NCBI GenBank assembly: GCA_014904985.1
Contig: MU129103.1
Location: 1 to 64,000 of the forward strand
Direction: 5' to 3'
Source: Hydnum rufescens UP504
Taxonomy: Eukaryota; Basidiomycota; Agaricomycetes; Cantharellales; Hydnaceae
DNA: 64,000 bases
A program made the position numbers and the translations under genes. Positions 1 to 64,000 of this stretch are shown here, piece after piece (positions within the stretch are counted from its first letter, which is position 1; every line of letters starts with the position of its first letter). The notes below the pieces were generated by a model. That model made no database searches. It was not told where the DNA came from and saw only the letters and a list, made by a program, of their open reading frames with translations.

Positions 1-590
1 ATTTAGGACTGCCATAGAGATTGCCTATCCGCCCACAGCACCACTGCTCATCCACTCGTTCATCACCGCAATCAGCAGAGTTGGTAGTGTGTCGGGACAA
101 TCAGAATCTCATGCCATTAGCGAACCCCGTGATGCTAGGATAGCTTATCCTGATGCTGGGTCTTACATTTCTTTCTCATTTCTTTCTGTCAGGCCTGGTG
201 TATCATAATCTGGCTAGGTAGTCAAGCGTCAGCTTGGTCTGGTTACGAGACTACTGGCTAGGCGCACCGGCCGGGAGTGCAAGGAAGTTTCCGGAAGTAG
301 AGCTTCGGAGGTTGGCAACTGGGGAAGCTGGACAGCTGGAGAGGAAGGAAATAGAGCAGGATCTAATCATTATCATGTAAGATTTACGCCAAAATTTAAA
401 TCGTGGGCCATACCTATGAAATGAGTCCCCAGAGTCTCCACGCATCAGGAAGTCGAAGCACACGGAGTCCCAGCCAGCCGTATCAGCTGCAAAAGCTCAT
501 GCGCTGTACGCGCCACGTGACCTAGCCGTCGTGACTGAGAGGGATACACAGTTTCAGGTGGGGGAAATCAAAATCTCGCGATATTAGCGA
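1..590. other. Left-edge spacer, no gene recognised
   Basis: No coding region is recognisable here. The first bases resemble the end of the spacer module seen at about 15.77 kb and 27.98 kb (a 'ggcctgtcatag'-like stretch), so the window probably starts inside another copy of the amplified unit. Short open frames are not conserved in the other copies. Confidence 0.4.
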
Positions 591-599
591 TCCCCGCCA

Positions 600-1350
600 T
601 CCCAAGATAAGCTTGTCCTGACGCTGGAGCAAGATACGTTATGCCTTCCTCCTCATTCGTAACTGGAAGCACGCCCCACGATCATATCCACGCCACACAA
701 TGAGACTACGCGAGCATAGCGAGCGACGGAATCTCCCACCGCCGCCGCCAGGACTAGATCCGCGTCGCAGAGAACCCCCGTACCCGCTTCGCCCACCCTA
801 CCTCCACGGAATGGAATGAGTCTCGAACAGCGAACCGATCCTGATCCCGGTCCCGGTCCCGTGGTCTGCATCCACGGCACAGAAGGCACAGAGGCGACCT
901 CAATTGCGAATATGGTGTCGGGACTGACAGCCAGAACCGTGTTGGAATTCGCCGAGTGAACTGTGACAAGGCCATAATTATACTTGGAGCTTCTGGGGCC
1001 CCGCTTTCGTCATCTCGGAAAGAGAAGGGGTCCTGATGTTGTGGCACTCGCGGTGTTCGCCCACGTTGCATGTCCTGGCTACTTCAATCCGGCGACAACA
1101 TCGGAAGGCTCATCACCTTCACTTCCACAGTGATCGTCTAGTGAAGCAGGGTGCAGGGAGAGTGGGGGGAATTGGTGAAGTGAGGATCCGATTCTGGATT
1201 AGGGTACGTTTCGCGGGCTTGAGCTGGAAGCCCTCTAAGAAGATGGAATGTATCGGCATGATCATCATCAATCACCCGGTCATTGGCATCAACTTGGAAG
1301 GTTTACCCGTTGGCCATCATTGTGCGATACCGGGCTATGGCGGTCCACAG
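600..1350. repeat. Spacer module 1, copy 1
   Basis: This stretch is closely repeated at 6180-6960. Both begin near 'gctggagcaagat' and share a proline-codon-rich segment, a GGTCCC-type short repeat (CCCGGT units near 845-860) and the 'aagagaaggggtcctgatgttg' neighbourhood. Open frames exist on both strands in both copies, but none matches a family I know and none is clearly under coding constraint. It is probably duplicated together with the downstream oxidase gene. Confidence 0.7.
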
Positions 1351-1920
1351 AACTAGCCACATCCAGAGTCCCGTCTCTCACTTATAGGGCAGCTTAGTAG
1401 ATGTCGTCGAGCTGATCAGAATGTGATGAATCTCCCGCAAGTACCTGGTGACGTTGAGAGCTCCCCAAATGGTAACTAGACCAGCCAGTAGGTTTGCGAA
1501 CCATGCGTCAGCCAGGAATTTGGTGTGCAAAACGTGGATTTGATCAGTGAAATTCAGAATCGAAAGGGGATTGTGAGACAGTAGATGTTCATAATGACCA
1601 GGAATTACAGTAATGGGGATCGGTATTCACAGTCGCTCATCAACGGGGGTTAGAGCAATATTTATCATTTCCTCGCAGTTTAAAGCGCGGAAACCACGTG
1701 CCCCAAAGGCATAGAAGACGTATTGCGTATTAGAAGTAAAGCTACTGGTGGTCAGAGTGGCCATTTCATCTGTTCTCTCTCCACCCTGATACCCATCACT
1801 GCCTGGGTCAATCTCTCTTGCAAGCCAGGGACGGTTGCGACAAGCCCACGGTAGCGTTTTACGAGGAGGGCACTCAGGGACCTCAGATGGGATTCGGGTC
1901 GACCTTGTTACGTAGGTTTC
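1350..1920. other. Spacer, no gene recognised
   Basis: The sequence is loosely repeated at 6960-7460 with many substitutions and indels (for example the 'gcatcaacgggggt'-like stretch near 1640 and 7230). I see no coding signal that survives in both copies. It leads into the conserved 3' flank of oxidase copy A. Confidence 0.4.
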
Positions 1921-2110
1921 CACCACCTACCTAACAAGGGCATCCATGTGTACCTATCTCGATTCGGAGGGGGCTTCAAGAAGCAGAATTTCACAAAAGA
2001 ATCAACCCTCCAACCGTTCCATCCTTGAGTATTTTGGAGCACTTGAAATACACATCTGGCTCTATTTATAAGCCATTTGGACCCACCATCCGCCGCACAT
2101 TAAATCTACC
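1921..2110. repeat. 3' flank module shared by all full-length oxidase copies
   Basis: A block of roughly 190 bp starting at 'ccaccacctaccta' and ending near 'ttaaatctaccgca' lies directly downstream of each full-length minus-strand oxidase copy: 1921-2110, 7465-7665, 12455-12655, 18275-18470 and 24510-24710. It probably holds the shared 3' UTR and termination region. Its conservation shows that gene and flank were amplified together. Confidence 0.75.
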
Positions 2111-2122
2111 GCAAGTGTCAAA

Positions 2123-4422
2123 TCACCAGCCATCCCAAATGATCCGCAGTGCTACATACCGTGTAGGATCATACTTTCGATAAATCTCTTTCAACTTCTC
2201 GTACCCACTGTAAGTCGTCAACGCATCCTGAACATCTTCCGACTCGTTGAGATAGAGAGGAAGGCCTGGAGACCGAGGGATCCTGGAAAAATACAAACGG
2301 TCGTGAATATACGAACCTACGGCATGAAGTGGGAAGGGGGCTGGCTGTAGTGGAAACCCACTCGTGATATAGTCGATCGAGCCCAGCACGGAGCGATTTG
2401 CTTATCTTCGTGACCCCTAGGGGAAGGATCGATCCTAGAACCAAACTGTATGGATGACGTGGGAATTCATAGTGACGCGTAGATTACTAGAAGGAGGAAA
2501 GCTTACTATCCAAATGCTCCTGTAGAGGAAGAGCAAAGAGTTACTGTGAGTCCATAGGCCGAAAAGTGGGAAACAAAGAGAAGAAAAAGAAAAAAGTAAG
2601 CTGACCATTTGGTGGAGTGAAGGATGTACCACCATGGGCGTGACTGATATCGATTTGGCTCTGAAACACAGGTGTGATCACCAAAGAGGCAGTGGAAACT
2701 TCATCCTTGAAACTGGTGGAGAAGTTGAGCCAGTTGTTGTAGGATTTTTCGAATAAACCTTGACCCGGGTAAAGCGTAGAGCCCCCATACTTGTAAGGGT
2801 TATTAGAGATATTATATGAGCGAGTGCCGGTCGAAGTAGAGCCAAGAAAAAAATGTGTTCGACGTACCACATTCTGGAATGACAGTAAAGAGCGTCGATT
2901 AGCGCGCGAAAACGTATGCATAAAAGCAGAAAAATCCATACCACGTTCGTCGCCCGAGGTCCTATCCCTGGGGCCTGTGCCTGTGAAGGCACTTTGGTCA
3001 CCTCGTTGTAACTCAAAGGTCCAAGATTCGTTGCAACAGCAGGGATGGCCAAGAAATCGGCGAACACCTGTTTGAATTGTGCCTCCGTGCCGTTGTAGAA
3101 GAGCGCCACAGTCGCGACTGTTGTGAAGGTGCCCGAGACATTCGAATAAGTTACTGTAGTGGCGATCACTGGACACAAAATGGTGATGAGGTAGTGTTCA
3201 TGTAACGTTGAAACCTTTCTAAGCCTCTCTTACCAGTGTTAGGATCCTTGTTCGAATAAACGAGCTGAATGTGTGGAGTATCAGGCGACAATATTCTAGC
3301 CAGCGCGTTCAAGTCGACTTACGGCATCGATAGCTTTCACGACTGCTGCCGACGTTGGGCCCACATACTAAGGGAAGTGACGTTAAATTGGGATGCGATC
3401 TCCCAGCGCTATAACTGGATCATCCGGGACAGGGCGGTACGCACATTAATGGAACCGCCCCAGTATGTCTTATCTGCAGCCGTCCCAACATAGATCGCAT
3501 CCACTTCATATCTCGTCACAATTCCAAAGCGACTACCCCCGCCTTTCAATGCTGTGAAGAGATCCGAGTACTCATTCGTGTGGGTGGCAGTGACGAGCCG
3601 ACCATTTGTCAGGACCACGTCGAGAGAGCGGAATCTATCGCAGGCCCAGCCTTGAGAAGGGGATAGGAAACTCAGACCACCACCGAGAGCAAGACCAGAG
3701 AAACCCACAGTCCTGGAATACGCAAGCTAGATGTTATTTTTCGAGGCAAGCAAAAGGCGGAATATAAAAGGAGAACGAACTCCACCCGTCCTCCAACGGG
3801 CGCTACACCCTGAGATTGGAGCCCGTCGTAGACCTCTCCGTTCAGGACACCAGGCTCAATGGATATGGAATCGCGGACCGGGTCGTACGAGAATGCCTTC
3901 ATCTGAGAAAAGTCGATCAAAACACCATTGTTGATCCTGAAACGGGCTCCCGACAGATGAGAGAGGAAAGAGATAATTCGGGATCGAGGACTAGAACGCG
4001 ACTCACGTATTCCAGCCGGGCATCGCACTGTGACCACCACCTCGTACGGCATAGGTGCGCGTCGGAATGAAAAACAGTGCGCATTGCAGAGACTACATCG
4101 GAGGAATTGCGAGGGAAAACGATACATGTTGGTTCTGAAAAGAAGAAAGGAAACAAACCCGTCATACAAGTGCCAAGGATCTAAAGGAAGGGGAAATTGG
4201 ACTGACTATCGAACTGGTTATAAAGATCCCATGCGCCGGTGGCGGAAGCTTCATACTGTGCACCTCCCGCACTTTGGACTTTGTCGGTACCAAGCAGAGT
4301 GCTCAAAGTATGACAAGCAGTTTTGGCAGGTGTAGTATGGTTCTGCCCGCAGACACGCCAGGGCATACCAACAGGTAACCAAGAACGAGACCAATGGAGT
4401 GAGTCTTAGAGGGAAAAGGCAT
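2123..4422 (-). pseudogene. FAD-dependent oxidase (PCMH/BBE type), copy A, 5' frameshift
   Basis: This copy belongs to the secreted flavin oxidase family described for copy C. The start MPFPSKTHSIGL gives a signal-peptide-like leader ending in GVSAG. One base is missing near 4349 (GCCCGCAG where copy C has GCCCTGCAG), which shifts the frame directly after the leader. The rest of exon 1 continues in another frame at 4181-4366. Downstream exons keep the FAD-binding stretch with GGGH, the LALGGG motif, the TYWGG motif and the C-terminal KYDPTRY segment. The gene ends in RIIWDGW and a stop. Splice sites match the other copies (GTCAGT, GTGAGT and GTGCGT donors). The lesion could be a sequencing error, so loss of function is inferred. 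Confidence 0.7.
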
Positions 4423-4450
4423 CGTGGGGACATCCGTCAACCCACGAGTC

Positions 4451-4457
4451 CATATAA
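4451..4457 (-). promoter_or_regulatory. TATA-like box upstream of copy A
   Basis: A CATATAAG element lies about 30 bp upstream of the copy A start codon, within a 'cacgagtc..ataagcg' block shared with copies D and F. The short distance to the ATG implies either a very short leader or use of a later start. Confidence 0.4.
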
Positions 4458-4745
4458 GCGTGCGTCAAACCTAGATCACTGACATAATTCCCGATCAGTA
4501 TTCGGTCCTCTGGGTTTACTGTATGCCTGCCTGAGTGTCGCAGATGTTTTCTGTCAGCAGTCCGCAAATTTTATGTGTGTGTCAGCAGTCTGCGAATTTA
4601 TGTGTCTGTGGCGGCCTGAATGTCCCATGAGTTTCCCGTGTGTCAGCACATTCACGTGTGTAGTACTAGTGTTGCCAAAGACTCGGCTTGAGCAGACTTG
4701 AGCCCGAGCCAAGTCGAGCCAAGTCCCTTGTTGAAAGGGACTTGA

Positions 4746-5633
4746 TGCGGACTCAGCCCCCCGCCTTTCAATGCGGTGAAGAGATCCGAGTACTCAGTGA
4801 TGAGCTGCCCATTTGTCAGAACCACGTCGAGAGAACGGAATCTATCGCAGGCCCAGCCTAGAGAAGGGGATGGGAACTTAGGCCACCACCGAGAGCAAGA
4901 CCGGAAAAACCAACAGCCCTGGAATCCCTAAGCTAGATGTTATTTTTCGAGGCAAGCAAAAGGGGGAATATAAAAAGAAATGAACAAACACCACCCGTCC
5001 TCCAACGGGTGCTACACCCTGAGATTGGAGCCCGTCATAGACCTCTTCAAGCAGGACACCAGGCTCAATGAATATGGAATTGCGGACTGGGTCGTACGAG
5101 AACGCCTTCATCTGAGAAAAGTCGATCAAAACACCATTGTCGATACTAAAAGGGGCTCCCGACAGATGAGAAAAGGGAAGAGATAATTAGAGGTCAAGGA
5201 CTAGAAAGCGACTCACGTATTCCAGCCTGGCATCACACTGTGACCGCCACCTCGTACAGCATAGTGTTCGTCGGAATGAAAAATAGTGCGCATTGCAGAG
5301 ACTACATCGGAGGAATTGCGAGGGAAAACGATACGTGTTGGTCCTGAAAGGAAGAAAGGGAAATAAACTCATCATGGACAATTGCCAAGGATCTAAGAGA
5401 AGAGGAAATTGGACTAACTATCGAGCTGATTATAAATATCCCACGCGCCCGTGGCGGAAGCCTCATACTGTGCACCTCCCGCACTTGGACTTTGTCAGGA
5501 CCAAGCACAGTGTTCAAAGTGTGACAGTAGTTTTGGCAGGCGTAGTATGGTTATGCCCGGCAGAGACGCGAAGGCATACCAACAGGTAGCCTGCAGCGAC
5601 ACCAATGAAGCGAGTCCTAGAGGGAAAAGGCAT
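4746..5633 (-). pseudogene. Truncated oxidase fragment, copy B
   Basis: This is the 5' part of a sixth oxidase copy. It runs from the ATG region (5631-5633) through the exon carrying the PCMH motif to the exon carrying ALKGG, then stops abruptly near 4746 with the whole C-terminal half missing. It resembles copy D most closely (the 'LLEEVYDGLQSQ' variant with VLLEEV rather than VLNGEV). Single-base deletions near 5490 and 5530 disrupt exon 1, and the segment after LVLTNGQL has lost several codons. It lies between copy A and spacer module 1 copy 2, consistent with unequal crossing-over. Confidence 0.75.
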
Positions 5634-5639
5634 CGTGAG

Positions 5640-6180
5640 GGAATTCATCAAAGCATGACTCTATATGAGCGTACGTATGCGGGGAGGCTTCAAAGCTGGA
5701 TCACAGACGAATTGAATTTTCTATCCGCTCAGTATTCGGCCCTTGAGGATGATCTCCGCTGGGTTGGCGGCGATTATGCTGAGCAATCCATTCGCGCGCG
5801 TGGTTCAGGCCTGTGCAAGGGAACTTTGATGGCCCGTCATATCTATACAGTACCCGAATACGCCACATCCGCATTGTGGAATGCAGCCATGCCAGAAAGG
5901 TGTTGCATTACTCTATCCGCGCCATTATGAGCTACAGTATACACCTGGTAAAATACATATATGCAGTTTGCGAAACACATAAAATCCGGGTAGCTCTGAC
6001 CAGATGTATGGTGTGGAGCAGCTCCACCTTCCGGGGTCCTCAATGCCGTCGTCCTGGGTCTATGGCTGGCCTTGATGCATGCCCTTGTCCGTGACTGTAA
6101 ATATACTTGGTCTTCTCGTTAGCCCGGCCGTTGTTGGCCAGGGAGAAACCAACCAGGACTGTAACAGGCCAAAGCTCGAC
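5640..6180. other. Upstream region of copy B, similar to 14990-15480
   Basis: This stretch is the upstream flank of copy B and is closely repeated upstream of copy D (14990-15480). The TATA-like element is altered to TATATGAG at 5662-5669. Frames present in both copies are not recognisable proteins. No separate gene is called. Confidence 0.5.
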
Positions 6181-6960
6181 GCTGGAGCAAGATGAGTTAT
6201 GCCTTCCTCATTCGTAACTGGAAGCGCGCCCCACGATCATATCCACGCCACACAATGAGACTACGCGAGCATGGCGAGCGACGGAATCTCCCACCGCCGC
6301 CGCCAGGACTAGATCCGCGTCGCAGAGAACCCCCGTACCCGCTTCACCCACCCTACCTCCACGGAATGGAATGAGTCTCGAACAGCGAACTGATCCTGAT
6401 CCCGGTCCCGGTCCCGGTCCCGTGGTCCGCATCCACGGGACGGACGGCACGGAGGGAACCTCGATTGCGAATATGGTGTCGTGACTGGCAGCCAGCGCGG
6501 TCTCGGAACTCGCCGAGTAAACTATGGCCATGCCATAATTATACCTGGAGCTTCTGGGGCCTGGCTTTCGTCATCTCGGAAAGAGAAGGGGTCCTGATGT
6601 TGTGGCACTCGCGGTGCTCGCTCACGTTGCATGTCCTGGCTACTTCAATCCGGCGACAACATCGGAAGGCTCATCGCCTTCACTTCCACAGTGGTCGCCT
6701 AGTGAAGCAAGTGCCTGGGAGAGTGGGGGGAATTGGTGAAGTGAGGATCTGATTCTAGATTAGGGCACGAGGGTACGTTTCGCGAGCTTCAGGTAGAATC
6801 CCTCTGAGAACATGGATGTATCGGCATGATCATCATTGATCGCCCGGTCATTAGCATTAACTTGGAAGGTTTACCCGTTGACTATCATCATGCGATGCCG
6901 GAACATGGTGGTCGACAGGACTGCCCACATCGAGAGTCCCATCTCTCACTATAGTGGTAG
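6180..6960. repeat. Spacer module 1, copy 2
   Basis: Second copy of the module at 600-1350, with the same proline-codon-rich segment and GGTCCC short repeat (one extra unit here). Its position relative to oxidase copy C matches that of copy 1 to copy A, giving a tandem period of about 5.5 kb. Confidence 0.7.
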
Positions 6961-7464
6961 CTTAGTAGACACGTCAAGTTGATCAGGATGTGATGAACTC
7001 CCGCAACTACCTGATAATCTTGCGAAACGGTAACTAGACCAGCCAGTGGGTTTGCGACTGCGTGCAGCCAGGAATTTGTTATCTAAAAGTGGATTTAACA
7101 GTGGAATTCGGGATCGAAGGGGATTGTGACAGACAAAGGAATGTTCCAGCGTTGTCTCGTCTTTTCGATTGGATGTTCATTATGACTAGGTAGAATTGAC
7201 GGGGATGGCATTCACAATCGCTCATCAACGGGGGTAGAACAATGTTTATCATTTCCTTTAAAGCTCCTAAAATGGGCCACGTTTAGAGCAGTCGGTTATA
7301 CAAGCGAGTGTGAAAGAGAGCACTATTGGTGATGGTAACCGTCTGTAAAACACCCTTTTTTACTCCGAAGTGGTCCTCATTTTTCCCCAAAGGCATTGTC
7401 CCGGGGGGGAGGGGTCACTCAGGGACCTGAGATGGGATTCGGGTCGACCTTGTTAGGTAGGTTT

Positions 7465-7665
7465 CCACCACCTTCCTAGCAAGGGAATCCATGTGTACCT
7501 ATCTCGATTCGGAGGGGGCTTCAAGAAGCAGAATTTCACAAAAGAATCAATCCTCCAACTGTTCCATCCTTGAGCATTTTGGAGCACTTGAAATACACAT
7601 CTGGCTCTATTTACAAGCCATTTGGACCCACCATCCGCCGCACATTAAATCTACCGCAAGTGTCA
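7465..7665. repeat. 3' flank module of oxidase copy C
   Basis: Near-identical to the block at 1921-2110. See that entry for the shared boundaries. Confidence 0.7.
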
Positions 7666-7674
7666 GATCATCAG

Positions 7675-9963
7675 CTATCCCAAGTCGATCCGCAGTGCTA
7701 CGTACCGTGTAGGATCATACTTTCGATAAATCTCTTTCAACTTCTCGTACCCACTGTAAGTCGTCAACGCATCCTGAACGTCTTCCGACTCGTTGAGATA
7801 GAGAGGAAGGCCTGGAGACCGAGGGATCCTGGAAATATCCAAACGGTCGTAAATATCCGAACATATGACGTGAGATGGAAAGCGGGCCAGCTGCAATAGA
7901 AACCCACTGGCGATATAGTAGATCGAGCCCAGCACGTAGCGATTTGCTTATCTTCGTGACCCCAAAGGAAAGAACCCCTCCTACTCCTAAACTGGACGGA
8001 TGTGTGAATTTATAGTGTGAAGGGGAAATTAGTAGAGGGAGGCAAGCTTACTACGCAAATGCGCCTGTAAAAAACAGCAGAAAAACAAAATGTCAGTCCC
8101 AAGCGCGGGAAACGAAAAGAGGAAATAGAAAAGAAAAAGAAGGAAACTGACCATTTGGTGGGGTGAAGGATGTCCCACCATGGGCGCGACTCACATCGAT
8201 TTGGCTCTGGAACACAGGTGTGATCACCCAAAAGGTACGGGAAGCTTCATCCTTGAAATTCACGGAGAAGTTGAGCCAGTTGTTGTAGGATTTTTCGAAT
8301 AAACCTTGACCTGGGTAAAGCGTAGAGCCACCATACTTGTAAGGGTTATTAGATATATTATATGAGCGAGTGCCGGTCGAAGCAGGCCAGGGGAGGAATA
8401 TGTTCGACGTACCACATTCTGGAATGACAGTAAAGGGTGTCGATGAGCGCGCGAAAATGTATGTATAAAAGCAGAAAAATCCATACCACGTTCGTCGCCC
8501 GAGGTCCTATCCCTGGGGCCTGTGAAGGAGTCAACACTTTCATCACCTCGTTGTAGCTCAAAGGTCCAAGATTCGTTGCAATAGCAGGGATGGCCAAGAA
8601 ATCGGCGAACACCTGTTTGAATTGTGCCTCCGTGCCGTTGTAGAAGAGCGTCACAGACGCGGCTGTCGTAAAGGTACCCGAGACATTCGAATAAGTTACT
8701 GTAGTGACGATCACTAGACACAAAATGGTGATGAGGTAGTGTTCATGTAACGTTGAAACCTTTCTAAGCCTTACCAGTGTTAGGATCCTTGTTCGAATAA
8801 ACGAGCTGAATGTGTGGAGTATCAGGGGACGCATATTCTAGCCAGCGCGTTCAAGTCGACTTACAGCCTCGATAGCTTTCACGATCGCTGCCGACGTTGG
8901 GCCCACATACTAAGGGAAGTAGCGTTAAATTGGGTTGCAATCTCCCAGCGGTATAACTGGATCATCCGGGACAGGGCGGTACGCACATTAATGGTACCGC
9001 CCCAGTATGTCTTATCTGCAGCCGTCCCAACATGAATCGCATCCACTTCATATCTCGTCACAATTCCAAAGCGACTACCCCCGCCTTTCAATGCGGTGAA
9101 GAGATCCGAGTACTCATTCGTGTGGGTGGCAGTGACGAGCCGACCATTTGTCAGAACCACGTCGAGAGCGCGGAATCTATCGCAGGCCCAGCCTTGAGAA
9201 GGGGATAGGAAACTCAGACCACCACCGAGAGCAAGGCCAGAGAAACCCACAGCCCTGGAATACGCAAGCTGGATGTTATTTTTCGAGGCAAGGAAAGGCG
9301 GGATATAAAAGGAATGAACGAACTCTACCCGTCCTCCAACGGGTGCTACACCCTGAGATTGGAGCCCGTCCGAGACCTCTCCGTTCAGGACACCGGGCTC
9401 AATGAATATGGAATCGCGGACCGGGTCGTACGAGAATGACTTCATCTGAGAAAAATCGATCAAAACACCATTGTTGATCCTGAAACGGGCTCCCGACAGA
9501 TGAGAGAGGAAAGAGATGATTCGGGATCGGACTAGGACGCGACTCACGTATTCCAGCCGGGCATCGCACTGTGACCACCACCTCGTACGGCATAGTGCGC
9601 GTCGGAATGAAAAATAGTGCGCATTGCAGAGACTACATCGGAGGAATTGCGAGGGAAAACGATGCATGTTGGTTCTGAAAAGAAGAAGGGAAACAAACCC
9701 GTCATACAATTGCAAAGGATCTAAAGGAAGGGGAAATTGGACTGACTATCGAACTGGTTATAAAGATCCCATGCGCCCGTAGCGGAAGCTTCATACTGTG
9801 CACCTCCCGCACTTTGGACTTTGTCGGTACCAAGCAGAGTGCTCAAAGTATGACAAGCAGTTTTGGCAGGCGTAGTATGGTTCTGCCCTGCAGACACGCC
9901 AGGGCATGCCAACAGGTACCCAACGACGAGACCAATGGAGCGAGTCTTAGAGAGAAAAGGCAT
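7675..9963 (-). CDS. Secreted FAD-dependent oxidase (PCMH/BBE type), copy C
   Basis: Best-resolved copy. Seven exons can be followed: 9747-9963, 9548-9674, 9329-9479, 8987-9268, 8865-8909, 8775-8805 and 8487-8713. Introns are 59-77 nt with GT donors and AG acceptors, and the frames join correctly. The product starts with a signal peptide (MPFLSKTRSIGL, ending GVSAG). The PCMH domain follows, with CIVFPRNSSDVVSAM and YAVRGGGHSAMPGWNT, whose His is the expected 8-alpha FAD attachment residue. Next come VAPVGGR, VGFSGLALGGGLSFLS and TYWGG. The C-terminal berberine-bridge segment ends YLNESEDVQ ... IYRKYDPTRY. One junction near 8400-8487 and those of the last exons are unresolved. At about 500 residues the size suits the family. 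Substrate is unknown; relatives oxidise sugars, alcohols or alkaloid-like compounds using O2. Confidence 0.85.
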
Positions 9964-10040
9964 CGTGAGGGACATCCATCAACCCACGACTAAATGAGCG
10001 TGTGTCAAACCTAGATTACTGACATAATTCCTAATCACTA
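9964..10040. other. Upstream flank of copy C, TATA element lost
   Basis: Where copies A, D and F carry ATATAAG, this copy reads 'cgactaaatgagcg', so the TATA-like element is missing. The rest of the flank aligns with copies A and F. Confidence 0.45.
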
Positions 10041-12480
10041 TTCGGCCCTCTGGGTTTATGGTTGCCTCAATGTCGCAGAAGTTTTCTGTCTGTCAGCAAG
10101 CCGCAAATTTTGTGTGTGTCAGCAGTCTGCGAATTTTGTGCGCCAGATAAGCTAAATGTGCGCAAACTGGGATTCCAGCTTGATAGGGTTAGTCAGGGAT
10201 TGGGATTTTAGCAATCTGTGCTGGAATTCACGTTCAATATGGGTGGAAGTTGCCGAAGCGGTCTGAGATTACGTGATCAATAACATTCCAAGGGGCGAGA
10301 GCATGGAATGGAGAAAGGGAGCAAGCAGGTAGCTGCAGCCCCCTTAATCAGTTGTTTAGATCGAGAATACTGTTAAGGGTTGTTTATAGTACGAGGGAAC
10401 AATTTGTAATTGGATCGAGTACAAAGGATAGCCCCTTAATGTAATTGACAGCATGAGGATTATGTAAGGTCACGAAAGACGAGTATGCAAGGAGTGGGAT
10501 GGGGAAGGCTGATTTGTGATGAAACTCAATATGAGGATTGAGAAGGAGTATTGAGGGACTTCACAGGAGTGACAGTCAATCAGAGACAATATATTCTCAA
10601 TCTTCTAAGATGTGAGAGTACAAGAGGTAGCTAGTTATATACTAAAAGGTCAAGGAGTTATTGAAGAGGTAATTATTAAGAATGGGGAGATGAATAAAGG
10701 AAGGTTGCAAGAGGTAAGTGGGAAGGTGAAGATTAATAAGGAGGGGGATTAGAAATGGTAAGCAATGGCAGCAATGAGGTGAGGTCACATGATCGTGTGA
10801 TACTGGTGAGGTGAGTACAACTTGTAACATGGATGTCCATTATGACCAAGCAGAATTAATGGGGATGGCATTCATAATTGCTCATTAATGGGGGTAGAAC
10901 AATATTTACCATTTTCTTGCAGTTTAAAGCTCCTAGAATGAGCCACATTTAGAGCAGGTTACAGGAGTGAGTGTAAAAGAGAGCACTATTGATGATGGTG
11001 ACCATCTCAGTGAAATAGATGGGCTTGCTGAAATGGTTCCTTGGGCTGTGAGCCGCTGTGAACATGTCCGGGGCTTGCCGTAAAATGCCCGCCTTCCCAT
11101 TCCGGAGTCCGGCGCATCCCTAGGGCACTCATCTTCGCCTTTGCGGATTCCTAGTGGCAATCTCCTGCTTGCTTGGCAGTTCTGCTCGCGTACGGCGGTA
11201 GGGCGTTGCGGTCTCGGCAACACTATCACCCTGACTCTGGTAGGTCCCGGATAAACACGGATGGTCTCCGTGGGTAACATTTGTCTAGTCTCTGAAATGA
11301 CGATCTATAATTTGACCTCTTGGCTGCAGTGAACAACGTCTCGCCCGGAGAACTTCGATCCTCCAGGCGCTCGAAGAAAGATGGACCACGAGTTCTCACG
11401 GTAAACCGAGCTTAAAACAGAGGTACTAAAGCAGCGTGAAGAGAATGTCACGGATTCTGGCAGTTGCTTCCCTGAACGTTTCTGGAAAATATCCCTGAGT
11501 TACCTCCGAGCAGGCCCTCCAAATCCTATTCTCACATCTTATTCTCGCCCGAGATCACCTCAACTCATTCCTTTCAGTATATTTGATGCCTGTTTCTCTA
11601 TCGTCTGGCCGCACAACGTACTGTGTCATCTGAGCGCACCCAGGACAGCGGAGTATCACATACAGGACATGACAGGCCTAATGAAACGCCTTGTACAAGA
11701 CCCATATCGGAGGACTGGAAGACAGTAAATTGGCTGGGCTCGAGCAGGCCAAAGCCTCACCGGAGATCTCCCCGCATGCTGTGGAGGGACCCTGGTGCTT
11801 CGTGATTAGAGGATCGAGTCTGTGCGTGAATTCCTTGCTCTTCACAGCACGCACTGATTGACGATCGTGCATAATGCTGAAAGACTGGGCGAAGCTCTTG
11901 ATCTGGTCAAAGAATTCTCAGCCAAGTGTCCCCCCCCCCCGGGCGTTAGACATCCCGGATCTTCTCAAGCCTCTGTCTGCAACTGCTCTCGCTCGAAAAT
12001 ACCGAACCCACTTGATAGGATCCAGGCGATCGGTATACCTTACTACCAGCATGCATGTCACGGATAAGTTCATCCCGAATTTTCGTGATGTCGAAGTATT
12101 GTCCTATCATCCACAATTGAATGAAAGATAGATATCGCGATTTTACTTCAACAATCCGGAGAATCGCCTGGCTACTGGACTGTTGCCGCCCTCATTGAAT
12201 AGTGTTTGACAGAGCCCCTTGAGCTGATCCACAATAGCTTCAAATTCGTCATCAGGCTTTCATCCGAGGATGACAGGGAGTCGTAACTTAGAAGGTAACC
12301 TTAATTCCTGTGATTTGAGGCCCTGGACCAGTCTGTAAAATATCTTTTTTTGCCCTGAGGTGATCCTAATCTCCCCCCCAAAAGGCATTGATTGAGGGGG
12401 AGGGAGCACTCAGTGACCTTGGATGGAATTCAGGTCAACCTCGTTAGGTAGGTTTCCACCACCTACCTGACAAGGGCATC
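10040..12480. repeat. Spacer module 2, copy 1
   Basis: About 2.4 kb that recurs at 15835-18290. It begins near 'gcctcaatgtcgcagaag' and ends at the 3' flank of copy D. An AT- and GAGG-rich middle (10500-10850) is followed by a GC-richer part with short open frames on both strands (for example 10933-11280 minus and 11623-11805 plus). None is recognisable, and frames are not preserved between the two copies because of indels. It may contain a decayed gene. Confidence 0.75.
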
Positions 12481-12655
12481 AGTGCGTTCCCATCTCAATT
12501 CAGACAGTGCTTCAAGAAGCAGAATTTCACAAAAGAATCAAACTTCCAACTGTTCCATGCTTGAGCATTTTGGAGCACTTAAAATACACATCTGGCTCTA
12601 TGCTCTATTTATAAACCATTTGGACCCACCATCCGCCGCACATTAAATCTACCGC
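12455..12655. repeat. 3' flank module of oxidase copy D
   Basis: Member of the block described at 1921-2110, here with a small insertion that duplicates 'ctctat' near 12596-12608. Confidence 0.65.
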
Positions 12656-12660
12656 AAGTG

Positions 12661-14972
12661 TCAAATCACCAGCCATCCCAGGTCGATCCGCAGTGCTACA
12701 TACCGTGTAGGATCATACTTTCGATAAATCTCTTTCAACTTCTCGTACCCACTGTAAGTCGTCAACGCATCCTGAACATCTTCCGACTCATTGAGATAGA
12801 GAGGAAGGCCTGGAGACCGAGAGATCCTGGGAAAATCCAAACGGTCGTGAATATACAAACCTACGGCATGAAGTAGGAGGAGGCTGGCTGTAGTGGAAAC
12901 CCACTCGTGATATAGTCGATCGAGCCCAGCACGGAGCGATTTGCTTATCTTCGTGACCCCTAGGGGAAGGATCGATCCTATAACCAAACTGTATGGATGA
13001 CGTGGGAATTCATAGAGTGACGCGTAGATTACTAGGAGGAAAGCTCACTATCCAAATGCTCCTGTAGAAGAAGAGCAAAGAGTTACTGTGAGTCCATAGA
13101 CCGAAAAGTGGGAAACAAAAAGAAGAAAAAGAAAAAGTAAGCTGACCATTTGGCGGAGTGAAGGATGTACCACCATGGGCGCGACTGATATCGATTTGGC
13201 TCTGAAACACAGGTGTGATCACCCAAAAGGCAGTGGAAACTTCATCCTTGAAACTGGTGGAGAAGTTGAGCCAGTTGTTGTAGGATTTTTCGAATAAACC
13301 TTGACCCGGGTAAAGTGCAGAGCCACCGTACTTGTATGGTTATTAGAGATGTTATATGAGCGACTGCCGGTCGAAGCAAAGCCGAGAAAAAACACGTTTA
13401 ACATACCACATTCTGGAATGATAGTAAAGAGTGTCGATGAGCATGCCACAATTTACATATAAAAAAGCAGAGAAATCCATACCACGTTCGTCGCCCGGGG
13501 TCCTACCTGTGCTGACTGTGAAGAAGTCAACACTTTCGTCACCTCGTTGTAGCTCAAAGGTCCAAGATTCGTTGCAACAGCAGGGATGGCCAAGAAATCG
13601 GCGAACACCTGTTTGAATTGTGCCTCCGTGCCATTATAGAAGAGCGTGGCAAACGAGGTTCTCGTGAAAGTACCCGAGATATTCGAATAAGCTACTGTAG
13701 CGACGATTACTGGACACAAAGCAGTGATGAGGTAGTGTCCATGCAGCGTTGAAACCCTTTCGAAGTCTCTCTTACCGGCGTTAGGATCCTTGTTCGAATA
13801 AACGAGCTGAATGTGTAAAGTATCAGGGGACAAATACTCTATCCAGAGCGTTCAAGTCGACTTACAGCGTCGATAGCTTTCACGATCGCTGCCGACGTTG
13901 GGCCTACATACTAAGGGAAGTAGCATTAAATTGGGTTGCGATCTCCCAGCACTATAATCGGATTCATGGGGGAGAAGGCGGCACGCACATCAATGGAACC
14001 GCCCCAGTATGTCTTATCTGCAGCCGTCCCAACATGGATCGCATCCACTTCATATCTCGTCACAATTCCAAAGCGACTACCCCCGCCTTTCAATGCTGTG
14101 AAGAGATCCGAGTACTCGTTCGTGTGGGTGGCAGTGACGAGCCGGCCATTTGTCAGAACCACGTCGAGAGAGCGGAATCTATCGCATGCCCAGCCTTGAG
14201 ATGGGGATAGGAAACTTAGGCCACCACCGAGAGCAAGACCGGAAAAACCAACAGCCCTGGAATGCCCAAGCTAGATGTTATTTTTCGAGGCAAGCAAAAG
14301 GGGGAATATAAAAAGAAATGAACAAACTCCACCCGTCCTCCAACGGGTGCTACACCCTGAGATTGGAGCCCGTCATAGACCTCTTCAAGCAGGACACCGG
14401 GCTCAATGAATATGGAATCGCGGACCGGGTCGTACGAGAATGCCTTCATCTGAGAAAAGTCGATCAAAACACCATTGTCGATACTAAAAGGGGCTCCAGA
14501 CAGATGAGAAAGGGAAGAGATAATTAGGGGTCAAGGACTAGAACGCGACTCACGTATTCCAGCCGGGCATCGCACTGTGACCGCCACCTCGTACAGCATA
14601 GTGTTCGTCGGAATGAAAAATAGTGCGCATTGCAGAGACTACATCGGAGGAATTGCGAGGGAAAACGATACATGTTGGTCCTGAAAGGAAGAAAGGGAAA
14701 TAAACTCGTCATGGACAATTGCCAAGGATCTAAGAGAAGAGGAAATTGGACTAACTATCGAGCTGATTATAAATATCCCACGCGCCCGTGGCGGAAGCCT
14801 CATACTGTGCACCTCCCGCACTTTGGACTTTGTCAGGACCAAGCACAGTGTTCAAAGTGTGACAAGCAGTTTTGGCAGGTGTAGTACGGTTGTGCCCGGC
14901 AGAGACGCCAAGGCATACCAACAGGTAGCCTGCAGCGACACCAATGAAGCGAGTCCTAGAGGGAAAAGGCAT
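12661..14972 (-). CDS. Secreted FAD-dependent oxidase (PCMH/BBE type), copy D
   Basis: Same architecture as copy C. The start MPFPSRTRFIGV leads a signal peptide ending GVSAG. Exon 1 ends NQLD before a GTTAGT donor. The PCMH region contains GGGH, and the next exon carries the VLLEEVYDGLQSQ variant shared with copy B. The exon with LALGGG and TYWGGSID is intact. The segment around 13940-13990 diverges from the other copies but falls in the intron after the GTGCGT donor. The C-terminus keeps YLNESEDVQ and KYDPTRY and extends to RIDLGWLVI and a stop, five residues longer than copy C. I see no certain disabling lesion. The C-terminal exon boundaries are not resolved. Confidence 0.75.
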
Positions 14973-15000
14973 CGTGAGGGAATTTATCAAAGCATGACTC

Positions 15001-15008
15001 TATATAAG
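15001..15008 (-). promoter_or_regulatory. TATA-like box upstream of copy D
   Basis: TATATAAG lies 29 bp upstream of the start codon. The equivalent is TATATGAG in copy B and TATATAAG in copy F, so this is the likely core promoter element of the gene family. Confidence 0.45.
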
Positions 15009-15479
15009 CGTACGTATGAGGGGAGGCTTCAAAGGTGGATTCCAGAGGAATTGAATTCCCTATCCACCCAGTATTCGGCCCTTGAGGATGACCTCCTCTG
15101 GATTGGTGGCGATTATGCTGAGCAACCCCATGACGCGCGTGGTTCAGGCCTGTGCAAGGGAACTCTGACGGCCCGTCATATCTATACCCGAATACGCCAC
15201 ATCCGCATTGTGGAATGCGGCCATGCCAGAAAGGTGTTGCATTACTCTATCCGCGTCATTGTAAGCTACAGTATACACCTGATAAAATATATATCGAAAC
15301 ACATAAAATCTGGGTAGCTCTGACCAGGACGTATGGTGTGGAAGCAGCTCCACCTTCCGGAGTCCTCAATGTCTGCCGTCATCCTGGGCCTATGGCTGGC
15401 CTCGATGCACGCCCTTGTCCTTCACTGTAAATATACTTGGTCTTCTCGTTAGTCTGTCCGGCCGTTGTTGGCCATTATG

Positions 15480-15800
15480 ACGCAATCGGAACTTCCCGCA
15501 ATGAACCCGGGACGCCCACCAACAACCGGCCCCACCATGTAAAAAAAATCAAATGCTCAGCTGTGGGGCACACAACCTTATAATTGAACAGGATTAGCGC
15601 CCACGACATTGCGGCAAATTACAGTAATACTTGTGGTACGTTCTGGAATCGGCCTTCCATGGCCCTGCTGACCTGGTCTGTACCCAAAACTGCCTCACCA
15701 CCCAGTTGCGAGCCAAAGTCGTGCTCAGGGATGTACTTGCCCTCAACCCTCTCGACCAATAGTTCATAATTTAGGCCTGTCATAGGGCACGACTAAATGA
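15480..15800. repeat. Spacer module 3, copy 1
   Basis: The stretch from 'ggattagcgccca' to 'ggcctgtcatag' recurs in pieces at 27320-28000, where the two halves are separated by extra sequence. It includes 'gcggcaaattacagtaata' in both. No gene is recognised. Its end resembles the first bases of the window. Confidence 0.6.
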
Positions 15801-15834
15801 AGGCGTGATGTCAAACCTAGATTACTGAGCATAT

Positions 15835-18290
15835 TCACTTCAATCCACTAATTCGGCCTCTGGGTTTATGGTTGCCTCAATGTCGGCAGAAGTTTTCTGT
15901 CTGTCAGCAAGCCGCAAATTTTGTGTGTGTACAGGCAGTCCGAATTTTGTGCGCCCAGATAAGCTAAATGTGGCGCAAACTGGGGATTACCCCAGCTTGG
16001 TTAGTCAGGGATTGGGATTTTTAGCGATCTGTGCTGGAATTCACGTTCAATATGGTGGAAGTGCCAGCGTCTGAGATTACGTGACTCAAATAACTTCCAA
16101 GGGGCGAGAGCAATGGATGGAGAAAGGGAGCAAGCAGGTAGCTGCAGCCCCCTTAAAATCAGTTGTTTAGATCGAGAAATACTGTTTAAGGGTTGTTTTA
16201 TAGTACAGGGGAACAATTTGTAATTGGGATCGAGTAGCGAAACGGATACGCCCCTTAAATGTTAATTGAAGCATCGAGATTATGAAGGTCACGAAAACGA
16301 GTATGCAAGGGTGGGATGGGGAAGGCTGAATTTGTGATGAAACTCAATATGAGGATTGAGAAGGAGTATTGAGGGGACTTCACAGGAGTGAACAGTCAAT
16401 CAGAGACAATTATTCTCAATCTTCTAAGATGTGAGAGTACAAGAGGTAGCTTGTTATATACTAAAAGTCAAGGAGTTATTGAAGAGGTAATTATTTAAGA
16501 ATGGGGAGATGAATAAAGGAAGGTTGAAGAGGTAAGTGGAAGGTGAAGATTAATAAGAGGGGGATTAGAAAATGGTAAGCAATGGCAGCAATGAGGTAGG
16601 TCACATGATCAGTGTGATATGGGAGTGAGTCACTTGTAACATGGATGTCCATTATGACCGCCAGAATTAATGGGGATGGCATTCATAATGCTCCATTAAT
16701 GGGGGGGTAGAACAATATTTACCATTTCTTGCAGTTTAAAGCTCTAGAATGAAAGCACATTTAGAGCCAAGGTTACAGGAGTGACGTGTAAAAGAGAGGC
16801 ACTATTGATGATGGTGACCATCTCAGTGAAATAGATGGTGCTGAAATTAGGTTCCTTGGGCTGTGAGCGCTGTAACCATGTCCGGGGCCTTGCGTAAAAT
16901 GCCCGCTTCCCGCATTCCGGAGTCCGGCCATCCCTAGGGCATCATCTTCCGCTTTGGGATTCCTAGTTGGGCAATCTCCCCTGCTCTGCTTGGCACGTTC
17001 TGCTCGCAGTAAGGCGGCGGTAGGGCTTGCGGTCTCGGCAACACTATAATCACCCTGACTCTGGTAGGTCCCGGATAAACAGGATGGTGCTCGGTGGGTA
17101 AGCATTTGGTCTAGTCTCTGAAATGATCGATCTATAATGTTTACCTCTTGGCTGCAGTAACAACGTCCTCGCCGGGAACTTCGATCCTCCAGGCGCTCGA
17201 AAGAAAGATGGACCACGAGTTCTCCACGGTAAACCGGATTAAACACAGAGTACTAAAGCAGCGTGAAGAGAATGTCACGGATTCTGGCAGTTGCTTCCTG
17301 AATACGTTTCTGGAAAATATCCCTGAGTTACCTCCGAGCAGAGCCTCCAAAATCCTATTCTCATCTTATTCTCGCCCGAGGATCACCTCAACTCATTCCT
17401 TTCAGTATATTTGATGCCTGTTTCTCTATCGTCTGGCCGCACAACGTACTGTGTCATCTGGCGCACCCAGGACAGCGGAGTATCACATACAGGAATGACA
17501 GGCCTAATGAAACGCTTGTACAAGACCCATATCGAGGACTGGAAGACAGTAAAATGGCTGGGCTCGAGCAGGCCAAAGCCTCACCGGAGATCTCCCGCCA
17601 TGCTGTGGAGGGACCTGGTGCTTCGTGATAAGAGGTCGAGTCTGTGCGTGAATTCCTTGCTCTTCACAGCACGCAAACTGATTGACGATCGTGGCATAAT
17701 GCTGAAAGACTGGGCGAGCTCTTGATCTGGTCAAAGAATTCTCAGCCAAGTGTCCCCCCCCCGGGCGTTAGACATCCCGGATCTTTCTCAAGCTCTGTCT
17801 GCAACTGCTTCGCTCGAAAATACCGAACCACTTGATAGGATCCAGGCGATCGGTATACCTTACTACCAGCATGCATGTCACGGATAAAGTTCATCCCGAA
17901 TTTTCGTGATGTCGAATATTGTCCTATCATCCACAATTGAATGAAAGATAGATATCGCGATTTTACTTCAACAATCCGGAGAATCGCCTGGCTACTGGAC
18001 TGTTGCCGCCCTCATTGAATAGTGTTTGACAGAGCCCCTTGAGCTGATCCACAATAGCTTCAAATCGTCTCAGGCTTTCATCCGAGGATGGACAGGGAGT
18101 CGTAACTTAGAAGGTAACCTTAATTCCTGTGATTTGAGGCCCTGGCCAGTCTGTAAAATATCTTTTTTTGCCCTGAGGTGATTCTAATCTCCCCCCAAAA
18201 GGCATTGATTGAGGGGGAGGAGCACTCAGTGACCTTGGATGGAATTCAGGTCAACCTCGTTAGGTAGGATTTCCACCACCTACCTGACAA
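15835..18290. repeat. Spacer module 2, copy 2 (indel-rich)
   Basis: Second copy of 10040-12480. It differs mainly by many isolated one-base gains and losses, for example in 'gggatttttagcgatctg' versus 'gggattttagcaatctg' and in the C-run near 17755. Such a pattern is more typical of unpolished consensus than of normal divergence. No intact gene is visible. Confidence 0.75.
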
Positions 18291-18470
18291 GGGCATCCAG
18301 TGCGTTCCATCTCAATTCAGACGGATTCAAGAAGCAGAATTTCACAAAAGAATCAACCCTCCAACCGTTCCATGCTTGTGTATTTTGGAGCACTTGAAAT
18401 ACACATCTGGCTCTATTTACAAGCCATTTGGACCCACCATCCGCCGCACATTAAATCTACCGCAGTGTCA
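18275..18470. repeat. 3' flank module of oxidase copy E
   Basis: Member of the block described at 1921-2110, with about 12 bases missing in the 'tcggagggggcttcaagaag' part (18318-18335). Confidence 0.65.
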
Positions 18471-20767
18471 AATCACCAGCCATCCCAAATGGATCCGCAG
18501 TGCTACATACCGTGTAGGATCATACTTTCGAGAAATCTCTTTCAACTTCTCGTACCCACTGTAAGTCGTCAACGCATCCTGAACATCTTCCGACTCGTTG
18601 AGATAGAGAGGAAGGCCTGGAGACCGAGGGATCCTGGAAAAATACAACGGTCGTGAATATACGAACCTACGGCATGAAGTGGAAGGAGGCTGGCTGTAGT
18701 GGAAACCCACTCGTGATATAGTCGATCGAGCCCAGCACGAGCGATTTGCTTATCTTCGTGACCCCTAGGGAAGGATCGATCCTATAACCAAACTGTATGG
18801 ATGACGTGGAATTCATAGTGACGCGTAGATTACTAGGAGGAAAGCTCACTATCCAAATGCTCCTGTAGAAGAAGAGCAAAGAGTTACTGTGAGTCCAGAG
18901 ACCGAAAAGTGGGGAACAAAGAGAAGAAAAAGAAAAAAGTAAGCTGACCATTTGTGGAGTGAAGGATGTACCACCATGGCGCGACTGATATCGATTTGGC
19001 TCTGAAACACAGGTGTGATCACCAAAGCGGCAGTGGAAACTTCATTCTTGAAACTGATGGAGAAGTTGAGCCAGTTGTTGAAGGATTTTCGAATAAACCT
19101 TGACCCGGGTAAAGCGTAGAGGCCCATACTTGTAAGGGTTATTAGAGATATTATATAAGCGAGTGCCGGTCGAAGCAGAGCCAAGAAAAAAATATGTTCG
19201 ACGTACCACATTCTGGAATGACAGTAAAGGGCGTCGATGAGCGCGCGAAAACGTATGTATAAAAGCAGAAAAATCCATACCACGTTCGTCGCCCGAGGTC
19301 CTATCCCTGGGGCCTGTGACTGTGAAGGCACTTTGGTCACCTCGTTGTAGCTCAAAGGTCCAAGATTCGTTGCAGCAGCAGGGATGGCCAAGAAATTGGC
19401 GAACACCTGTTTGAATTGTGCCTCCGTGCCGTTGTAGAAGAGCGCCACAGCCGCGGCTGTCGTGAAGGTGCCCGAGACATTCAAATAAGCTACTGTAGTG
19501 CGGATCACTGGACACAAAATGGTGATGAGGTAGTGTTCATGTAACGTTGAAACCTTTCTAAGCCTCTCTTACCAGTGTTAGGATCCTTGTTCGAATAAAC
19601 GAGCTGAATGTGTGGAGTATCAGGGACACATATTCTAGCCAGCGCGTTCAAGTCGACGTACGGCATCGATAGCTTTCACGACTGCTGCCGCCGTTGGGCC
19701 TACATACTAAGAGAAGTGGCGTTAAATTGGGTTGCCATCTCCCAGCGCTATAACTGGATCATCCGGGACAGGGCGGTACGCACATTAATGGTACCGCCCC
19801 AGTATGTCTTATCCGCAGCCGTCCCAACATGGATCGCATCCACTTCATATCTCGTCACAATTCCAAAGCGACTACCCCCGCCTTTCAATGCTGTGAAGAG
19901 ATCCGAGTACTCATTCGTGCGGGTGGCAGTGATGAGCCGACCATTTGTCAGAACCACGTCGAGAGAGCGGAATCTATCGCAGGCCCAGCCTTGAGAAGGG
20001 GATAGGAAACTCAGACCACCACCGAGAGCAAGGCCAGAGAAACCCACAGCCCTGGAATACGCAAGCTGGATGTTATTTTTCGAGGCAAGCAAAAGGCAGA
20101 ATATAAAAAAGAATGAACGAACCCCACCCGTCCTCCAACGGGTGCTACACCCTGAGATTGGAGCCCGTCGTAGACCTCTCCGTTCAGGACACCAGGCTCA
20201 ATGAATATGGAATCGCGGACCGGGTCGTACGAGAATGCCTTCATCTGAGAAAAGTCGATCAAAACACCATTGTTGATCCTGAAACGGGCTCCCGACAGAT
20301 GAAAAAGGAAAGAGATAATTTGGGATCGAGGACTAGAACGCGACTCACGTATTCCAGCCGGGCATCGCACTGTGACCACCACCTCGTACGGCATAATGCG
20401 CGTCGGAATGAATGAAACAGTGCGCATTGCAGAGACTACATCGGAGGAATTGCGAGGGAAAACGATACATGTTGGTTCTGAAAAGAAGAAAGGGAAACAA
20501 ACCCGTCATATAAGTGCCAAGGATCTAAAGGAAGGGGAAATTGGACTGACTATCGAACTGGTTATAAAGATCCCATGCGCCCGTGGCGGAAGCTTCATAC
20601 TGTGCACCTCCAGCACTTTGGACTTTGTCGGTACCAAGCAGAGTGCTCAAAGTACGGCAAGCAGTTTTGGCAGGTGTAGTATGGTTGTGCCCGGCAGACA
20701 CGCCGGGGCATACCAACAGGTAACCAAGAACGAGACCAATGGAGCGAGTCTTAGAGGGAAAAGGCAT
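18468..20767 (-). pseudogene. FAD-dependent oxidase (PCMH/BBE type), copy E, indels in 3' half
   Basis: The 5' half is well preserved: MPFPSKTRSIGLVLGYLL leader, GVSAG, the GGGH exon, VGFSGLALGGG and TYWGGTIN. The 3' half (18470-19150) shows repeated single-base deletions relative to copies A, D and F, for example in the runs before CGGTCG (near 18645), in GTGGAATTC (near 18808), in CCATGGCGCG (near 18976) and in GGATTTTCG (near 19085). These break the frame of the last exons. Upstream of the ATG the sequence departs from the other copies and lacks their TATA-like element. The deletions adjoin an indel-rich spacer, so they may be assembly error. If they are, this is a complete gene. Confidence 0.65.
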
Positions 20768-20879
20768 TGTGGGGACATCCATCAACACACCAGTTCATAT
20801 ACTATACCTCCGATGGGCTCATGTAAAACTACGTACAGATTAGTTCCAGCCCCTTTCTAATTCCCACCGGCGAGTTGGA

Positions 20880-22440
20880 ATTCGAGAACGTAAATATTCA
20901 GGGTATCTGCTTACAGTAAGGCTGTCAACCCATTGGTCTTCTCCGGACGTTTGTTTTTTTCGCTTCTTCCCACATACTGTGAAATGTATATCACTTGTCA
21001 CCCCCTGTCTCTTCTATTCTTCCATTTCCACCTCTGTTCCCCCAGCCCCAGGACTCTGCTTCTAGATCATTATACCACCCACAACGCGCCCCACTACTGT
21101 CTGTTCCTGTTCATATCAGGCACATCAGCCATACGTGCATCAACTTCTTCGTCTCCATACCAGCCTTACACGCCCCCATTGCCAAGTAATTTGTCCTGTC
21201 TATTCCAGGCCTCTGCTTCTTCCCATACTATTTCCCTGACAATCCTGTTCCCCGCGTTCCCCGCCGATATAAATGATGCACCTTCTGGTTCGAATGTGCA
21301 ATTTACTTTGTTTAGAATCTAGCTACTGTAATGGAGTTCACATCCTCATCATATCAAGTACTGTATCCAATTCTTCAGCCACAGTGGCGATTAATCCAAT
21401 TGCGTACTACAGTATTTGACCGGTCACTGAATCACACTTCCCCGAACCTCGCCGGTGACACCACAACATCATTTTTCAATTGTTTTTTATTACTATCTTG
21501 TAGGAGGACATCCTATCTACCCATGTACCCACTTTCAAAGTGATCCAACTGATTTTGTGAGGGATGTTCTGTTGCACCATTTTGATACTTGTTTTATCGC
21601 TCTACCACTCACTGAAGCACTTTATATAGCAATGGTATGGGGTTATTTTTCTATGCTGTCCATCGGAATGCAATTAAAACACGATTTCCTGTATATTCCG
21701 ACGGTTTCCCAGATGTTGCAAGCCCTGTAGCCTGTGTGCGAAGCGCTGAAATTCCCGCTGGTTCTTGAATTTGCTTCCGCACCCTCCTGGTGACGCACAG
21801 AGCAGGTACCTAGATTGGCCATGGAGTTAGATATCTTGAGATACTTAGTCATTTGTATTTCTGGTGCAAGATTGAAGAAAAACCATAGCTGGGTCTTCAT
21901 GTGATGTTGGAGCAGCTGGCAGAGATTTTGTGCATTTTAAGAAAACATGCATTTCCCTGCACTACAACACAGTAGCTGAACGGATTGACACCAATTTTGG
22001 TACAGTTGTAGTTCTCATCAATGTAAACAAATAGGACCTAGAACCAAGCTGCTATGGCTTGAAATGGTGGAGATAATTGAGGTGATTCAGTGACCGGTCA
22101 AATACTGTACGTATCGAATTACGGAACCCACCTCGAGATGGCCTCTTTTCTCGCCAAAAAAAGTCGCCGCGCAATGGCTGCCATTGGTAATGTGAGACGT
22201 GTCCCCGCACCATTTTTCAACTTCCAAAAGCGGTAGTGAGTTTATGGGTGGCATACTTATGCCATTTTCGGAGTTCACAGTGTGTGCCTTATTATTGTTC
22301 GAGACTGGGGAATGATCGCTGTAATGTTAATATTAACATTATCTGGATCATTTTAGATCTGTTCATGTCATCCAGTATGTGTTTATCCATTCATGTATCT
22401 CGATTTTTCTTGAGGGGGAAGTCTCGCCGAGGTGTTGTTC
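20880..22440. other. Unique spacer between copies E and F, no gene recognised
   Basis: This stretch is not repeated elsewhere in the window. It is pyrimidine-rich on the plus strand at 20940-21250. Open frames such as 20933-21322 plus have low-complexity, leucine- and serine-rich translations without recognisable motifs. I call no gene. Confidence 0.35.
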
Positions 22441-24400
22441 CTGGTCTTAGGCCACAGAATTGCGTTTTCAGGATCGCTAGCCTTACACGTGGCCTATTGG
22501 TAGATCAGGACCCTAAGATTCGGTTAAGGATTGCGGACTGTTAAGAAAATGGCACTATCACGTGATGAATGCCGGCAAATTCCGGTCTACTCACCGCTTT
22601 TTGCTGCCCTGGCACCCCGACGCGAAAATTCATATACGATGCGGTATATACTTCGAGCTCAACCCTACGTGCTTCACATCACCCCACAGGCATATTGTCA
22701 TTGACAGGTATACGACTGGCGCGGCCTTTTGATGCCGTGGTACTCCATCACATCGCGGATCGAACGCTTTTCCCACAGATCTTCCGGCGTTGGGTACCTT
22801 CACTTGGTGGGTGTCTTGGACTGGTGTAATATCCCGGGAATGGGGTCTGAATGTGACTTTGATTTCCTCCGTTTCCGATGTGCTGTGGCTTGCCTGCTTT
22901 TGGTCTCTGGGGCGTTGGTGCGCGCGCCGCGGTCGCCTACTTGATGTCCGATGTTCTGCTATTCAGAACCGACGTCCTGAACAAGCTCCCTATCGTGAGT
23001 TTCCAATCGTGATACTCCTTGGCTCCTTGGGTTCGTTGTACTGGGACTTTCGCACGGCCTCCCTTTCCTCCCTTGGCTTGCCGGCGGGAGAGTCGAGGGG
23101 CCCAGAGGCCCCCCCCCCAAAAAAAAGAGCAAAGACCCTGCGTGCTGTACTACATATAAATTCGAAAATCCCGCTATAGCTAACTGTCAAAAGGAGCGGC
23201 GAGTGGCGGTTTTTTTTTCGGAGGGATTTGTCAACGCCCATTGTTACTTATTGTATGCGAGGTGATGGCGTGAGGAATGTTCCAGCCCCCTACCCTACAT
23301 GACTCTTCTTTTTTTCCCTACTTTTGGGGTGCCACCGATCCAGTACAATGGGGATGATGGCGACTCCGGAAAAAATTTTTTTTCAATACGCCAAGGCTTT
23401 TCTCCCGGGGGCAAGTCCCCGACTCTAATGCCTGTGCATGGAGTGATGCTTAGTTACTCGGATTAGTGATTTATGTACACGGAGTGTATTGAGGCGGCAT
23501 GGTGCCTGCGTGTAAGTGGGTTCCCCGCTTTATTGACACCCTCTCGATTAGCTCACACCTGTATTAGTCTGGATACGGGTCACGCTTGTGCGTTCTGGTG
23601 CTATCGCCGGCGGACACTGATCCAAACCCCGAACTATGTGCAGATCACTGGCACCCGAGACTTCACGCTCCTCAACATCCCGGAGAATGATGCAGCGGGC
23701 AAACTCGATCCTTGCGTGCGTCATGTTGGTCTACACTCCATATCTCTCCTTTTATAAGAATGTTCTAGGGTGCGGATGGAAACGGCAATCCCATGCGCAG
23801 GTTTCCCTCTCATTCTCATGTGACGTAGATTGACCTGTTGTATAGGGGTTCTTGTATTTGGTACGTCGTACGGCGGCATGCTGCGCCAGTATCACGAATG
23901 GACAAATTTCACGGGCGTTGCATATTTCTCCAACATCATTCGAGCGCATGCACCAGAACAGCTCAAAGTTCGACCAAATCACCCTCGATCGTTCATGACG
24001 GCCACTCCGTCAGCTGTCCCCGAGCTCGATGAGGAAGTCGATCATATTGATTCCTGCTCTTCGATAGATTCAGTGGCCGAGGAGGCCCTGCGAACGGCCA
24101 CCACGTCTACCGTGAAGACTTCGGCACTTCTTCATGCGAAAAGTGTTCCAAATCGGATGGGTTCCCTAACTCCATCGCGGGCATCCTCGACAGCCTCCCC
24201 ACGATCACCGTCCTTCCCGCATTCCCCAACATGTGATCTATATCGCTTCAATCCCTCTGAAATCTGTATTGTCTTGTCGACGACCGGCCCACATCCAACT
24301 AATCCTCAAGGAAGTCGACACTCCCACCGGTAAAGCTGCCTCGCCCTGGTGCATCGCTGGACGAGAATTTTCCATTACCACCGTGGTGACCGTAAGAAGA
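22440..24400. other. Unique region with unrecognised coding-like fragments
   Basis: Several plus-strand frames have coding-like composition (22790-23179, 23473-23757 and 23830-24333). The last contains a stretch rich in Ser, Thr and Pro after EELDEE-like acidic residues (VPELDEEVDHID). Candidate introns are visible, but I could not join the frames into a protein that I recognise. Poly-C and poly-A runs at 23110-23130 and a poly-T run near 23210 add uncertainty. It may be a decayed multi-exon membrane-protein gene. No function is assigned. Confidence 0.3.
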
Positions 24401-24509
24401 ATTGGGAATCAATTGGGGAAGGGGTTCTCATTTTCCCCCAAAGGCATTGATTGGGGGGGCACTCAGGGACCTTAGATGGAATTCGGGTCGACCTTGTTAC
24501 GTAGGTTTC

Positions 24510-24710
24510 CACCACCTACCTAACAAGGGCATCCATGTGTACCTATCTCGATTCGGAGGGGGCTTCACGAAGCAGAATTTCACAAAAGAATCAACCCTCC
24601 AACCGTTCCATCCTTGAGTATTTTGGAGCACTTGAAATACACATCTGGCTCTATTTACAAGCCATTTGGACCCACCATCCGCCGCACATTAAATCTACCG
24701 CAAGTGTCAG
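24510..24710. repeat. 3' flank module of oxidase copy F
   Basis: Member of the block described at 1921-2110. It is nearly identical to that of copy A, including the 'ggtttccaccacctaccta' start. Confidence 0.7.
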
Positions 24711-24718
24711 ATCATCAG

Positions 24719-27033
24719 CTATCCCAAGTCGGTCTGCAGTACTACGTACCGTGTAGGATCATACTTGCGATAAATCTCTTTCAACTTCTCGTACCCACTG
24801 TAAGTCGTCACCGCGTTCTGAACGTCTTCCGACTCGTTGAGATAGAGAGGAAGGCCTGGAGACCGAGGGATCCTGGGGGGGTCCAAACGGTCGTAAATAT
24901 ACGAACATATGACATGAGATGGAAAGCGGGCCGGCTGCAATAGAAACCCACTGGCGATATAGTAGATCGAGCCCAGCACGTAGCGATTTGCTTATCTTCG
25001 TGGCTCCAAAGGAAAGGACCTCTCCTACTTCTAAACTGTACGGATGTGTGGGTTTATAGAGGGAAGGGGACATTACTAGAGGGAGGCAAGCTTACTACCC
25101 AAATGCACCTGTAAAAAACAGAAGAAAAACAAAGAGTTTAATGTCGGTCCCAAAACGCGGGAAAGGAAAAGAGGACATAGAAAAAAAAAGGAAACTGACC
25201 ATTTGGTGGGGTGAAGGATGTCCCACCATGGGCGCGACTCACATCGATTTGGCTCTGGAACACAGGTGTGATCACCCAAAAGGTACCGAAAACTTCATCC
25301 TTGAAATTGATGGAAAAGTTGAGCCAGTTGTTGTAGGATTTTTCGAATAAACCTTGACCCGGGTAAAGCGTAGAGCCACCATACTTGTAAGGGTTATTAG
25401 AGATATTATATGAGCGAGTGCCGGTCGAAGCAAAGCCAAGAGAAAAATATGTTTGACATACCACATTCTGGAATGACAGTAAAGGGCCTCAATGAGCGCG
25501 CGAAAATGTATGTATAAAAGCAGAAAAATCCATACCACGTTCGTCGCCCGAGGTCCTATCCCTGGGGACTGTGAAGGAGTCAACACTTTCGTCACCTCGT
25601 TGTAGCTCAAAGGTCCAAGATTCGTTGCAACAGCAGGGATGGCCAAGAAATCGGCGAACACCTGTTTGAATTGTGCCTCCGTGCCGTTGTAGAAGAGCGT
25701 CGCAGCCGCGGCTGTCGTGAAGGTACCCGAGACATTCAAATAAGCTACTGTAGTGAGGATCACTGGACACAAAATGGTAATGAGGTAGTGTTCATGTAAC
25801 GTTGAAACCTTTCTAAGCCTCTCTTACCAGTGTTAGGATCCTTGTTCGAATAAACGAGCTGAATGTGTGGAGTATCAGGGGACACATATTCTAGCCAGCG
25901 CGTTCAAGTCGACTTACGGCGTCGATAGCTTTCACGACCGCCGCTGCCGACGTTGGGCCCACATACTAAGAGATGTAGCGTTAAATTGGGTTGCCATCTC
26001 CCAGCGCTATAACTGGATCATCCAGGAGAGGGCGGCACGCACATTAATGGAACCGCCCCAGTATGTCTTATCTGCAGCCGTCCCAACATGGATCGCATCC
26101 ACTTCATATCTCGTCACAATTCCAAAGCGACTACCCCCGCCTTTCAATGCAGTGAAAAGGTCCGAGTACTCGTTCGTGCGGGTGGCAGTGACGAGCCGGC
26201 CATTTGTCAGAACCACGTCGAGAGAGCGGAATCTATCGCAGGCCCAGCCTTGAGAAGGGGACAGGAAACTCAGACCACCACCGAGAGCAAGGCCAGAGAA
26301 ACCAACAGCCCTAGAATAGGCAAGCTAGATGTCACCTTTCGTGGCTAGGGAAAGGCGGAAAAAAGGCGGAATATAAAAAAGAATGAACGAACTCCACCCG
26401 TCCTCCAACGGGCGCTACACCCTGAGATTGAAGCCCGTCATAGACCTCTCCGTTCAGGACACCGGGCTCAATGAATATGGAATCGCGGACCGGGTCGTAC
26501 GAGAATGCCTTCATCTGAGAAAAGTCGATCAAAACACCATTGCTGATCCTGAAACGGGCTCCCGACAGATGAAAAAAGGAAAGAGATAATTTGGGATCGA
26601 GGACTAGAACGCGACTCACGTATTCCAGCCGGGCATCGCACTGTGACCACCACCTCGTACGGCATAGTGCGCGTCAGAATGAAAAATAGTGCGCATTGCA
26701 GAGACTACATCGGAGGAATTGCGAGGGAAAATGATACATGTTGGTTCTGAAAAGAAGAAAGGGAAACAAACCCGTCATACAATTGCAAAGGATCTAAAGG
26801 AAGGGGAAATTGGACTGACTATCGAACTGGTTATAAAGATCCCATGCGCCCGTGGCGGAAGCTTCATACTGTGCACCTCCCGCACTTTGGACTTTGTCGG
26901 TACCAAGCAGAGTGCTCAAAGTATGACAAGCAGTTTTCGCAGGTGTAGTATGGTCGTGCCCGGCGGACACACCAAGGACCAACAGGTAACCAACGACGAG
27001 ACCAATGGAGCGAGTCTTAGAGGGAAAAGACAT
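24719..27033 (-). CDS. Secreted FAD-dependent oxidase (PCMH/BBE type), copy F
   Basis: Same exon plan as copy C. The leader MSFPSKTRSIGLVVGYLL lacks two residues before GVSAG compared with the others but stays in frame. The GGGH exon, VGFSGLALGGG, TYWGGSIN and the IGPRATNV exon are present. The C-terminus reads YLNESEDVQNAVTTYSGYEK and KYDPTRYVVLQTDLG. No disabling lesion was found in the parts I could follow. The donor after VGGR is GTGGAG rather than GTAGAG, and the acceptor region differs (CACGAAAGGTGACATCTAG), showing that introns diverge faster than exons. This is compatible with a working gene. Confidence 0.78.
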
Positions 27034-27062
27034 CGTGAGGGACATCCGTCAACCCACGAGTC

Positions 27063-27070
27063 TATATAAG
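27063..27070 (-). promoter_or_regulatory. TATA-like box upstream of copy F
   Basis: TATATAAG lies about 30 bp upstream of the start codon in the same block as copies A and D. Confidence 0.45.
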
Positions 27071-27319
27071 CGTGCGTGAAACCTAGATTACTGACATAAT
27101 TCCCGATCAGTATTCCGCCCTCTGGTTGCGGGCGATTACGGCGCCTAAGCAATCCTATGGTACGCGTGGTTCAGGCTTGCGCAAGGGAGCAGTGATGCCC
27201 CGTTATATCTGCACCCGAATACGCCACATCCGCGTTGTAAACATGCGGGCCATGTCTTGCATCAATGTTAATGTATCCGCGTACGTAAGCGAGAAACTAA
27301 CGGCGCACAGCCTTATAAT

Positions 27320-28010
27320 TGAATAGGATTAACGCCCAGGACGCAAAAACTGCGGCAAATTACAGTAATATTTGTGGCCCACCTTCTGGACCTCATACTC
27401 CTGGAGACCATACCGTCACCATAGTTAAGCATTCTACTTGGAACTCGGCAACGCCCAGAAAACAAAGCACACTCCCAAAGGAAGTTGAGGAGTATTTGTC
27501 GGTGTTTTGCCAGCAGATCAATGCGGGTGTTGTTGGGGAATAAGCAATGCACATGCGCGTGAATAGTTGCTAGCAAGGGTAAGACATTCCTTCGCTGCCA
27601 CCCCTTGGTAGGCCCTGGACCCTTGTTGGTTTGCTTGCTCATCACGCATCATCTGTCCTTCCAAATCATTTTCCTACCTATGTCTTCTGTGGACTGTCAT
27701 GAGCCCGCATTTGTGTTGCCAAAATTACACATAATCGGGAATGCAGATATCGGCAGTGGCCTTGTATGCTTGAATATCCAGAAACCTCTACTGGGAAAGA
27801 CTGCTTTGTGTAGTGATTGAATCACAATCCTTGCAAGACATCTGTCAACTCAGTACTTAAGCCATTCCACTCCTGTACACCTGGTCTGTTCCACCTGGAA
27901 GTACCTTGCCAGCCCAGCTGCGAGCTAAAGCTGTGCTCAAGGGTGGGCCTGGCTCTCGACAGCTCCCTCCACCAGCTATTCATAATCCAGGCCTGTCATA
28001 GAGATTTACC
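27320..28010. repeat. Spacer module 3, copy 2 (split)
   Basis: Both ends match 15580-15790, with about 450 bp of extra sequence between them. This marks the right edge of the amplified oxidase region. No gene is recognised. Confidence 0.55.
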
Positions 28011-28975
28011 TCCCATGTATGTACAGTATCTGTCCCATAGTAATATTACTAGTACTTACAGGGTAATTGCCACAAAGTGATGAAAATCCATCATGTACAT
28101 GACAGAGGGCTCTGTTCAGGCTCAAACTTGGCAAGGATGTTGGAAATGATACTATAAACAAGCTGTAAAAATTATAAGGGATTATATGCAAAATTGATGG
28201 CAGTAGAAGGAATCTGCATCAAGTACCCATTCTGGGTCCATTGAGTTTGGCAACCCACATAATTGCTGTTTTTCCTTTGTTCATTGCCCTCCCTCAGTTC
28301 CAGAAAAACCATTGTTATGTCATTGTCTGATGTGTCCCTAGGTGTACTAATGTGAACCAGAGGTGGGGGTGGACCTGGATATGTAGCCATATTGTGGGTT
28401 GCTGTAGTATAGTGATTATGTAATAGTATTGTACATATGTTGCGTGATGTTAGGGAGCTGCCATGGTGAGCCCGCGGCTTCTCCCCCTTGAATTCTACAT
28501 TGTTTTTACTCCTGAAGTGAGTCAAAGTAACACATTGTTCATAGGAATGTGAGAATATGAGAACCGAGCAGTGAGTACTCACTATCAGTTAGACTGCTAA
28601 CAATTGCTATTTTAGGTAATCCTCTGCCTTCTTCCTGTCACCCAACCACTCCACTTCCACATGAGGCCAGGCCAAATGGGAAGTGGGATTACTACCTAGC
28701 CAGGCTAGGTAGGATCTTCAAGTCGGTCGAACTAAGGACATGCTATGAAGTGTGCCCCTTCTACACTCTTCTGGAACTCGCATGTCCGTGCTCCTTTGAG
28801 TCACACCTATTGCATGCCTCTGTCTACTCCCTCCCATCTCCTACCCTCCTGCTGCCCCTCCTATACTTTCTGTGCACTTCTCTTACTACGTGTCCAATTA
28901 CTCTCAGTTTACGATGATCTACTCATCCAATTTATAACACTTTATTACACTGGTTCCCTCTAGCCGACTGAGAGT
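28010..28975. other. AT-rich region before gag, possible decayed 5' LTR
   Basis: No coding region is seen. The position directly before a gag remnant, a TGTACAG start near 28018 and a TTACACTGGTTCCC stretch near 28944 that could be an LTR end plus primer-binding site suggest a decayed 5' LTR. I found no matching 3' LTR in the window, so this is a weak inference. Confidence 0.25.
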
Positions 28976-29046
28976 TTGAACCAATCACTATGGGTCCTAA
29001 CCAACCCTCCACATGAAGTGCCTCCAAAATCCGGACTCTACATGTT

Positions 29047-31923
29047 GTGGTCAATCCCAACAACCCCAGAATTGAATACCACCCCACGATGCAAGAATGT
29101 CTCACTATCCCTGCACATCTGCAGATGCCAGGTTGTCTGCAGGAGATTATCAATCATCTGGATGCCCCATTGGGTGAATATTGTCTCCCAGACACAGATG
29201 TGCCCATCATGCTCTACCAATTTCTCATGGCATGGGCAAAGTTCTCCCCATCCATGTATTATGGCGAGTACTTCCAGCAGGATGAGGACACTGGGGCTTG
29301 GGGAGATGAGAGCCTTGGTCCAGATGGGAGTAGAGGTGCTACAAGCTGTAATTACACACTCCATACATCTAATGGGAGAGGAAAGGTACCCCTTCTATGT
29401 CAACAAAGAACATGTCCTTAGCAAGAAGCTGTGGACATTGACTATGATTGAGGAATTGTGCATGGTGGACAAGCTGTTGAAGTTATGGGTGGAATTGACA
29501 CTTGCGTGCCTAAAGAAACTAAAGAACCTACACCAAGAGATGCTACTGGCTACCCCTATGGCGTCCCTCACTTCCCTCCCTCCTACTCCTGACCTGCCTA
29601 AGTGCTTGAAGGAGTTGTGGGAGGACAAATGCCTCCCTATATGTAAGGTCACCCACTGAGCAGTTATGGTAGGGTGGGAGACCCTACAAGGTGAAATCCA
29701 GCAAGGGGAAGAAGTCCCATATTCATGACACCACCCATTCCTGGGTGTGTATGTGAAAAAGCTTGATGCATACAATGCAGAGCTAGATGACCATCTTAAC
29801 CTCCAGCCCCTTCCACATATATACACTGAGCTGTATGGCCTGGGGCTCTTCATACCTCCTGAGGAGGAAGCTACCCCTTCAGCCACTAATAAGGGCAAAG
29901 GGAGAGCAGTAGCTCTCGAGCAAGGACTTGGATTAGGACTCAGGAGCCTGTCAATGCCAACTCCCCCCCACTGAGCCCTCTCCATCACTCTTGGCAGTGC
30001 ACTATTGTGCCTCTTCAGTGGATTGGGATGCCATGCCATCCCCTCCATCTAGTTGGAAGGACATCCCCTTGGATGAAGGCCCTTCACCTTCAGGGTCTAA
30101 TCCCAAAGGACTCCTCCAACAGATGCCCCTGTCAGCAATAAGATGATTGGCAGGATGGTCCCAACAGGTCTCCACTATGGGGGAAGGGCTACTGAGCACT
30201 ATGTGGACCCCTACTAAAGCCTGTTCCATGTCACTGCAGACTCAAGGGCCAGAACTGCCCCGGACCCCCACATTACAGCAGACTGCCAGGTCTCCCCCAG
30301 GGGGAGGCCATCAGGCCATGGCTTCTGAAGAGGTGGCTCCAAGTATGCCATGTACAGACTTCTTCATTGCAAAGGCTAACAACAAGTATGCAGACATCAA
30401 TGACTACCTCTATAGGGAGGCTCCCTTCCTCCCCACTACTCAACGCCTCCCTCAAGCCCATCACCACTTCGCCTGCCTAATGGAGGAATCCATCACCCCC
30501 ATGGCTATACTAAAGGCCCCAGGCCCCATCCTATCTTCAGAGCCCACAATATGCATCCTCCCAAGGGAGTTAATGAGCAAAACAGTGCCCACATTGTCTC
30601 CGGGAATGGGAGGCATGGGGACAAGTCCTAGTCCTCCCCACGTCTCAACACCCAGCCCCTGAGGATCAAAGGGTGATTCTGGAAGGCCCGACAGCCCAGA
30701 AGGAGGGGAAGAACCTGATAACCTACCAGGTGGGAGCAGGGGACCCCCACTCCTGCCAGAGCCCCTGAGTGGTGACCCAGGGCCTGGAAGGGGACCAGAC
30801 CCAGGGCCACCTGTACCCCTGAGACCCCCTGGACCCCCAGGGCCTCCAGGGCCACCAGGGCCTCCAGGAGGCACTGGTGGTTTCTTCCAGCAGCCACAAG
30901 GGCTTATATGGGATAACAAACTCAAGTGGTTGGTCATTCCAGAATGGGATGGGGACCTGGAGACAGCCCTAGAGTGGATCCTAGCCTGCAACGACCTCAC
31001 TAACCTTGGCATGGAAGTTGTGAGACTTCTCCCCATGATAGCGTCATCTCAATTTAGAGGTGCTGTAGCCTCAGCATGGCAAGCTCACTCTTGTCCAATC
31101 CACACTCCCATATTACAATCCTGGCATAAGCTAGAAGATTGGGTGCTCAAACACTATCTAGGTGATTCCGGGGTTATGGCGCAGCATCTAATGTACAGTC
31201 AAGAGACATTCTGAGGTGCAGTGCATCCCTACAAATCCCCAGCCCAATACATCCAGCAACACATTCTCTGTGCCTGTCTCTTCTATTGATTCCTGGTCAA
31301 TAGCGCTGAAGAGATAGCATCGATCATGGAGAATGCCCCCCTCCCTTGGAATCACATACTGCACTGGAGTGAGAGGCCTCCCATCGAAGACATGCTCGCT
31401 TTAGCTAAGCAGTACGAAGACACACTAGTACAAGATTGGGGGGACAAATGGCACCAGCAGAGGAGGCATGAACGGGGGCAGCACAAGCAAGCAAACCTTG
31501 TGGGCATTGGAAGTCCCTCCTCTAACAGTTCAGATTCCCTCCATTCAGTGGGAGAATGACAAGGAGGGCACCTACAAGTACTCTGACACAGATACAACAC
31601 ATGAGGTTACTTCAAGAGCCCATAATGTGAACAAATGCTCATTCAAGCCCAGGGATAGAGATCAATCAGGAAAGCCATGGCTAGATCGTACAGCAGCAAG
31701 CACAGAGAAAACATATCCATACCCCCACAATGATTCAGTTGTCAGCCACCATAAACCTGGGCAACGTTGCTTTGCCTGCAGAAGCAAGAAACACTGGCTG
31801 CATGAATGTCCCCACTATGGGGAATTCTCCAGCCGGCTGGACTGCAAAACACTGCAGAAAGAGCATAGACGCTATGAATCTCCACAATATAAGGCCGCAT
31901 ATGCTGCATATGTCGATGAATGA
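29047..31923 (+). pseudogene. Ty3/gypsy-type gag polyprotein remnant
   Basis: Pieces in different frames follow one another along the plus strand. An N-terminal part (29047-29421) continues after a frame change to 29659 (PFYVNKEHVLSKKLWTL). A Ser/Pro-rich linker is followed by a collagen-like stretch of four GPP repeats near 30825-30875. The capsid-like core (30930-31214) contains WDGDLETALEWILACNDL and FRGAVASAWQ. After two stops comes IASIMENAPLP and finally a nucleocapsid zinc knuckle at 31760-31815 with Cys-X2-Cys-X4-His-X4-Cys spacing (CFACRSKKHWLHEC). The frame ends at 31923. Internal stops and frameshifts show it is dead. No protease, reverse transcriptase or integrase follows. Confidence 0.75.
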
Positions 31924-32465
31924 ACAAACAGGCAGTCTTTTCAGTAGAGGAGCAGGGGACAATCACTCCACCACCTGTCTCCAGTGTAATTAAGAAGGAG
32001 CCTACATTCATGGAGACACGTCCCAATCTGCTATATAATGTAAATACAACTGCAAGGACATTTTGGAAGGTTCCTCCAGCTGCTTGAGTGCCCCTGAGGC
32101 CACCTTGGTCAGCCACTTGGGCTGACCTCAAAAGGAGTACCATTTGAGGTCATTTCACTGGCCTAAGGAGGACTGATTTTCTTTGATGTCAATTGACAAT
32201 GATCAAATTGACCTTAAGAGAAATTCACCTTCAGCCAATATCAATACTACATGGAGGGGGAACCACATGGGGGTAGCAGGAGGGGGTCTGGAAATCAGGG
32301 GAATGCGGGCCTTGGGGTCAGCAGGCAACACAGCATTATCAGGGATAGCCACAATGGGTTATAATGAGTGATTTTGTACTCTGATAGACATTGACACATA
32401 TGGAGACTAATTATGACAATACATGGAGAACACAGGGATGATCCATTACCTCCACCAGGGAAAGG
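31924..32465. other. Post-gag region, no pol
   Basis: Non-coding in appearance. It contains a segment near 32100-32160 (ggtcagcc ... aaaaggagtaccatttgagg) that recurs inverted near 38060-38130, so at least one more dispersed repeat is present. No protease or reverse-transcriptase motif was found. Confidence 0.45.
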
Positions 32466-32725
32466 GGTGTTGAAAAGCTGTGATTTGGGTGCACATAATT
32501 CACCCACACACAGCTTGAACAACAACCCCCATCCCCCTGGGGGACTACATGAGGGCAGTGGGAGAGGATGGGGATAGTGAGATGAGGGATGATTGGATTG
32601 CTTTGTAAATGAGGTTAAAAGATGTGGATGAATGGGGCGATTCCAACAAGCCTATGAACACCCAATTTGGTTAAGATTTGAGGATTCCAGGTGATGTTGA
32701 GTGGGAGGGCAGGAGGAGATGAGGG
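32466..32725 (-). repeat. Inverted copy of the 300-bp repeat
   Basis: This stretch is the reverse complement of most of the 300-bp unit found at 33071-34000 (gtgttgaaaagctg ... gaggagatgagg). It makes the repeat block an inverted-plus-tandem arrangement. Confidence 0.75.
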
Positions 32726-32849
32726 ACAGCATGGCCAAAAATTGTCAGATCACCTTGAGAGTGACAATGGAATCACCAACATTAATGCTGGCAAGATTGC
32801 TGCACAACTGTGTACATGGGCACTTTGCTGACTGCAGCAACTGCCAGTG

Positions 32850-34010
32850 TTGAGTCCACTGTTTCAACACTCACTGTACTTCAAATGGGACAGTCCCAGG
32901 TCCCACCAGTGCCATGGCTTTGTCAGACAGGCTGAGTGTGGGCACATTCTGTGTGCCCAAATCTCAGCTGTCCAACAAGCCTACCTCAAGAGAATCCATG
33001 ACCACATTCACTTCACCTTCCACTCAACAGCAGCTGGGATGACCAAATATTGGCCATTTCAGGAGCTCTCAGGCTTGCTGGATTTGTCCTGTTTGTCTGC
33101 ATTATTCAAGCCTATTTACAAAGCAATCTGATCATTCCTCATCTCACTATCTCCATCCTCTCCCCCTGCCCTCATGTGGTCTCCCAGGAGGAAGGGGGTC
33201 GTTGTTCAAGCTGTGTGTGGGTGCATTCTATGCGCCCAAATTGCAGCTTTTCAACACCCCCACTCTCAAGGTAGTCTGACAATTTTTGGCCATGCTGTTC
33301 CTCATCTCCTCCTGCCCTCCCACTCAACATCACCTGGAATCCTCAAATCTTAACCAAATTGGGTGTTCGTAGGCTTGTTGGAATTGCCTCATTCTTCCGC
33401 ATCTTTCAAGTCTATTTACAAAGCAGTCTGATCACTCCTCATCTCACTATCTCCATCCTCACCCCCTGCCCTCATGTGGTCCCCCAAGGGGAAGGGGGTT
33501 GTTGTTCAAGCTGTGTGTGGGTGCATTATATGCGCCCAAATTACAGCTTTTCAACACCCCCACTCTCAAGGTGGTCCAACAATTTTTGGCCATGCTGTTC
33601 CTCATCTCCTCCTGCCCTCCCACTCAACATCACCTGGAATCCTCAAATATTAACCAAATTGGGTGTTCATAGGCTTGTTGGAATCACCTCATTCGTCTGC
33701 ATCTTTCAAGCCTATTTAAAAAACAGTCCAATCACTCCTCATCACGCCATCTCTATCCTCTCCCCCTGCCCTCATGTGGTCCCCCAGGGGGAAGGGGGTT
33801 GTTGTTCAAGCTGTGTGTGGGTGCATTCTATGTACCCAAATCACAGCTTTTCAACACCCCCACTCTCAAGGGGTTCTGACAATTTTTGGTCTCACTGTTC
33901 CTCATCTCCTCCTCCCCTCCCACTCAATATCCCTCATATCTTGCCCCACTTGGGCATTCATGGGCTTGTTGGATTTGTCTTGTTCACCTGGATCTATGAA
34001 ATATATTTAC
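32850..34010 (+). repeat. 300-bp tandem repeat
   Basis: Three near-complete units with an exact 300-bp step (anchors 'aggcttgttgg' at 33071, 33371 and 33671, then 33962), preceded by a diverged partial unit. Because 300 is divisible by three, one plus-strand frame (33359-34252) stays open through several units and gives a 297-residue translation of roughly 100-residue repeats rich in Cys, Ser and Pro. It has no recognisable domain, and an open frame is expected by periodicity, so I do not call it a gene. Confidence 0.8.
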
Positions 34011-34029
34011 AGCACCCCAGACAATCACT

Positions 34030-34200
34030 TGGGATTGTGAAGTTAGGCTATTGCATGGGGTTTCAAAACCCGCGGGTTTTGACCCCACGGGGGAAATCCC
34101 TGTGGGGCAGGAGTACCAATGTGGACCTGTGCCTAAAACCCGCCAAGAACCCGCCATCCCCGGGAATATGCAGGCGGGTTTTGAAACCACCAGAGGCTGT
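34030..34200. repeat. GC-rich hairpin element with GCGGGTTTT motifs, copy 1
   Basis: A short element built from AACCCGCGGGTTTT-type inverted repeats. It starts with 'ttaggctattgcatgggg', which recurs reverse-complemented at the end of 37690-37835. It may be a miniature or SINE-like repeat. Its two copies flank the palindromic array. Confidence 0.55.
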
Positions 34201-34471
34201 AAGTGGATGTATCATCTCAACATCAAAATTCATATCTCCTGTCCACTGTTAGGTAACCAATTATTTATTTATTAATTTATTATTATTATAGACACATTTA
34301 CATTAGTAAGGAAAAAAAATTCAACAAAAGAGCACCATAATATAAAATGTAACTGAATGTTGCCACACCCGCCGAAGTGGGTGTGGCACCATATGTATTT
34401 CGTCATTGATACTCGGGGTTGGGGTCTTGGGTGGCATTCTTCAGGTGGGGTTGTGCAGAGGGAGAGAGGAC

Positions 34472-34584
34472 CTATAATAATAAATAGGTTAGTAAAAAAA
34501 AAAGAACACAAGCAATGCCAAAAGAGCAGCTAGTGCTGCTCTTTTGGCACCATGGTACACACTGTAATAAAAACAAACACACAC
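34472..34584 (-). other. Hairpin-intron unit 1
   Basis: 113 nt read on the minus strand: donor AG|GTGTGT, internal hairpin at 34516-34549 (15-bp stem TGCCAAAAGAGCAGC, 4-nt loop), branch-like CTAAC, acceptor TATAG. The preceding 'exon' ends in a hairpin made from CACACACCC and GGGTGTGTG. Confidence 0.65.
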
Positions 34585-34760
34585 CTAATATTGCCACACA
34601 CCCACTTCGGCGGGTGTGTGGCTCTGTATTTGAGGCCACCTCGTTGTATTGGTTGCGAATAGTCGAGAGTTAGGGTCTTGGGTGGCTGCGCACACGCCCA
34701 TATTTCACCCAGGCCTTGTCCACGGATTCTTTGGATGGGGGTTTCGCGGAGTGAGAAAAC

Positions 34761-34871
34761 CTAGAATAGCGCGTATGTTAGTTTAAAAAAAATAACAAAA
34801 GCAACGCCAAAAGAGCAGCCAGGGCTGCTCTTTTGGCATCGTTGTACACCCCATAATAAAAAAACACATAC
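34761..34871 (-). other. Hairpin-intron unit 2
   Basis: 111 nt: donor AG|GTATGT, stem GCCAAAAGAGCAGCC, branch CTAAC, acceptor TTCTAG. The upstream exon-like segment (34872-35042) is 171 nt. Confidence 0.68.
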
Positions 34872-35042
34872 CTAATATTGCCACACACCCACTTTGGTGG
34901 GTGTGTGGCACCATACTCGTTTTGTCGTTGTATGGGTTGTGGGCACTTGAGAGTCGGGGTCTTGGGTGGCTGCGCACTCCTGTATTTCGTGGTGCATTGT
35001 CTGTGCATTCTCTGGATCGGGTTTTGCGGAGGGAGAAAGAAC

Positions 35043-35154
35043 CTAGAATAATTAAATATGTTAGTAAAAAAAAAATACCATAAGCAACGCCAAAAGAGCA
35101 GCTGGTGCTGCTCTTTTGGTGTCATAATACACCCCATAATTAAAAAAAACTGAC
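35043..35154 (-). other. Hairpin-intron unit 3
   Basis: 112 nt: donor AG|GTCAGT, stem with CCAAAAGAGCAGC pairing to GCTGCTCTTTTGG, branch CTAAC, acceptor TTCTAG. The upstream exon-like segment (35155-35310) is 156 nt. Confidence 0.68.
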
Positions 35155-35310
35155 CTAATACACCCACCGAAGTGGGTGTGGCGCCGTACTTGATTCGTCA
35201 TTGTAGGGGTTGAGGATACGCGAAGGTTGAGGTCTTGGGTGGCTGCGCGCGCCCCCGTATTTCACCCTCGGTGCATAATTCGACTGGGGTTTCGCGGAGG
35301 GAGAAAGGAT

Positions 35311-35416
35311 CTAGAATAACAAATTTGTTAGTAAAAAAAAAACAACACAAGCAACGCCAAAGAGCAGCTGTTGCTGCTCTTTTGGCATCGCCGTACACCC
35401 CAGATAAAAAACTTAC
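35311..35416 (-). other. Hairpin-intron unit 4
   Basis: 106 nt: donor AG|GTAAGT, branch CTAAC, acceptor TTCTAG. One A is missing from one arm of the hairpin (GCCAAAGAGCAGC against GCTGCTCTTTTGGC), leaving a bulge. Confidence 0.65.
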
Positions 35417-35795
35417 CTAATAGTGCCACACACCCACTGCAGTGGGTGTGTGGCACCATCTCGTGCTTGCTTCAGCTTAGTAGAGTAGAATTGGACAAGA
35501 TTCAATGCCGGCGATTGCTGGTCTCAAAAAAGCACCCAAGTAGGGGCAGTACAAGGCTCATATAAATAGATAATAGATACCTACACATAGAATACTAAAT
35601 AATACATATTTAGTATTATTCTATGTGTGTCTATTATCTATTTATATGAGCCTTGTACTGCCCCTACTTGGGCACTTTTTTGAGGCCGGCAATCACCGGC
35701 GTTGAATCTCATCCGATTCTACTCTACTAAGGCCACCTGAAGCAAGCACGAGATGGTGCCACACACCCGCCGCAGCAGGTGTGTGGCACTATTAG

Positions 35796-35900
35796 GTAAG
35801 TTTTTTATCTGGGGTGTATGGCGATGCCAAAAGAGCAGCAACAGCTGCTCTTCTGGCGTTGCTTGTGTTATTTTTTTTACTAACAAATTCGTTATTCTAG
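35796..35900 (+). other. Hairpin-intron unit 5
   Basis: 105 nt, mirror of unit 4 across the palindrome: donor AG|GTAAGT, stem GCCAAAAGAGCAGC with a GCTGCTCTTCTGGC partner, branch CTAAC, acceptor TTCTAG. Confidence 0.68.
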
Positions 35901-36054
35901 ATCCTCTCTCCCTCTGTGAAACCCCAGCCAAATTATGCGCAGACAAGGCCCAGAGCGAAATGTGGGGGTGCATGCAGCCACCCAGCACTTCAACCCCAAC
36001 CCCTACAACAACGAATCAAGTACGGTGCCACACCCACTTCGGTGGGTGTATTAG

Positions 36055-36164
36055 GTCAGTTTTTTAAATTACGGGGTGTATTATGACACCAAAAGAGCAG
36101 CACCAGCTGCTCTTTTGGCGTTGCTTATGGTATTTTTTTTTACTAACATATTTAATTATTCTAG
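36055..36164 (+). other. Hairpin-intron unit 6
   Basis: 110 nt, mirror of unit 3: donor AG|GTCAGT, stem CCAAAAGAGCAGC, branch CTAAC, acceptor TTCTAG. The next exon-like segment (36165-36335) is 171 nt, the same as its mirror. Confidence 0.68.
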
Positions 36165-36335
36165 GTTCTTTCTCCCTCCGCAAAACCTGATCCGGAGAAT
36201 GCACAGACAATGCACCATGAAATACAGGAGTGCGCAGCCACCCAAGACCCCGACTCTCGAGTGCCCACAACCCATACGACAACAAAACAAGTACGGTGCC
36301 ACACACCCGCCAAAGCGGGTGTGTGGCAATATTAG

Positions 36336-36446
36336 GTATGTGTTTTTTTATTATGGGGTGTACAACGATGCCAAAAGAGCAGCCCTGGCTGCTCTTTTGG
36401 CGTTGCTTTTGTTATTTTTTTTAAACTAACATACGCACTATTCTAG
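36336..36446 (+). other. Hairpin-intron unit 7
   Basis: 111 nt: donor AG|GTATGT, stem GCCAAAAGAGCAGCC, branch CTAAC, acceptor TTCTAG. The next exon-like segment (36447-36611) is 165 nt. Confidence 0.68.
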
Positions 36447-36611
36447 GTTTTCTCACTCCGCGAAACCCCCATCCAAAGAATCCATGGACAAGGCCCGGGC
36501 GAAATACGGGCATGTGCGCAGCCACCCAGGACCTCAACCCTCGCGTATCCCCAACCCCTACAACGATGAATCAAGTACGGCGCCACACACCCACTTTGGT
36601 GGGTGTATTAG

Positions 36612-36722
36612 GTCCGTTTTTTTAAATTATGGGGTGTATTACAACGCCAAAAGAGCAGCACCAGCTGCTCTTTTGGCATTGCTTGTGTTATTTTTTTTTA
36701 CTAACATATTTAATTACTCTAG
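36612..36722 (+). other. Hairpin-intron unit 8
   Basis: 111 nt: donor AG|GTCCGT, GCCAAAAGAGCAGC stem, branch CTAAC, acceptor CTCTAG. It starts exactly 557 bp after unit 6, marking a two-unit duplication. Confidence 0.66.
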
Positions 36723-36892
36723 GTTCTTTCTCCCTCTGCGAAACCCAACCCGGAGAATGCACAGACAACGCACCACAAAACACAGGAGTGCGCAGCCACC
36801 CAAGACCCCGACTCTTGAGTACCCACAACCCATACGACGACGAAACAAGTATGGTGCCACCACCTGCCAAAGCGGGTGTGTGGCAATATTAG

Positions 36893-37001
36893 GTAGTGTT
36901 TTTTATTACGGTGTGTACAACAACACCAAAAGAGCAGCCCCGGCTGCTCTTTTGGCATTGCTTTTGTTATTTTTTTAAAACTAACATATGCACTATTCTA
37001 G
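36893..37001 (+). other. Hairpin-intron unit 9
   Basis: 109 nt: donor AG|GTAGTG (weakened by a one-base loss), CCAAAAGAGCAGCC stem, branch CTAAC, acceptor TTCTAG. It starts 557 bp after unit 7. Confidence 0.62.
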
Positions 37002-37199
37002 ATTTTCTCACTCCACAAAACCCCCGTCCAAAGAATCCATGGACAAGGCCCGGGCGAAATACAGGCATGCGCACAGCCACTCAAGACCCTAACTCTCAAC
37101 TATTCACAACCAATACAATGAGGCGACCTCAAATACGGAGCCACACACCCGCCGAAGCGGGTGTGTGGCAATCAGCCCCTCCGTGTTTCCGTGTTATCC

Positions 37200-37690
37200 A
37201 ATCAGTTCGAACTCCATGTATCCATTATCCCACAACTCTGTAAATAGTGACATCTGCCCTGAAGTCTTCAAGCCCATGTTCAACCCATCACAAGGTCTTT
37301 ACTGTGTATTAATCTGATGATCACCCGACTTTCGAAAGGATCAAGACATTCATGGTGCCCTGGAATCTTTGGATTATGGTTGAGGATGAAGATGTGGATG
37401 GTGAGATTAGTGGAAGATGAACACCCTGACTGTCCCAATGTATGAGCCCTTTGGCCCCTTCCCACCTAAGTACTTAGTGTCATTAGTTTTGAATCACTGG
37501 CTCTGTGGAGAGTCAGCAGCCAATCTCATTCAAGGACCTGATCCTTCCTAAGTAATTCCCTCTCACAACTCCTCTCCTCTCCCTCCAGCCACTCCCTCTT
37601 GCTACATTGCACAAGGAACTTGAGGGACCACACCCAAGCAAATTACAGTCATTCTCTGGTATCAATACTGTGATCATTGTCCCATGGGGT
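37200..37690. other. Spacer, no gene recognised
   Basis: No repeat or coding region is recognised between the palindrome and the second GC-rich element. Confidence 0.35.
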
Positions 37691-37835
37691 TCCCACGGGG
37701 TCCCCCCGGGTTTTTCAACCCCGTCTTGTATCCTGCGGCTTTTACACCCATGAGTCATGGGGGCGGGTTTTCAACCCCGCGGGGTGGGAGGTCCTAAATT
37801 CCCCCGCGGGGACCCCATGCAATAGCCTATTGTGA
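37690..37835. repeat. GC-rich hairpin element with GCGGGTTTT motifs, copy 2
   Basis: Related to 34030-34200 in inverted orientation. It contains GGGTTTTCAACCCCGCGG-type palindromes and ends 'accccatgcaatagcctattg'. Confidence 0.55.
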
Positions 37836-38145
37836 AGTAGAGGCCCTTGGTCATGTCTATATAGAGCCCTCATAGATAGTGAAGATTAATGTACTTGAAT
37901 TCTTATCCTTTAATGTGTATAGCCCTTGCATTGAACTCCATCTTGTTAAGTCTTTGAGGTTGAGGCCATTGACATTGGTTAATGTCGAATTTGATGTCAA
38001 AACCATCCATCTGAGGTCAAAATTCAGTTTTTGATCATCACTTGACATCAACCCCAATTTAAGCCTCTCAGGCCCAGACAACATGTCAAAATGGTACTCC
38101 TTTTGAGCTAAGGCTATATGGCTGACCAGCCTGCCTTCTTACTAG

Positions 38146-38229
38146 GTACAGCTGTGCAAAAAGGGCAGCAAAAGCTGCCCTTTTTGCACTCCTTTAACAT
38201 TTTTACTAACCATATTATTTCCATTCTAG
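38146..38229 (+). other. Hairpin-intron unit 10
   Basis: 84 nt: donor AG|GTACAG, stem TGCAAAAAGGGCAGC with a perfect partner, branch CTAAC, acceptor TTCTAG. The preceding exon side carries the small palindrome GGCTGACCAGCC shared with unit 26. Confidence 0.65.
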
Positions 38230-38365
38230 GTTTAAAGTTATCACCTCTGATCCAAAGATGGCCACCCGAAAACCAATCTGGGCCAAAACTCATGCAAGAC
38301 CCTGCATGTGATGACAGATAAAACAGCCCCACACACCTGCTGCAGTAGGTGTGTGGTTATATCTG

Positions 38366-38475
38366 GTGAGTCCCTCACTAAAGCATGTACAATGGGTGCC
38401 AAAGGAGCAGCATATGCTGCTCTTTTGGCACTGTCTCTTCCTTTTTTTTACTAATATTATTATTTGCTATTCTAG
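38366..38475 (+). other. Hairpin-intron unit 11
   Basis: 110 nt: donor TG|GTGAGT, stem TGCCAAAGGAGCAGC pairing with GCTGCTCTTTTGGCA, branch CTAAT, acceptor TTCTAG. A CACACACCTGCTGCAGTAGG hairpin precedes the donor. Confidence 0.66.
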
Positions 38476-38635
38476 GTCCCCCTCCCTGCATGAAACCCAC
38501 CCAACAAGGTCCAAAATGAAGCCCTGCATGAAAGAATGACACATAGCAGTCAATACTGGCAGCCCCCAAATGCACACAACAATGAATGAAACACAGCACC
38601 ACACACCCACTGTGGTGGCTGTGTGGTGATTTAAG

Positions 38636-38740
38636 GTAAGTATTTTCTCCACTAGGCCCTATCATGCAAGAAGAGCAGCAGCTGCCGCTGCTCTTCTTGC
38701 ACCTTTGTAAATTGTTGCTGACTTAGGTGTTCTATTCTAG
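38636..38740 (+). other. Hairpin-intron unit 12
   Basis: 105 nt: donor AG|GTAAGT, stem GCAAGAAGAGCAGC with partner GCTGCTCTTCTTGC, branch CTGAC, acceptor TTCTAG. The stem differs from units 1-9 but pairs perfectly. Confidence 0.68.
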
Positions 38741-40440
38741 GTCCTGACTGCCCACCCAAGCAAGAAGACCTGCAAACATTGTTGGAGGGAAAAATCCCTA
38801 CCACATAGAGTTCCATTTCAGCATCAAATTTTCCAATGAACGAATTAAAAATGTACCAATATGTTGTTCCAATAACAAGCCTTTCGTCTGTTCATGGATG
38901 AGCATGAATTCCATATGCCTGAAAAGATGTAAATGGAATGCTCATTTCCTTTGTACATGAGTCAACCTCCTGGGGTCTTCAACAGGCCATAGGGACTGTA
39001 TTCATTTATGCCCTATCATAAGCCATGATATGGTGGACCCAGCAATTCAACTTGCCCTTCTGTATATCGTCTTGAATTCTCCTTCAATCTGCTCATACGG
39101 ATCTTGTTGCCTTAAGGGCAACTCTAACGAATGGTGATTATGTAATACAATGGATTACACACCTGGGCCTTCATTCCTACTTGTGGATACGGTTACATAA
39201 TCAAATAGGGGCAAATGCGGCACTCTTAAGGAGTATTCATCGAATTTCTCTGTCAGTTTTGATCGGATCGGCTCGAAAAAGTAGCGTCCGGAAAGGTATG
39301 ATTCACACCTATCCAACAATACCGAGCACGAGTCGATCTGATTAAAATTGCATGTTCTAGAACTATTTTACTATGGAATCCATGCTCTTAAGGAGTATTC
39401 TCCACTTTTCGAAGTCAATTCGTATCCGATCGACTCATAAGTATAGCTCCTTGAAAGCTGTGATCAATACCTATCGAATGATACCTATTACGCATTTATC
39501 GGATCAGAACTGAGGCTTCTGGAATGATTTCACCTGCTCATTCATAATTAGAAGGTGTATTTTTCAAATTTCTCCATCAGTTTTGATCGGATCTGCATGA
39601 AACAACCACGGCTAGAAAGGTATTAAAAATGCCCATCCAGCGGTATGAAGGGCGTCACGAACAAAGAAGAACTTGGTGTTCTACATACAAATTTCCCCCT
39701 TGTCTCAGGAGAACATCATTCCCCCTTCCAATTTTCAAATATCAAATATTGTCTGGCAGCCTTATATCCAAAGGATAGGACGTTTAGGACGACTCATTCC
39801 ACCATTACTCAAGGGAATCTGTCCAAAAGGGAAGGAGAAATAGTCATTTTATGCTCTATCCTATCCCCAGATTTGTAAATTGAATATCTCTGTCAGTTTT
39901 GAAGATTTTGACTTGATTCCTTTTTCTACATATTTCCCCTATCCCCCTGCTTCCGTCGGATATTTGATCTCATAGCTGGGTTGTATATTAAGCGAATTGG
40001 GTTGAAAATTCCATTGTCTTCCCCCTCCCCAGTCTGAAGCACTGAAGTATTGCTGCTGGATTTCCAGGCGAATTCCATCTGAGGACATTGCTACTACTAC
40101 ACTTTGTCTAAGGCCACAAGACTAGGACCTTGGAGTGTGGTATTTGTGGCATAATTTCCCCTTTATTCATCTGCTTGAGCAACTACTGCTGACAGTGGAT
40201 TATCTTCTATCCTAAAGATCCTCCTACACTTGGACCTGAACATTCGGATTATTTTGGTGGCCCCCATTCTTTGTTCTCGATTCCATATCGTGGACTGTGG
40301 CAGAGATTCCCCCTTTTTCTCCTGCTTACAATGTCAAGGAGAACCTGTGCAACCATGGGATCATGCGAACAAACACCTGCACAACAGTGGGGGTGAAATT
40401 CCCCATGAACAATGCCCACACAAGTACCCAGAGGACAACA
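38741..40440. repeat. Spacer with diverged CTCTGTCAGTTTTGATCGGA blocks
   Basis: At 39230-39640 three diverged blocks recur, each with a TCTGTCAGTTTTGATCGGATC-like core, an 'aaaggtat' stretch and a 'taccgagcac' stretch. The same block type occurs inside the LTR-like elements at 43.1, 48.2 and 56.8 kb. The rest shows no gene. Confidence 0.5.
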
Positions 40441-40448
40441 AGGGACCA

Positions 40449-40490
40449 TACACCCACTACAGTGGGTGTATGGTCATTTTAAGGTAAGTA
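40449..40490 (+). other. Truncated hairpin-intron unit (exon hairpin and donor only)
   Basis: The exon-end hairpin CACCCACTACAGTGGGTG is followed by AAG|GTAAGT, but no internal hairpin or acceptor follows within the usual distance. The sequence downstream (cagccatatgtgaccc ... ggtacctaagtagg) resembles the exon side of unit 26. Confidence 0.5.
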
Positions 40491-40836
40491 CACCTTGGAC
40501 AGCCATATGTGACCCCCTTCTTAGGTATCTATTCTGGGGCATGATTTGGTACCTAAGTAGGTACCAGACACTATTGGGGCCCCAGTCCACCACTTTGGTT
40601 GTGGTTTGGGCCCTCATTGGGGCCTTATTGGGCCAACTTCCAGTGCTAGATCACATATTGATTTATTTATTATTATTATATACATATTATGCCCTGCCAC
40701 CACCTGGCGGGGCCACACACCCCATTCTTACTGGTGTTCGGTCGGCGGGGTCGCGGGTTGCTTCATTTGTGGTTGCATGTTTTGATCATCCGGGATTTGC
40801 TTGGGGGTTTGTGCGGGTGGTGGGCTCAATAAGAAT

Positions 40837-40946
40837 CTACATTAATAAAGTACCATGTTAGTAAAGAGAAAAAGAAAAGAAAACCCATGAAAAAGGAGCA
40901 GCCTGTGCTGCTCCTTTTGCATGGTCAGACACAGATATACACTTAC
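40837..40946 (-). other. Hairpin-intron unit 13
   Basis: 110 nt: donor CAG|GTAAGT, stem TGCAAAAGGAGCAGC with one mismatch in its partner, branch CTAAC, acceptor TGTAG. Confidence 0.66.
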
Positions 40947-41104
40947 CTGAAAAATTACCACACCCGCTGCAGCAGGTGTGGCTCGTTATTTTTCGTCTGT
41001 GGCTTCGTATGCCCGTCCCCATGCATTTGTTCGCATGTTTTCATTGGTGTACTTGCGTTTGGACTTACGGCTGCATAGGTTCGCATGTTGGGGTGGGAGA
41101 TCTT

Positions 41105-41145
41105 ATTAACTTACCAGATATTACCACACCCGCCGCAGCGGGTGT
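41105..41145 (-). other. Truncated hairpin-intron unit (exon hairpin and donor only)
   Basis: CCACACCCGCTGCGGCGGGTGTGG precursor hairpin followed by CTG|GTAAGT on the minus strand, without an internal hairpin downstream. Confidence 0.5.
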
Positions 41146-41285
41146 GGTATGGTGCTTGACCTCGCGTAGGTTGCAGGGGTTGGGGTGCTGTGCGATCGGG
41201 CAGTGTTTGGCGGCTGTGCATCAAAACTTTGTGGGGACATCGTTTGTCTTCTCATCGGGTGGATTTTCATGTGGGTGGGGGCAAT

Positions 41286-41374
41286 CTACAATAAGGAGTA
41301 ATACGTTAGTTAAAAAAAAAACAAGAGGCAGTGCCAAAAGAGCAGCTTCTGCTGCTCTTTTGGCGCCGTGGTAC
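41286..41374 (-). other. Hairpin-intron unit 14
   Basis: 89 nt: donor CAG|GTACCA, stem GCCAAAAGAGCAGC, branch CTAAC, acceptor TGTAG. First unit of a trimer repeated by units 17-19. Confidence 0.64.
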
Positions 41375-41560
41375 CTGCCCACCTGGACATCTATGCGCTG
41401 TTCGTACGGGCATTCTTGCAGGTTTAAATACCGGTGGGTTTTGGTATCAGTGTTCTCGTGGGTTTTGCTATGGCCGTTCGCTTGGGTTTTCGTATGGCTG
41501 TTCGTTCGGGTTTTCATATGTGCGTTCATGCGGGTGTTTGCTCGGATCGGGGGTGATGAA

Positions 41561-41672
41561 CTACGATAATAAAAGAAATATCAGTTAGAAATCAATGGCA
41601 GCAGGAAAGAGCAGGGTGGCCTGCTCTTTTTGCGCCACTTTAGGTATTCTGACAAACAAAAACTTAGCTTAC
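41561..41672 (-). other. Hairpin-intron unit 15
   Basis: 112 nt: donor C|GTAAGC, a different stem (AAAGAGCAGG pairing with CCTGCTCTTT), branch CTGAT, acceptor CGTAG. No CACACCC hairpin precedes it. Confidence 0.6.
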
Positions 41673-41854
41673 GTTGTGGTATCTTCTTTTCATTCCACCA
41701 TTTGGGGTTTTTCGTTTGGGTGTCCTTTGGGGCACAGATTTAGTCAATCATCATGTTTGGGGGCCGGGCACTCAGGGCTTGGGCGGCTGTGCATCGAATT
41801 TCATGCTGGGGGTTGGTCCGTGTCCTCGTCGGGCGGGTTTTCACGTTGGGAGAC

Positions 41855-41965
41855 CTAGAATAACGAATAATGATATATTAGTAAAACAAACAAACCAGAG
41901 CGGCACCAAAAGAGCAGCTTCTGCTGCTCTTTTGGTGCCATTGTATAGTTTGGGATTAGACGCAC
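41855..41965 (-). other. Hairpin-intron unit 16
   Basis: 111 nt: donor AG|GTGCGT, stem GGCACCAAAAGAGCAGC with perfect partner, branch CTAAT, acceptor TTCTAG. Preceded by a CACACCTGCTGCGGTGGGTG-type hairpin. Confidence 0.68.
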
Positions 41966-42145
41966 CTAATATTACCACACACCCACCGCAGCAGGTGTGT
42001 GGTATCATGCTTGACCTCTCGTCGCATAGGTTGCGGGGGTTGGGGTGCTGGGTGCTCGGGCAGTGTTCGGCGGCTGTGCATCGAAACTTCGTGGGGGCGT
42101 CGTTTGTCTTCTCATCGGGCGGATTTTCATGTGGGTGGAGGCAAT

Positions 42146-42233
42146 CTACAATAAGGAATAATACATTAGTTAAAAAAAAACAAGAGGCAGCGCCAAAAGA
42201 GCAGCTTCTGCTGCTCTTTTGGCGCTGTGGTAC
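42146..42233 (-). other. Hairpin-intron unit 17
   Basis: 88 nt. Duplicate of unit 14, 860 bp away, with donor GTACCA, branch CTAAT and acceptor TGTAG. Confidence 0.64.
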
Positions 42234-42427
42234 CTGCCCACCTGGACATTTATGCGCCGTTCGTATGGGCGTTTTTGCAGGTTTAAATACCGGTGTTCTT
42301 GCGGGTTTCAGTATCAGCATTCTTGTGGGTTTCACTACGGCCATTCACTTAGGTTTTCGTATGGCTATTCATTCAGGTTTTCATATTGGCGTTCATGCAG
42401 GTGTTTGCTCGGGTCAGGGGTGATGAA

Positions 42428-42540
42428 CTATGATAATAAAAGGAATATCAGTTAAAAATCAATGTCAGCAGGAAAGAGCAGGGTGGCCTGCTCTTTTTGC
42501 CCCACTTAAGGTATTCTGACAAAAAAAAAACTTAGCTTAC
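42428..42540 (-). other. Hairpin-intron unit 18
   Basis: 113 nt. Duplicate of unit 15, 867 bp away, with donor GTAAGC, branch CTGAT and acceptor ATAG. The hairpin AAAGAGCAGG/CCTGCTCTTT is kept. Confidence 0.62.
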
Positions 42541-42711
42541 ATTGTGGTATCTTCTTTTCATTCCACTGTTTGGGTGTTCTGTCGGGTGCAGATTTAGTTG
42601 GTTGTCATGTTTGAGGGCCAGATACTCAGGGCTTGGGCAGCTGCGCATCAAATTTCATGCTGGCAGCTCATTGATGTCCTTGTCGGGCGGGTTTTCATGT
42701 AGGGAAGAGAC

Positions 42712-42820
42712 CTAGAATAACGAATAATAATACATTAGTAACAAAAAGAAAGCAGAGGGGTGCCAAAAGAGCAGCTTCTGCTGCTCTTTTGGCACCGTTG
42801 TATAATTTGGGATTAGACGT
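42712..42820 (-). other. Hairpin-intron unit 19, donor deleted
   Basis: Duplicate of unit 16, 857 bp away. The hairpin, branch CTAAT and acceptor TTCTAG remain, but the donor and half of the exon hairpin are deleted (gattagacgtgctgcagcagg), so it cannot be spliced as in unit 16. Confidence 0.6.
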
Positions 42821-42975
42821 GCTGCAGCAGGTATGTGGTGCTATATTTTATCCAGCGTGTATGCAGGTGTCGGGGGCTGGGCTCTCGGATCATGTAGTTG
42901 CTTGGCTGCGCACGTCCAGATTTCGTATTGGGCCGGGGCCATTTCTCGTTGTGTGAGGCTTCGTGCAGGGAGACA

Positions 42976-43078
42976 GGATAATATGTTAGTAAAGCAAAAA
43001 AAAAACAAAAAAAAAAAAGCAGTGCCAAAGAGCAGCTACTGCTGCTCCTTTGGCACCATATATGCTATAAAAACTTAC
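42976..43078 (-). other. Hairpin-intron unit 20, acceptor damaged
   Basis: Donor TT|GTAAGT, hairpin GCCAAAGGAGCAGC/GCTGCTCTTTGGC and branch CTAAC are present. The acceptor TTCTAG has been lost (reads ATTATCCTG). A long A-rich run lies between the hairpin and the branch. Confidence 0.55.
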
Positions 43079-43105
43079 AAGGTAACACCATACCTGCCGC
43101 AGCGG

Positions 43106-44666
43106 TATAGAAGAAGGATTGGGAGCTCCGATGACTGTCAAATCAAACTCTGGTTCAGCCAGTGTGTAGATGGGAGACTGTATTTCTGTTTTTATTCAAT
43201 GGGCTGGTTCGCTCTGATGGTTGATCACTCTCTAACAAGTTAGGTATGGTATTCAGTGGAGGATAAGATTGTGGTATGGACTATCTATAGTCAATGATAT
43301 ATCGTGGGATGCTTGTGAAAGGCTTATACGTGTTGTATTGAACTGTTTACTGCTATTTGTAGGTACCTATTTGTGTCCTCCTGGTCAAAATGCGGATTCT
43401 AAAGAGGACTCTAGACTAGTTTAAGCTTGATTTAGTATGTCAATGTGTTTCTTTCTTCTTCTGACTTAACTTTGTTTTTACTCACCTTTCCTTGGATGTC
43501 CAGCAACTCTAACCTTAGGTTCTGCAACTATCCTTGGCTCAGTATTTTGCATAGAGGGCTTCCAGTCACTTAGTCTTAACAACCTTGTATATGACTTAGC
43601 TCCAGATGGCTTTAGATCAGTACTCTCTTAAGATGCAAGCAGATTTGTAGACAGTAGTATATTCCAGTAGTGAGAAGATGATGGGGGGATACAGGAAAAT
43701 CTACCAGCTTTTATACCTTTCTGAAGGTGGCTGTGTTTAAAGAATATGACTCACTCCTAGGTGAGTCATATGTGAGAACAATAGGGTTGTCAAGGAGGGT
43801 GAGTCATTCATAAAGTGGTTGCAAGATAGGTGAGTCATTCATGAACAGAACAAAAGGGTTGCTAAGAAGGTGTTATCTTTCATAAAGTGGTTGCAAGGAG
43901 GGTGAGTCATTCATAAACAGAACAAAAGGGTAGTCAAGGGAGTGTCATCTTTCTTATCTGTGAGGTTCTAGAAGTTATTTGTGGCAATGGGAGATGAAAT
44001 CAAAGGATATTTCAGAGTTCTTGGAGATTAATTTGTTTGTAGTCCAGTGGTTAAGATGTTTTTGTTGCTGGTTGATAATGGGGACAAGTGCATGGGATGG
44101 GATTTGATGCAGAAACAACAGTTTACATCCGTAATAGACGTTCTTGGTATCATTCGATGCGGATTTTTAACAGCTTTCTGGGCGCGGTGATTCTGAGCAG
44201 ATCCGGTGTAAACTGACAGAGAAATTCGTTTTTTACTGATGGGTGTTGATTCTGATAGCAATATTATTCTGTAGAGCTCAGTTTTGATCTGTTCTTTGCG
44301 TGCTCAGTACTGTTGGATGCAGATTTTTTATATCTTTCCAGGCGCGGTTGTTCCGAGAGGATTGGATGCGAACTGACGGAGAAATTCGTTTTTTACTGAA
44401 AATCCCGGATTTTGACAGTAATATTGGTCTGGAGAGTGCATTTCTGGTCCATTCGACTTGTGTTCGGTACCGTTCGAAAGGTGTGAATCGTAGCTTTCTA
44501 AGCGTTATATGGGCGTACCTCTCCGATCAAAACTGACGGAGTTATAGAACGAATTCGATTTCTGCATGTAGCCGTAATTAATTTCGTAATTGGTCATGTG
44601 ATCATCCAAAGGCTGGGAGTGGTGTGATTTCACATTTTCTGATACTGGATGTTTTTATCTTCCACA
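43106..44666 (-). mobile_element. Solo LTR-like element, copy 1
   Basis: Read on the minus strand it starts TGTGGAAGATAAAAACATCC and ends CTTCTTCTATA (1,561 bp). It is flanked by a perfect 4-bp direct repeat GCGG (43102-43105 and 44667-44670). A TATA-like stretch lies near 43711, about 600 bp before the 3' end, which suits a U3-R-U5 layout. The U3 part contains blocks with CTCCGTCAGTTTTGATCGG. It has no coding region and sits inside the exon hairpin of a hairpin-intron unit. The last bases, TATA rather than CA, and weak terminal inverted repeats leave a non-autonomous DNA element possible. Confidence 0.65.
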
Positions 44667-44757
44667 GCGGGTGTGGTCCTGTATTCGATGTGTTGTCATG
44701 TAGGTTCGGGGGTTGGGCTCTTATATGGTTGTGCGCATTTGTATTTCGTCTAGGTAC

Positions 44758-44868
44758 CTAGAATAATAATACGTTAGTAAGGGAAAAAAAACCGAAGGCA
44801 ATGCCAAAAGAGCAGCTGGTGCTGCTCTTTTGGCATTGTGGTACACCCCGTAATGAAAAAAAACTCAC
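44758..44868 (-). other. Hairpin-intron unit 21
   Basis: 111 nt: donor AG|GTGAGT, stem TGCCAAAAGAGCAGC, branch CTAAC, acceptor TTCTAG. A CACACCCACTTCGGCGGGTG hairpin precedes it. Confidence 0.68.
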
Positions 44869-45061
44869 CTAATATTGCCACACACCCGCCGAAGTGGGTG
44901 TGTGGCACTGTGTTTGATTCATCGCAGAAGTTGCAGGTGCCTAGGGACAGGGATTTCGGGTGGCTGCACAGATCCATATGTCGCCTGTTTTCTTGTCGGG
45001 CGGGGTTTCCTACAGGCAACGGGCGCATGATCTGATCGGTGAAACAGGGGGAGGAGTCCTA

Positions 45062-45110
45062 AGAGCCCACGCACACAACATTTAATGTGCATGGGCTCAC
45101 TCATTCGCCC
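45062..45110. repeat. Isolated hairpin in exon-like sequence
   Basis: GAGCCCACGCACA pairs with TGTGCATGGGCTC (one mismatch, short AT-rich loop). A degenerate relative lies at 49882-49922, showing that this exon-like segment was also duplicated. Confidence 0.5.
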
Positions 45111-45253
45111 GTTAATCGCAATTGTGTGCCGGTACTTCATTAGTACCGGCTGTCGGGGCTTTGGCCACTCGCAGAGTTCGAGGTCCGAGACGACGATGGG
45201 TAATCGTTGTCGTCATTTGACATGCGGGAGAGGGGTTGGGCCAGACCAACAGG

Positions 45254-45349
45254 CTGTAATCCAAGAGGCTGATTAGTAAAACATTCAAGTATGCGAAAGG
45301 GCAGCTCCAAGCTGCCCTTTCGCATAACAGTAACAGATAAAATACTTAC
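45254..45349 (-). other. Hairpin-intron unit 22 (subfamily II)
   Basis: 96 nt: donor AAG|GTAAGT, stem TATGCGAAAGGGCAGC with perfect partner, branch CTAAT, acceptor ACAG. The exon ends in a CACCCCAGCATTGCTGGGGTG hairpin core, written here as arms CACCCCAGCA and TGCTGGGGTG. Confidence 0.68.
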
Positions 45350-45579
45350 CTTATCACCACACCCCAGCAATGCTGGGGTGTGGCATTGCTGGGGTGTGGT
45401 GTGCTCCTTAGTGGACATCGAAGGTTTGTTCTCCACCTTCCTGGTTTGGGTCGCGGTATTCTCAGGTGGTATGCGGTCACAAGATCCGCAGCGATTCATA
45501 ATCGCGATGGGGGAGCCACGGTACCACTGTGGGTGCATCATCGCCATTGGTTACGATGGAGGGTGCGCGGGGATAGGGT

Positions 45580-45669
45580 CTAGAATGAAGATAATTTGTA
45601 TTAAGAAATTGTGGGAACACAGAAAGGGCAGCTTAAAGCTTCCCTTTGTGCAAGTAAGAAAATAAGTAC
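45580..45669 (-). other. Hairpin-intron unit 23 (subfamily II)
   Basis: 90 nt: donor CAG|GTACTT, stem AAAGGGAAGCTT/AAGCTGCCCTTT with one mismatch, branch CTTAAT, acceptor TTCTAG. Confidence 0.62.
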
Positions 45670-45855
45670 CTGTTCACCACACCCCAGTGATCCTGGGGTG
45701 TGGTGTCCTGTGTGTGGTGGCGTCCTCGGTCACACTCTTTGTGTTGTTCGGTTATGTGCCAGTGATAATAGTCGAAATTGCCGACGACGACAACAACAAA
45801 TGTCGCCGTCGTTGTTTGGGGTGCGAGAGGGGTCGGGGGATGATAGCAAGTGTCC

Positions 45856-45952
45856 CTATAATGAAAATAGAGAATTATTAGTAAGAGCTTAAAGCAGCGC
45901 AAAGGAGGCAGGCCACAAGCTAGCCCCCTCATGCAGGAGCAGTAATACTTAC
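45856..45952 (-). other. Hairpin-intron unit 24 (subfamily II)
   Basis: 97 nt: donor AAG|GTAAGT, branch CTAAT, acceptor ATAG. The internal hairpin is degraded (GGAGGCAGG/CTAGCCCCC), while the exon hairpin CACCCCAGCATCACTGGGGTG is kept. Confidence 0.6.
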
Positions 45953-46124
45953 CTTGTCACCACACCCCAGTGATGCTGGGGTGTGGTGTCCGGTTTATGT
46001 CGTCCTTGGTCCTGTTCTTCACGTTGGTCGGTTGTGCGGGTGACAGAACCCACGATTTGTCGTAATGGCGACGACAGGACCATCGCCACCATTCAAGGTG
46101 GGTCGCGGGGGGTAGCGATAGTAT

Positions 46125-46224
46125 CTACAATGAAGATAATTTGGATTGTTAGTAAAACCATTAAGCAACACAAAAAGGGCAGCTTAAAGCTGCCCTTGTT
46201 GCACGAATAAATAATGGGACTTAT
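46125..46224 (-). other. Hairpin-intron unit 25 (subfamily II), donor mutated
   Basis: 100 nt. The donor reads AAG|ATAAGT where sister units have GTAAGT, so GT became AT. The stem AAGGGCAGCTT/AAGCTGCCCTT, branch CTAAC and acceptor TGTAG remain. Confidence 0.6.
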
Positions 46225-46249
46225 CTTATCACCACCCCCCAGCATTGCT

Positions 46250-46930
46250 GGAGGTGGTGCCTCGTTTATACCATCTGTAGTCTCACGTTTTGCCTTGTTC
46301 GGGTGTATGGGCTACAGAACCCATTATCAGAGCTGAACCGTCTGTATCAGCTTATCGTGCATCGGAGGGTATCACAGTAGGGGATTGGACCAACGGCCAG
46401 GAGCTCCTTAACCTCCAGCCAATAAAGAATGGGCATTGACGTAGCATCCTGCATGTAGCCACACTTCTGTCAGCTCCCTAAGCAGTTCACCGCAGTCATT
46501 TTCGTACCTGGAAAGACTCCACCTGGTTGTATGGACGCAGAGACCGCTGTCCAATTATGGAGACAAGGAATCGCGCTTAAGCATGTCTTTGAACAGGAGG
46601 GGTAATGTGGTATTGCGCCCCTTCCTTCGATTCAAGCCTCCAGCCTGCGAGCTGCCAAAGGAACCGCCAATGCTCAGAATATCTCTGCAACCCAAATCCA
46701 TAAGGCTCGCTCCTGTGGCGATCAATTCTCCTTCAATTCCAATGGCTGGCCAAGTGAGCCATTCTCAGGCACTCGTGGTGGGGGGCCATGATACATTGTT
46801 ACCAGCTTCATCGCAACTAGGATGCATGGTCCTGCCACTAAGGGGAGTCAAACGAGACTTCCAGCCCCGAGTTTGGGTTGGGGAGCAAAGGAGTGAGGAG
46901 AAACGCCCCTCAAACTTTTGCGTGATCGCG
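46250..46930. other. Spacer before the small assembly gap
   Basis: A plus-strand frame runs from 46583 into the gap, but its translation is not recognised and the part after the gap is a minisatellite. No gene is called. Confidence 0.35.
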
Positions 46931-46933
46931 GCC

Positions 46934-46958
46934 NNNNNNNNNNNNNNNNNNNNNNNNN
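46934..46958. other. Assembly gap (25 N)
   Basis: A run of 25 N of nominal length, directly before a GGTTTGGG-rich minisatellite that probably caused the break. Confidence 0.95.
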
Positions 46959-46974
46959 GCAGGGGGTTGGTCAG

Positions 46975-47290
46975 TGGGTCTTTGTTTGGATTTGGGTTGC
47001 AGGGTCTTCATTTGGTGGGTTTGGGCTCATGGGGGTTGGCTCGGTGGGTCTTTGTTCGGATTTGGGGTCATGGAGTCTTTGTTTGGTGGGTTTGGGCTCA
47101 CAGGGTTTGGCTCAGCAGGTCTTTGTTCAGATTTGGGGTCACAGGGTCTTCGTTTGGCAGGTTTGGGCTTGCAGGGTTTGGCTTGGTGGGTCTTCATTCG
47201 GATTTGGGGTCACGGGGTCTTCATTTGGTGGGTTTGGGGTTGTGGGGTTTGGCTCAGTGGGTCTTCATTCGGCAGTCTTGGGATTGGGGG
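46975..47290. repeat. 71-bp minisatellite
   Basis: Just over four units with a 71-bp step (anchors 'tttggtgggtttggg' at 47011, 47082, 47153 and 47224). Because 71 is not a multiple of three, all three plus-strand frames translate to the same peptide pattern in rotation. It occupies the exon-like segment next to hairpin-intron unit 26. Confidence 0.8.
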
Positions 47291-47314
47291 TTCATGCAGG
47301 TTCAAGTCTGAGAT

Positions 47315-47419
47315 CTAGAAAAAATAAATAATATATTAGTTAAAGAATATATGCATCACAAGAAGAGCAGCCATAGGCTGCTCTTCTGGCACAAAAGTAT
47401 CTAAGGATATGATACTTAC
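47315..47419 (-). other. Hairpin-intron unit 26
   Basis: 105 nt: donor TGG|GTAAGT, stem AGAAGAGCAGCC/GGCTGCTCTTCT, branch CTAAT, acceptor TTCTAG. The exon side ends in GGCTGACCAGCC, as in unit 10. Confidence 0.66.
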
Positions 47420-48130
47420 CCAGGCTGGTCAGCCATATTTGATACCTATGATAGGTATCAAATTTGGGGCACTTTTTGGTACCTAAGTAGGTCCAATTGT
47501 GATGGGGTGCCATAGGGGTGCCAATTGATAATTCAATATCAGAGAATCAGCCCAAGTGGGGCCCAAATTGGGTATATGGGCCCCAATGTGGTGCCATGGG
47601 GCCCCAATGTGGCTCCAAAATGAACCCCTTCATAGTTTCCACACCACTGAGGCACTAATCTGCATTTATGTTTAATTATGTAATACCCAAATGTGGAAAA
47701 TGCAGAAAATAAGTACATCCACAGTGTCCCCAAGCCATCCAGCCCAATCCAGCAGCCGATCTTGTAGTATACATACATCAAATTGCATATGTTACCTTGG
47801 ATATTTGTGCTTGAAAGGCTTACCATACAGTAACCATAAGTTATGGGATGATATATTATATGGGTGCATGGTATATATTCCTACTGCCAAGCTGCTTTAT
47901 AATCACCATCAGCAATGGCGGGATTTCCTTATTTGGAAATCACATGTGCATATGAACTCGCACTTCATTCTGCATTCTAGCCTGCTACAGGGCTTTTTTT
48001 TGGATTCTAATTGGGTGGTTCAATACCCTGGATTTATCTCTATTTTTATGGTACAAAGAAGAGACTACAGAGGAAAGAATACAAAATTGAATTTACAAAA
48101 AAAAAATATATATATATATATTACACATGC
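47420..48130. other. Spacer, no gene recognised
   Basis: It contains 'ggtacctaagtagg' sequence shared with 40540-40570 and repeated GGGGCCCCAA-type motifs at 47550-47620. It ends in a TA-dinucleotide run (48107-48121). Confidence 0.4.
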
Positions 48131-48150
48131 CCGGTGCCTACAGGCACCAG

Positions 48151-49836
48151 TATAGAAGAAGGGTTAGGAGCTCCGATGACTGTCAAATCAAAATCTGGTT
48201 CAGCCAGTGTGTAGATAGGAGACTGTGTTTCTGTTTATTCAAATGGGTTGGTTCGCTTCGATGGTTGATCACTCTCTGCAAGATATGTATGTGTTTATTG
48301 GAGAATGGAATGTGATATGGACTAGCAATAGTCAATGATATATCGTAGATGCTTATAAGAAGGCTTATACGTCGTATGGAATGCTTATAGAAAGGCTTAT
48401 ATGTGGAGGATGCTTATAGGAAGGCTTATACGTCTGGGATGCTTGTGGAAAGGCTTATACGTGTTCGTGTTGTGTTTGTTCGTTTACTTATATTTGTGTG
48501 TCCTTGTTTACGTCCTCTGAGTCAAAATGCGGATATCTGTGGGCTATAGAATGGTCAGCGCTTGGTTAGTTTGGTTAGTATGCTTCAATCTTCTTCCCTG
48601 ACTCGTATTTTTGTTATGCTTACCTTTTCCCTGGATGTCCAGCAACTCTAACCTTAGGTTCTGCAACTATCCTTGGCTTCAGTATTTTGCGTAGATGGCT
48701 TCCAGTAGCTTGGTCTCAACAACCTTGAAGATGACTTAGCTCCAGATGGCTTTAGATAGACAGTTCTTTAGATATTAAGCAGAATGGTAGACAGTAGTTG
48801 ACAGTGGTTCATTTCCAGAGTGAGGAGATGGGGGGGAACAAGAAAATCTGCTAGCTTATATACCTATCTGAAGGTGGCTGTGCATGGAGCAAGAACAAAA
48901 GAGTAATAAAGCTATGAGATCATAGTGATGTCATGGGGGAGTCATAGTGGAGTAGAACAAAAGAGTAATAAAGAAATGATGTCATAATGCGGTCATAGCT
49001 GAGTCATCCACAGAGTGTGATGTCATAGTGAAGTCATAGTGATGTCATTCATAAAGAGAACAAAAGGATTCATAAAGGGAATGATGTCACTAATTTGCTG
49101 AGCTTGTGGAGTGGTTGGAGCATGATGTCACTGATCTTGTGATGTGTTTTGGGGCTCATGGGAAGTGAAATTAAAGGACATCTCCGGGTTCTGGAGATTA
49201 ATCTGAGCATAGTCCAGTGGTTAAGGTGTTTTTGTTACTGGTTAATAAAAGGAACAAGTGCATGGTGTGGGATTCGATGCAGAGACAGCAGTTTGTATCC
49301 GTAATAGGCGTGCTTGGTATCATTCAATGCGGATTTTTAACAGCTTTCTGGGCGCGGTGGTTCCGAGCAGATCCGGTGTAAACTGACGGAGAAATTCGTT
49401 TTTTACTGATGGGTGTTAATTCTGATAGTAATATCATTCTGTAGAGTTCAGTTTTAATCTGTTCTTCGCGTGCTCAGTACCGTTGGATGCGGATTTTTTA
49501 TATCTTTCTAGGCGCGGTTGTTCCGAGAGTATTGAATGCGAACTGACGGAGGTATTCATTTTTTACTGGAAATCCTGGATTTTAATAATAAAATTGGCCT
49601 GGAGAGTGCAGTTTTGGTCCGTTCAACTTGTGTTTGGTACCGTTCGAAAGGTGTGAATCGTAGCTTTCTAAGCGTTATATGGGTGTACCTCTCCGATCAA
49701 AACTGACGGAGTTATAAAACGAATTTCGTTTCTGCGCGTAGCCATAATTAATCTCATAATCGGTCATGTGATCGTCCAATGGCTGGAAGTTGTGTAATTT
49801 CGCTTTTTCTGATACTGGATGTTTTTATCTTCCACA
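48151..49836 (-). mobile_element. Solo LTR-like element, copy 2
   Basis: 1,686 bp with the same ends as copy 1 (TGTGGAAGATAAAAACATCC to CTTCTTCTATA on the minus strand). Flanking 4-mers are CCAG (48147-48150) and CCGG (49837-49840), a target duplication with one mismatch. It carries a TATA-like stretch near 48850 and a duplicated 'aggcttatacg' segment at 48340-48470 not present in copy 1. The insertion split a hairpin whose arms read TGCCCGGTGCC and GGCACC+GGGCA. Confidence 0.65.
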
Positions 49837-50086
49837 CCGGGCACACGACTTGATAGGCGAGAATGTGGGAAAGATCCTAGGGGCCGATGCACACAAATTT
49901 TTGAGTGTATGGGTGCCCTGGCCCCTCCGTCGTTCTTGATTTTGTACGGGTGGTCCTGTTGTACCAGCCATGGCTGTGGCGGGTCCTAGGAGTGCAAATC
50001 GTCGATGGCAAGGGCGATCCTGTCATTATGGGATCGCCCTTATCATCAGTCGGGGGAGGGACGAGGCTGGGGAATAACATTAATCC

Positions 50087-50195
50087 CTATGATGGAAATA
50101 ATTCATGTTGTTAGCATGAAATTTAAGCTGTGCGAACAGGGCAGCTTAAAGCTGCCCTATTCATGCTAAAAGGGAGGCAAGTTTGGGGAACTTAG
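50087..50195 (-). other. Hairpin-intron unit 27 (subfamily II), donor mutated
   Basis: Stem AGGGCAGCTTAAAGCTGCCCT and acceptor ATAG are present. The donor position reads ATG|CTAAGT, with GT replaced by CT. Confidence 0.55.
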
Positions 50196-50393
50196 CATAT
50201 TACTACACCCAGCAACACCGGGGTGTGGTGGCTTGCTTATTGTGCGGGTAGTTTGCGTCTTCGGCTTCTTTGGTCATGCGGGTCATGCAGGTCATGCGGA
50301 GGTGCAGGGCAGTCACTTGTTCCCAATGACAATGGTGGGATTCCCAGTGTGGTCATTGGTTGAGGTGGGGGGGGCAGGCAAGATTGATTGTCC

Positions 50394-50500
50394 CTAAAAT
50401 GAAAATGATCAAACGGTTAGTACATGATTAAAGCAGCACAAAAAAGGGCTGCCTTAGGCTGCCCTTGGTGCAAAATGAGACAAAGCAGGCATATACTTAC
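50394..50500 (-). other. Hairpin-intron unit 28 (subfamily II)
   Basis: 107 nt: donor AAG|GTAAGT, stem AAGGGCAGCC/GGCAGCCCTT, branch CTAAC, acceptor TTAG. Confidence 0.64.
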
Positions 50501-50676
50501 CTTATTACCATACCCCAGCTTTGCTGTGGTTTCCAGTCTCAGGTGATTTATTGCCGGTTTCTCTAGCGGAGTGGGGTCATATGACCCTGCAACCATTTGC
50601 GATAACGGCCGGATCATCAGGTGGCGGTGTGAACGTGTTCATTTGAAGGGCATGAGGATGGTGGGCAGCAGTGATT

Positions 50677-50757
50677 CTGTAATGAGAGAATTGAAACCAT
50701 TAGTAAAAAATAAAAGTCATAGAAAGAAGGCAGCTTAAAAGCTGCCCTCTACGCTAC
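50677..50757 (-). other. Hairpin-intron unit 29 (subfamily II)
   Basis: 81 nt: donor AAG|GTAGCG, stem GGGCAGCTTTTAAGCTGCC with short loop, branch CTAAT, acceptor ACAG. Shortest unit of the set. Confidence 0.6.
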
Positions 50758-50934
50758 CTTATTGTTGCACCCCAGCAAGGCTAGGGTGTGGCAGTTTATT
50801 TACACCATGGGGTGGGTATCTTCAGTCGAGGTTGCGCGAAACCATAGGATCCGTGATAGTCCATGAAAAGATGAAGGCATTGCTGCCATGATCCTCATGC
50901 GACTCCAGTGAGTCGATGGTCAAAGCAAAGGTGC

Positions 50935-51016
50935 CTATACGGAAGAAATTTGAAAGGTCAGTTAAGAGTGATAAAAGGAGCGAGTTTAAACTCGCTCCTG
51001 ACACAAAGATACTTAC
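50935..51016 (-). other. Hairpin-intron unit 30 (subfamily II)
   Basis: 82 nt: donor GAG|GTAAGT, branch CTGAC, acceptor ATAG. The internal hairpin is a perfect 24-nt palindrome centred on TTTAAA with arms AGGAGCGAG and CTCGCTCCT, so the stem sequence is unrelated to other units but the structure is kept. Confidence 0.66.
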
Positions 51017-51029
51017 CTCATCATGGCAC

Positions 51030-51500
51030 TGGGGTGTAGATCGCGTGCTCCTTTGCGCGGATTACGGAATCGAAATTGGCGACAGACAAAGCTGAAACTC
51101 AACAGCGGCACATGCTGGGTTCAAAAAACCCAAAGGGGAGCATGCCACAGGGTACTGTGACAGGGTCTATATGCAGACCAGTGCTAGGTGAATGATATTT
51201 TATTATTATTTTTCTGTGAAGATTCAGGGGGGAAGCAAGAATGAGCCAGATACCAAATAAGGCAATATATGGCAGGGGTTGGGGCAGTCTGTATGGATCA
51301 GAGTCATCCCAAGATTAAATATTATTATCCCATATATATACTACAAGATCCAGGCATGAAAATGGATGTCCAAACAATCCCAAAATTTCCCAATCCTCAT
51401 TTTTTATTTAGGCATATACAGTGAGTCTGACAGTCTGGAATTGTAGTTCTCTCAACTGTTTGGTAGTTGAATAGCATACTATACTTCATCTGATAGTTTC
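51030..51500. other. Spacer, no gene recognised
   Basis: AT-rich, without a recognisable gene or repeat unit. Confidence 0.35.
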
Positions 51501-51506
51501 CCCTCT

Positions 51507-51941
51507 CCACAATGGCCCAGATATGTCCAGAGATGGCCAAGACTTGAATTTCCTTATTTGGGTAAGTGTATTTCCTCCTTTGTGCAGTCATAGCACAGTA
51601 TTAGAGCCTAGGAAGCTGGGATTAGAATGTGATCTAGTCTGGCCACAAAATATAATTTTTTTCAGAATTTTTAAGACAAATAATATGTCACGGGTTCCGC
51701 ATATCCAGAGTGGCTCTGATTCTCAGAATCAGAGCCACTCTGGATATGCGGAACCCATGACATATTATTTGTCTTAAAAATTCTGAAAAAAATTATATTT
51801 TGTGGCCAGACTAGATCACATTCTAATCCCAGCTTCCTAGGCTCTAATACTGTGCTATGACTGCACAAAGGAGGAAATACACTTACCCAAATAAGGAAAT
51901 TCAAGTCTTGGCCATCTCTGGACATATCTGGGCCATTGTGG
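51507..51941. repeat. Foldback element, near-perfect 435-bp palindrome
   Basis: Arms of about 217 bp (starting CCACAATGGCCC, ending GGGCCATTGTGG) meet at 'tctgattctcagaatcaga' near 51724 with almost no loop. Only a few mismatches are visible (for example cacgggttccg against cggaacccatg). Both strands therefore encode nearly the same 84-residue open frame, which is a by-product of the symmetry. Each arm contains GGGTAAGTG, a splice-donor-like sequence. No flanking duplication is evident. Confidence 0.88.
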
Positions 51942-52129
51942 CATTGGAAAAATTCTCAGATAAAGTCTGGTGTGTTATTTAAGTAGGACACAGTTGAAAG
52001 AACCAAGCACTCACAAGGCCAGACTGTTGGGCTTAGTGCATATACTGTAACTTGGAAATAGGGGTTTGGGAAATTTTAAAATTGTTTTGATATCCATGTT
52101 AACATATCTACCTTGTAGATATATATGTG

Positions 52130-52440
52130 TTATCCCAATATTTTATTTTTGGGGCACCCTGATCCATACAGGCGACCCAAGCCCCTGTTCAGTGTCATAA
52201 TGCATTGCCATATTCGGATTTTGCTCATTCTTGCCTTTTTCTTCCATATTATTATCAAAATAATTATCAAATATAACATAACACACATTTCCTTTCGTAT
52301 ATACACTTCCACAATGCTCTGTGGTGTCTTTCTGCCTGGGGTTCGGCGCTTTTTTGAATCCAGAGCCTGCTGGCATTGAGTCTCGGCTTCACCCGACAGC
52401 CATATCGGGGATACCACGAGCAAGCGCCCAAACGAGGTGC
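52130..52440. other. Spacer, no gene recognised
   Basis: AT-rich sequence with overlapping short frames on both strands and no recognised motif. It leads into unit 31. Confidence 0.35.
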
Positions 52441-52480
52441 ATCACACCACACCCCAGCCGTGCTGGGGTGTGGTGATGAG

Positions 52481-52580
52481 GTAAGTAATTTTTTTGTTTA
52501 TGATTTCTTCCAGAGGGAGCGGCTTTAAGCTGCTCCTCCGGGTGGGTTTAATTTTGTACTCATAACTTTTCTCACCGTAG
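52481..52580 (+). other. Hairpin-intron unit 31 (subfamily II, plus strand)
   Basis: 100 nt: exon hairpin with arms CACCACACCCCAGC and GCTGGGGTGTGGTG, then GAG|GTAAGT, internal stem GAGGGAGCGGCTT/AAGCTGCTCCTC with one mismatch, branch-like CTCATAAC, acceptor GTAG. It is the last recognisable unit and points opposite to units 13-30. Confidence 0.66.
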
Positions 52581-53450
52581 AGTCGATTGCCATTGCCCGT
52601 ACCCCCGCCATCTCAAAAAATGATGCCGATCCGGCTATGACATGACGACAACGATCCCCTCGTTGTCGTTATGAGCTTCTGGTAGCCCTGGTCCACAGCA
52701 AAGTCGCCCCATGACTTCTGTTGAATTTGACACGGAATGGCTAAGCAGGCAACTCTATAGTGTGCGCCAGGGAAACCCAGCTTCTGTGACCGTTGGGATG
52801 CAACATATGGAGATGCAGTTGATCGCGCATAAAACACCTGTCAAGGGTACCCCGCTCAGTTTCAACTTGAATATCTGGCCAACCGTTGGGGGCACAATGA
52901 ACTCGGACATTCGCCAGATCACGAAGGTGGGCAATTGCTGATCTCAGCAGCAGCAGTGTTTCTTCAAATTTGGAGAGTTTTGCACATACAAAAGTTCAAC
53001 CGGCGTGGCGAATAATATTGGAACCAGAGCTGGATCGACCTCGGTATTTCAAGCCCACTGCGTAGTCCTCTTCCTCTTTGTTATCAACCTGTTTGTTGTC
53101 AATACCTTCATCATCTCCATTGTCATCGTCATCTTCGTCATCGCCCCATTATCATCATCTTCGTCTCCTTCCCCCCCTTGGCATTATGTTTTTCTCCTTC
53201 GTTTCTGATGTATGTATGGATTTATGTATGTATGTAATGATACATCTAGGATGAATATAGTCGTCCACCTGCTCTACATTTTCCCACCCACCCTTAGAAT
53301 AATTTCGAGTATGTAGTCGAACTGCTCTTGGCCCCCTGCGGGAGCCTACACGGTATGTAAATGAGAATTCCGACCAACGCGCTCTTCATTCAGACCTGGA
53401 GAAATTATGGCAATCGCCAATATCGATTCATTCTCAGTGTCTTATCTCTC
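52581..53450. other. Spacer with small hairpin and microsatellites
   Basis: It contains a hairpin ACGACAACGA/TCGTTGTCGT (52645-52671), a TCATC-rich pyrimidine tract (53100-53175) and a short GTAT/TATG microsatellite (53210-53235). A 76-codon plus frame at 52711-52941 starts MTSVEFDTEWLSRQLY and lacks recognised motifs. I do not call it a gene. Confidence 0.4.
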
Positions 53451-53454
53451 GATA

Positions 53455-53950
53455 CTGTGTCTGGAGTTTGACAGCATGTCACGCTCCAAACTCTGACCGT
53501 ACTACACCATCTCTACATAAATCTTGTGGTCTGGAGTTTGACAGTGCCTTGCGCTCCCAACCCCGACCACACTACACTTGACTTCCTAGAATCTCTCTGT
53601 TGTGGTCTGGAGTTTGACAGTGCTTTGCACTCCCAACTCCGACTGCTCCACTCCCAACTTTTTGACATATCTGTTGTGGTTGAGTTTGACAGTGCCTTGC
53701 ACTCCCAACTCTGGCTGCACTCACTCCAACTTTTCCACACATCCATTGTGGTCTGGAGTTTGACAGTGCTTTGCACTCCCAACTCCGACTACCCTAGTCT
53801 CAACTTTTCCACACATCTGTCATGGCCTGGAGTTTGACAGTACACTGCATTGTGCTCCCAACTCCAGCTGTGTTAATATCTGGTTTTCCATCCAGCCGTC
53901 ATGGTTTGGATTTTGACACTGCACCTATTGCACTCCCCTGCTGCTAAAAT
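53455..53950. repeat. 74-bp tandem repeat upstream of a gene
   Basis: Seven diverged units with steps of 70-80 bp, anchored on 'tctggagtttgacag' at about 53461, 53531, 53607, 53681, 53752, 53826 and 53906. Each has a partner 'actcccaactc' stretch. The array ends about 40 bp before the ATG of the next gene, so it occupies its promoter position. Confidence 0.8.
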
Positions 53951-53988
53951 CCCAAGTTCCATAACAACATACTCCTTCACATTCGCTA

Positions 53989-56171
53989 TGCCACCAAAAG
54001 CACGAAAAATGTATAAGAGAAATAAATGGGTGACAGTGCCGACTGCCAGCCCAGCCTTTTCTAAGGGTAAAATGGCGGAGTCTTCTATGGCCAGGCCTTC
54101 CACTAAGCCCAGAGCAACGGGGTCATCTGATGCACCCATGAAAAGTGTAGTTGGTGATCTAGTTCAACAGTCAGCAGCTCCTCGCATGAAATGGAGTGTT
54201 GAAATACCACCACGACAGTCGGATGCACCATTGTTGTCGGGGGCCCTCCACCCCCCAATCCAATCCATGGTGGACGTAAGTCGTGCTCACTCACCTGTCA
54301 GCTCCGTTGCCAATTCCCCGGTTCACAATACTGTCAATTCTCCAGCCCTCTCTACGGCAGTTCTCTGGCCCCTTGGAATTCCTTGGGCTCTCCTCACGGT
54401 TCCCCAGCTTCCCCTGGCAATTCTCCGTACCACTCTTCGCTCCAGTTGTGTTCGCCCCACTTGCGTTCGCCCCTTGCCTTTTATTTTGACGAACCGGATT
54501 TTGATTTCCGCACTCCCACTCCCACTCCCACTCAAGACCATAGGGATGATACTCCCCTGTTCCTTGATGATGGGGAAGGAAGTGAGGATGAGATTGACCA
54601 CGGTCTTGAGAATGGTGGAGACATTGATAGTGGCGACGAGGTCCTGGCCAAATCTCTTGGAGGCCCCTTTACTGAGCAACAAATTGCTGAGATTAGGGAG
54701 ATAGTTGATGCTATGAATCAACAGCTAGAGCAAAAGGCCAAGGAATGGGAGCGACCTCTGGAGTCAGTGATGCGGATTGGCAACCTTGGCATCAATACCA
54801 GAGAACGACGAAGTGGAGGGAATCTGTGGAATGCGTTTCATCACTCGTATGAGAAGGATTCTGACCCGGATCGGCCTCATCATGAGTATGTGGAGAAGGT
54901 TATACAGCCTGCATACTGTTCGCTCATTCTTGAACATGGTTGTGGAAGACTCTGCTGGAGTGGGAAGGAAGGAAGGCCAAAGAACCCTGTTGGAACAACA
55001 CAATTGCTTCAAAAGGGCTGCACCAGGCCGCTGCAACGCACTATCTCCCTGCGGCTATGGGGTAAAGGCTCATCAAGCAAACACACAAAACGTTGGACGG
55101 AGATTTGAAATGGGATGGGCTACGTGATGAACATCCATGTGGGTTCTGCACATTGTTTAGTGGGCATTCCTGAGGGAGGCAGCAGTCCAAACACAATGCT
55201 GGTTACTGGGACACTTGGCGGATGAAAGCCATGGTGGATGAATCATTCCCAGAAGGACAGACATTGCTGAAGATGATTTCATGCTCACATGCCTAGTCTT
55301 CAGGGGAGCAGCAGCCTGCAAATGGGATGTGAGGCGGAAGTCCCCAAAAACTATAGCACGATAGGATGCGGGAAGGAGATTTCAGAAGAGCTCCAAAATC
55401 TTCTGAAGCCATTTGTTGGCCACATCCCTAGGGTGCCATGGGCAACTCTACCCAGATTCCTTGCCAACAATCATCTGAAGATGGAGAATTGGGTCACAGA
55501 GTTGGACTTTCCAAATCTAATGTCACTTGATGTATCAGTGGTCCGAATGGATAGTTGGAAGAAACTGTGGCAGGCATTTTTTGAACTGAAGGATGATTTG
55601 CAGCAGGTTTGAATTCTACAGTTGGCGGATGACACGAGATTGCCAGATGACACTGCTATTGTTGTGGATCAATATAATGCAATACTTGTTACCGCTGGGC
55701 AAGCATACGAATCTGAGGGCTCGGGTGGACCAGAAAGTCATAATGGTGTGAATGGGGGTGGGTTCTTCAGCCACTGAAAATGCTCCCCCCCAGAACCCCA
55801 ACAACCCACAGTCAAATTCAGTTGCCACAGGCTCATCTAGATCCCAAAAGCGAAGGTCTGATACAAGTGGGGGACCGGTCCAGAAGAAGAAATGGGTTCG
55901 TGGTGGCAGGAAGAAGGGCGCTAGGGACGTGATATCCAGCGAGTTCATAGCAGAGTCAGATGAAGAGCCTGAAGAGCAGGGGGCATCTACATTTGATGCA
56001 TCACTTGGTGGTATTTCTGGCAGTGCCTCAGGATCCGACCCATTCGCTGTGCCAGTTAACTGGGAAAATGGGCTGAACACTGGAGTGTACAACCCTGTGG
56101 TGCCAAATGATGTCCCTCCTAGTGACTTTGATGCATTGCTTGCACAATATCCTGATTTGGCCTTGGATTGA
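53989..56171 (+). pseudogene. Degraded hypothetical protein gene with low-complexity segments
   Basis: The start MPPKARKMYKRNKWVTVPTA is followed by a Ser/Pro-rich linker with repeated NSP motifs. A one-base frameshift near 54350 moves the frame to 54383-55108 (GNSPYHSS, then acidic DDGEGSEDEIDHGLENGGD, a helical AEIREIVDAMNQQLEQKAKE segment and the WNAFHHSYEKDSDPDRPHHE block). Further frame changes follow near 54960 and 55130-55290. The middle part (55289-55612) reads HIPRVPWATLPRFLANNHL and WKKLWQAFFELKDD. The C-terminal part (55752-56171) has basic QKRRSD and KKKWVRGGRKKGARD stretches, probably nuclear, and ends FDALLAQYPDLALD. The layout resembles uncharacterised, often transposon-associated agaricomycete proteins. 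Function unknown. It is either a pseudogene or has several sequence errors. Confidence 0.6.
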
Positions 56172-56490
56172 ATGTGTTTGCTGGATCCTCCTTATTTTGA
56201 GCTCTTTTGTCATCCTGTTGGATTCATGTCCTTGTCAATCTTGTAGTTTCTTGTCTCTTGAATAGATAATAGATGTACACTGATTAATTTAACTTGGAAG
56301 CTCATTGATACATTGATCTATGTAGTCTAAGTCCCCATGTTGATATTATTTGAGATCAAAAGACCATGTCTGTCACCCGAGGTCATGGCATTGAAATTAT
56401 GTGAGATCAAAGGATTTTGATGCCTCATAGGCAATTAATTTGATGCGGTTCGACATGTCTTTTGAGATCAGTCCAAGTGGCTGACTGAGG
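56172..56490. other. Downstream flank of the degraded gene
   Basis: AT-rich, non-coding. It contains 'gagatcaaaag' repeats near 56350 and 56405. Confidence 0.4.
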
Positions 56491-56778
56491 TGCTAAGGTT
56501 AGAGTTGCTGGACATCCAAGGAAAAGTAAGCATAATGAAATACATATCAGGTTTTGAAGAAAGAAGAAAGAAACATACTAACAAGACACAAATATCAGTA
56601 AACAGACCAACACAACATGAATGACATATAAGCCTTTCCACAAGCATCCCAGATGTATAAGCCTTTCTATAAGCATCCCACACAATGTATAAGCCTTTCT
56701 ACAAGCATCCCAAATGATATATCATTGACTACAGCTAGTCCATATCCCTTCCTATTCTCCACTGAACACCATACACAT
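56490..56778 (+). mobile_element. Partial LTR-like element (U5 side)
   Basis: From 'ctaaggttagagttgctggacatcc' to 'actgaacaccatacacat' it matches the 3' third of the LTR-like family (compare 57965-58245), in the same orientation as the complete copy that follows. The 'aagcctttctataagcatccca' segment is present three times. Confidence 0.6.
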
Positions 56779-58380
56779 TGTGGAAGATAAAAACATCCAG
56801 TATCAGAAAATGCGAAATTACACTACTTCCAGCCATTGGACAATCACATGACCGATTATGAAATTAATTATGGCTACGTGCAGAAACCGAATTCGTTTTA
56901 TAACTCTGTCAGTTTTGATCAGAGAGGTACGCCCATATAATGCTTAGAAAGCTACAATTCACACCTTTCAAACAGTATCAAACACAAGTTGAACGGACCA
57001 AATCTGCACTCTCCAGGCCAATTTTACTATTAAAATCCAGGATTTCCAGTAAAAAAACAAATACCTCCATCAGTTCGCATTCAATCCTCTCGGAACAACT
57101 GCGCCTATAAAGATATAAAAAATCTGCATCCAACGGTACTGAGCACGTGAAGAACAGATCAAAACTGAACTCTACAGAACAATATTACTATCAGAATCAA
57201 CACCCATCAGTAAAAAATGAATTTCTCCGTCAGTTCGCATCCGATCTGCTTGGAACCACTGTGCCCAGAAAGCTGTTAAAAATCCACATCAAATGGTACC
57301 AAGCACGCCTATTATGGATGCAAACTGTTGTCTCTGCATCAAATCCCACACCATGCACTTGTTCCTTTTATTAGCCAGTAACAAAAAACACCTTAACCAC
57401 TGGACTATGCTCAGATTAATCTGCAGAACCCAGAGATGTCCCTTAATTTCACTTCCCATGAGCCCCAAAACACATCACAAGACCAGTGACATCATGCTCC
57501 AACCACTCCACAAGCTCAGCAAACTAGTGACATCATTTCCTTTATGAATCCTTTTGTTCTCTTTATGAATGACATCACTATGACATCACTATGACTTCAC
57601 TATGACATCACACTCTATGGATGACTCAGCTATGACCACATTATGACATCATTTCTTTATTACTCTTTTGTTCTACTCCACTATGACTCCCCCATGACAT
57701 CACTATGATCTCATAGCTTTATTACTCTTTTGTTCTTGCTCCATGCACAGCCACCTTCAGATAGGTATATAAGCTAGCAGATTTTCTTGTTCCCCCCCCA
57801 TCTCCTCACTCTGGAAATCAACCACTGTCAACTACTGTCAACCATTCTGCTTATAATCTAAAGAACTGTCTATCTAAAGCCATCTGGAGCTAAGTCATCT
57901 TCAAGGTTGTTGAGACCAAGCTACTGGAAGCCATCTACGCAAAATACTGAAGCCAAGGATAGTTGCAGAACCTAAGGTTAGAGTTGCTGGACATCCAAGG
58001 AAAAAGTAAGCATAACGAAATATGAGTCAGGAAAGAAGATTGAAGCATACTAACCAAACTAACCAAGCACTGACCATTCTATAGCCTACAGATATCCGCA
58101 TTTTGACCAGGAGGATGTAAACAAGGACACAAAAATATCAGTAAATGAACAAACACAACACGAACACATATAAGCCTTTCTATAAGCATCTATGATATAT
58201 CATTGCTAGTCCATATCACATTCCATTTTCCAGTAAACACATACATATCTTGCAGAGAGTGATCAACCATTGAAGTGAACCAACCCATTTGAATAAACAG
58301 AAACACAGTCTCCAATCTACACACTGGCTGAACCAGATTTTGATTTGACAGTCATCAGAGCTCCCAACCCTTCTTCTATA
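56779..58380 (+). mobile_element. Solo LTR-like element, copy 3 (plus orientation)
   Basis: 1,602 bp, running TGTGGAAGATAAAAACATCC to CTTCTTCTATA on the plus strand. The TATA box TATATAAG at about 57766 is followed by a C-rich initiator region and then a leader with 'ggttagagttgctggacatcc', which fits U3-R-U5. The U3 part holds three blocks of about 130-150 bp with CGTCAGTTTTGATC or CGTCAGTTCGCATC cores. Flanking 4-mers ACAT and CCAT match in three of four bases, so the target duplication is uncertain. No internal gag-pol is attached. Confidence 0.65.
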
Positions 58381-58383
58381 CCA

Positions 58384-58917
58384 TAATAGATGTTCTTGGT
58401 ATCAGTCAATGCGGATTTTTAACAGCTTTCTGGGCATGGTGGTTCTGAGAAGATTCGATGTGAACTGACAGAGAAATTCATTTTTTACTGATGGGTATTG
58501 ATTCTAATAGTAATATTGTTCTATAGAGTTCAGTTTTGATCTGTTCTTCGCATGCTTGGTACTGTTGGATGTGGATTTTTCATATCTTTCCAGGCGCAGT
58601 TGTTCCAAGAGGATTGAATGTGAACTGACAGAGATATTTGTTTTTTACTGGAAATCCTGGATTTTGATAGTAAAATTGGCCTGGAGAGTGCAGTTTTGGT
58701 CCATTTGACTTGTGTTTAGTACTGTTTGAAAGGTGTGAATCATAGCTTTCTAAGCATTATATGGGCATACCTCTCCAATCAAAACTGACAGAGTCATACA
58801 ATGAATTCAGTTTCTGCACATAGCTGTAATTAATTTCATAATCGGTCATGTGATTGTCCAATGGCTGGAAGTAGTGTAATTTCACATTTTCTGATACTGG
58901 ATGTTTTTATCTTCCAC
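58384..58917 (-). mobile_element. Partial LTR-like element (U3 side)
   Basis: Reverse-oriented U3 fragment (taatagatgttcttggtatc ... gtttttatcttccaca) adjoining copy 3, so the two form an inverted pair. It lacks the TATA region and everything downstream. Confidence 0.6.
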
Positions 58918-58918
58918 A

Positions 58919-59930
58919 CCACCAAGGCCTGACTCACACTTTTCAAGAGGGCATTGAGGTTTGGTCCTTGTCTCCTTTTCAGTGGGGGTGGTAGTGCCTT
59001 GTCACTGTTGGACTCATTGGAAAGGTTGAATCTAGGGGATATGTATCCATGTTGAGGTGTTGGGGGATCAGTGAGAATACCATCTTTCACTGTGGAAGCA
59101 TGACTCACCTACAGTTGCCAGAAAGTCAGGTTCAGGTCAGGTTTTGCCCCATTTGGGCAAAACCTGAACTTAACTAACACCTGAATCTCCTTAATTGACA
59201 AAACCTGAACCTAACCTGAAGAAAACCTATCTTAGGTCAGGTTCAGGTCAGGTTCAGGCTAACCCAGGTTCAAACCTGAAATCATGAGCCCCTTCAGACA
59301 TGAGAAATATCTGAGCTGAACACTGATTTTAACCATAATCTGGAATGAGTCATCAATTCTGGCAAGTTCCAGAGTTATGTAAGCAGGTTCCTTGGTGGAG
59401 AAATAGGTCTGAAGTTGAACATAAAACCTCATGCAAAGTTTATATTGACTATACATAGTCTATGTGTTATATTGATTATATATAGTCTACACATAGACTA
59501 TGTATAGTCAATATAAACTTTGCATGAGGTTTTATGTTCAACTTCAGTTCAAAGTAACCTATTTATCCACCAAGGAACCTGCTTACATAACTCTGGAACT
59601 TGCCAGAATTGATGACTCATTCTGGATTATGGTTAAAACCAGTGTTCAGCTCAGATATTTCTCATGTCTGAAGGGGCTCATGATTTCAGGTTTGAACCTG
59701 GGTTAAACCTGAACCTGACCACAGGTCAGGTTCAGGTTTGAACTCAGGGTTCCAGGGTTTGTAACCTGACTTCAGCAACCATAGACTCACCTCCCTCACT
59801 GTAGAGGCATCATCACAAGCCTTATCTGCTGGCTTGCCTTCAAAAGGAGAGGAAGCAGATTGCTCTTGCCACCAGTAGCCAGAATGATATTGTGCCTCAC
59901 CAAGGGTTGGGACAGATCCACAGAGCCATG
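58919..59930 (-). pseudogene. Unrecognised gene fragment split by a palindrome-bearing intron
   Basis: On the minus strand a frame from about 59930 reads LHGSLEFSQFSWLCGSVPTL, later YWWQEQSASSPFEGKPADK and DDASTVRE. It reaches a donor GAG|GTGAGT at 59791/59790. After an acceptor CTGTAG at 59109 the frame resumes in the same phase with VSHASTVKDGILTDPPTPQH and continues with KALPPPLKRRQGPNLNALLK to about 58919, where an LTR-like fragment cuts it off. I recognise no domain. The in-phase junction and a sensible donor and acceptor support a real exon pair, but expression is unknown. Confidence 0.4.
59109..59790. repeat. Palindromic element occupying a candidate intron
   Basis: Arms of roughly 215-220 bp (59262-59478 and 59486-59706) are reverse complements, centred near 59480 on 'catagtctatgtg'/'cacatagactatg'. 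Both ends are bordered by TCAGGTTCAGGT-type short repeats and close with GTCAGGTT and AACCTGAC. The same 65-68 residue frame appears on both strands because of the symmetry. The right arm has a 3-residue insertion. Confidence 0.75.
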
Positions 59931-60200
59931 AGAACTGGGAGAACTCAAGGGAGCCATGAAGTCAGTGGACCATTGCATAAGTAGAGCAGATAAATCAGCT
60001 GAAAAGCAAAGCCCAGGAGACATTTTGCAATGGTCGAGGCTGATGCTACTGAAATGCTCTGAGCATCTGAGCTCATGTTTCAGAAAGTGCAAAAATAAGT
60101 TCCTAATCCATGGCATCATTGCACCATATCACACACTAATGCATCCACTATCTCAAAAAATATTTTGCTATACCTGAACAAACTATGAACAAACTAGCTG
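59931..60200. other. Spacer, possible upstream part of the gene fragment
   Basis: Minus-strand frames continue here (59796-60119), but I cannot join them to the fragment below without a stop. No separate gene is called. Confidence 0.3.
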
Positions 60201-60648
60201 TGGGGTTTGTGCTCACTTGCACGCCCTAACATGTGATCTGTAGTGGGCACTTTTGACTTTATACTTGAATAGAATTTCCCTTGCAAGTGATGGGATGAGT
60301 TCAGTGAGGAAATGGCTCATACCATATTTGTAGATGTCAACTTTGGAATGATATTTTACTTTGTCATTTTTGCTCTTAATGGTTGGAGGTTCATGGGCTG
60401 AAAGTGGGCTCCTTGATATCCAGAAAGAGCTGATGAAAAGCATGATGTAAGCTCCTAAGCAAAAAGGATAGGTGCATGGGTGAAATCACACTGAATGGGG
60501 AGCCACATAAAGAAAATTTCCATGGTTGTGACATTAGATGGGCTCCTTGAGATTTCAAAGAGCTAATGCTAGTACATAGCAGTAACATGAATGAACTTGC
60601 AATGACATAGAGCTCCATTCACTGGGGAAGAGCTCCTTGGTGCCCAAG
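60200..60648. repeat. AGCTCC-rich satellite, part left of the gap
   Basis: Diverged monomers with AGCTCCTTGRN and 'agctgatga' motifs. The last 72 bp before the gap (60577-60648) recur almost exactly at 61602-61673, about 1,025 bp later. Confidence 0.65.
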
Positions 60649-61496
60649 NNNNNNNNNNNNNNNNNNNNNNNNNNNNNNNNNNNNNNNNNNNNNNNNNNNN
60701 NNNNNNNNNNNNNNNNNNNNNNNNNNNNNNNNNNNNNNNNNNNNNNNNNNNNNNNNNNNNNNNNNNNNNNNNNNNNNNNNNNNNNNNNNNNNNNNNNNNN
60801 NNNNNNNNNNNNNNNNNNNNNNNNNNNNNNNNNNNNNNNNNNNNNNNNNNNNNNNNNNNNNNNNNNNNNNNNNNNNNNNNNNNNNNNNNNNNNNNNNNNN
60901 NNNNNNNNNNNNNNNNNNNNNNNNNNNNNNNNNNNNNNNNNNNNNNNNNNNNNNNNNNNNNNNNNNNNNNNNNNNNNNNNNNNNNNNNNNNNNNNNNNNN
61001 NNNNNNNNNNNNNNNNNNNNNNNNNNNNNNNNNNNNNNNNNNNNNNNNNNNNNNNNNNNNNNNNNNNNNNNNNNNNNNNNNNNNNNNNNNNNNNNNNNNN
61101 NNNNNNNNNNNNNNNNNNNNNNNNNNNNNNNNNNNNNNNNNNNNNNNNNNNNNNNNNNNNNNNNNNNNNNNNNNNNNNNNNNNNNNNNNNNNNNNNNNNN
61201 NNNNNNNNNNNNNNNNNNNNNNNNNNNNNNNNNNNNNNNNNNNNNNNNNNNNNNNNNNNNNNNNNNNNNNNNNNNNNNNNNNNNNNNNNNNNNNNNNNNN
61301 NNNNNNNNNNNNNNNNNNNNNNNNNNNNNNNNNNNNNNNNNNNNNNNNNNNNNNNNNNNNNNNNNNNNNNNNNNNNNNNNNNNNNNNNNNNNNNNNNNNN
61401 NNNNNNNNNNNNNNNNNNNNNNNNNNNNNNNNNNNNNNNNNNNNNNNNNNNNNNNNNNNNNNNNNNNNNNNNNNNNNNNNNNNNNNNNNNNNNNNN
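60649..61496. other. Assembly gap (848 N)
   Basis: Unknown sequence inside the satellite. Given the flanking repeat spacing, it probably hides one more higher-order repeat unit. Confidence 0.95.
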
Positions 61497-64000
61497 GAAA
61501 TGGAGCTCCTTGAGATCTTCAAAGAGCTGATGGCTAGTACAATAAAGGTTTCAATGAAAAACAACAGCTACAAGGGGGAAACTGTAAGCTCCAATATAAG
61601 AATAGCAGTAACATGAATGAACTTGCAATGACATAGAGCTCCATTCACTGGGGAAGAGCTCCTTGGTGCCCAAGATAAAAGCTCCAATGAGAGGACAGAA
61701 GCTACCAAAGGACCCTTGCAGTGAAATGTGTGAAAAAAAGCCTTTTCATGTCCAGGAAAGAGCTGATGATCACCAAGAGGAAGCTGCAACCTGAGAACAT
61801 CAATTACATAAATGAAACCACAATAGAATGGAGCTCCATCCCCATGAAGCCAAGCTCCTTGGCATGCAAGGAAAAAGCTCCAAAAGAGAAAAAGTAACTG
61901 AATGTGCCTCAGGAGCTGCTTGATGGAAGCTCCTTTGAAAGAATACAGCTACATCAATGAAGCTGCAAGTGATTGGAGTTACACTTTCTGATAAAAGCCC
62001 CTGAGATGCAAGGTAAGAGTTGCATTGAAAGACTAACAGCAGCTGAATAAATAAAACTGCTCATGATGTGGAGCTCAACCCCTTAGAAAAAGCTCCTTTG
62101 AATACAAGGGAAGAGCTCCAAGGAAACAACAGCAGCCACAAAAGAGAAATTGTAGCTGACTTTGAAAAAAAAGCTCCTTTTATATCCAAGAAGAGCCAGG
62201 ATAATGAAAGGATGAGCTCCAATGCAAGGACAGCAGCTCCATGGATAACAGTGAAATGGAATTAAGCTCCATTTGCTTGGCTTAAGCTCCTTGGTGCACA
62301 GAATAGGAGCTCCAAGGGAAAGACAGCAGCTACATAAATGAGCTTGGAATGGAATGAAGCTCCATAAGGGTAATATTGCAGCTGGTTCTACAGGATGTGG
62401 AGCTCTTGGATATTCAAGAGAGCCAATGAATAATCAAGAGATGGACTCAATCCAGTAACAGCAGCTAACCATGGATGAAAGTGCAATGAAATGGAGCTCC
62501 CAAGGGGAAAAACAGCAGTCGGAATGTCAAGCTGCAGGCTCAATCCAAGGACAGCAGCTACACTGATGAGAGTGCAATGAAAGAGACCCAATTTGCTTGA
62601 GATAAGCTCTTTGGTAGGAGGGGTGGAGCTCCAAATATGTTCAGACTCAGCTGACTCAGGGAATGGAGCTCCTGGATGATTTTTGAGAGCCACATGTCGT
62701 ACTGTCCGCAGTATAAAAGCTCCAATGAGAGGACAGAAGCTACCAAAGGACCCTTGCAGTGAAATGTGTGAAAAAAGAGCCTTTTCATGTCCAGGAAAGA
62801 GCTGATGATCACCAAGAGGAAGCTGCAACCTGAGAACATCAATTACATAAATGAAACCACAATAGAATGGAGCTCCATCCCCATGAGGCCAAGCTCCTTG
62901 GCATGCAAGGAAAAAGCTCCAAAAGAGAAAAAGTAACTGAATGTGCCTCAAGGAGCTGCTTGATGGAAGCTCCTTTGAAAGAATAGCAGCTACATCAATG
63001 AAGCTGCAAGGGATTGGAGTTACACTTTCTGATAAAAGCCCCATGAGATGCAAGGTAAGAGCTGCATTGAAAGACTAACAGCAGCTGAATAAATAAAACT
63101 GCTCATGATGTGGAGCTCAACCCTTTAGAAAAAGCTCCTTTGAATACAAGGGAAGAGCTCCAAGGAAACAACAACAGCCACAAAAGAGAAATTGTAGCTG
63201 ACTTTGAAAAAAAGCTCCTTTTATATCCAAGAAGAGCCAATGATAATGAAAGGATGAGCTCCAATGCAAGGACAGCAGCTCCATGGATAACAGTGAAATG
63301 GAATTAAGCTCCATTTGCTTGGCTTAAGCTCCTTGGTGCACAGAATAGGAGCTCCAAGGGAAAGACAGCAGCTACATAAATGAGCTTGGAATGGAATGAA
63401 GCTCCATAAGGGTAATATTGTAGCTGGTTCTACAGGATGTGGAGCTCTTGGATATTCAAGAGAGCCAATGAATAATCAAGAGATGGACTCCAATCCAGTA
63501 ACAGCAGCTACACATGGATGAAAGTGCAATGAAATGGGGCTCCCAAGGGGAAAAACAGCAGTCAGGAATGTCAAGCTGCAGGCTCCAATCCAAGGACAGC
63601 AGCTACACTGATGAGAGTGCAATGAAAGAGAGCTCCAATTTTCTTGAGATAAGCTCTTTGGTAGGAGGGGTGGAGTTCCAAATGTCCAGACTCAGCTGAC
63701 TCAGGGAATGGAGCTCCTGGATGAGTTGATGAATTACAAGAATGGGAGCCACATGAATGCAACTGCATTGACATGGAGCTCCATCATCTGGGAACAAGCT
63801 CTTCAGCATGCAAGACAGGAGCTGCAGGGAAAGATTAGCAGCTGAAGAAGCAACAGTGCAGCTGAATTTTCAGAAAATGGTACTCCAGGGATTCTGGAAG
63901 AGCTAATGGTAATCAATGGATGAGCTCCATCCATGAAATTTCATTGACATGGAGCTCCATCATCTGGAAACAAGCTCTTCAGTGTGCAAGACAGGAGCTG
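61497..64000. repeat. AGCTCC-rich satellite with ~1,040-bp higher-order repeat
   Basis: Short monomers of roughly 104 bp share the pattern ATGGAGCTCC ... AGCTCCTTGG ... AGCTCCAA ... ACAGCAGCTACAT. They are grouped in a higher-order unit: 61675-62700 and 62713-63757 are near-identical, with anchors shifted by 1,039-1,042 bp. The array runs to the window end. Open frames on both strands are periodic by-products, and no gene is seen. Confidence 0.8.

What the first reader, a model, noticed from the sequence alone, without database searches (positions are those of the whole stretch)
34472..52580. About 31 dispersed units that each look like a complete spliceosomal intron built around a hairpin
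Each unit is 81-113 nt with a GT donor (mostly GTAAGT, GTATGT, GTCAGT or GTGNGT), a central perfect or near-perfect hairpin, a CTAAC/CTAAT/CTGAC branch-like site and a TAG/CAG acceptor, always in the same order and orientation relative to the hairpin. They lie in non-genic DNA as short arrays. Introner-like elements with stable secondary structure are known from fungi and algae, but those are found inside genes. An intergenic array of dozens of introns joined by short exon-like segments is something I do not recognise. It could be a source locus for introners, a many-exon non-coding transcript, or a mobile element family that uses splicing to stay harmless.
Basis: partly seen in the sequence, partly recalled or inferred. 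Interest (0 to 1): 0.92.

Follow-up and report, generated by a model that had tools for sequence, protein, structure and literature searches.

The report
Transposons built from spliced noncoding exons
In the genome of a hedgehog mushroom, a jumping DNA element carries two back-to-back rows of what look like complete introns separated by noncoding exons, and the splice signals are preserved as if splicing matters, although no protein appears to be encoded.

Summary
In detail: 31 intron-like units lie at 34,472-52,580, 30 of them matched by a covariance model that finds none elsewhere in the window at E<=0.05. The genome is Hydnum rufescens UP504. The units form the interior of multicopy elements. 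The first block is a TIR DNA transposon, 34,044-37,829, with a 9-bp target duplication and 15 full-length matches to its joined flanks elsewhere in the genome, i.e. empty sites. Its centre is a palindrome with outward-facing TATA boxes (promoter function inferred); two exon-intron arrays diverge from it. The hairpin core occurs at 3,319 places genome-wide. Splice signals are conserved far above background: donor GT 93% vs 72%, acceptor AG 95.5% vs 57%, branch A 98.5% vs 77%. The exons show no coding constraint, although deposited gene models call some arrays hypothetical proteins. Hairpins covary, but without the G-U over A-C bias expected of RNA-level selection. Best reading: nonautonomous transposons carrying divergent, spliced, noncoding multi-exon units, possibly intron-rich leaders that keep outward transcription active or harmless. 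Splicing itself is not directly shown.

The parts
34044..37829 (.). Element 1: nonautonomous TIR DNA transposon; TIRs TAGGCTATTGCATGGGG at 34044-34060 and (reverse complement) 37813-37829
   Evidence: TIR pair; right 650 bp shared by L016, L013, L029 at 96-97.5% and left 397 bp by L016 and L029 at 95%; 15 full-length matches to the joined flanks elsewhere
34035..34043 (.). left target site duplication TTGTGAAGT
   Evidence: a single copy in the joined query that finds full-length matches
37830..37838 (.). right target site duplication TTGTGAAGT
35417..35795 (.). central palindrome of element 1 (arms about 86-90% alike) with outward TATAAATA boxes at 35561 (+) and 35639 (-); inferred divergent promoter and the two first exons
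   Evidence: promoter function is inferred
34472..35416 (-). left arm of element 1: introns 35311-35416, 35043-35154, 34761-34871, 34472-34584 (read on - strand) with exons of 156-176 nt between
   Evidence: deposited model BS47DRAFT_1367198 uses all four acceptors and none of these donors
35796..37001 (+). right arm of element 1: introns 35796-35900, 36055-36164, 36336-36446, 36612-36722, 36893-37001 (the last with a weak donor GTAGTG)
   Evidence: deposited model BS47DRAFT_1367199 uses four of these acceptors and two of these donors
38125..38743 (+). third short group: units matched at 38125-38232, 38362-38478, 38632-38743
40834..51016 (-). left side of element 2: 18 units, matched near 50935 (rule only), 50674, 50391, 50084, 47312, 46122, 45853, 45577, 45251, 44755, 42963, 42709, 42425, 42143, 41852, 41558, 41283, 40834, interrupted by other repeats; may be more than one element
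51235..52234 (.). central palindrome of element 2 (1,027-column inverted repeat alignment, 81%)
52481..52580 (+). single unit to the right of the element 2 centre
   Evidence: (match 52477-52583)

Best explanation
These are nonautonomous DNA transposons of Hydnum rufescens whose interior is a pair of divergent, multi-exon, noncoding transcription units. SHOWN: element 1 is a TIR element that inserted with a 9-bp duplication; three other array-bearing copies with the same TIR have 7-8 bp. Its arms are repeats of one unit: an exon, mostly about 140-190 nt, that often ends in a short palindrome, then an intron of about 108 nt holding a second palindrome. The splice signals have been kept while the rest of the unit diverged, and the exons show no sign of coding. 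INFERRED: transcription starts in the central palindrome and runs outward on both sides; the ordinary spliceosome removes the introns, with the hairpin cutting the working length to about 73 nt; arrays grow by duplication of the exon-intron unit; a transposase supplied in trans moves the whole element. Most likely role of splicing (weakest step, about 0.35): an intron-rich leader that keeps the outward transcript efficiently processed, so that the promoter stays active and read-through into or from neighbours is tolerated.
For: TIRs and TSDs. Of 63 matches to the joined flanks (40 of 140 candidates scored) 15 span the whole 360-nt query at 89-98%, five of them exactly 360 nt at 98%. Recurrence: 51 exact TIR ends; element-1-type centre motif 32 sites; related centre motif of the larger family 386 sites, and of the 100 listed 60 form 30 outward-facing -/+ pairs 579-599 bp apart. 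Strand order - then + in 13 of 17 array loci, the other four having one strand only; L010 and L012 have further - units beyond. Splice-signal constraint over 647 homologous pairs (110 queries, 176 subject sites, at most 8 pairs per query): donor GT 0.934 vs 0.718 background, acceptor AG 0.955 vs 0.572, branch A 0.985 vs 0.772, donor +3/+4 free at 0.57/0.62. Exons: 590 of 730 indels are not multiples of 3, no 3-base periodicity. Intron median 108 nt, 73 nt without the hairpin, n=147; three of seven introns of a deposited neighbouring gene model are 68-72 nt, the other four 55-269 nt with weak donors.
Against: No RNA evidence of transcription or splicing was available. The 647 pairs are not independent, being copies of a few masters. 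Of 6 array-bearing TIR pairs examined, 2 (L030; L031+L032) show no TSD. The ends of the larger family (L006, L008, L010, L012, L028) were not settled, so its membership in a TIR transposon is inferred. No transposase was found inside the TIR pairs: 10 ORFs scanned, one sub-threshold hit to a non-transposase family (L029 and L033 have no ORF of 170 aa). Not every ORF of every array locus was scanned, and a Tc1-type transposase lies 1.2 kb beyond the array of L006. Deposited models agree with my acceptors in 24 of 33 junctions but with my donors in 7 of 33. Exons are more open than shuffled sequence on both strands, and in one set 33 of 71 exon lengths are multiples of 3.
Confidence: 0.68

Rival explanations
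1. Introner source locus: the single hairpin intron is the mobile unit and the arrays are its nursery.
For: Stereotyped intron with internal hairpin in thousands of copies. One related hairpin intron precedes a malate-dehydrogenase-like fragment with 18 near-full copies, and in 15 further loci homology to that stretch starts at the donor and ends about 70 nt into the exon.
Against: TIRs and duplications bound the array element, not the intron, in element 1. The apparent singletons L011 and L015 sit in array remnants. A unit carries its exon with it. The covariance model finds none in 80 kb of loci without listed hits, but seven of those eight loci were placed where one search listed no hit, so they are not a random sample, and conserved genes were not searched systematically.
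Confidence: 0.1
2. DNA-level repeat: the palindromes are dimer binding sites (e.g. transposase subterminal sites) or products of palindrome-correcting replication, and splicing is a by-product.
For: Hairpin B: G-U 42 vs A-C 46 mismatches in 133 units; in eight consensus sequences 3 vs 5. Hairpin A 7 vs 13 in 68 units. In 3 of 8 larger centres (L005, L006, L007) the two palindrome arms are more alike than either is to any other element, e.g. L007 94.6% against at most 73.3%.
Against: It does not explain why asymmetric GT, branch and AG bases are kept far above background. The mismatch counts may only reflect recent C-to-T decay. In 5 of 8 larger centres and in all 5 element-1-type centres compared, another element is closer than the own second arm.
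Confidence: 0.3
3. Ordinary protein-coding genes: a lineage-specific multi-exon gene family.
For: 43 deposited H. rufescens hypothetical proteins match the spliced array of the window; two map to its two arms. Exons are more open than shuffles.
Against: Indels break frame, no codon periodicity, antisense about as open as sense; by eye the same exon type is read in different frames in different models (P0121, P0123, P0125). The listing gives no Pfam domain for any of the 43, though one (P0122) is named DDE-1 domain-containing by a source; all 43 are from this one species.
Confidence: 0.05
4. Small-RNA or dsRNA source: palindromic centres and arms make silencing RNA, like a bidirectional piRNA-type cluster with introns.
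For: Inferred outward transcription from one centre and long inverted repeats.
Against: Outward transcripts of the two arms would be alike, not complementary; no small-RNA data could be seen.
Confidence: 0.12

Closest known systems
Introners / introner-like elements (Gozashti et al. 2022, PMC9860276: passages seen; van der Burgt et al. 2012: seen only as a reference there)
   Same: Multicopy, stereotyped spliceosomal introns, many linked to nonautonomous DNA transposons, some with TIRs and 3-9 bp duplications
   Different: Introners sit inside genes and the intron is the mobile unit; here dozens lie in arrays with their own noncoding exons inside a larger element. The passages seen name Pezizomycotina as the introner-bearing fungi; Hydnum is a basidiomycete
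Foldback-type elements and long-TIR MULEs (recalled; one search gave a listing of 8 papers only)
   Same: Long inverted repeats made of tandem subrepeats; for MULEs also duplications of about 8-11 bp
   Different: I recall no such element with conserved introns and exons in the arms; the inverted repeat here surrounds a palindromic centre
Intronic stem-loops that shorten distances in fungal introns (recalled)
   Same: Hairpin between donor and branch site leaves a shorter working length
   Different: Those are single gene introns; the G-U tolerance expected of RNA selection is not seen here
Spliced noncoding precursors with bidirectional promoters, e.g. mammalian pachytene piRNA clusters (PMC7782496, listing and abstract start; divergent promoters recalled)
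   Same: Intron-containing noncoding transcripts
   Different: Here they are carried by a transposon and built from one repeated unit

Membership tests
TIR DNA transposon | terminal inverted repeats at both ends | tested here: met
   element 1 and copies L016, L029, L033
TIR DNA transposon | target site duplication | tested here: met
   window 9 bp, L016 8, L033 8, L029 7; L030 and L031+L032 none (4 of 6); array-free small elements with the same TIR 5 of 5 with 8 bp (flanks compared by eye)
TIR DNA transposon | empty sites | tested here: met
   15 full-length matches to the joined flanks of element 1; their letters were not read
TIR DNA transposon | transposase source (superfamily) | tested here: inconclusive
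   in the genome KDZ 154 matches (584 candidates, 150 scored), hAT dimer domain 90, MULE 13; none found inside a TIR pair; the KDZ loci L025-L027 share only an internal TIR-like relic
U2-type spliceosomal intron | GT donor, branch site, AG acceptor in order at fungal spacing | tested here: met
   (motifs partly required by the finder)
U2-type spliceosomal intron | constraint on those signals | tested here: met
U2-type spliceosomal intron | actual removal from RNA | not testable with these tools
   no RNA-seq; deposited gene models only
Introner | copies as introns inside protein-coding genes at many sites | tested here: inconclusive
   none seen in what was followed; one hairpin intron beside an MDH-like fragment; conserved genes not searched systematically
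Introner | the intron itself is the mobile unit | tested here: not met
   mobile boundaries enclose the whole array in element 1
Protein-coding gene family | conserved reading frame | tested here: not met

The most novel reading that the evidence does not exclude
A class of DNA transposons whose payload is a spliced, multi-exon noncoding RNA made from a palindromic bidirectional promoter, with splicing under selection because the transcript or its splicing serves the element (silencing escape, transposase recruitment or safe insertion).
Probability: 0.35. Interest if true: 0.88.

Novelty: new variant of a known kind. Interest (0 to 1): 0.73.

Why it matters
If the splicing is real, here are thousands of introns with no coding sequence to protect, which makes it testable what selection acts on splicing itself in a selfish element: expression, escape from silencing, or safe insertion. 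The similar copies and the empty sites make it possible to date units and to follow how intron arrays grow and decay in one genome. It also warns that gene models in this genome count some transposon arrays as multi-exon genes.

Tried and rejected
Coding potential of spliced exons: rejected. Rfam: no match at gathering thresholds; tRNA: none. KDZ as the partner transposase: three KDZ copies carry a TIR-like relic and one hairpin intron but no array, so not shown. MULE and hAT: present, no link made. An 11.4-kb TIR pair (L031+L032) as an autonomous copy: no transposase among five ORFs scanned and no TSD. Pfam on 40 ORFs: 10 of the window, 10 of loci L011, L015, L017, L019, L020, L021, L024, 10 inside TIR pairs, 10 beside arrays; 31 had no family, the other nine host-type, retroelement or Tc1-type domains or (one, inside a TIR pair) a sub-threshold hit to a non-transposase family. 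RNA-level constraint on hairpins by G-U versus A-C: no bias; I judge the test weak because recent C-to-T decay gives the same result. Concerted evolution of palindrome arms: seen in 3 of 8 larger centres, in 0 of 5 element-1-type centres. A 324-aa open spliced frame of the window right arm was kept only as a search query.
Full report
IDENTITY OF THE GENOME. The window is contig C195 of a 63.2-Mb, 539-contig assembly. Deposited Hydnum rufescens UP504 proteins come from contigs whose lengths equal C2 (756,901), C3 (665,372) and C104 (208,737), and BS47DRAFT_1304981 maps to the window with 478 of 480 residues in exact pieces. The organism is therefore Hydnum rufescens, an ectomycorrhizal basidiomycete of the Cantharellales. 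Of its genome paper (PMC7550596) I saw passages only (12 of 14 places found); they mention the species and transposon proliferation, not these arrays. Library searches for 'Hydnum rufescens' with 'intron' and for palindrome, bidirectional promoter, noncoding exon and transposon together gave 0 papers each; the library holds only part of the literature.

THE OBSERVATION. Reading the sequence shows the repeated order donor, hairpin B, T-rich stretch, CTAAC or CTAAT, TAG. Across 133 units in the window and fetched loci the commonest donors are GTAAGT (35), GTGAGT (35) and GTATGT (21), the branch-like site is CTAAC (75) or CTAAT (40), and the acceptor is TAG (119) or CAG (14); these motifs were partly required by the finder. 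A second palindrome (hairpin A) at the exon end was detected in 68 of 133, in 66 of them 2-16 nt before the donor. Controls of the rule-based finder: window 28 against 8 in the reversed sequence, 12 array loci 92 against 11, 8 loci without listed hits 0 against 4.

IT IS A TRANSPOSON. The right 650 bp of the first block are shared by L016, L013 and L029 at 96-97.5%, the left 397 bp by L016 and L029 at 95%. Its ends are an inverted repeat TAGGCTATTGCATGGGG and it is flanked by TTGTGAAGT on both sides. A query of the two flanks joined with one copy of that 9-mer matches 15 other places over its whole length, five of them exactly 360 nt at 98%: the element jumped into one member of an older repeat family and the others are empty sites. 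I did not read the letters of those sites. Other pairs of the same TIR carry 8-bp duplications (L016, L033, five small array-free elements), L029 has 7, and L030 and the 11.4-kb pair have none. 51 exact TIR ends exist in the genome.

DIVERGENT ARMS AND CENTRES. In 13 of 17 array loci the units read - on the left and + on the right; the other four show one strand only, and L010 and L012 have further - units beyond the right arm. Between the arms lies a palindromic region: 376-387 bp in element-1 copies, 695-1,078 bp in others. A motif beginning CTTGGG sits on both sides of the centre; for the larger family there are 386 sites, and of the 100 listed 60 form 30 outward-facing pairs 579-599 bp apart, the other 40 being unpaired or differently spaced. 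Element 1 has TATAAATA facing right at 35,561 and its mirror at 35,639. Promoter function is inferred. The second block of the window has an inverted repeat at 51,235-52,234 with 18 units to its left on - and one to its right on +. L008 and L010 carry the same ordered series of exon starts in both arms at 91% identity, so larger elements also multiply as whole arrays, although their ends were not settled.

SPLICE SIGNALS ARE KEPT. Each unit with 60-nt flanks was aligned by BLAST to homologous places regardless of whether these still have the motifs; 647 pairs at 68-93% identity were used, at most eight per query. Donor GT is kept in 604 of 647, acceptor AG in 618, branch A in 637, while background GT and AG dinucleotides are kept in 72% and 57% and background A in 77%. 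Donor positions +3 and +4 are kept in only 57% and 62%, +5 and +6 in 90% and 95%. This is the pattern of a functional U2 intron. The pairs are related, so no significance is attached. Units have a median length of 108 nt, or 73 nt without the hairpin (n=147). Of seven introns in the deposited model of a neighbouring gene three are 68-72 nt; the other four (55-269 nt) have weak donors.

NO PROTEIN. Of 730 indels between 212 homologous exon pairs 590 are not multiples of three, and substitutions show no 3-base rhythm. The antisense strand is about as open as the sense strand; both are more open than shuffles, and exon lengths lean mildly to multiples of three (30 of 75, 33 of 71). 43 deposited H. 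rufescens hypothetical proteins match the spliced array. Two lie on the two arms of element 1 and use eight of the eight predicted acceptors, but two of the eight donors; over five array models mapped it is 24 of 33 acceptors and 7 of 33 donors. By eye the same exon type is read in different frames in different models. I take these models for prediction artefacts that nevertheless noticed the introns.

HAIRPINS. 13 of 17 modelled pairs show double-sided changes. Mismatches are G-U 42 against A-C 46 in hairpin B, 7 against 13 in hairpin A, and 3 against 5 in eight consensus sequences. Selection on RNA pairing should favour G-U. The result favours a DNA-level cause or simply recent decay; I cannot separate these.

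A LINK TO GENES. Three KDZ loci carry one related hairpin intron each at the same place, ahead of a malate-dehydrogenase-like fragment, with an open frame entering it from the exon after the intron (the enzyme was recognised by eye and borne out by the Ldh_1_N match at that place). The Ldh_1_N family has 20 matches in the genome, 18 of them next to a match of the intron query. That query finds 18 near-full copies, plus 15 other loci in which homology starts at the donor and ends about 70 nt into the exon. Only three of the 18 were read. Units can thus become leader introns of captured gene pieces, in the cases read beside a KDZ transposase domain.

READING. The structural claim (a transposon with divergent, splice-competent noncoding arrays) is strong in anatomy for element 1 and indirect for splicing. 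The role of splicing is open. I favour an intron-rich leader that keeps outward transcription productive or harmless. That introns can be barriers to nuclear RNAi in worms was seen only in a title and abstract start; intron-mediated enhancement and spliceosome-triggered RNAi in Cryptococcus are recalled. Introners are the nearest known kind; passages of PMC9860276 place fungal introners in Pezizomycotina, highly biased toward genes.

Noticed in passing
window 43106-44666 and 48151-49836: A ~1.6-kb repeat (TATAGAAGAAGG...TATCTTCCACA) sits beside or inside short palindromes of the arrays here and in L009 and L028; in L022 it is flanked by ACGT on both sides, in the first window copy by GCGG, a possible 4-bp duplication.
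   Followed up: partly
L025:1994-2080 (-), L026:7932-8017, L027:7983-8066: KDZ-bearing repeats hold a malate-dehydrogenase-like fragment with a hairpin leader intron; 18 near-full copies of the stretch genome-wide.
   Followed up: partly
L010:626-1985, L006:2158-3517, L007:4760-6117: 1.36-kb TG...CA repeat, an LTR candidate; in L007 it starts within 20 nt of an array acceptor and a retroelement reading frame (protease, reverse transcriptase) follows.
   Followed up: partly
L006:7543-8529 (-): Tc1-type transposase frame (HTH_Tnp_Tc3_2, DDE_3) 1.2 kb beyond the end of an array.
   Followed up: no
G000, whole genome: KDZ transposase domain is very abundant: 154 matches, 584 candidates of which 150 were scored.
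   Followed up: no
L034 (C221:82801-88100): Three ~375-bp MITEs with the element-1 TIR and 8-bp duplications lie among reading frames that look like a retroelement by eye.
   Followed up: no
window 33264-33864: A 300-bp tandem repeat flanks element 1 and belongs to the repeat family that supplied the empty sites.
   Followed up: no
window 60001-62000: GC of 24% and long overlapping open frames on both strands; the window has 873 N, the last at 61,496, so this is probably an effect of masking rather than of real sequence.
   Followed up: partly
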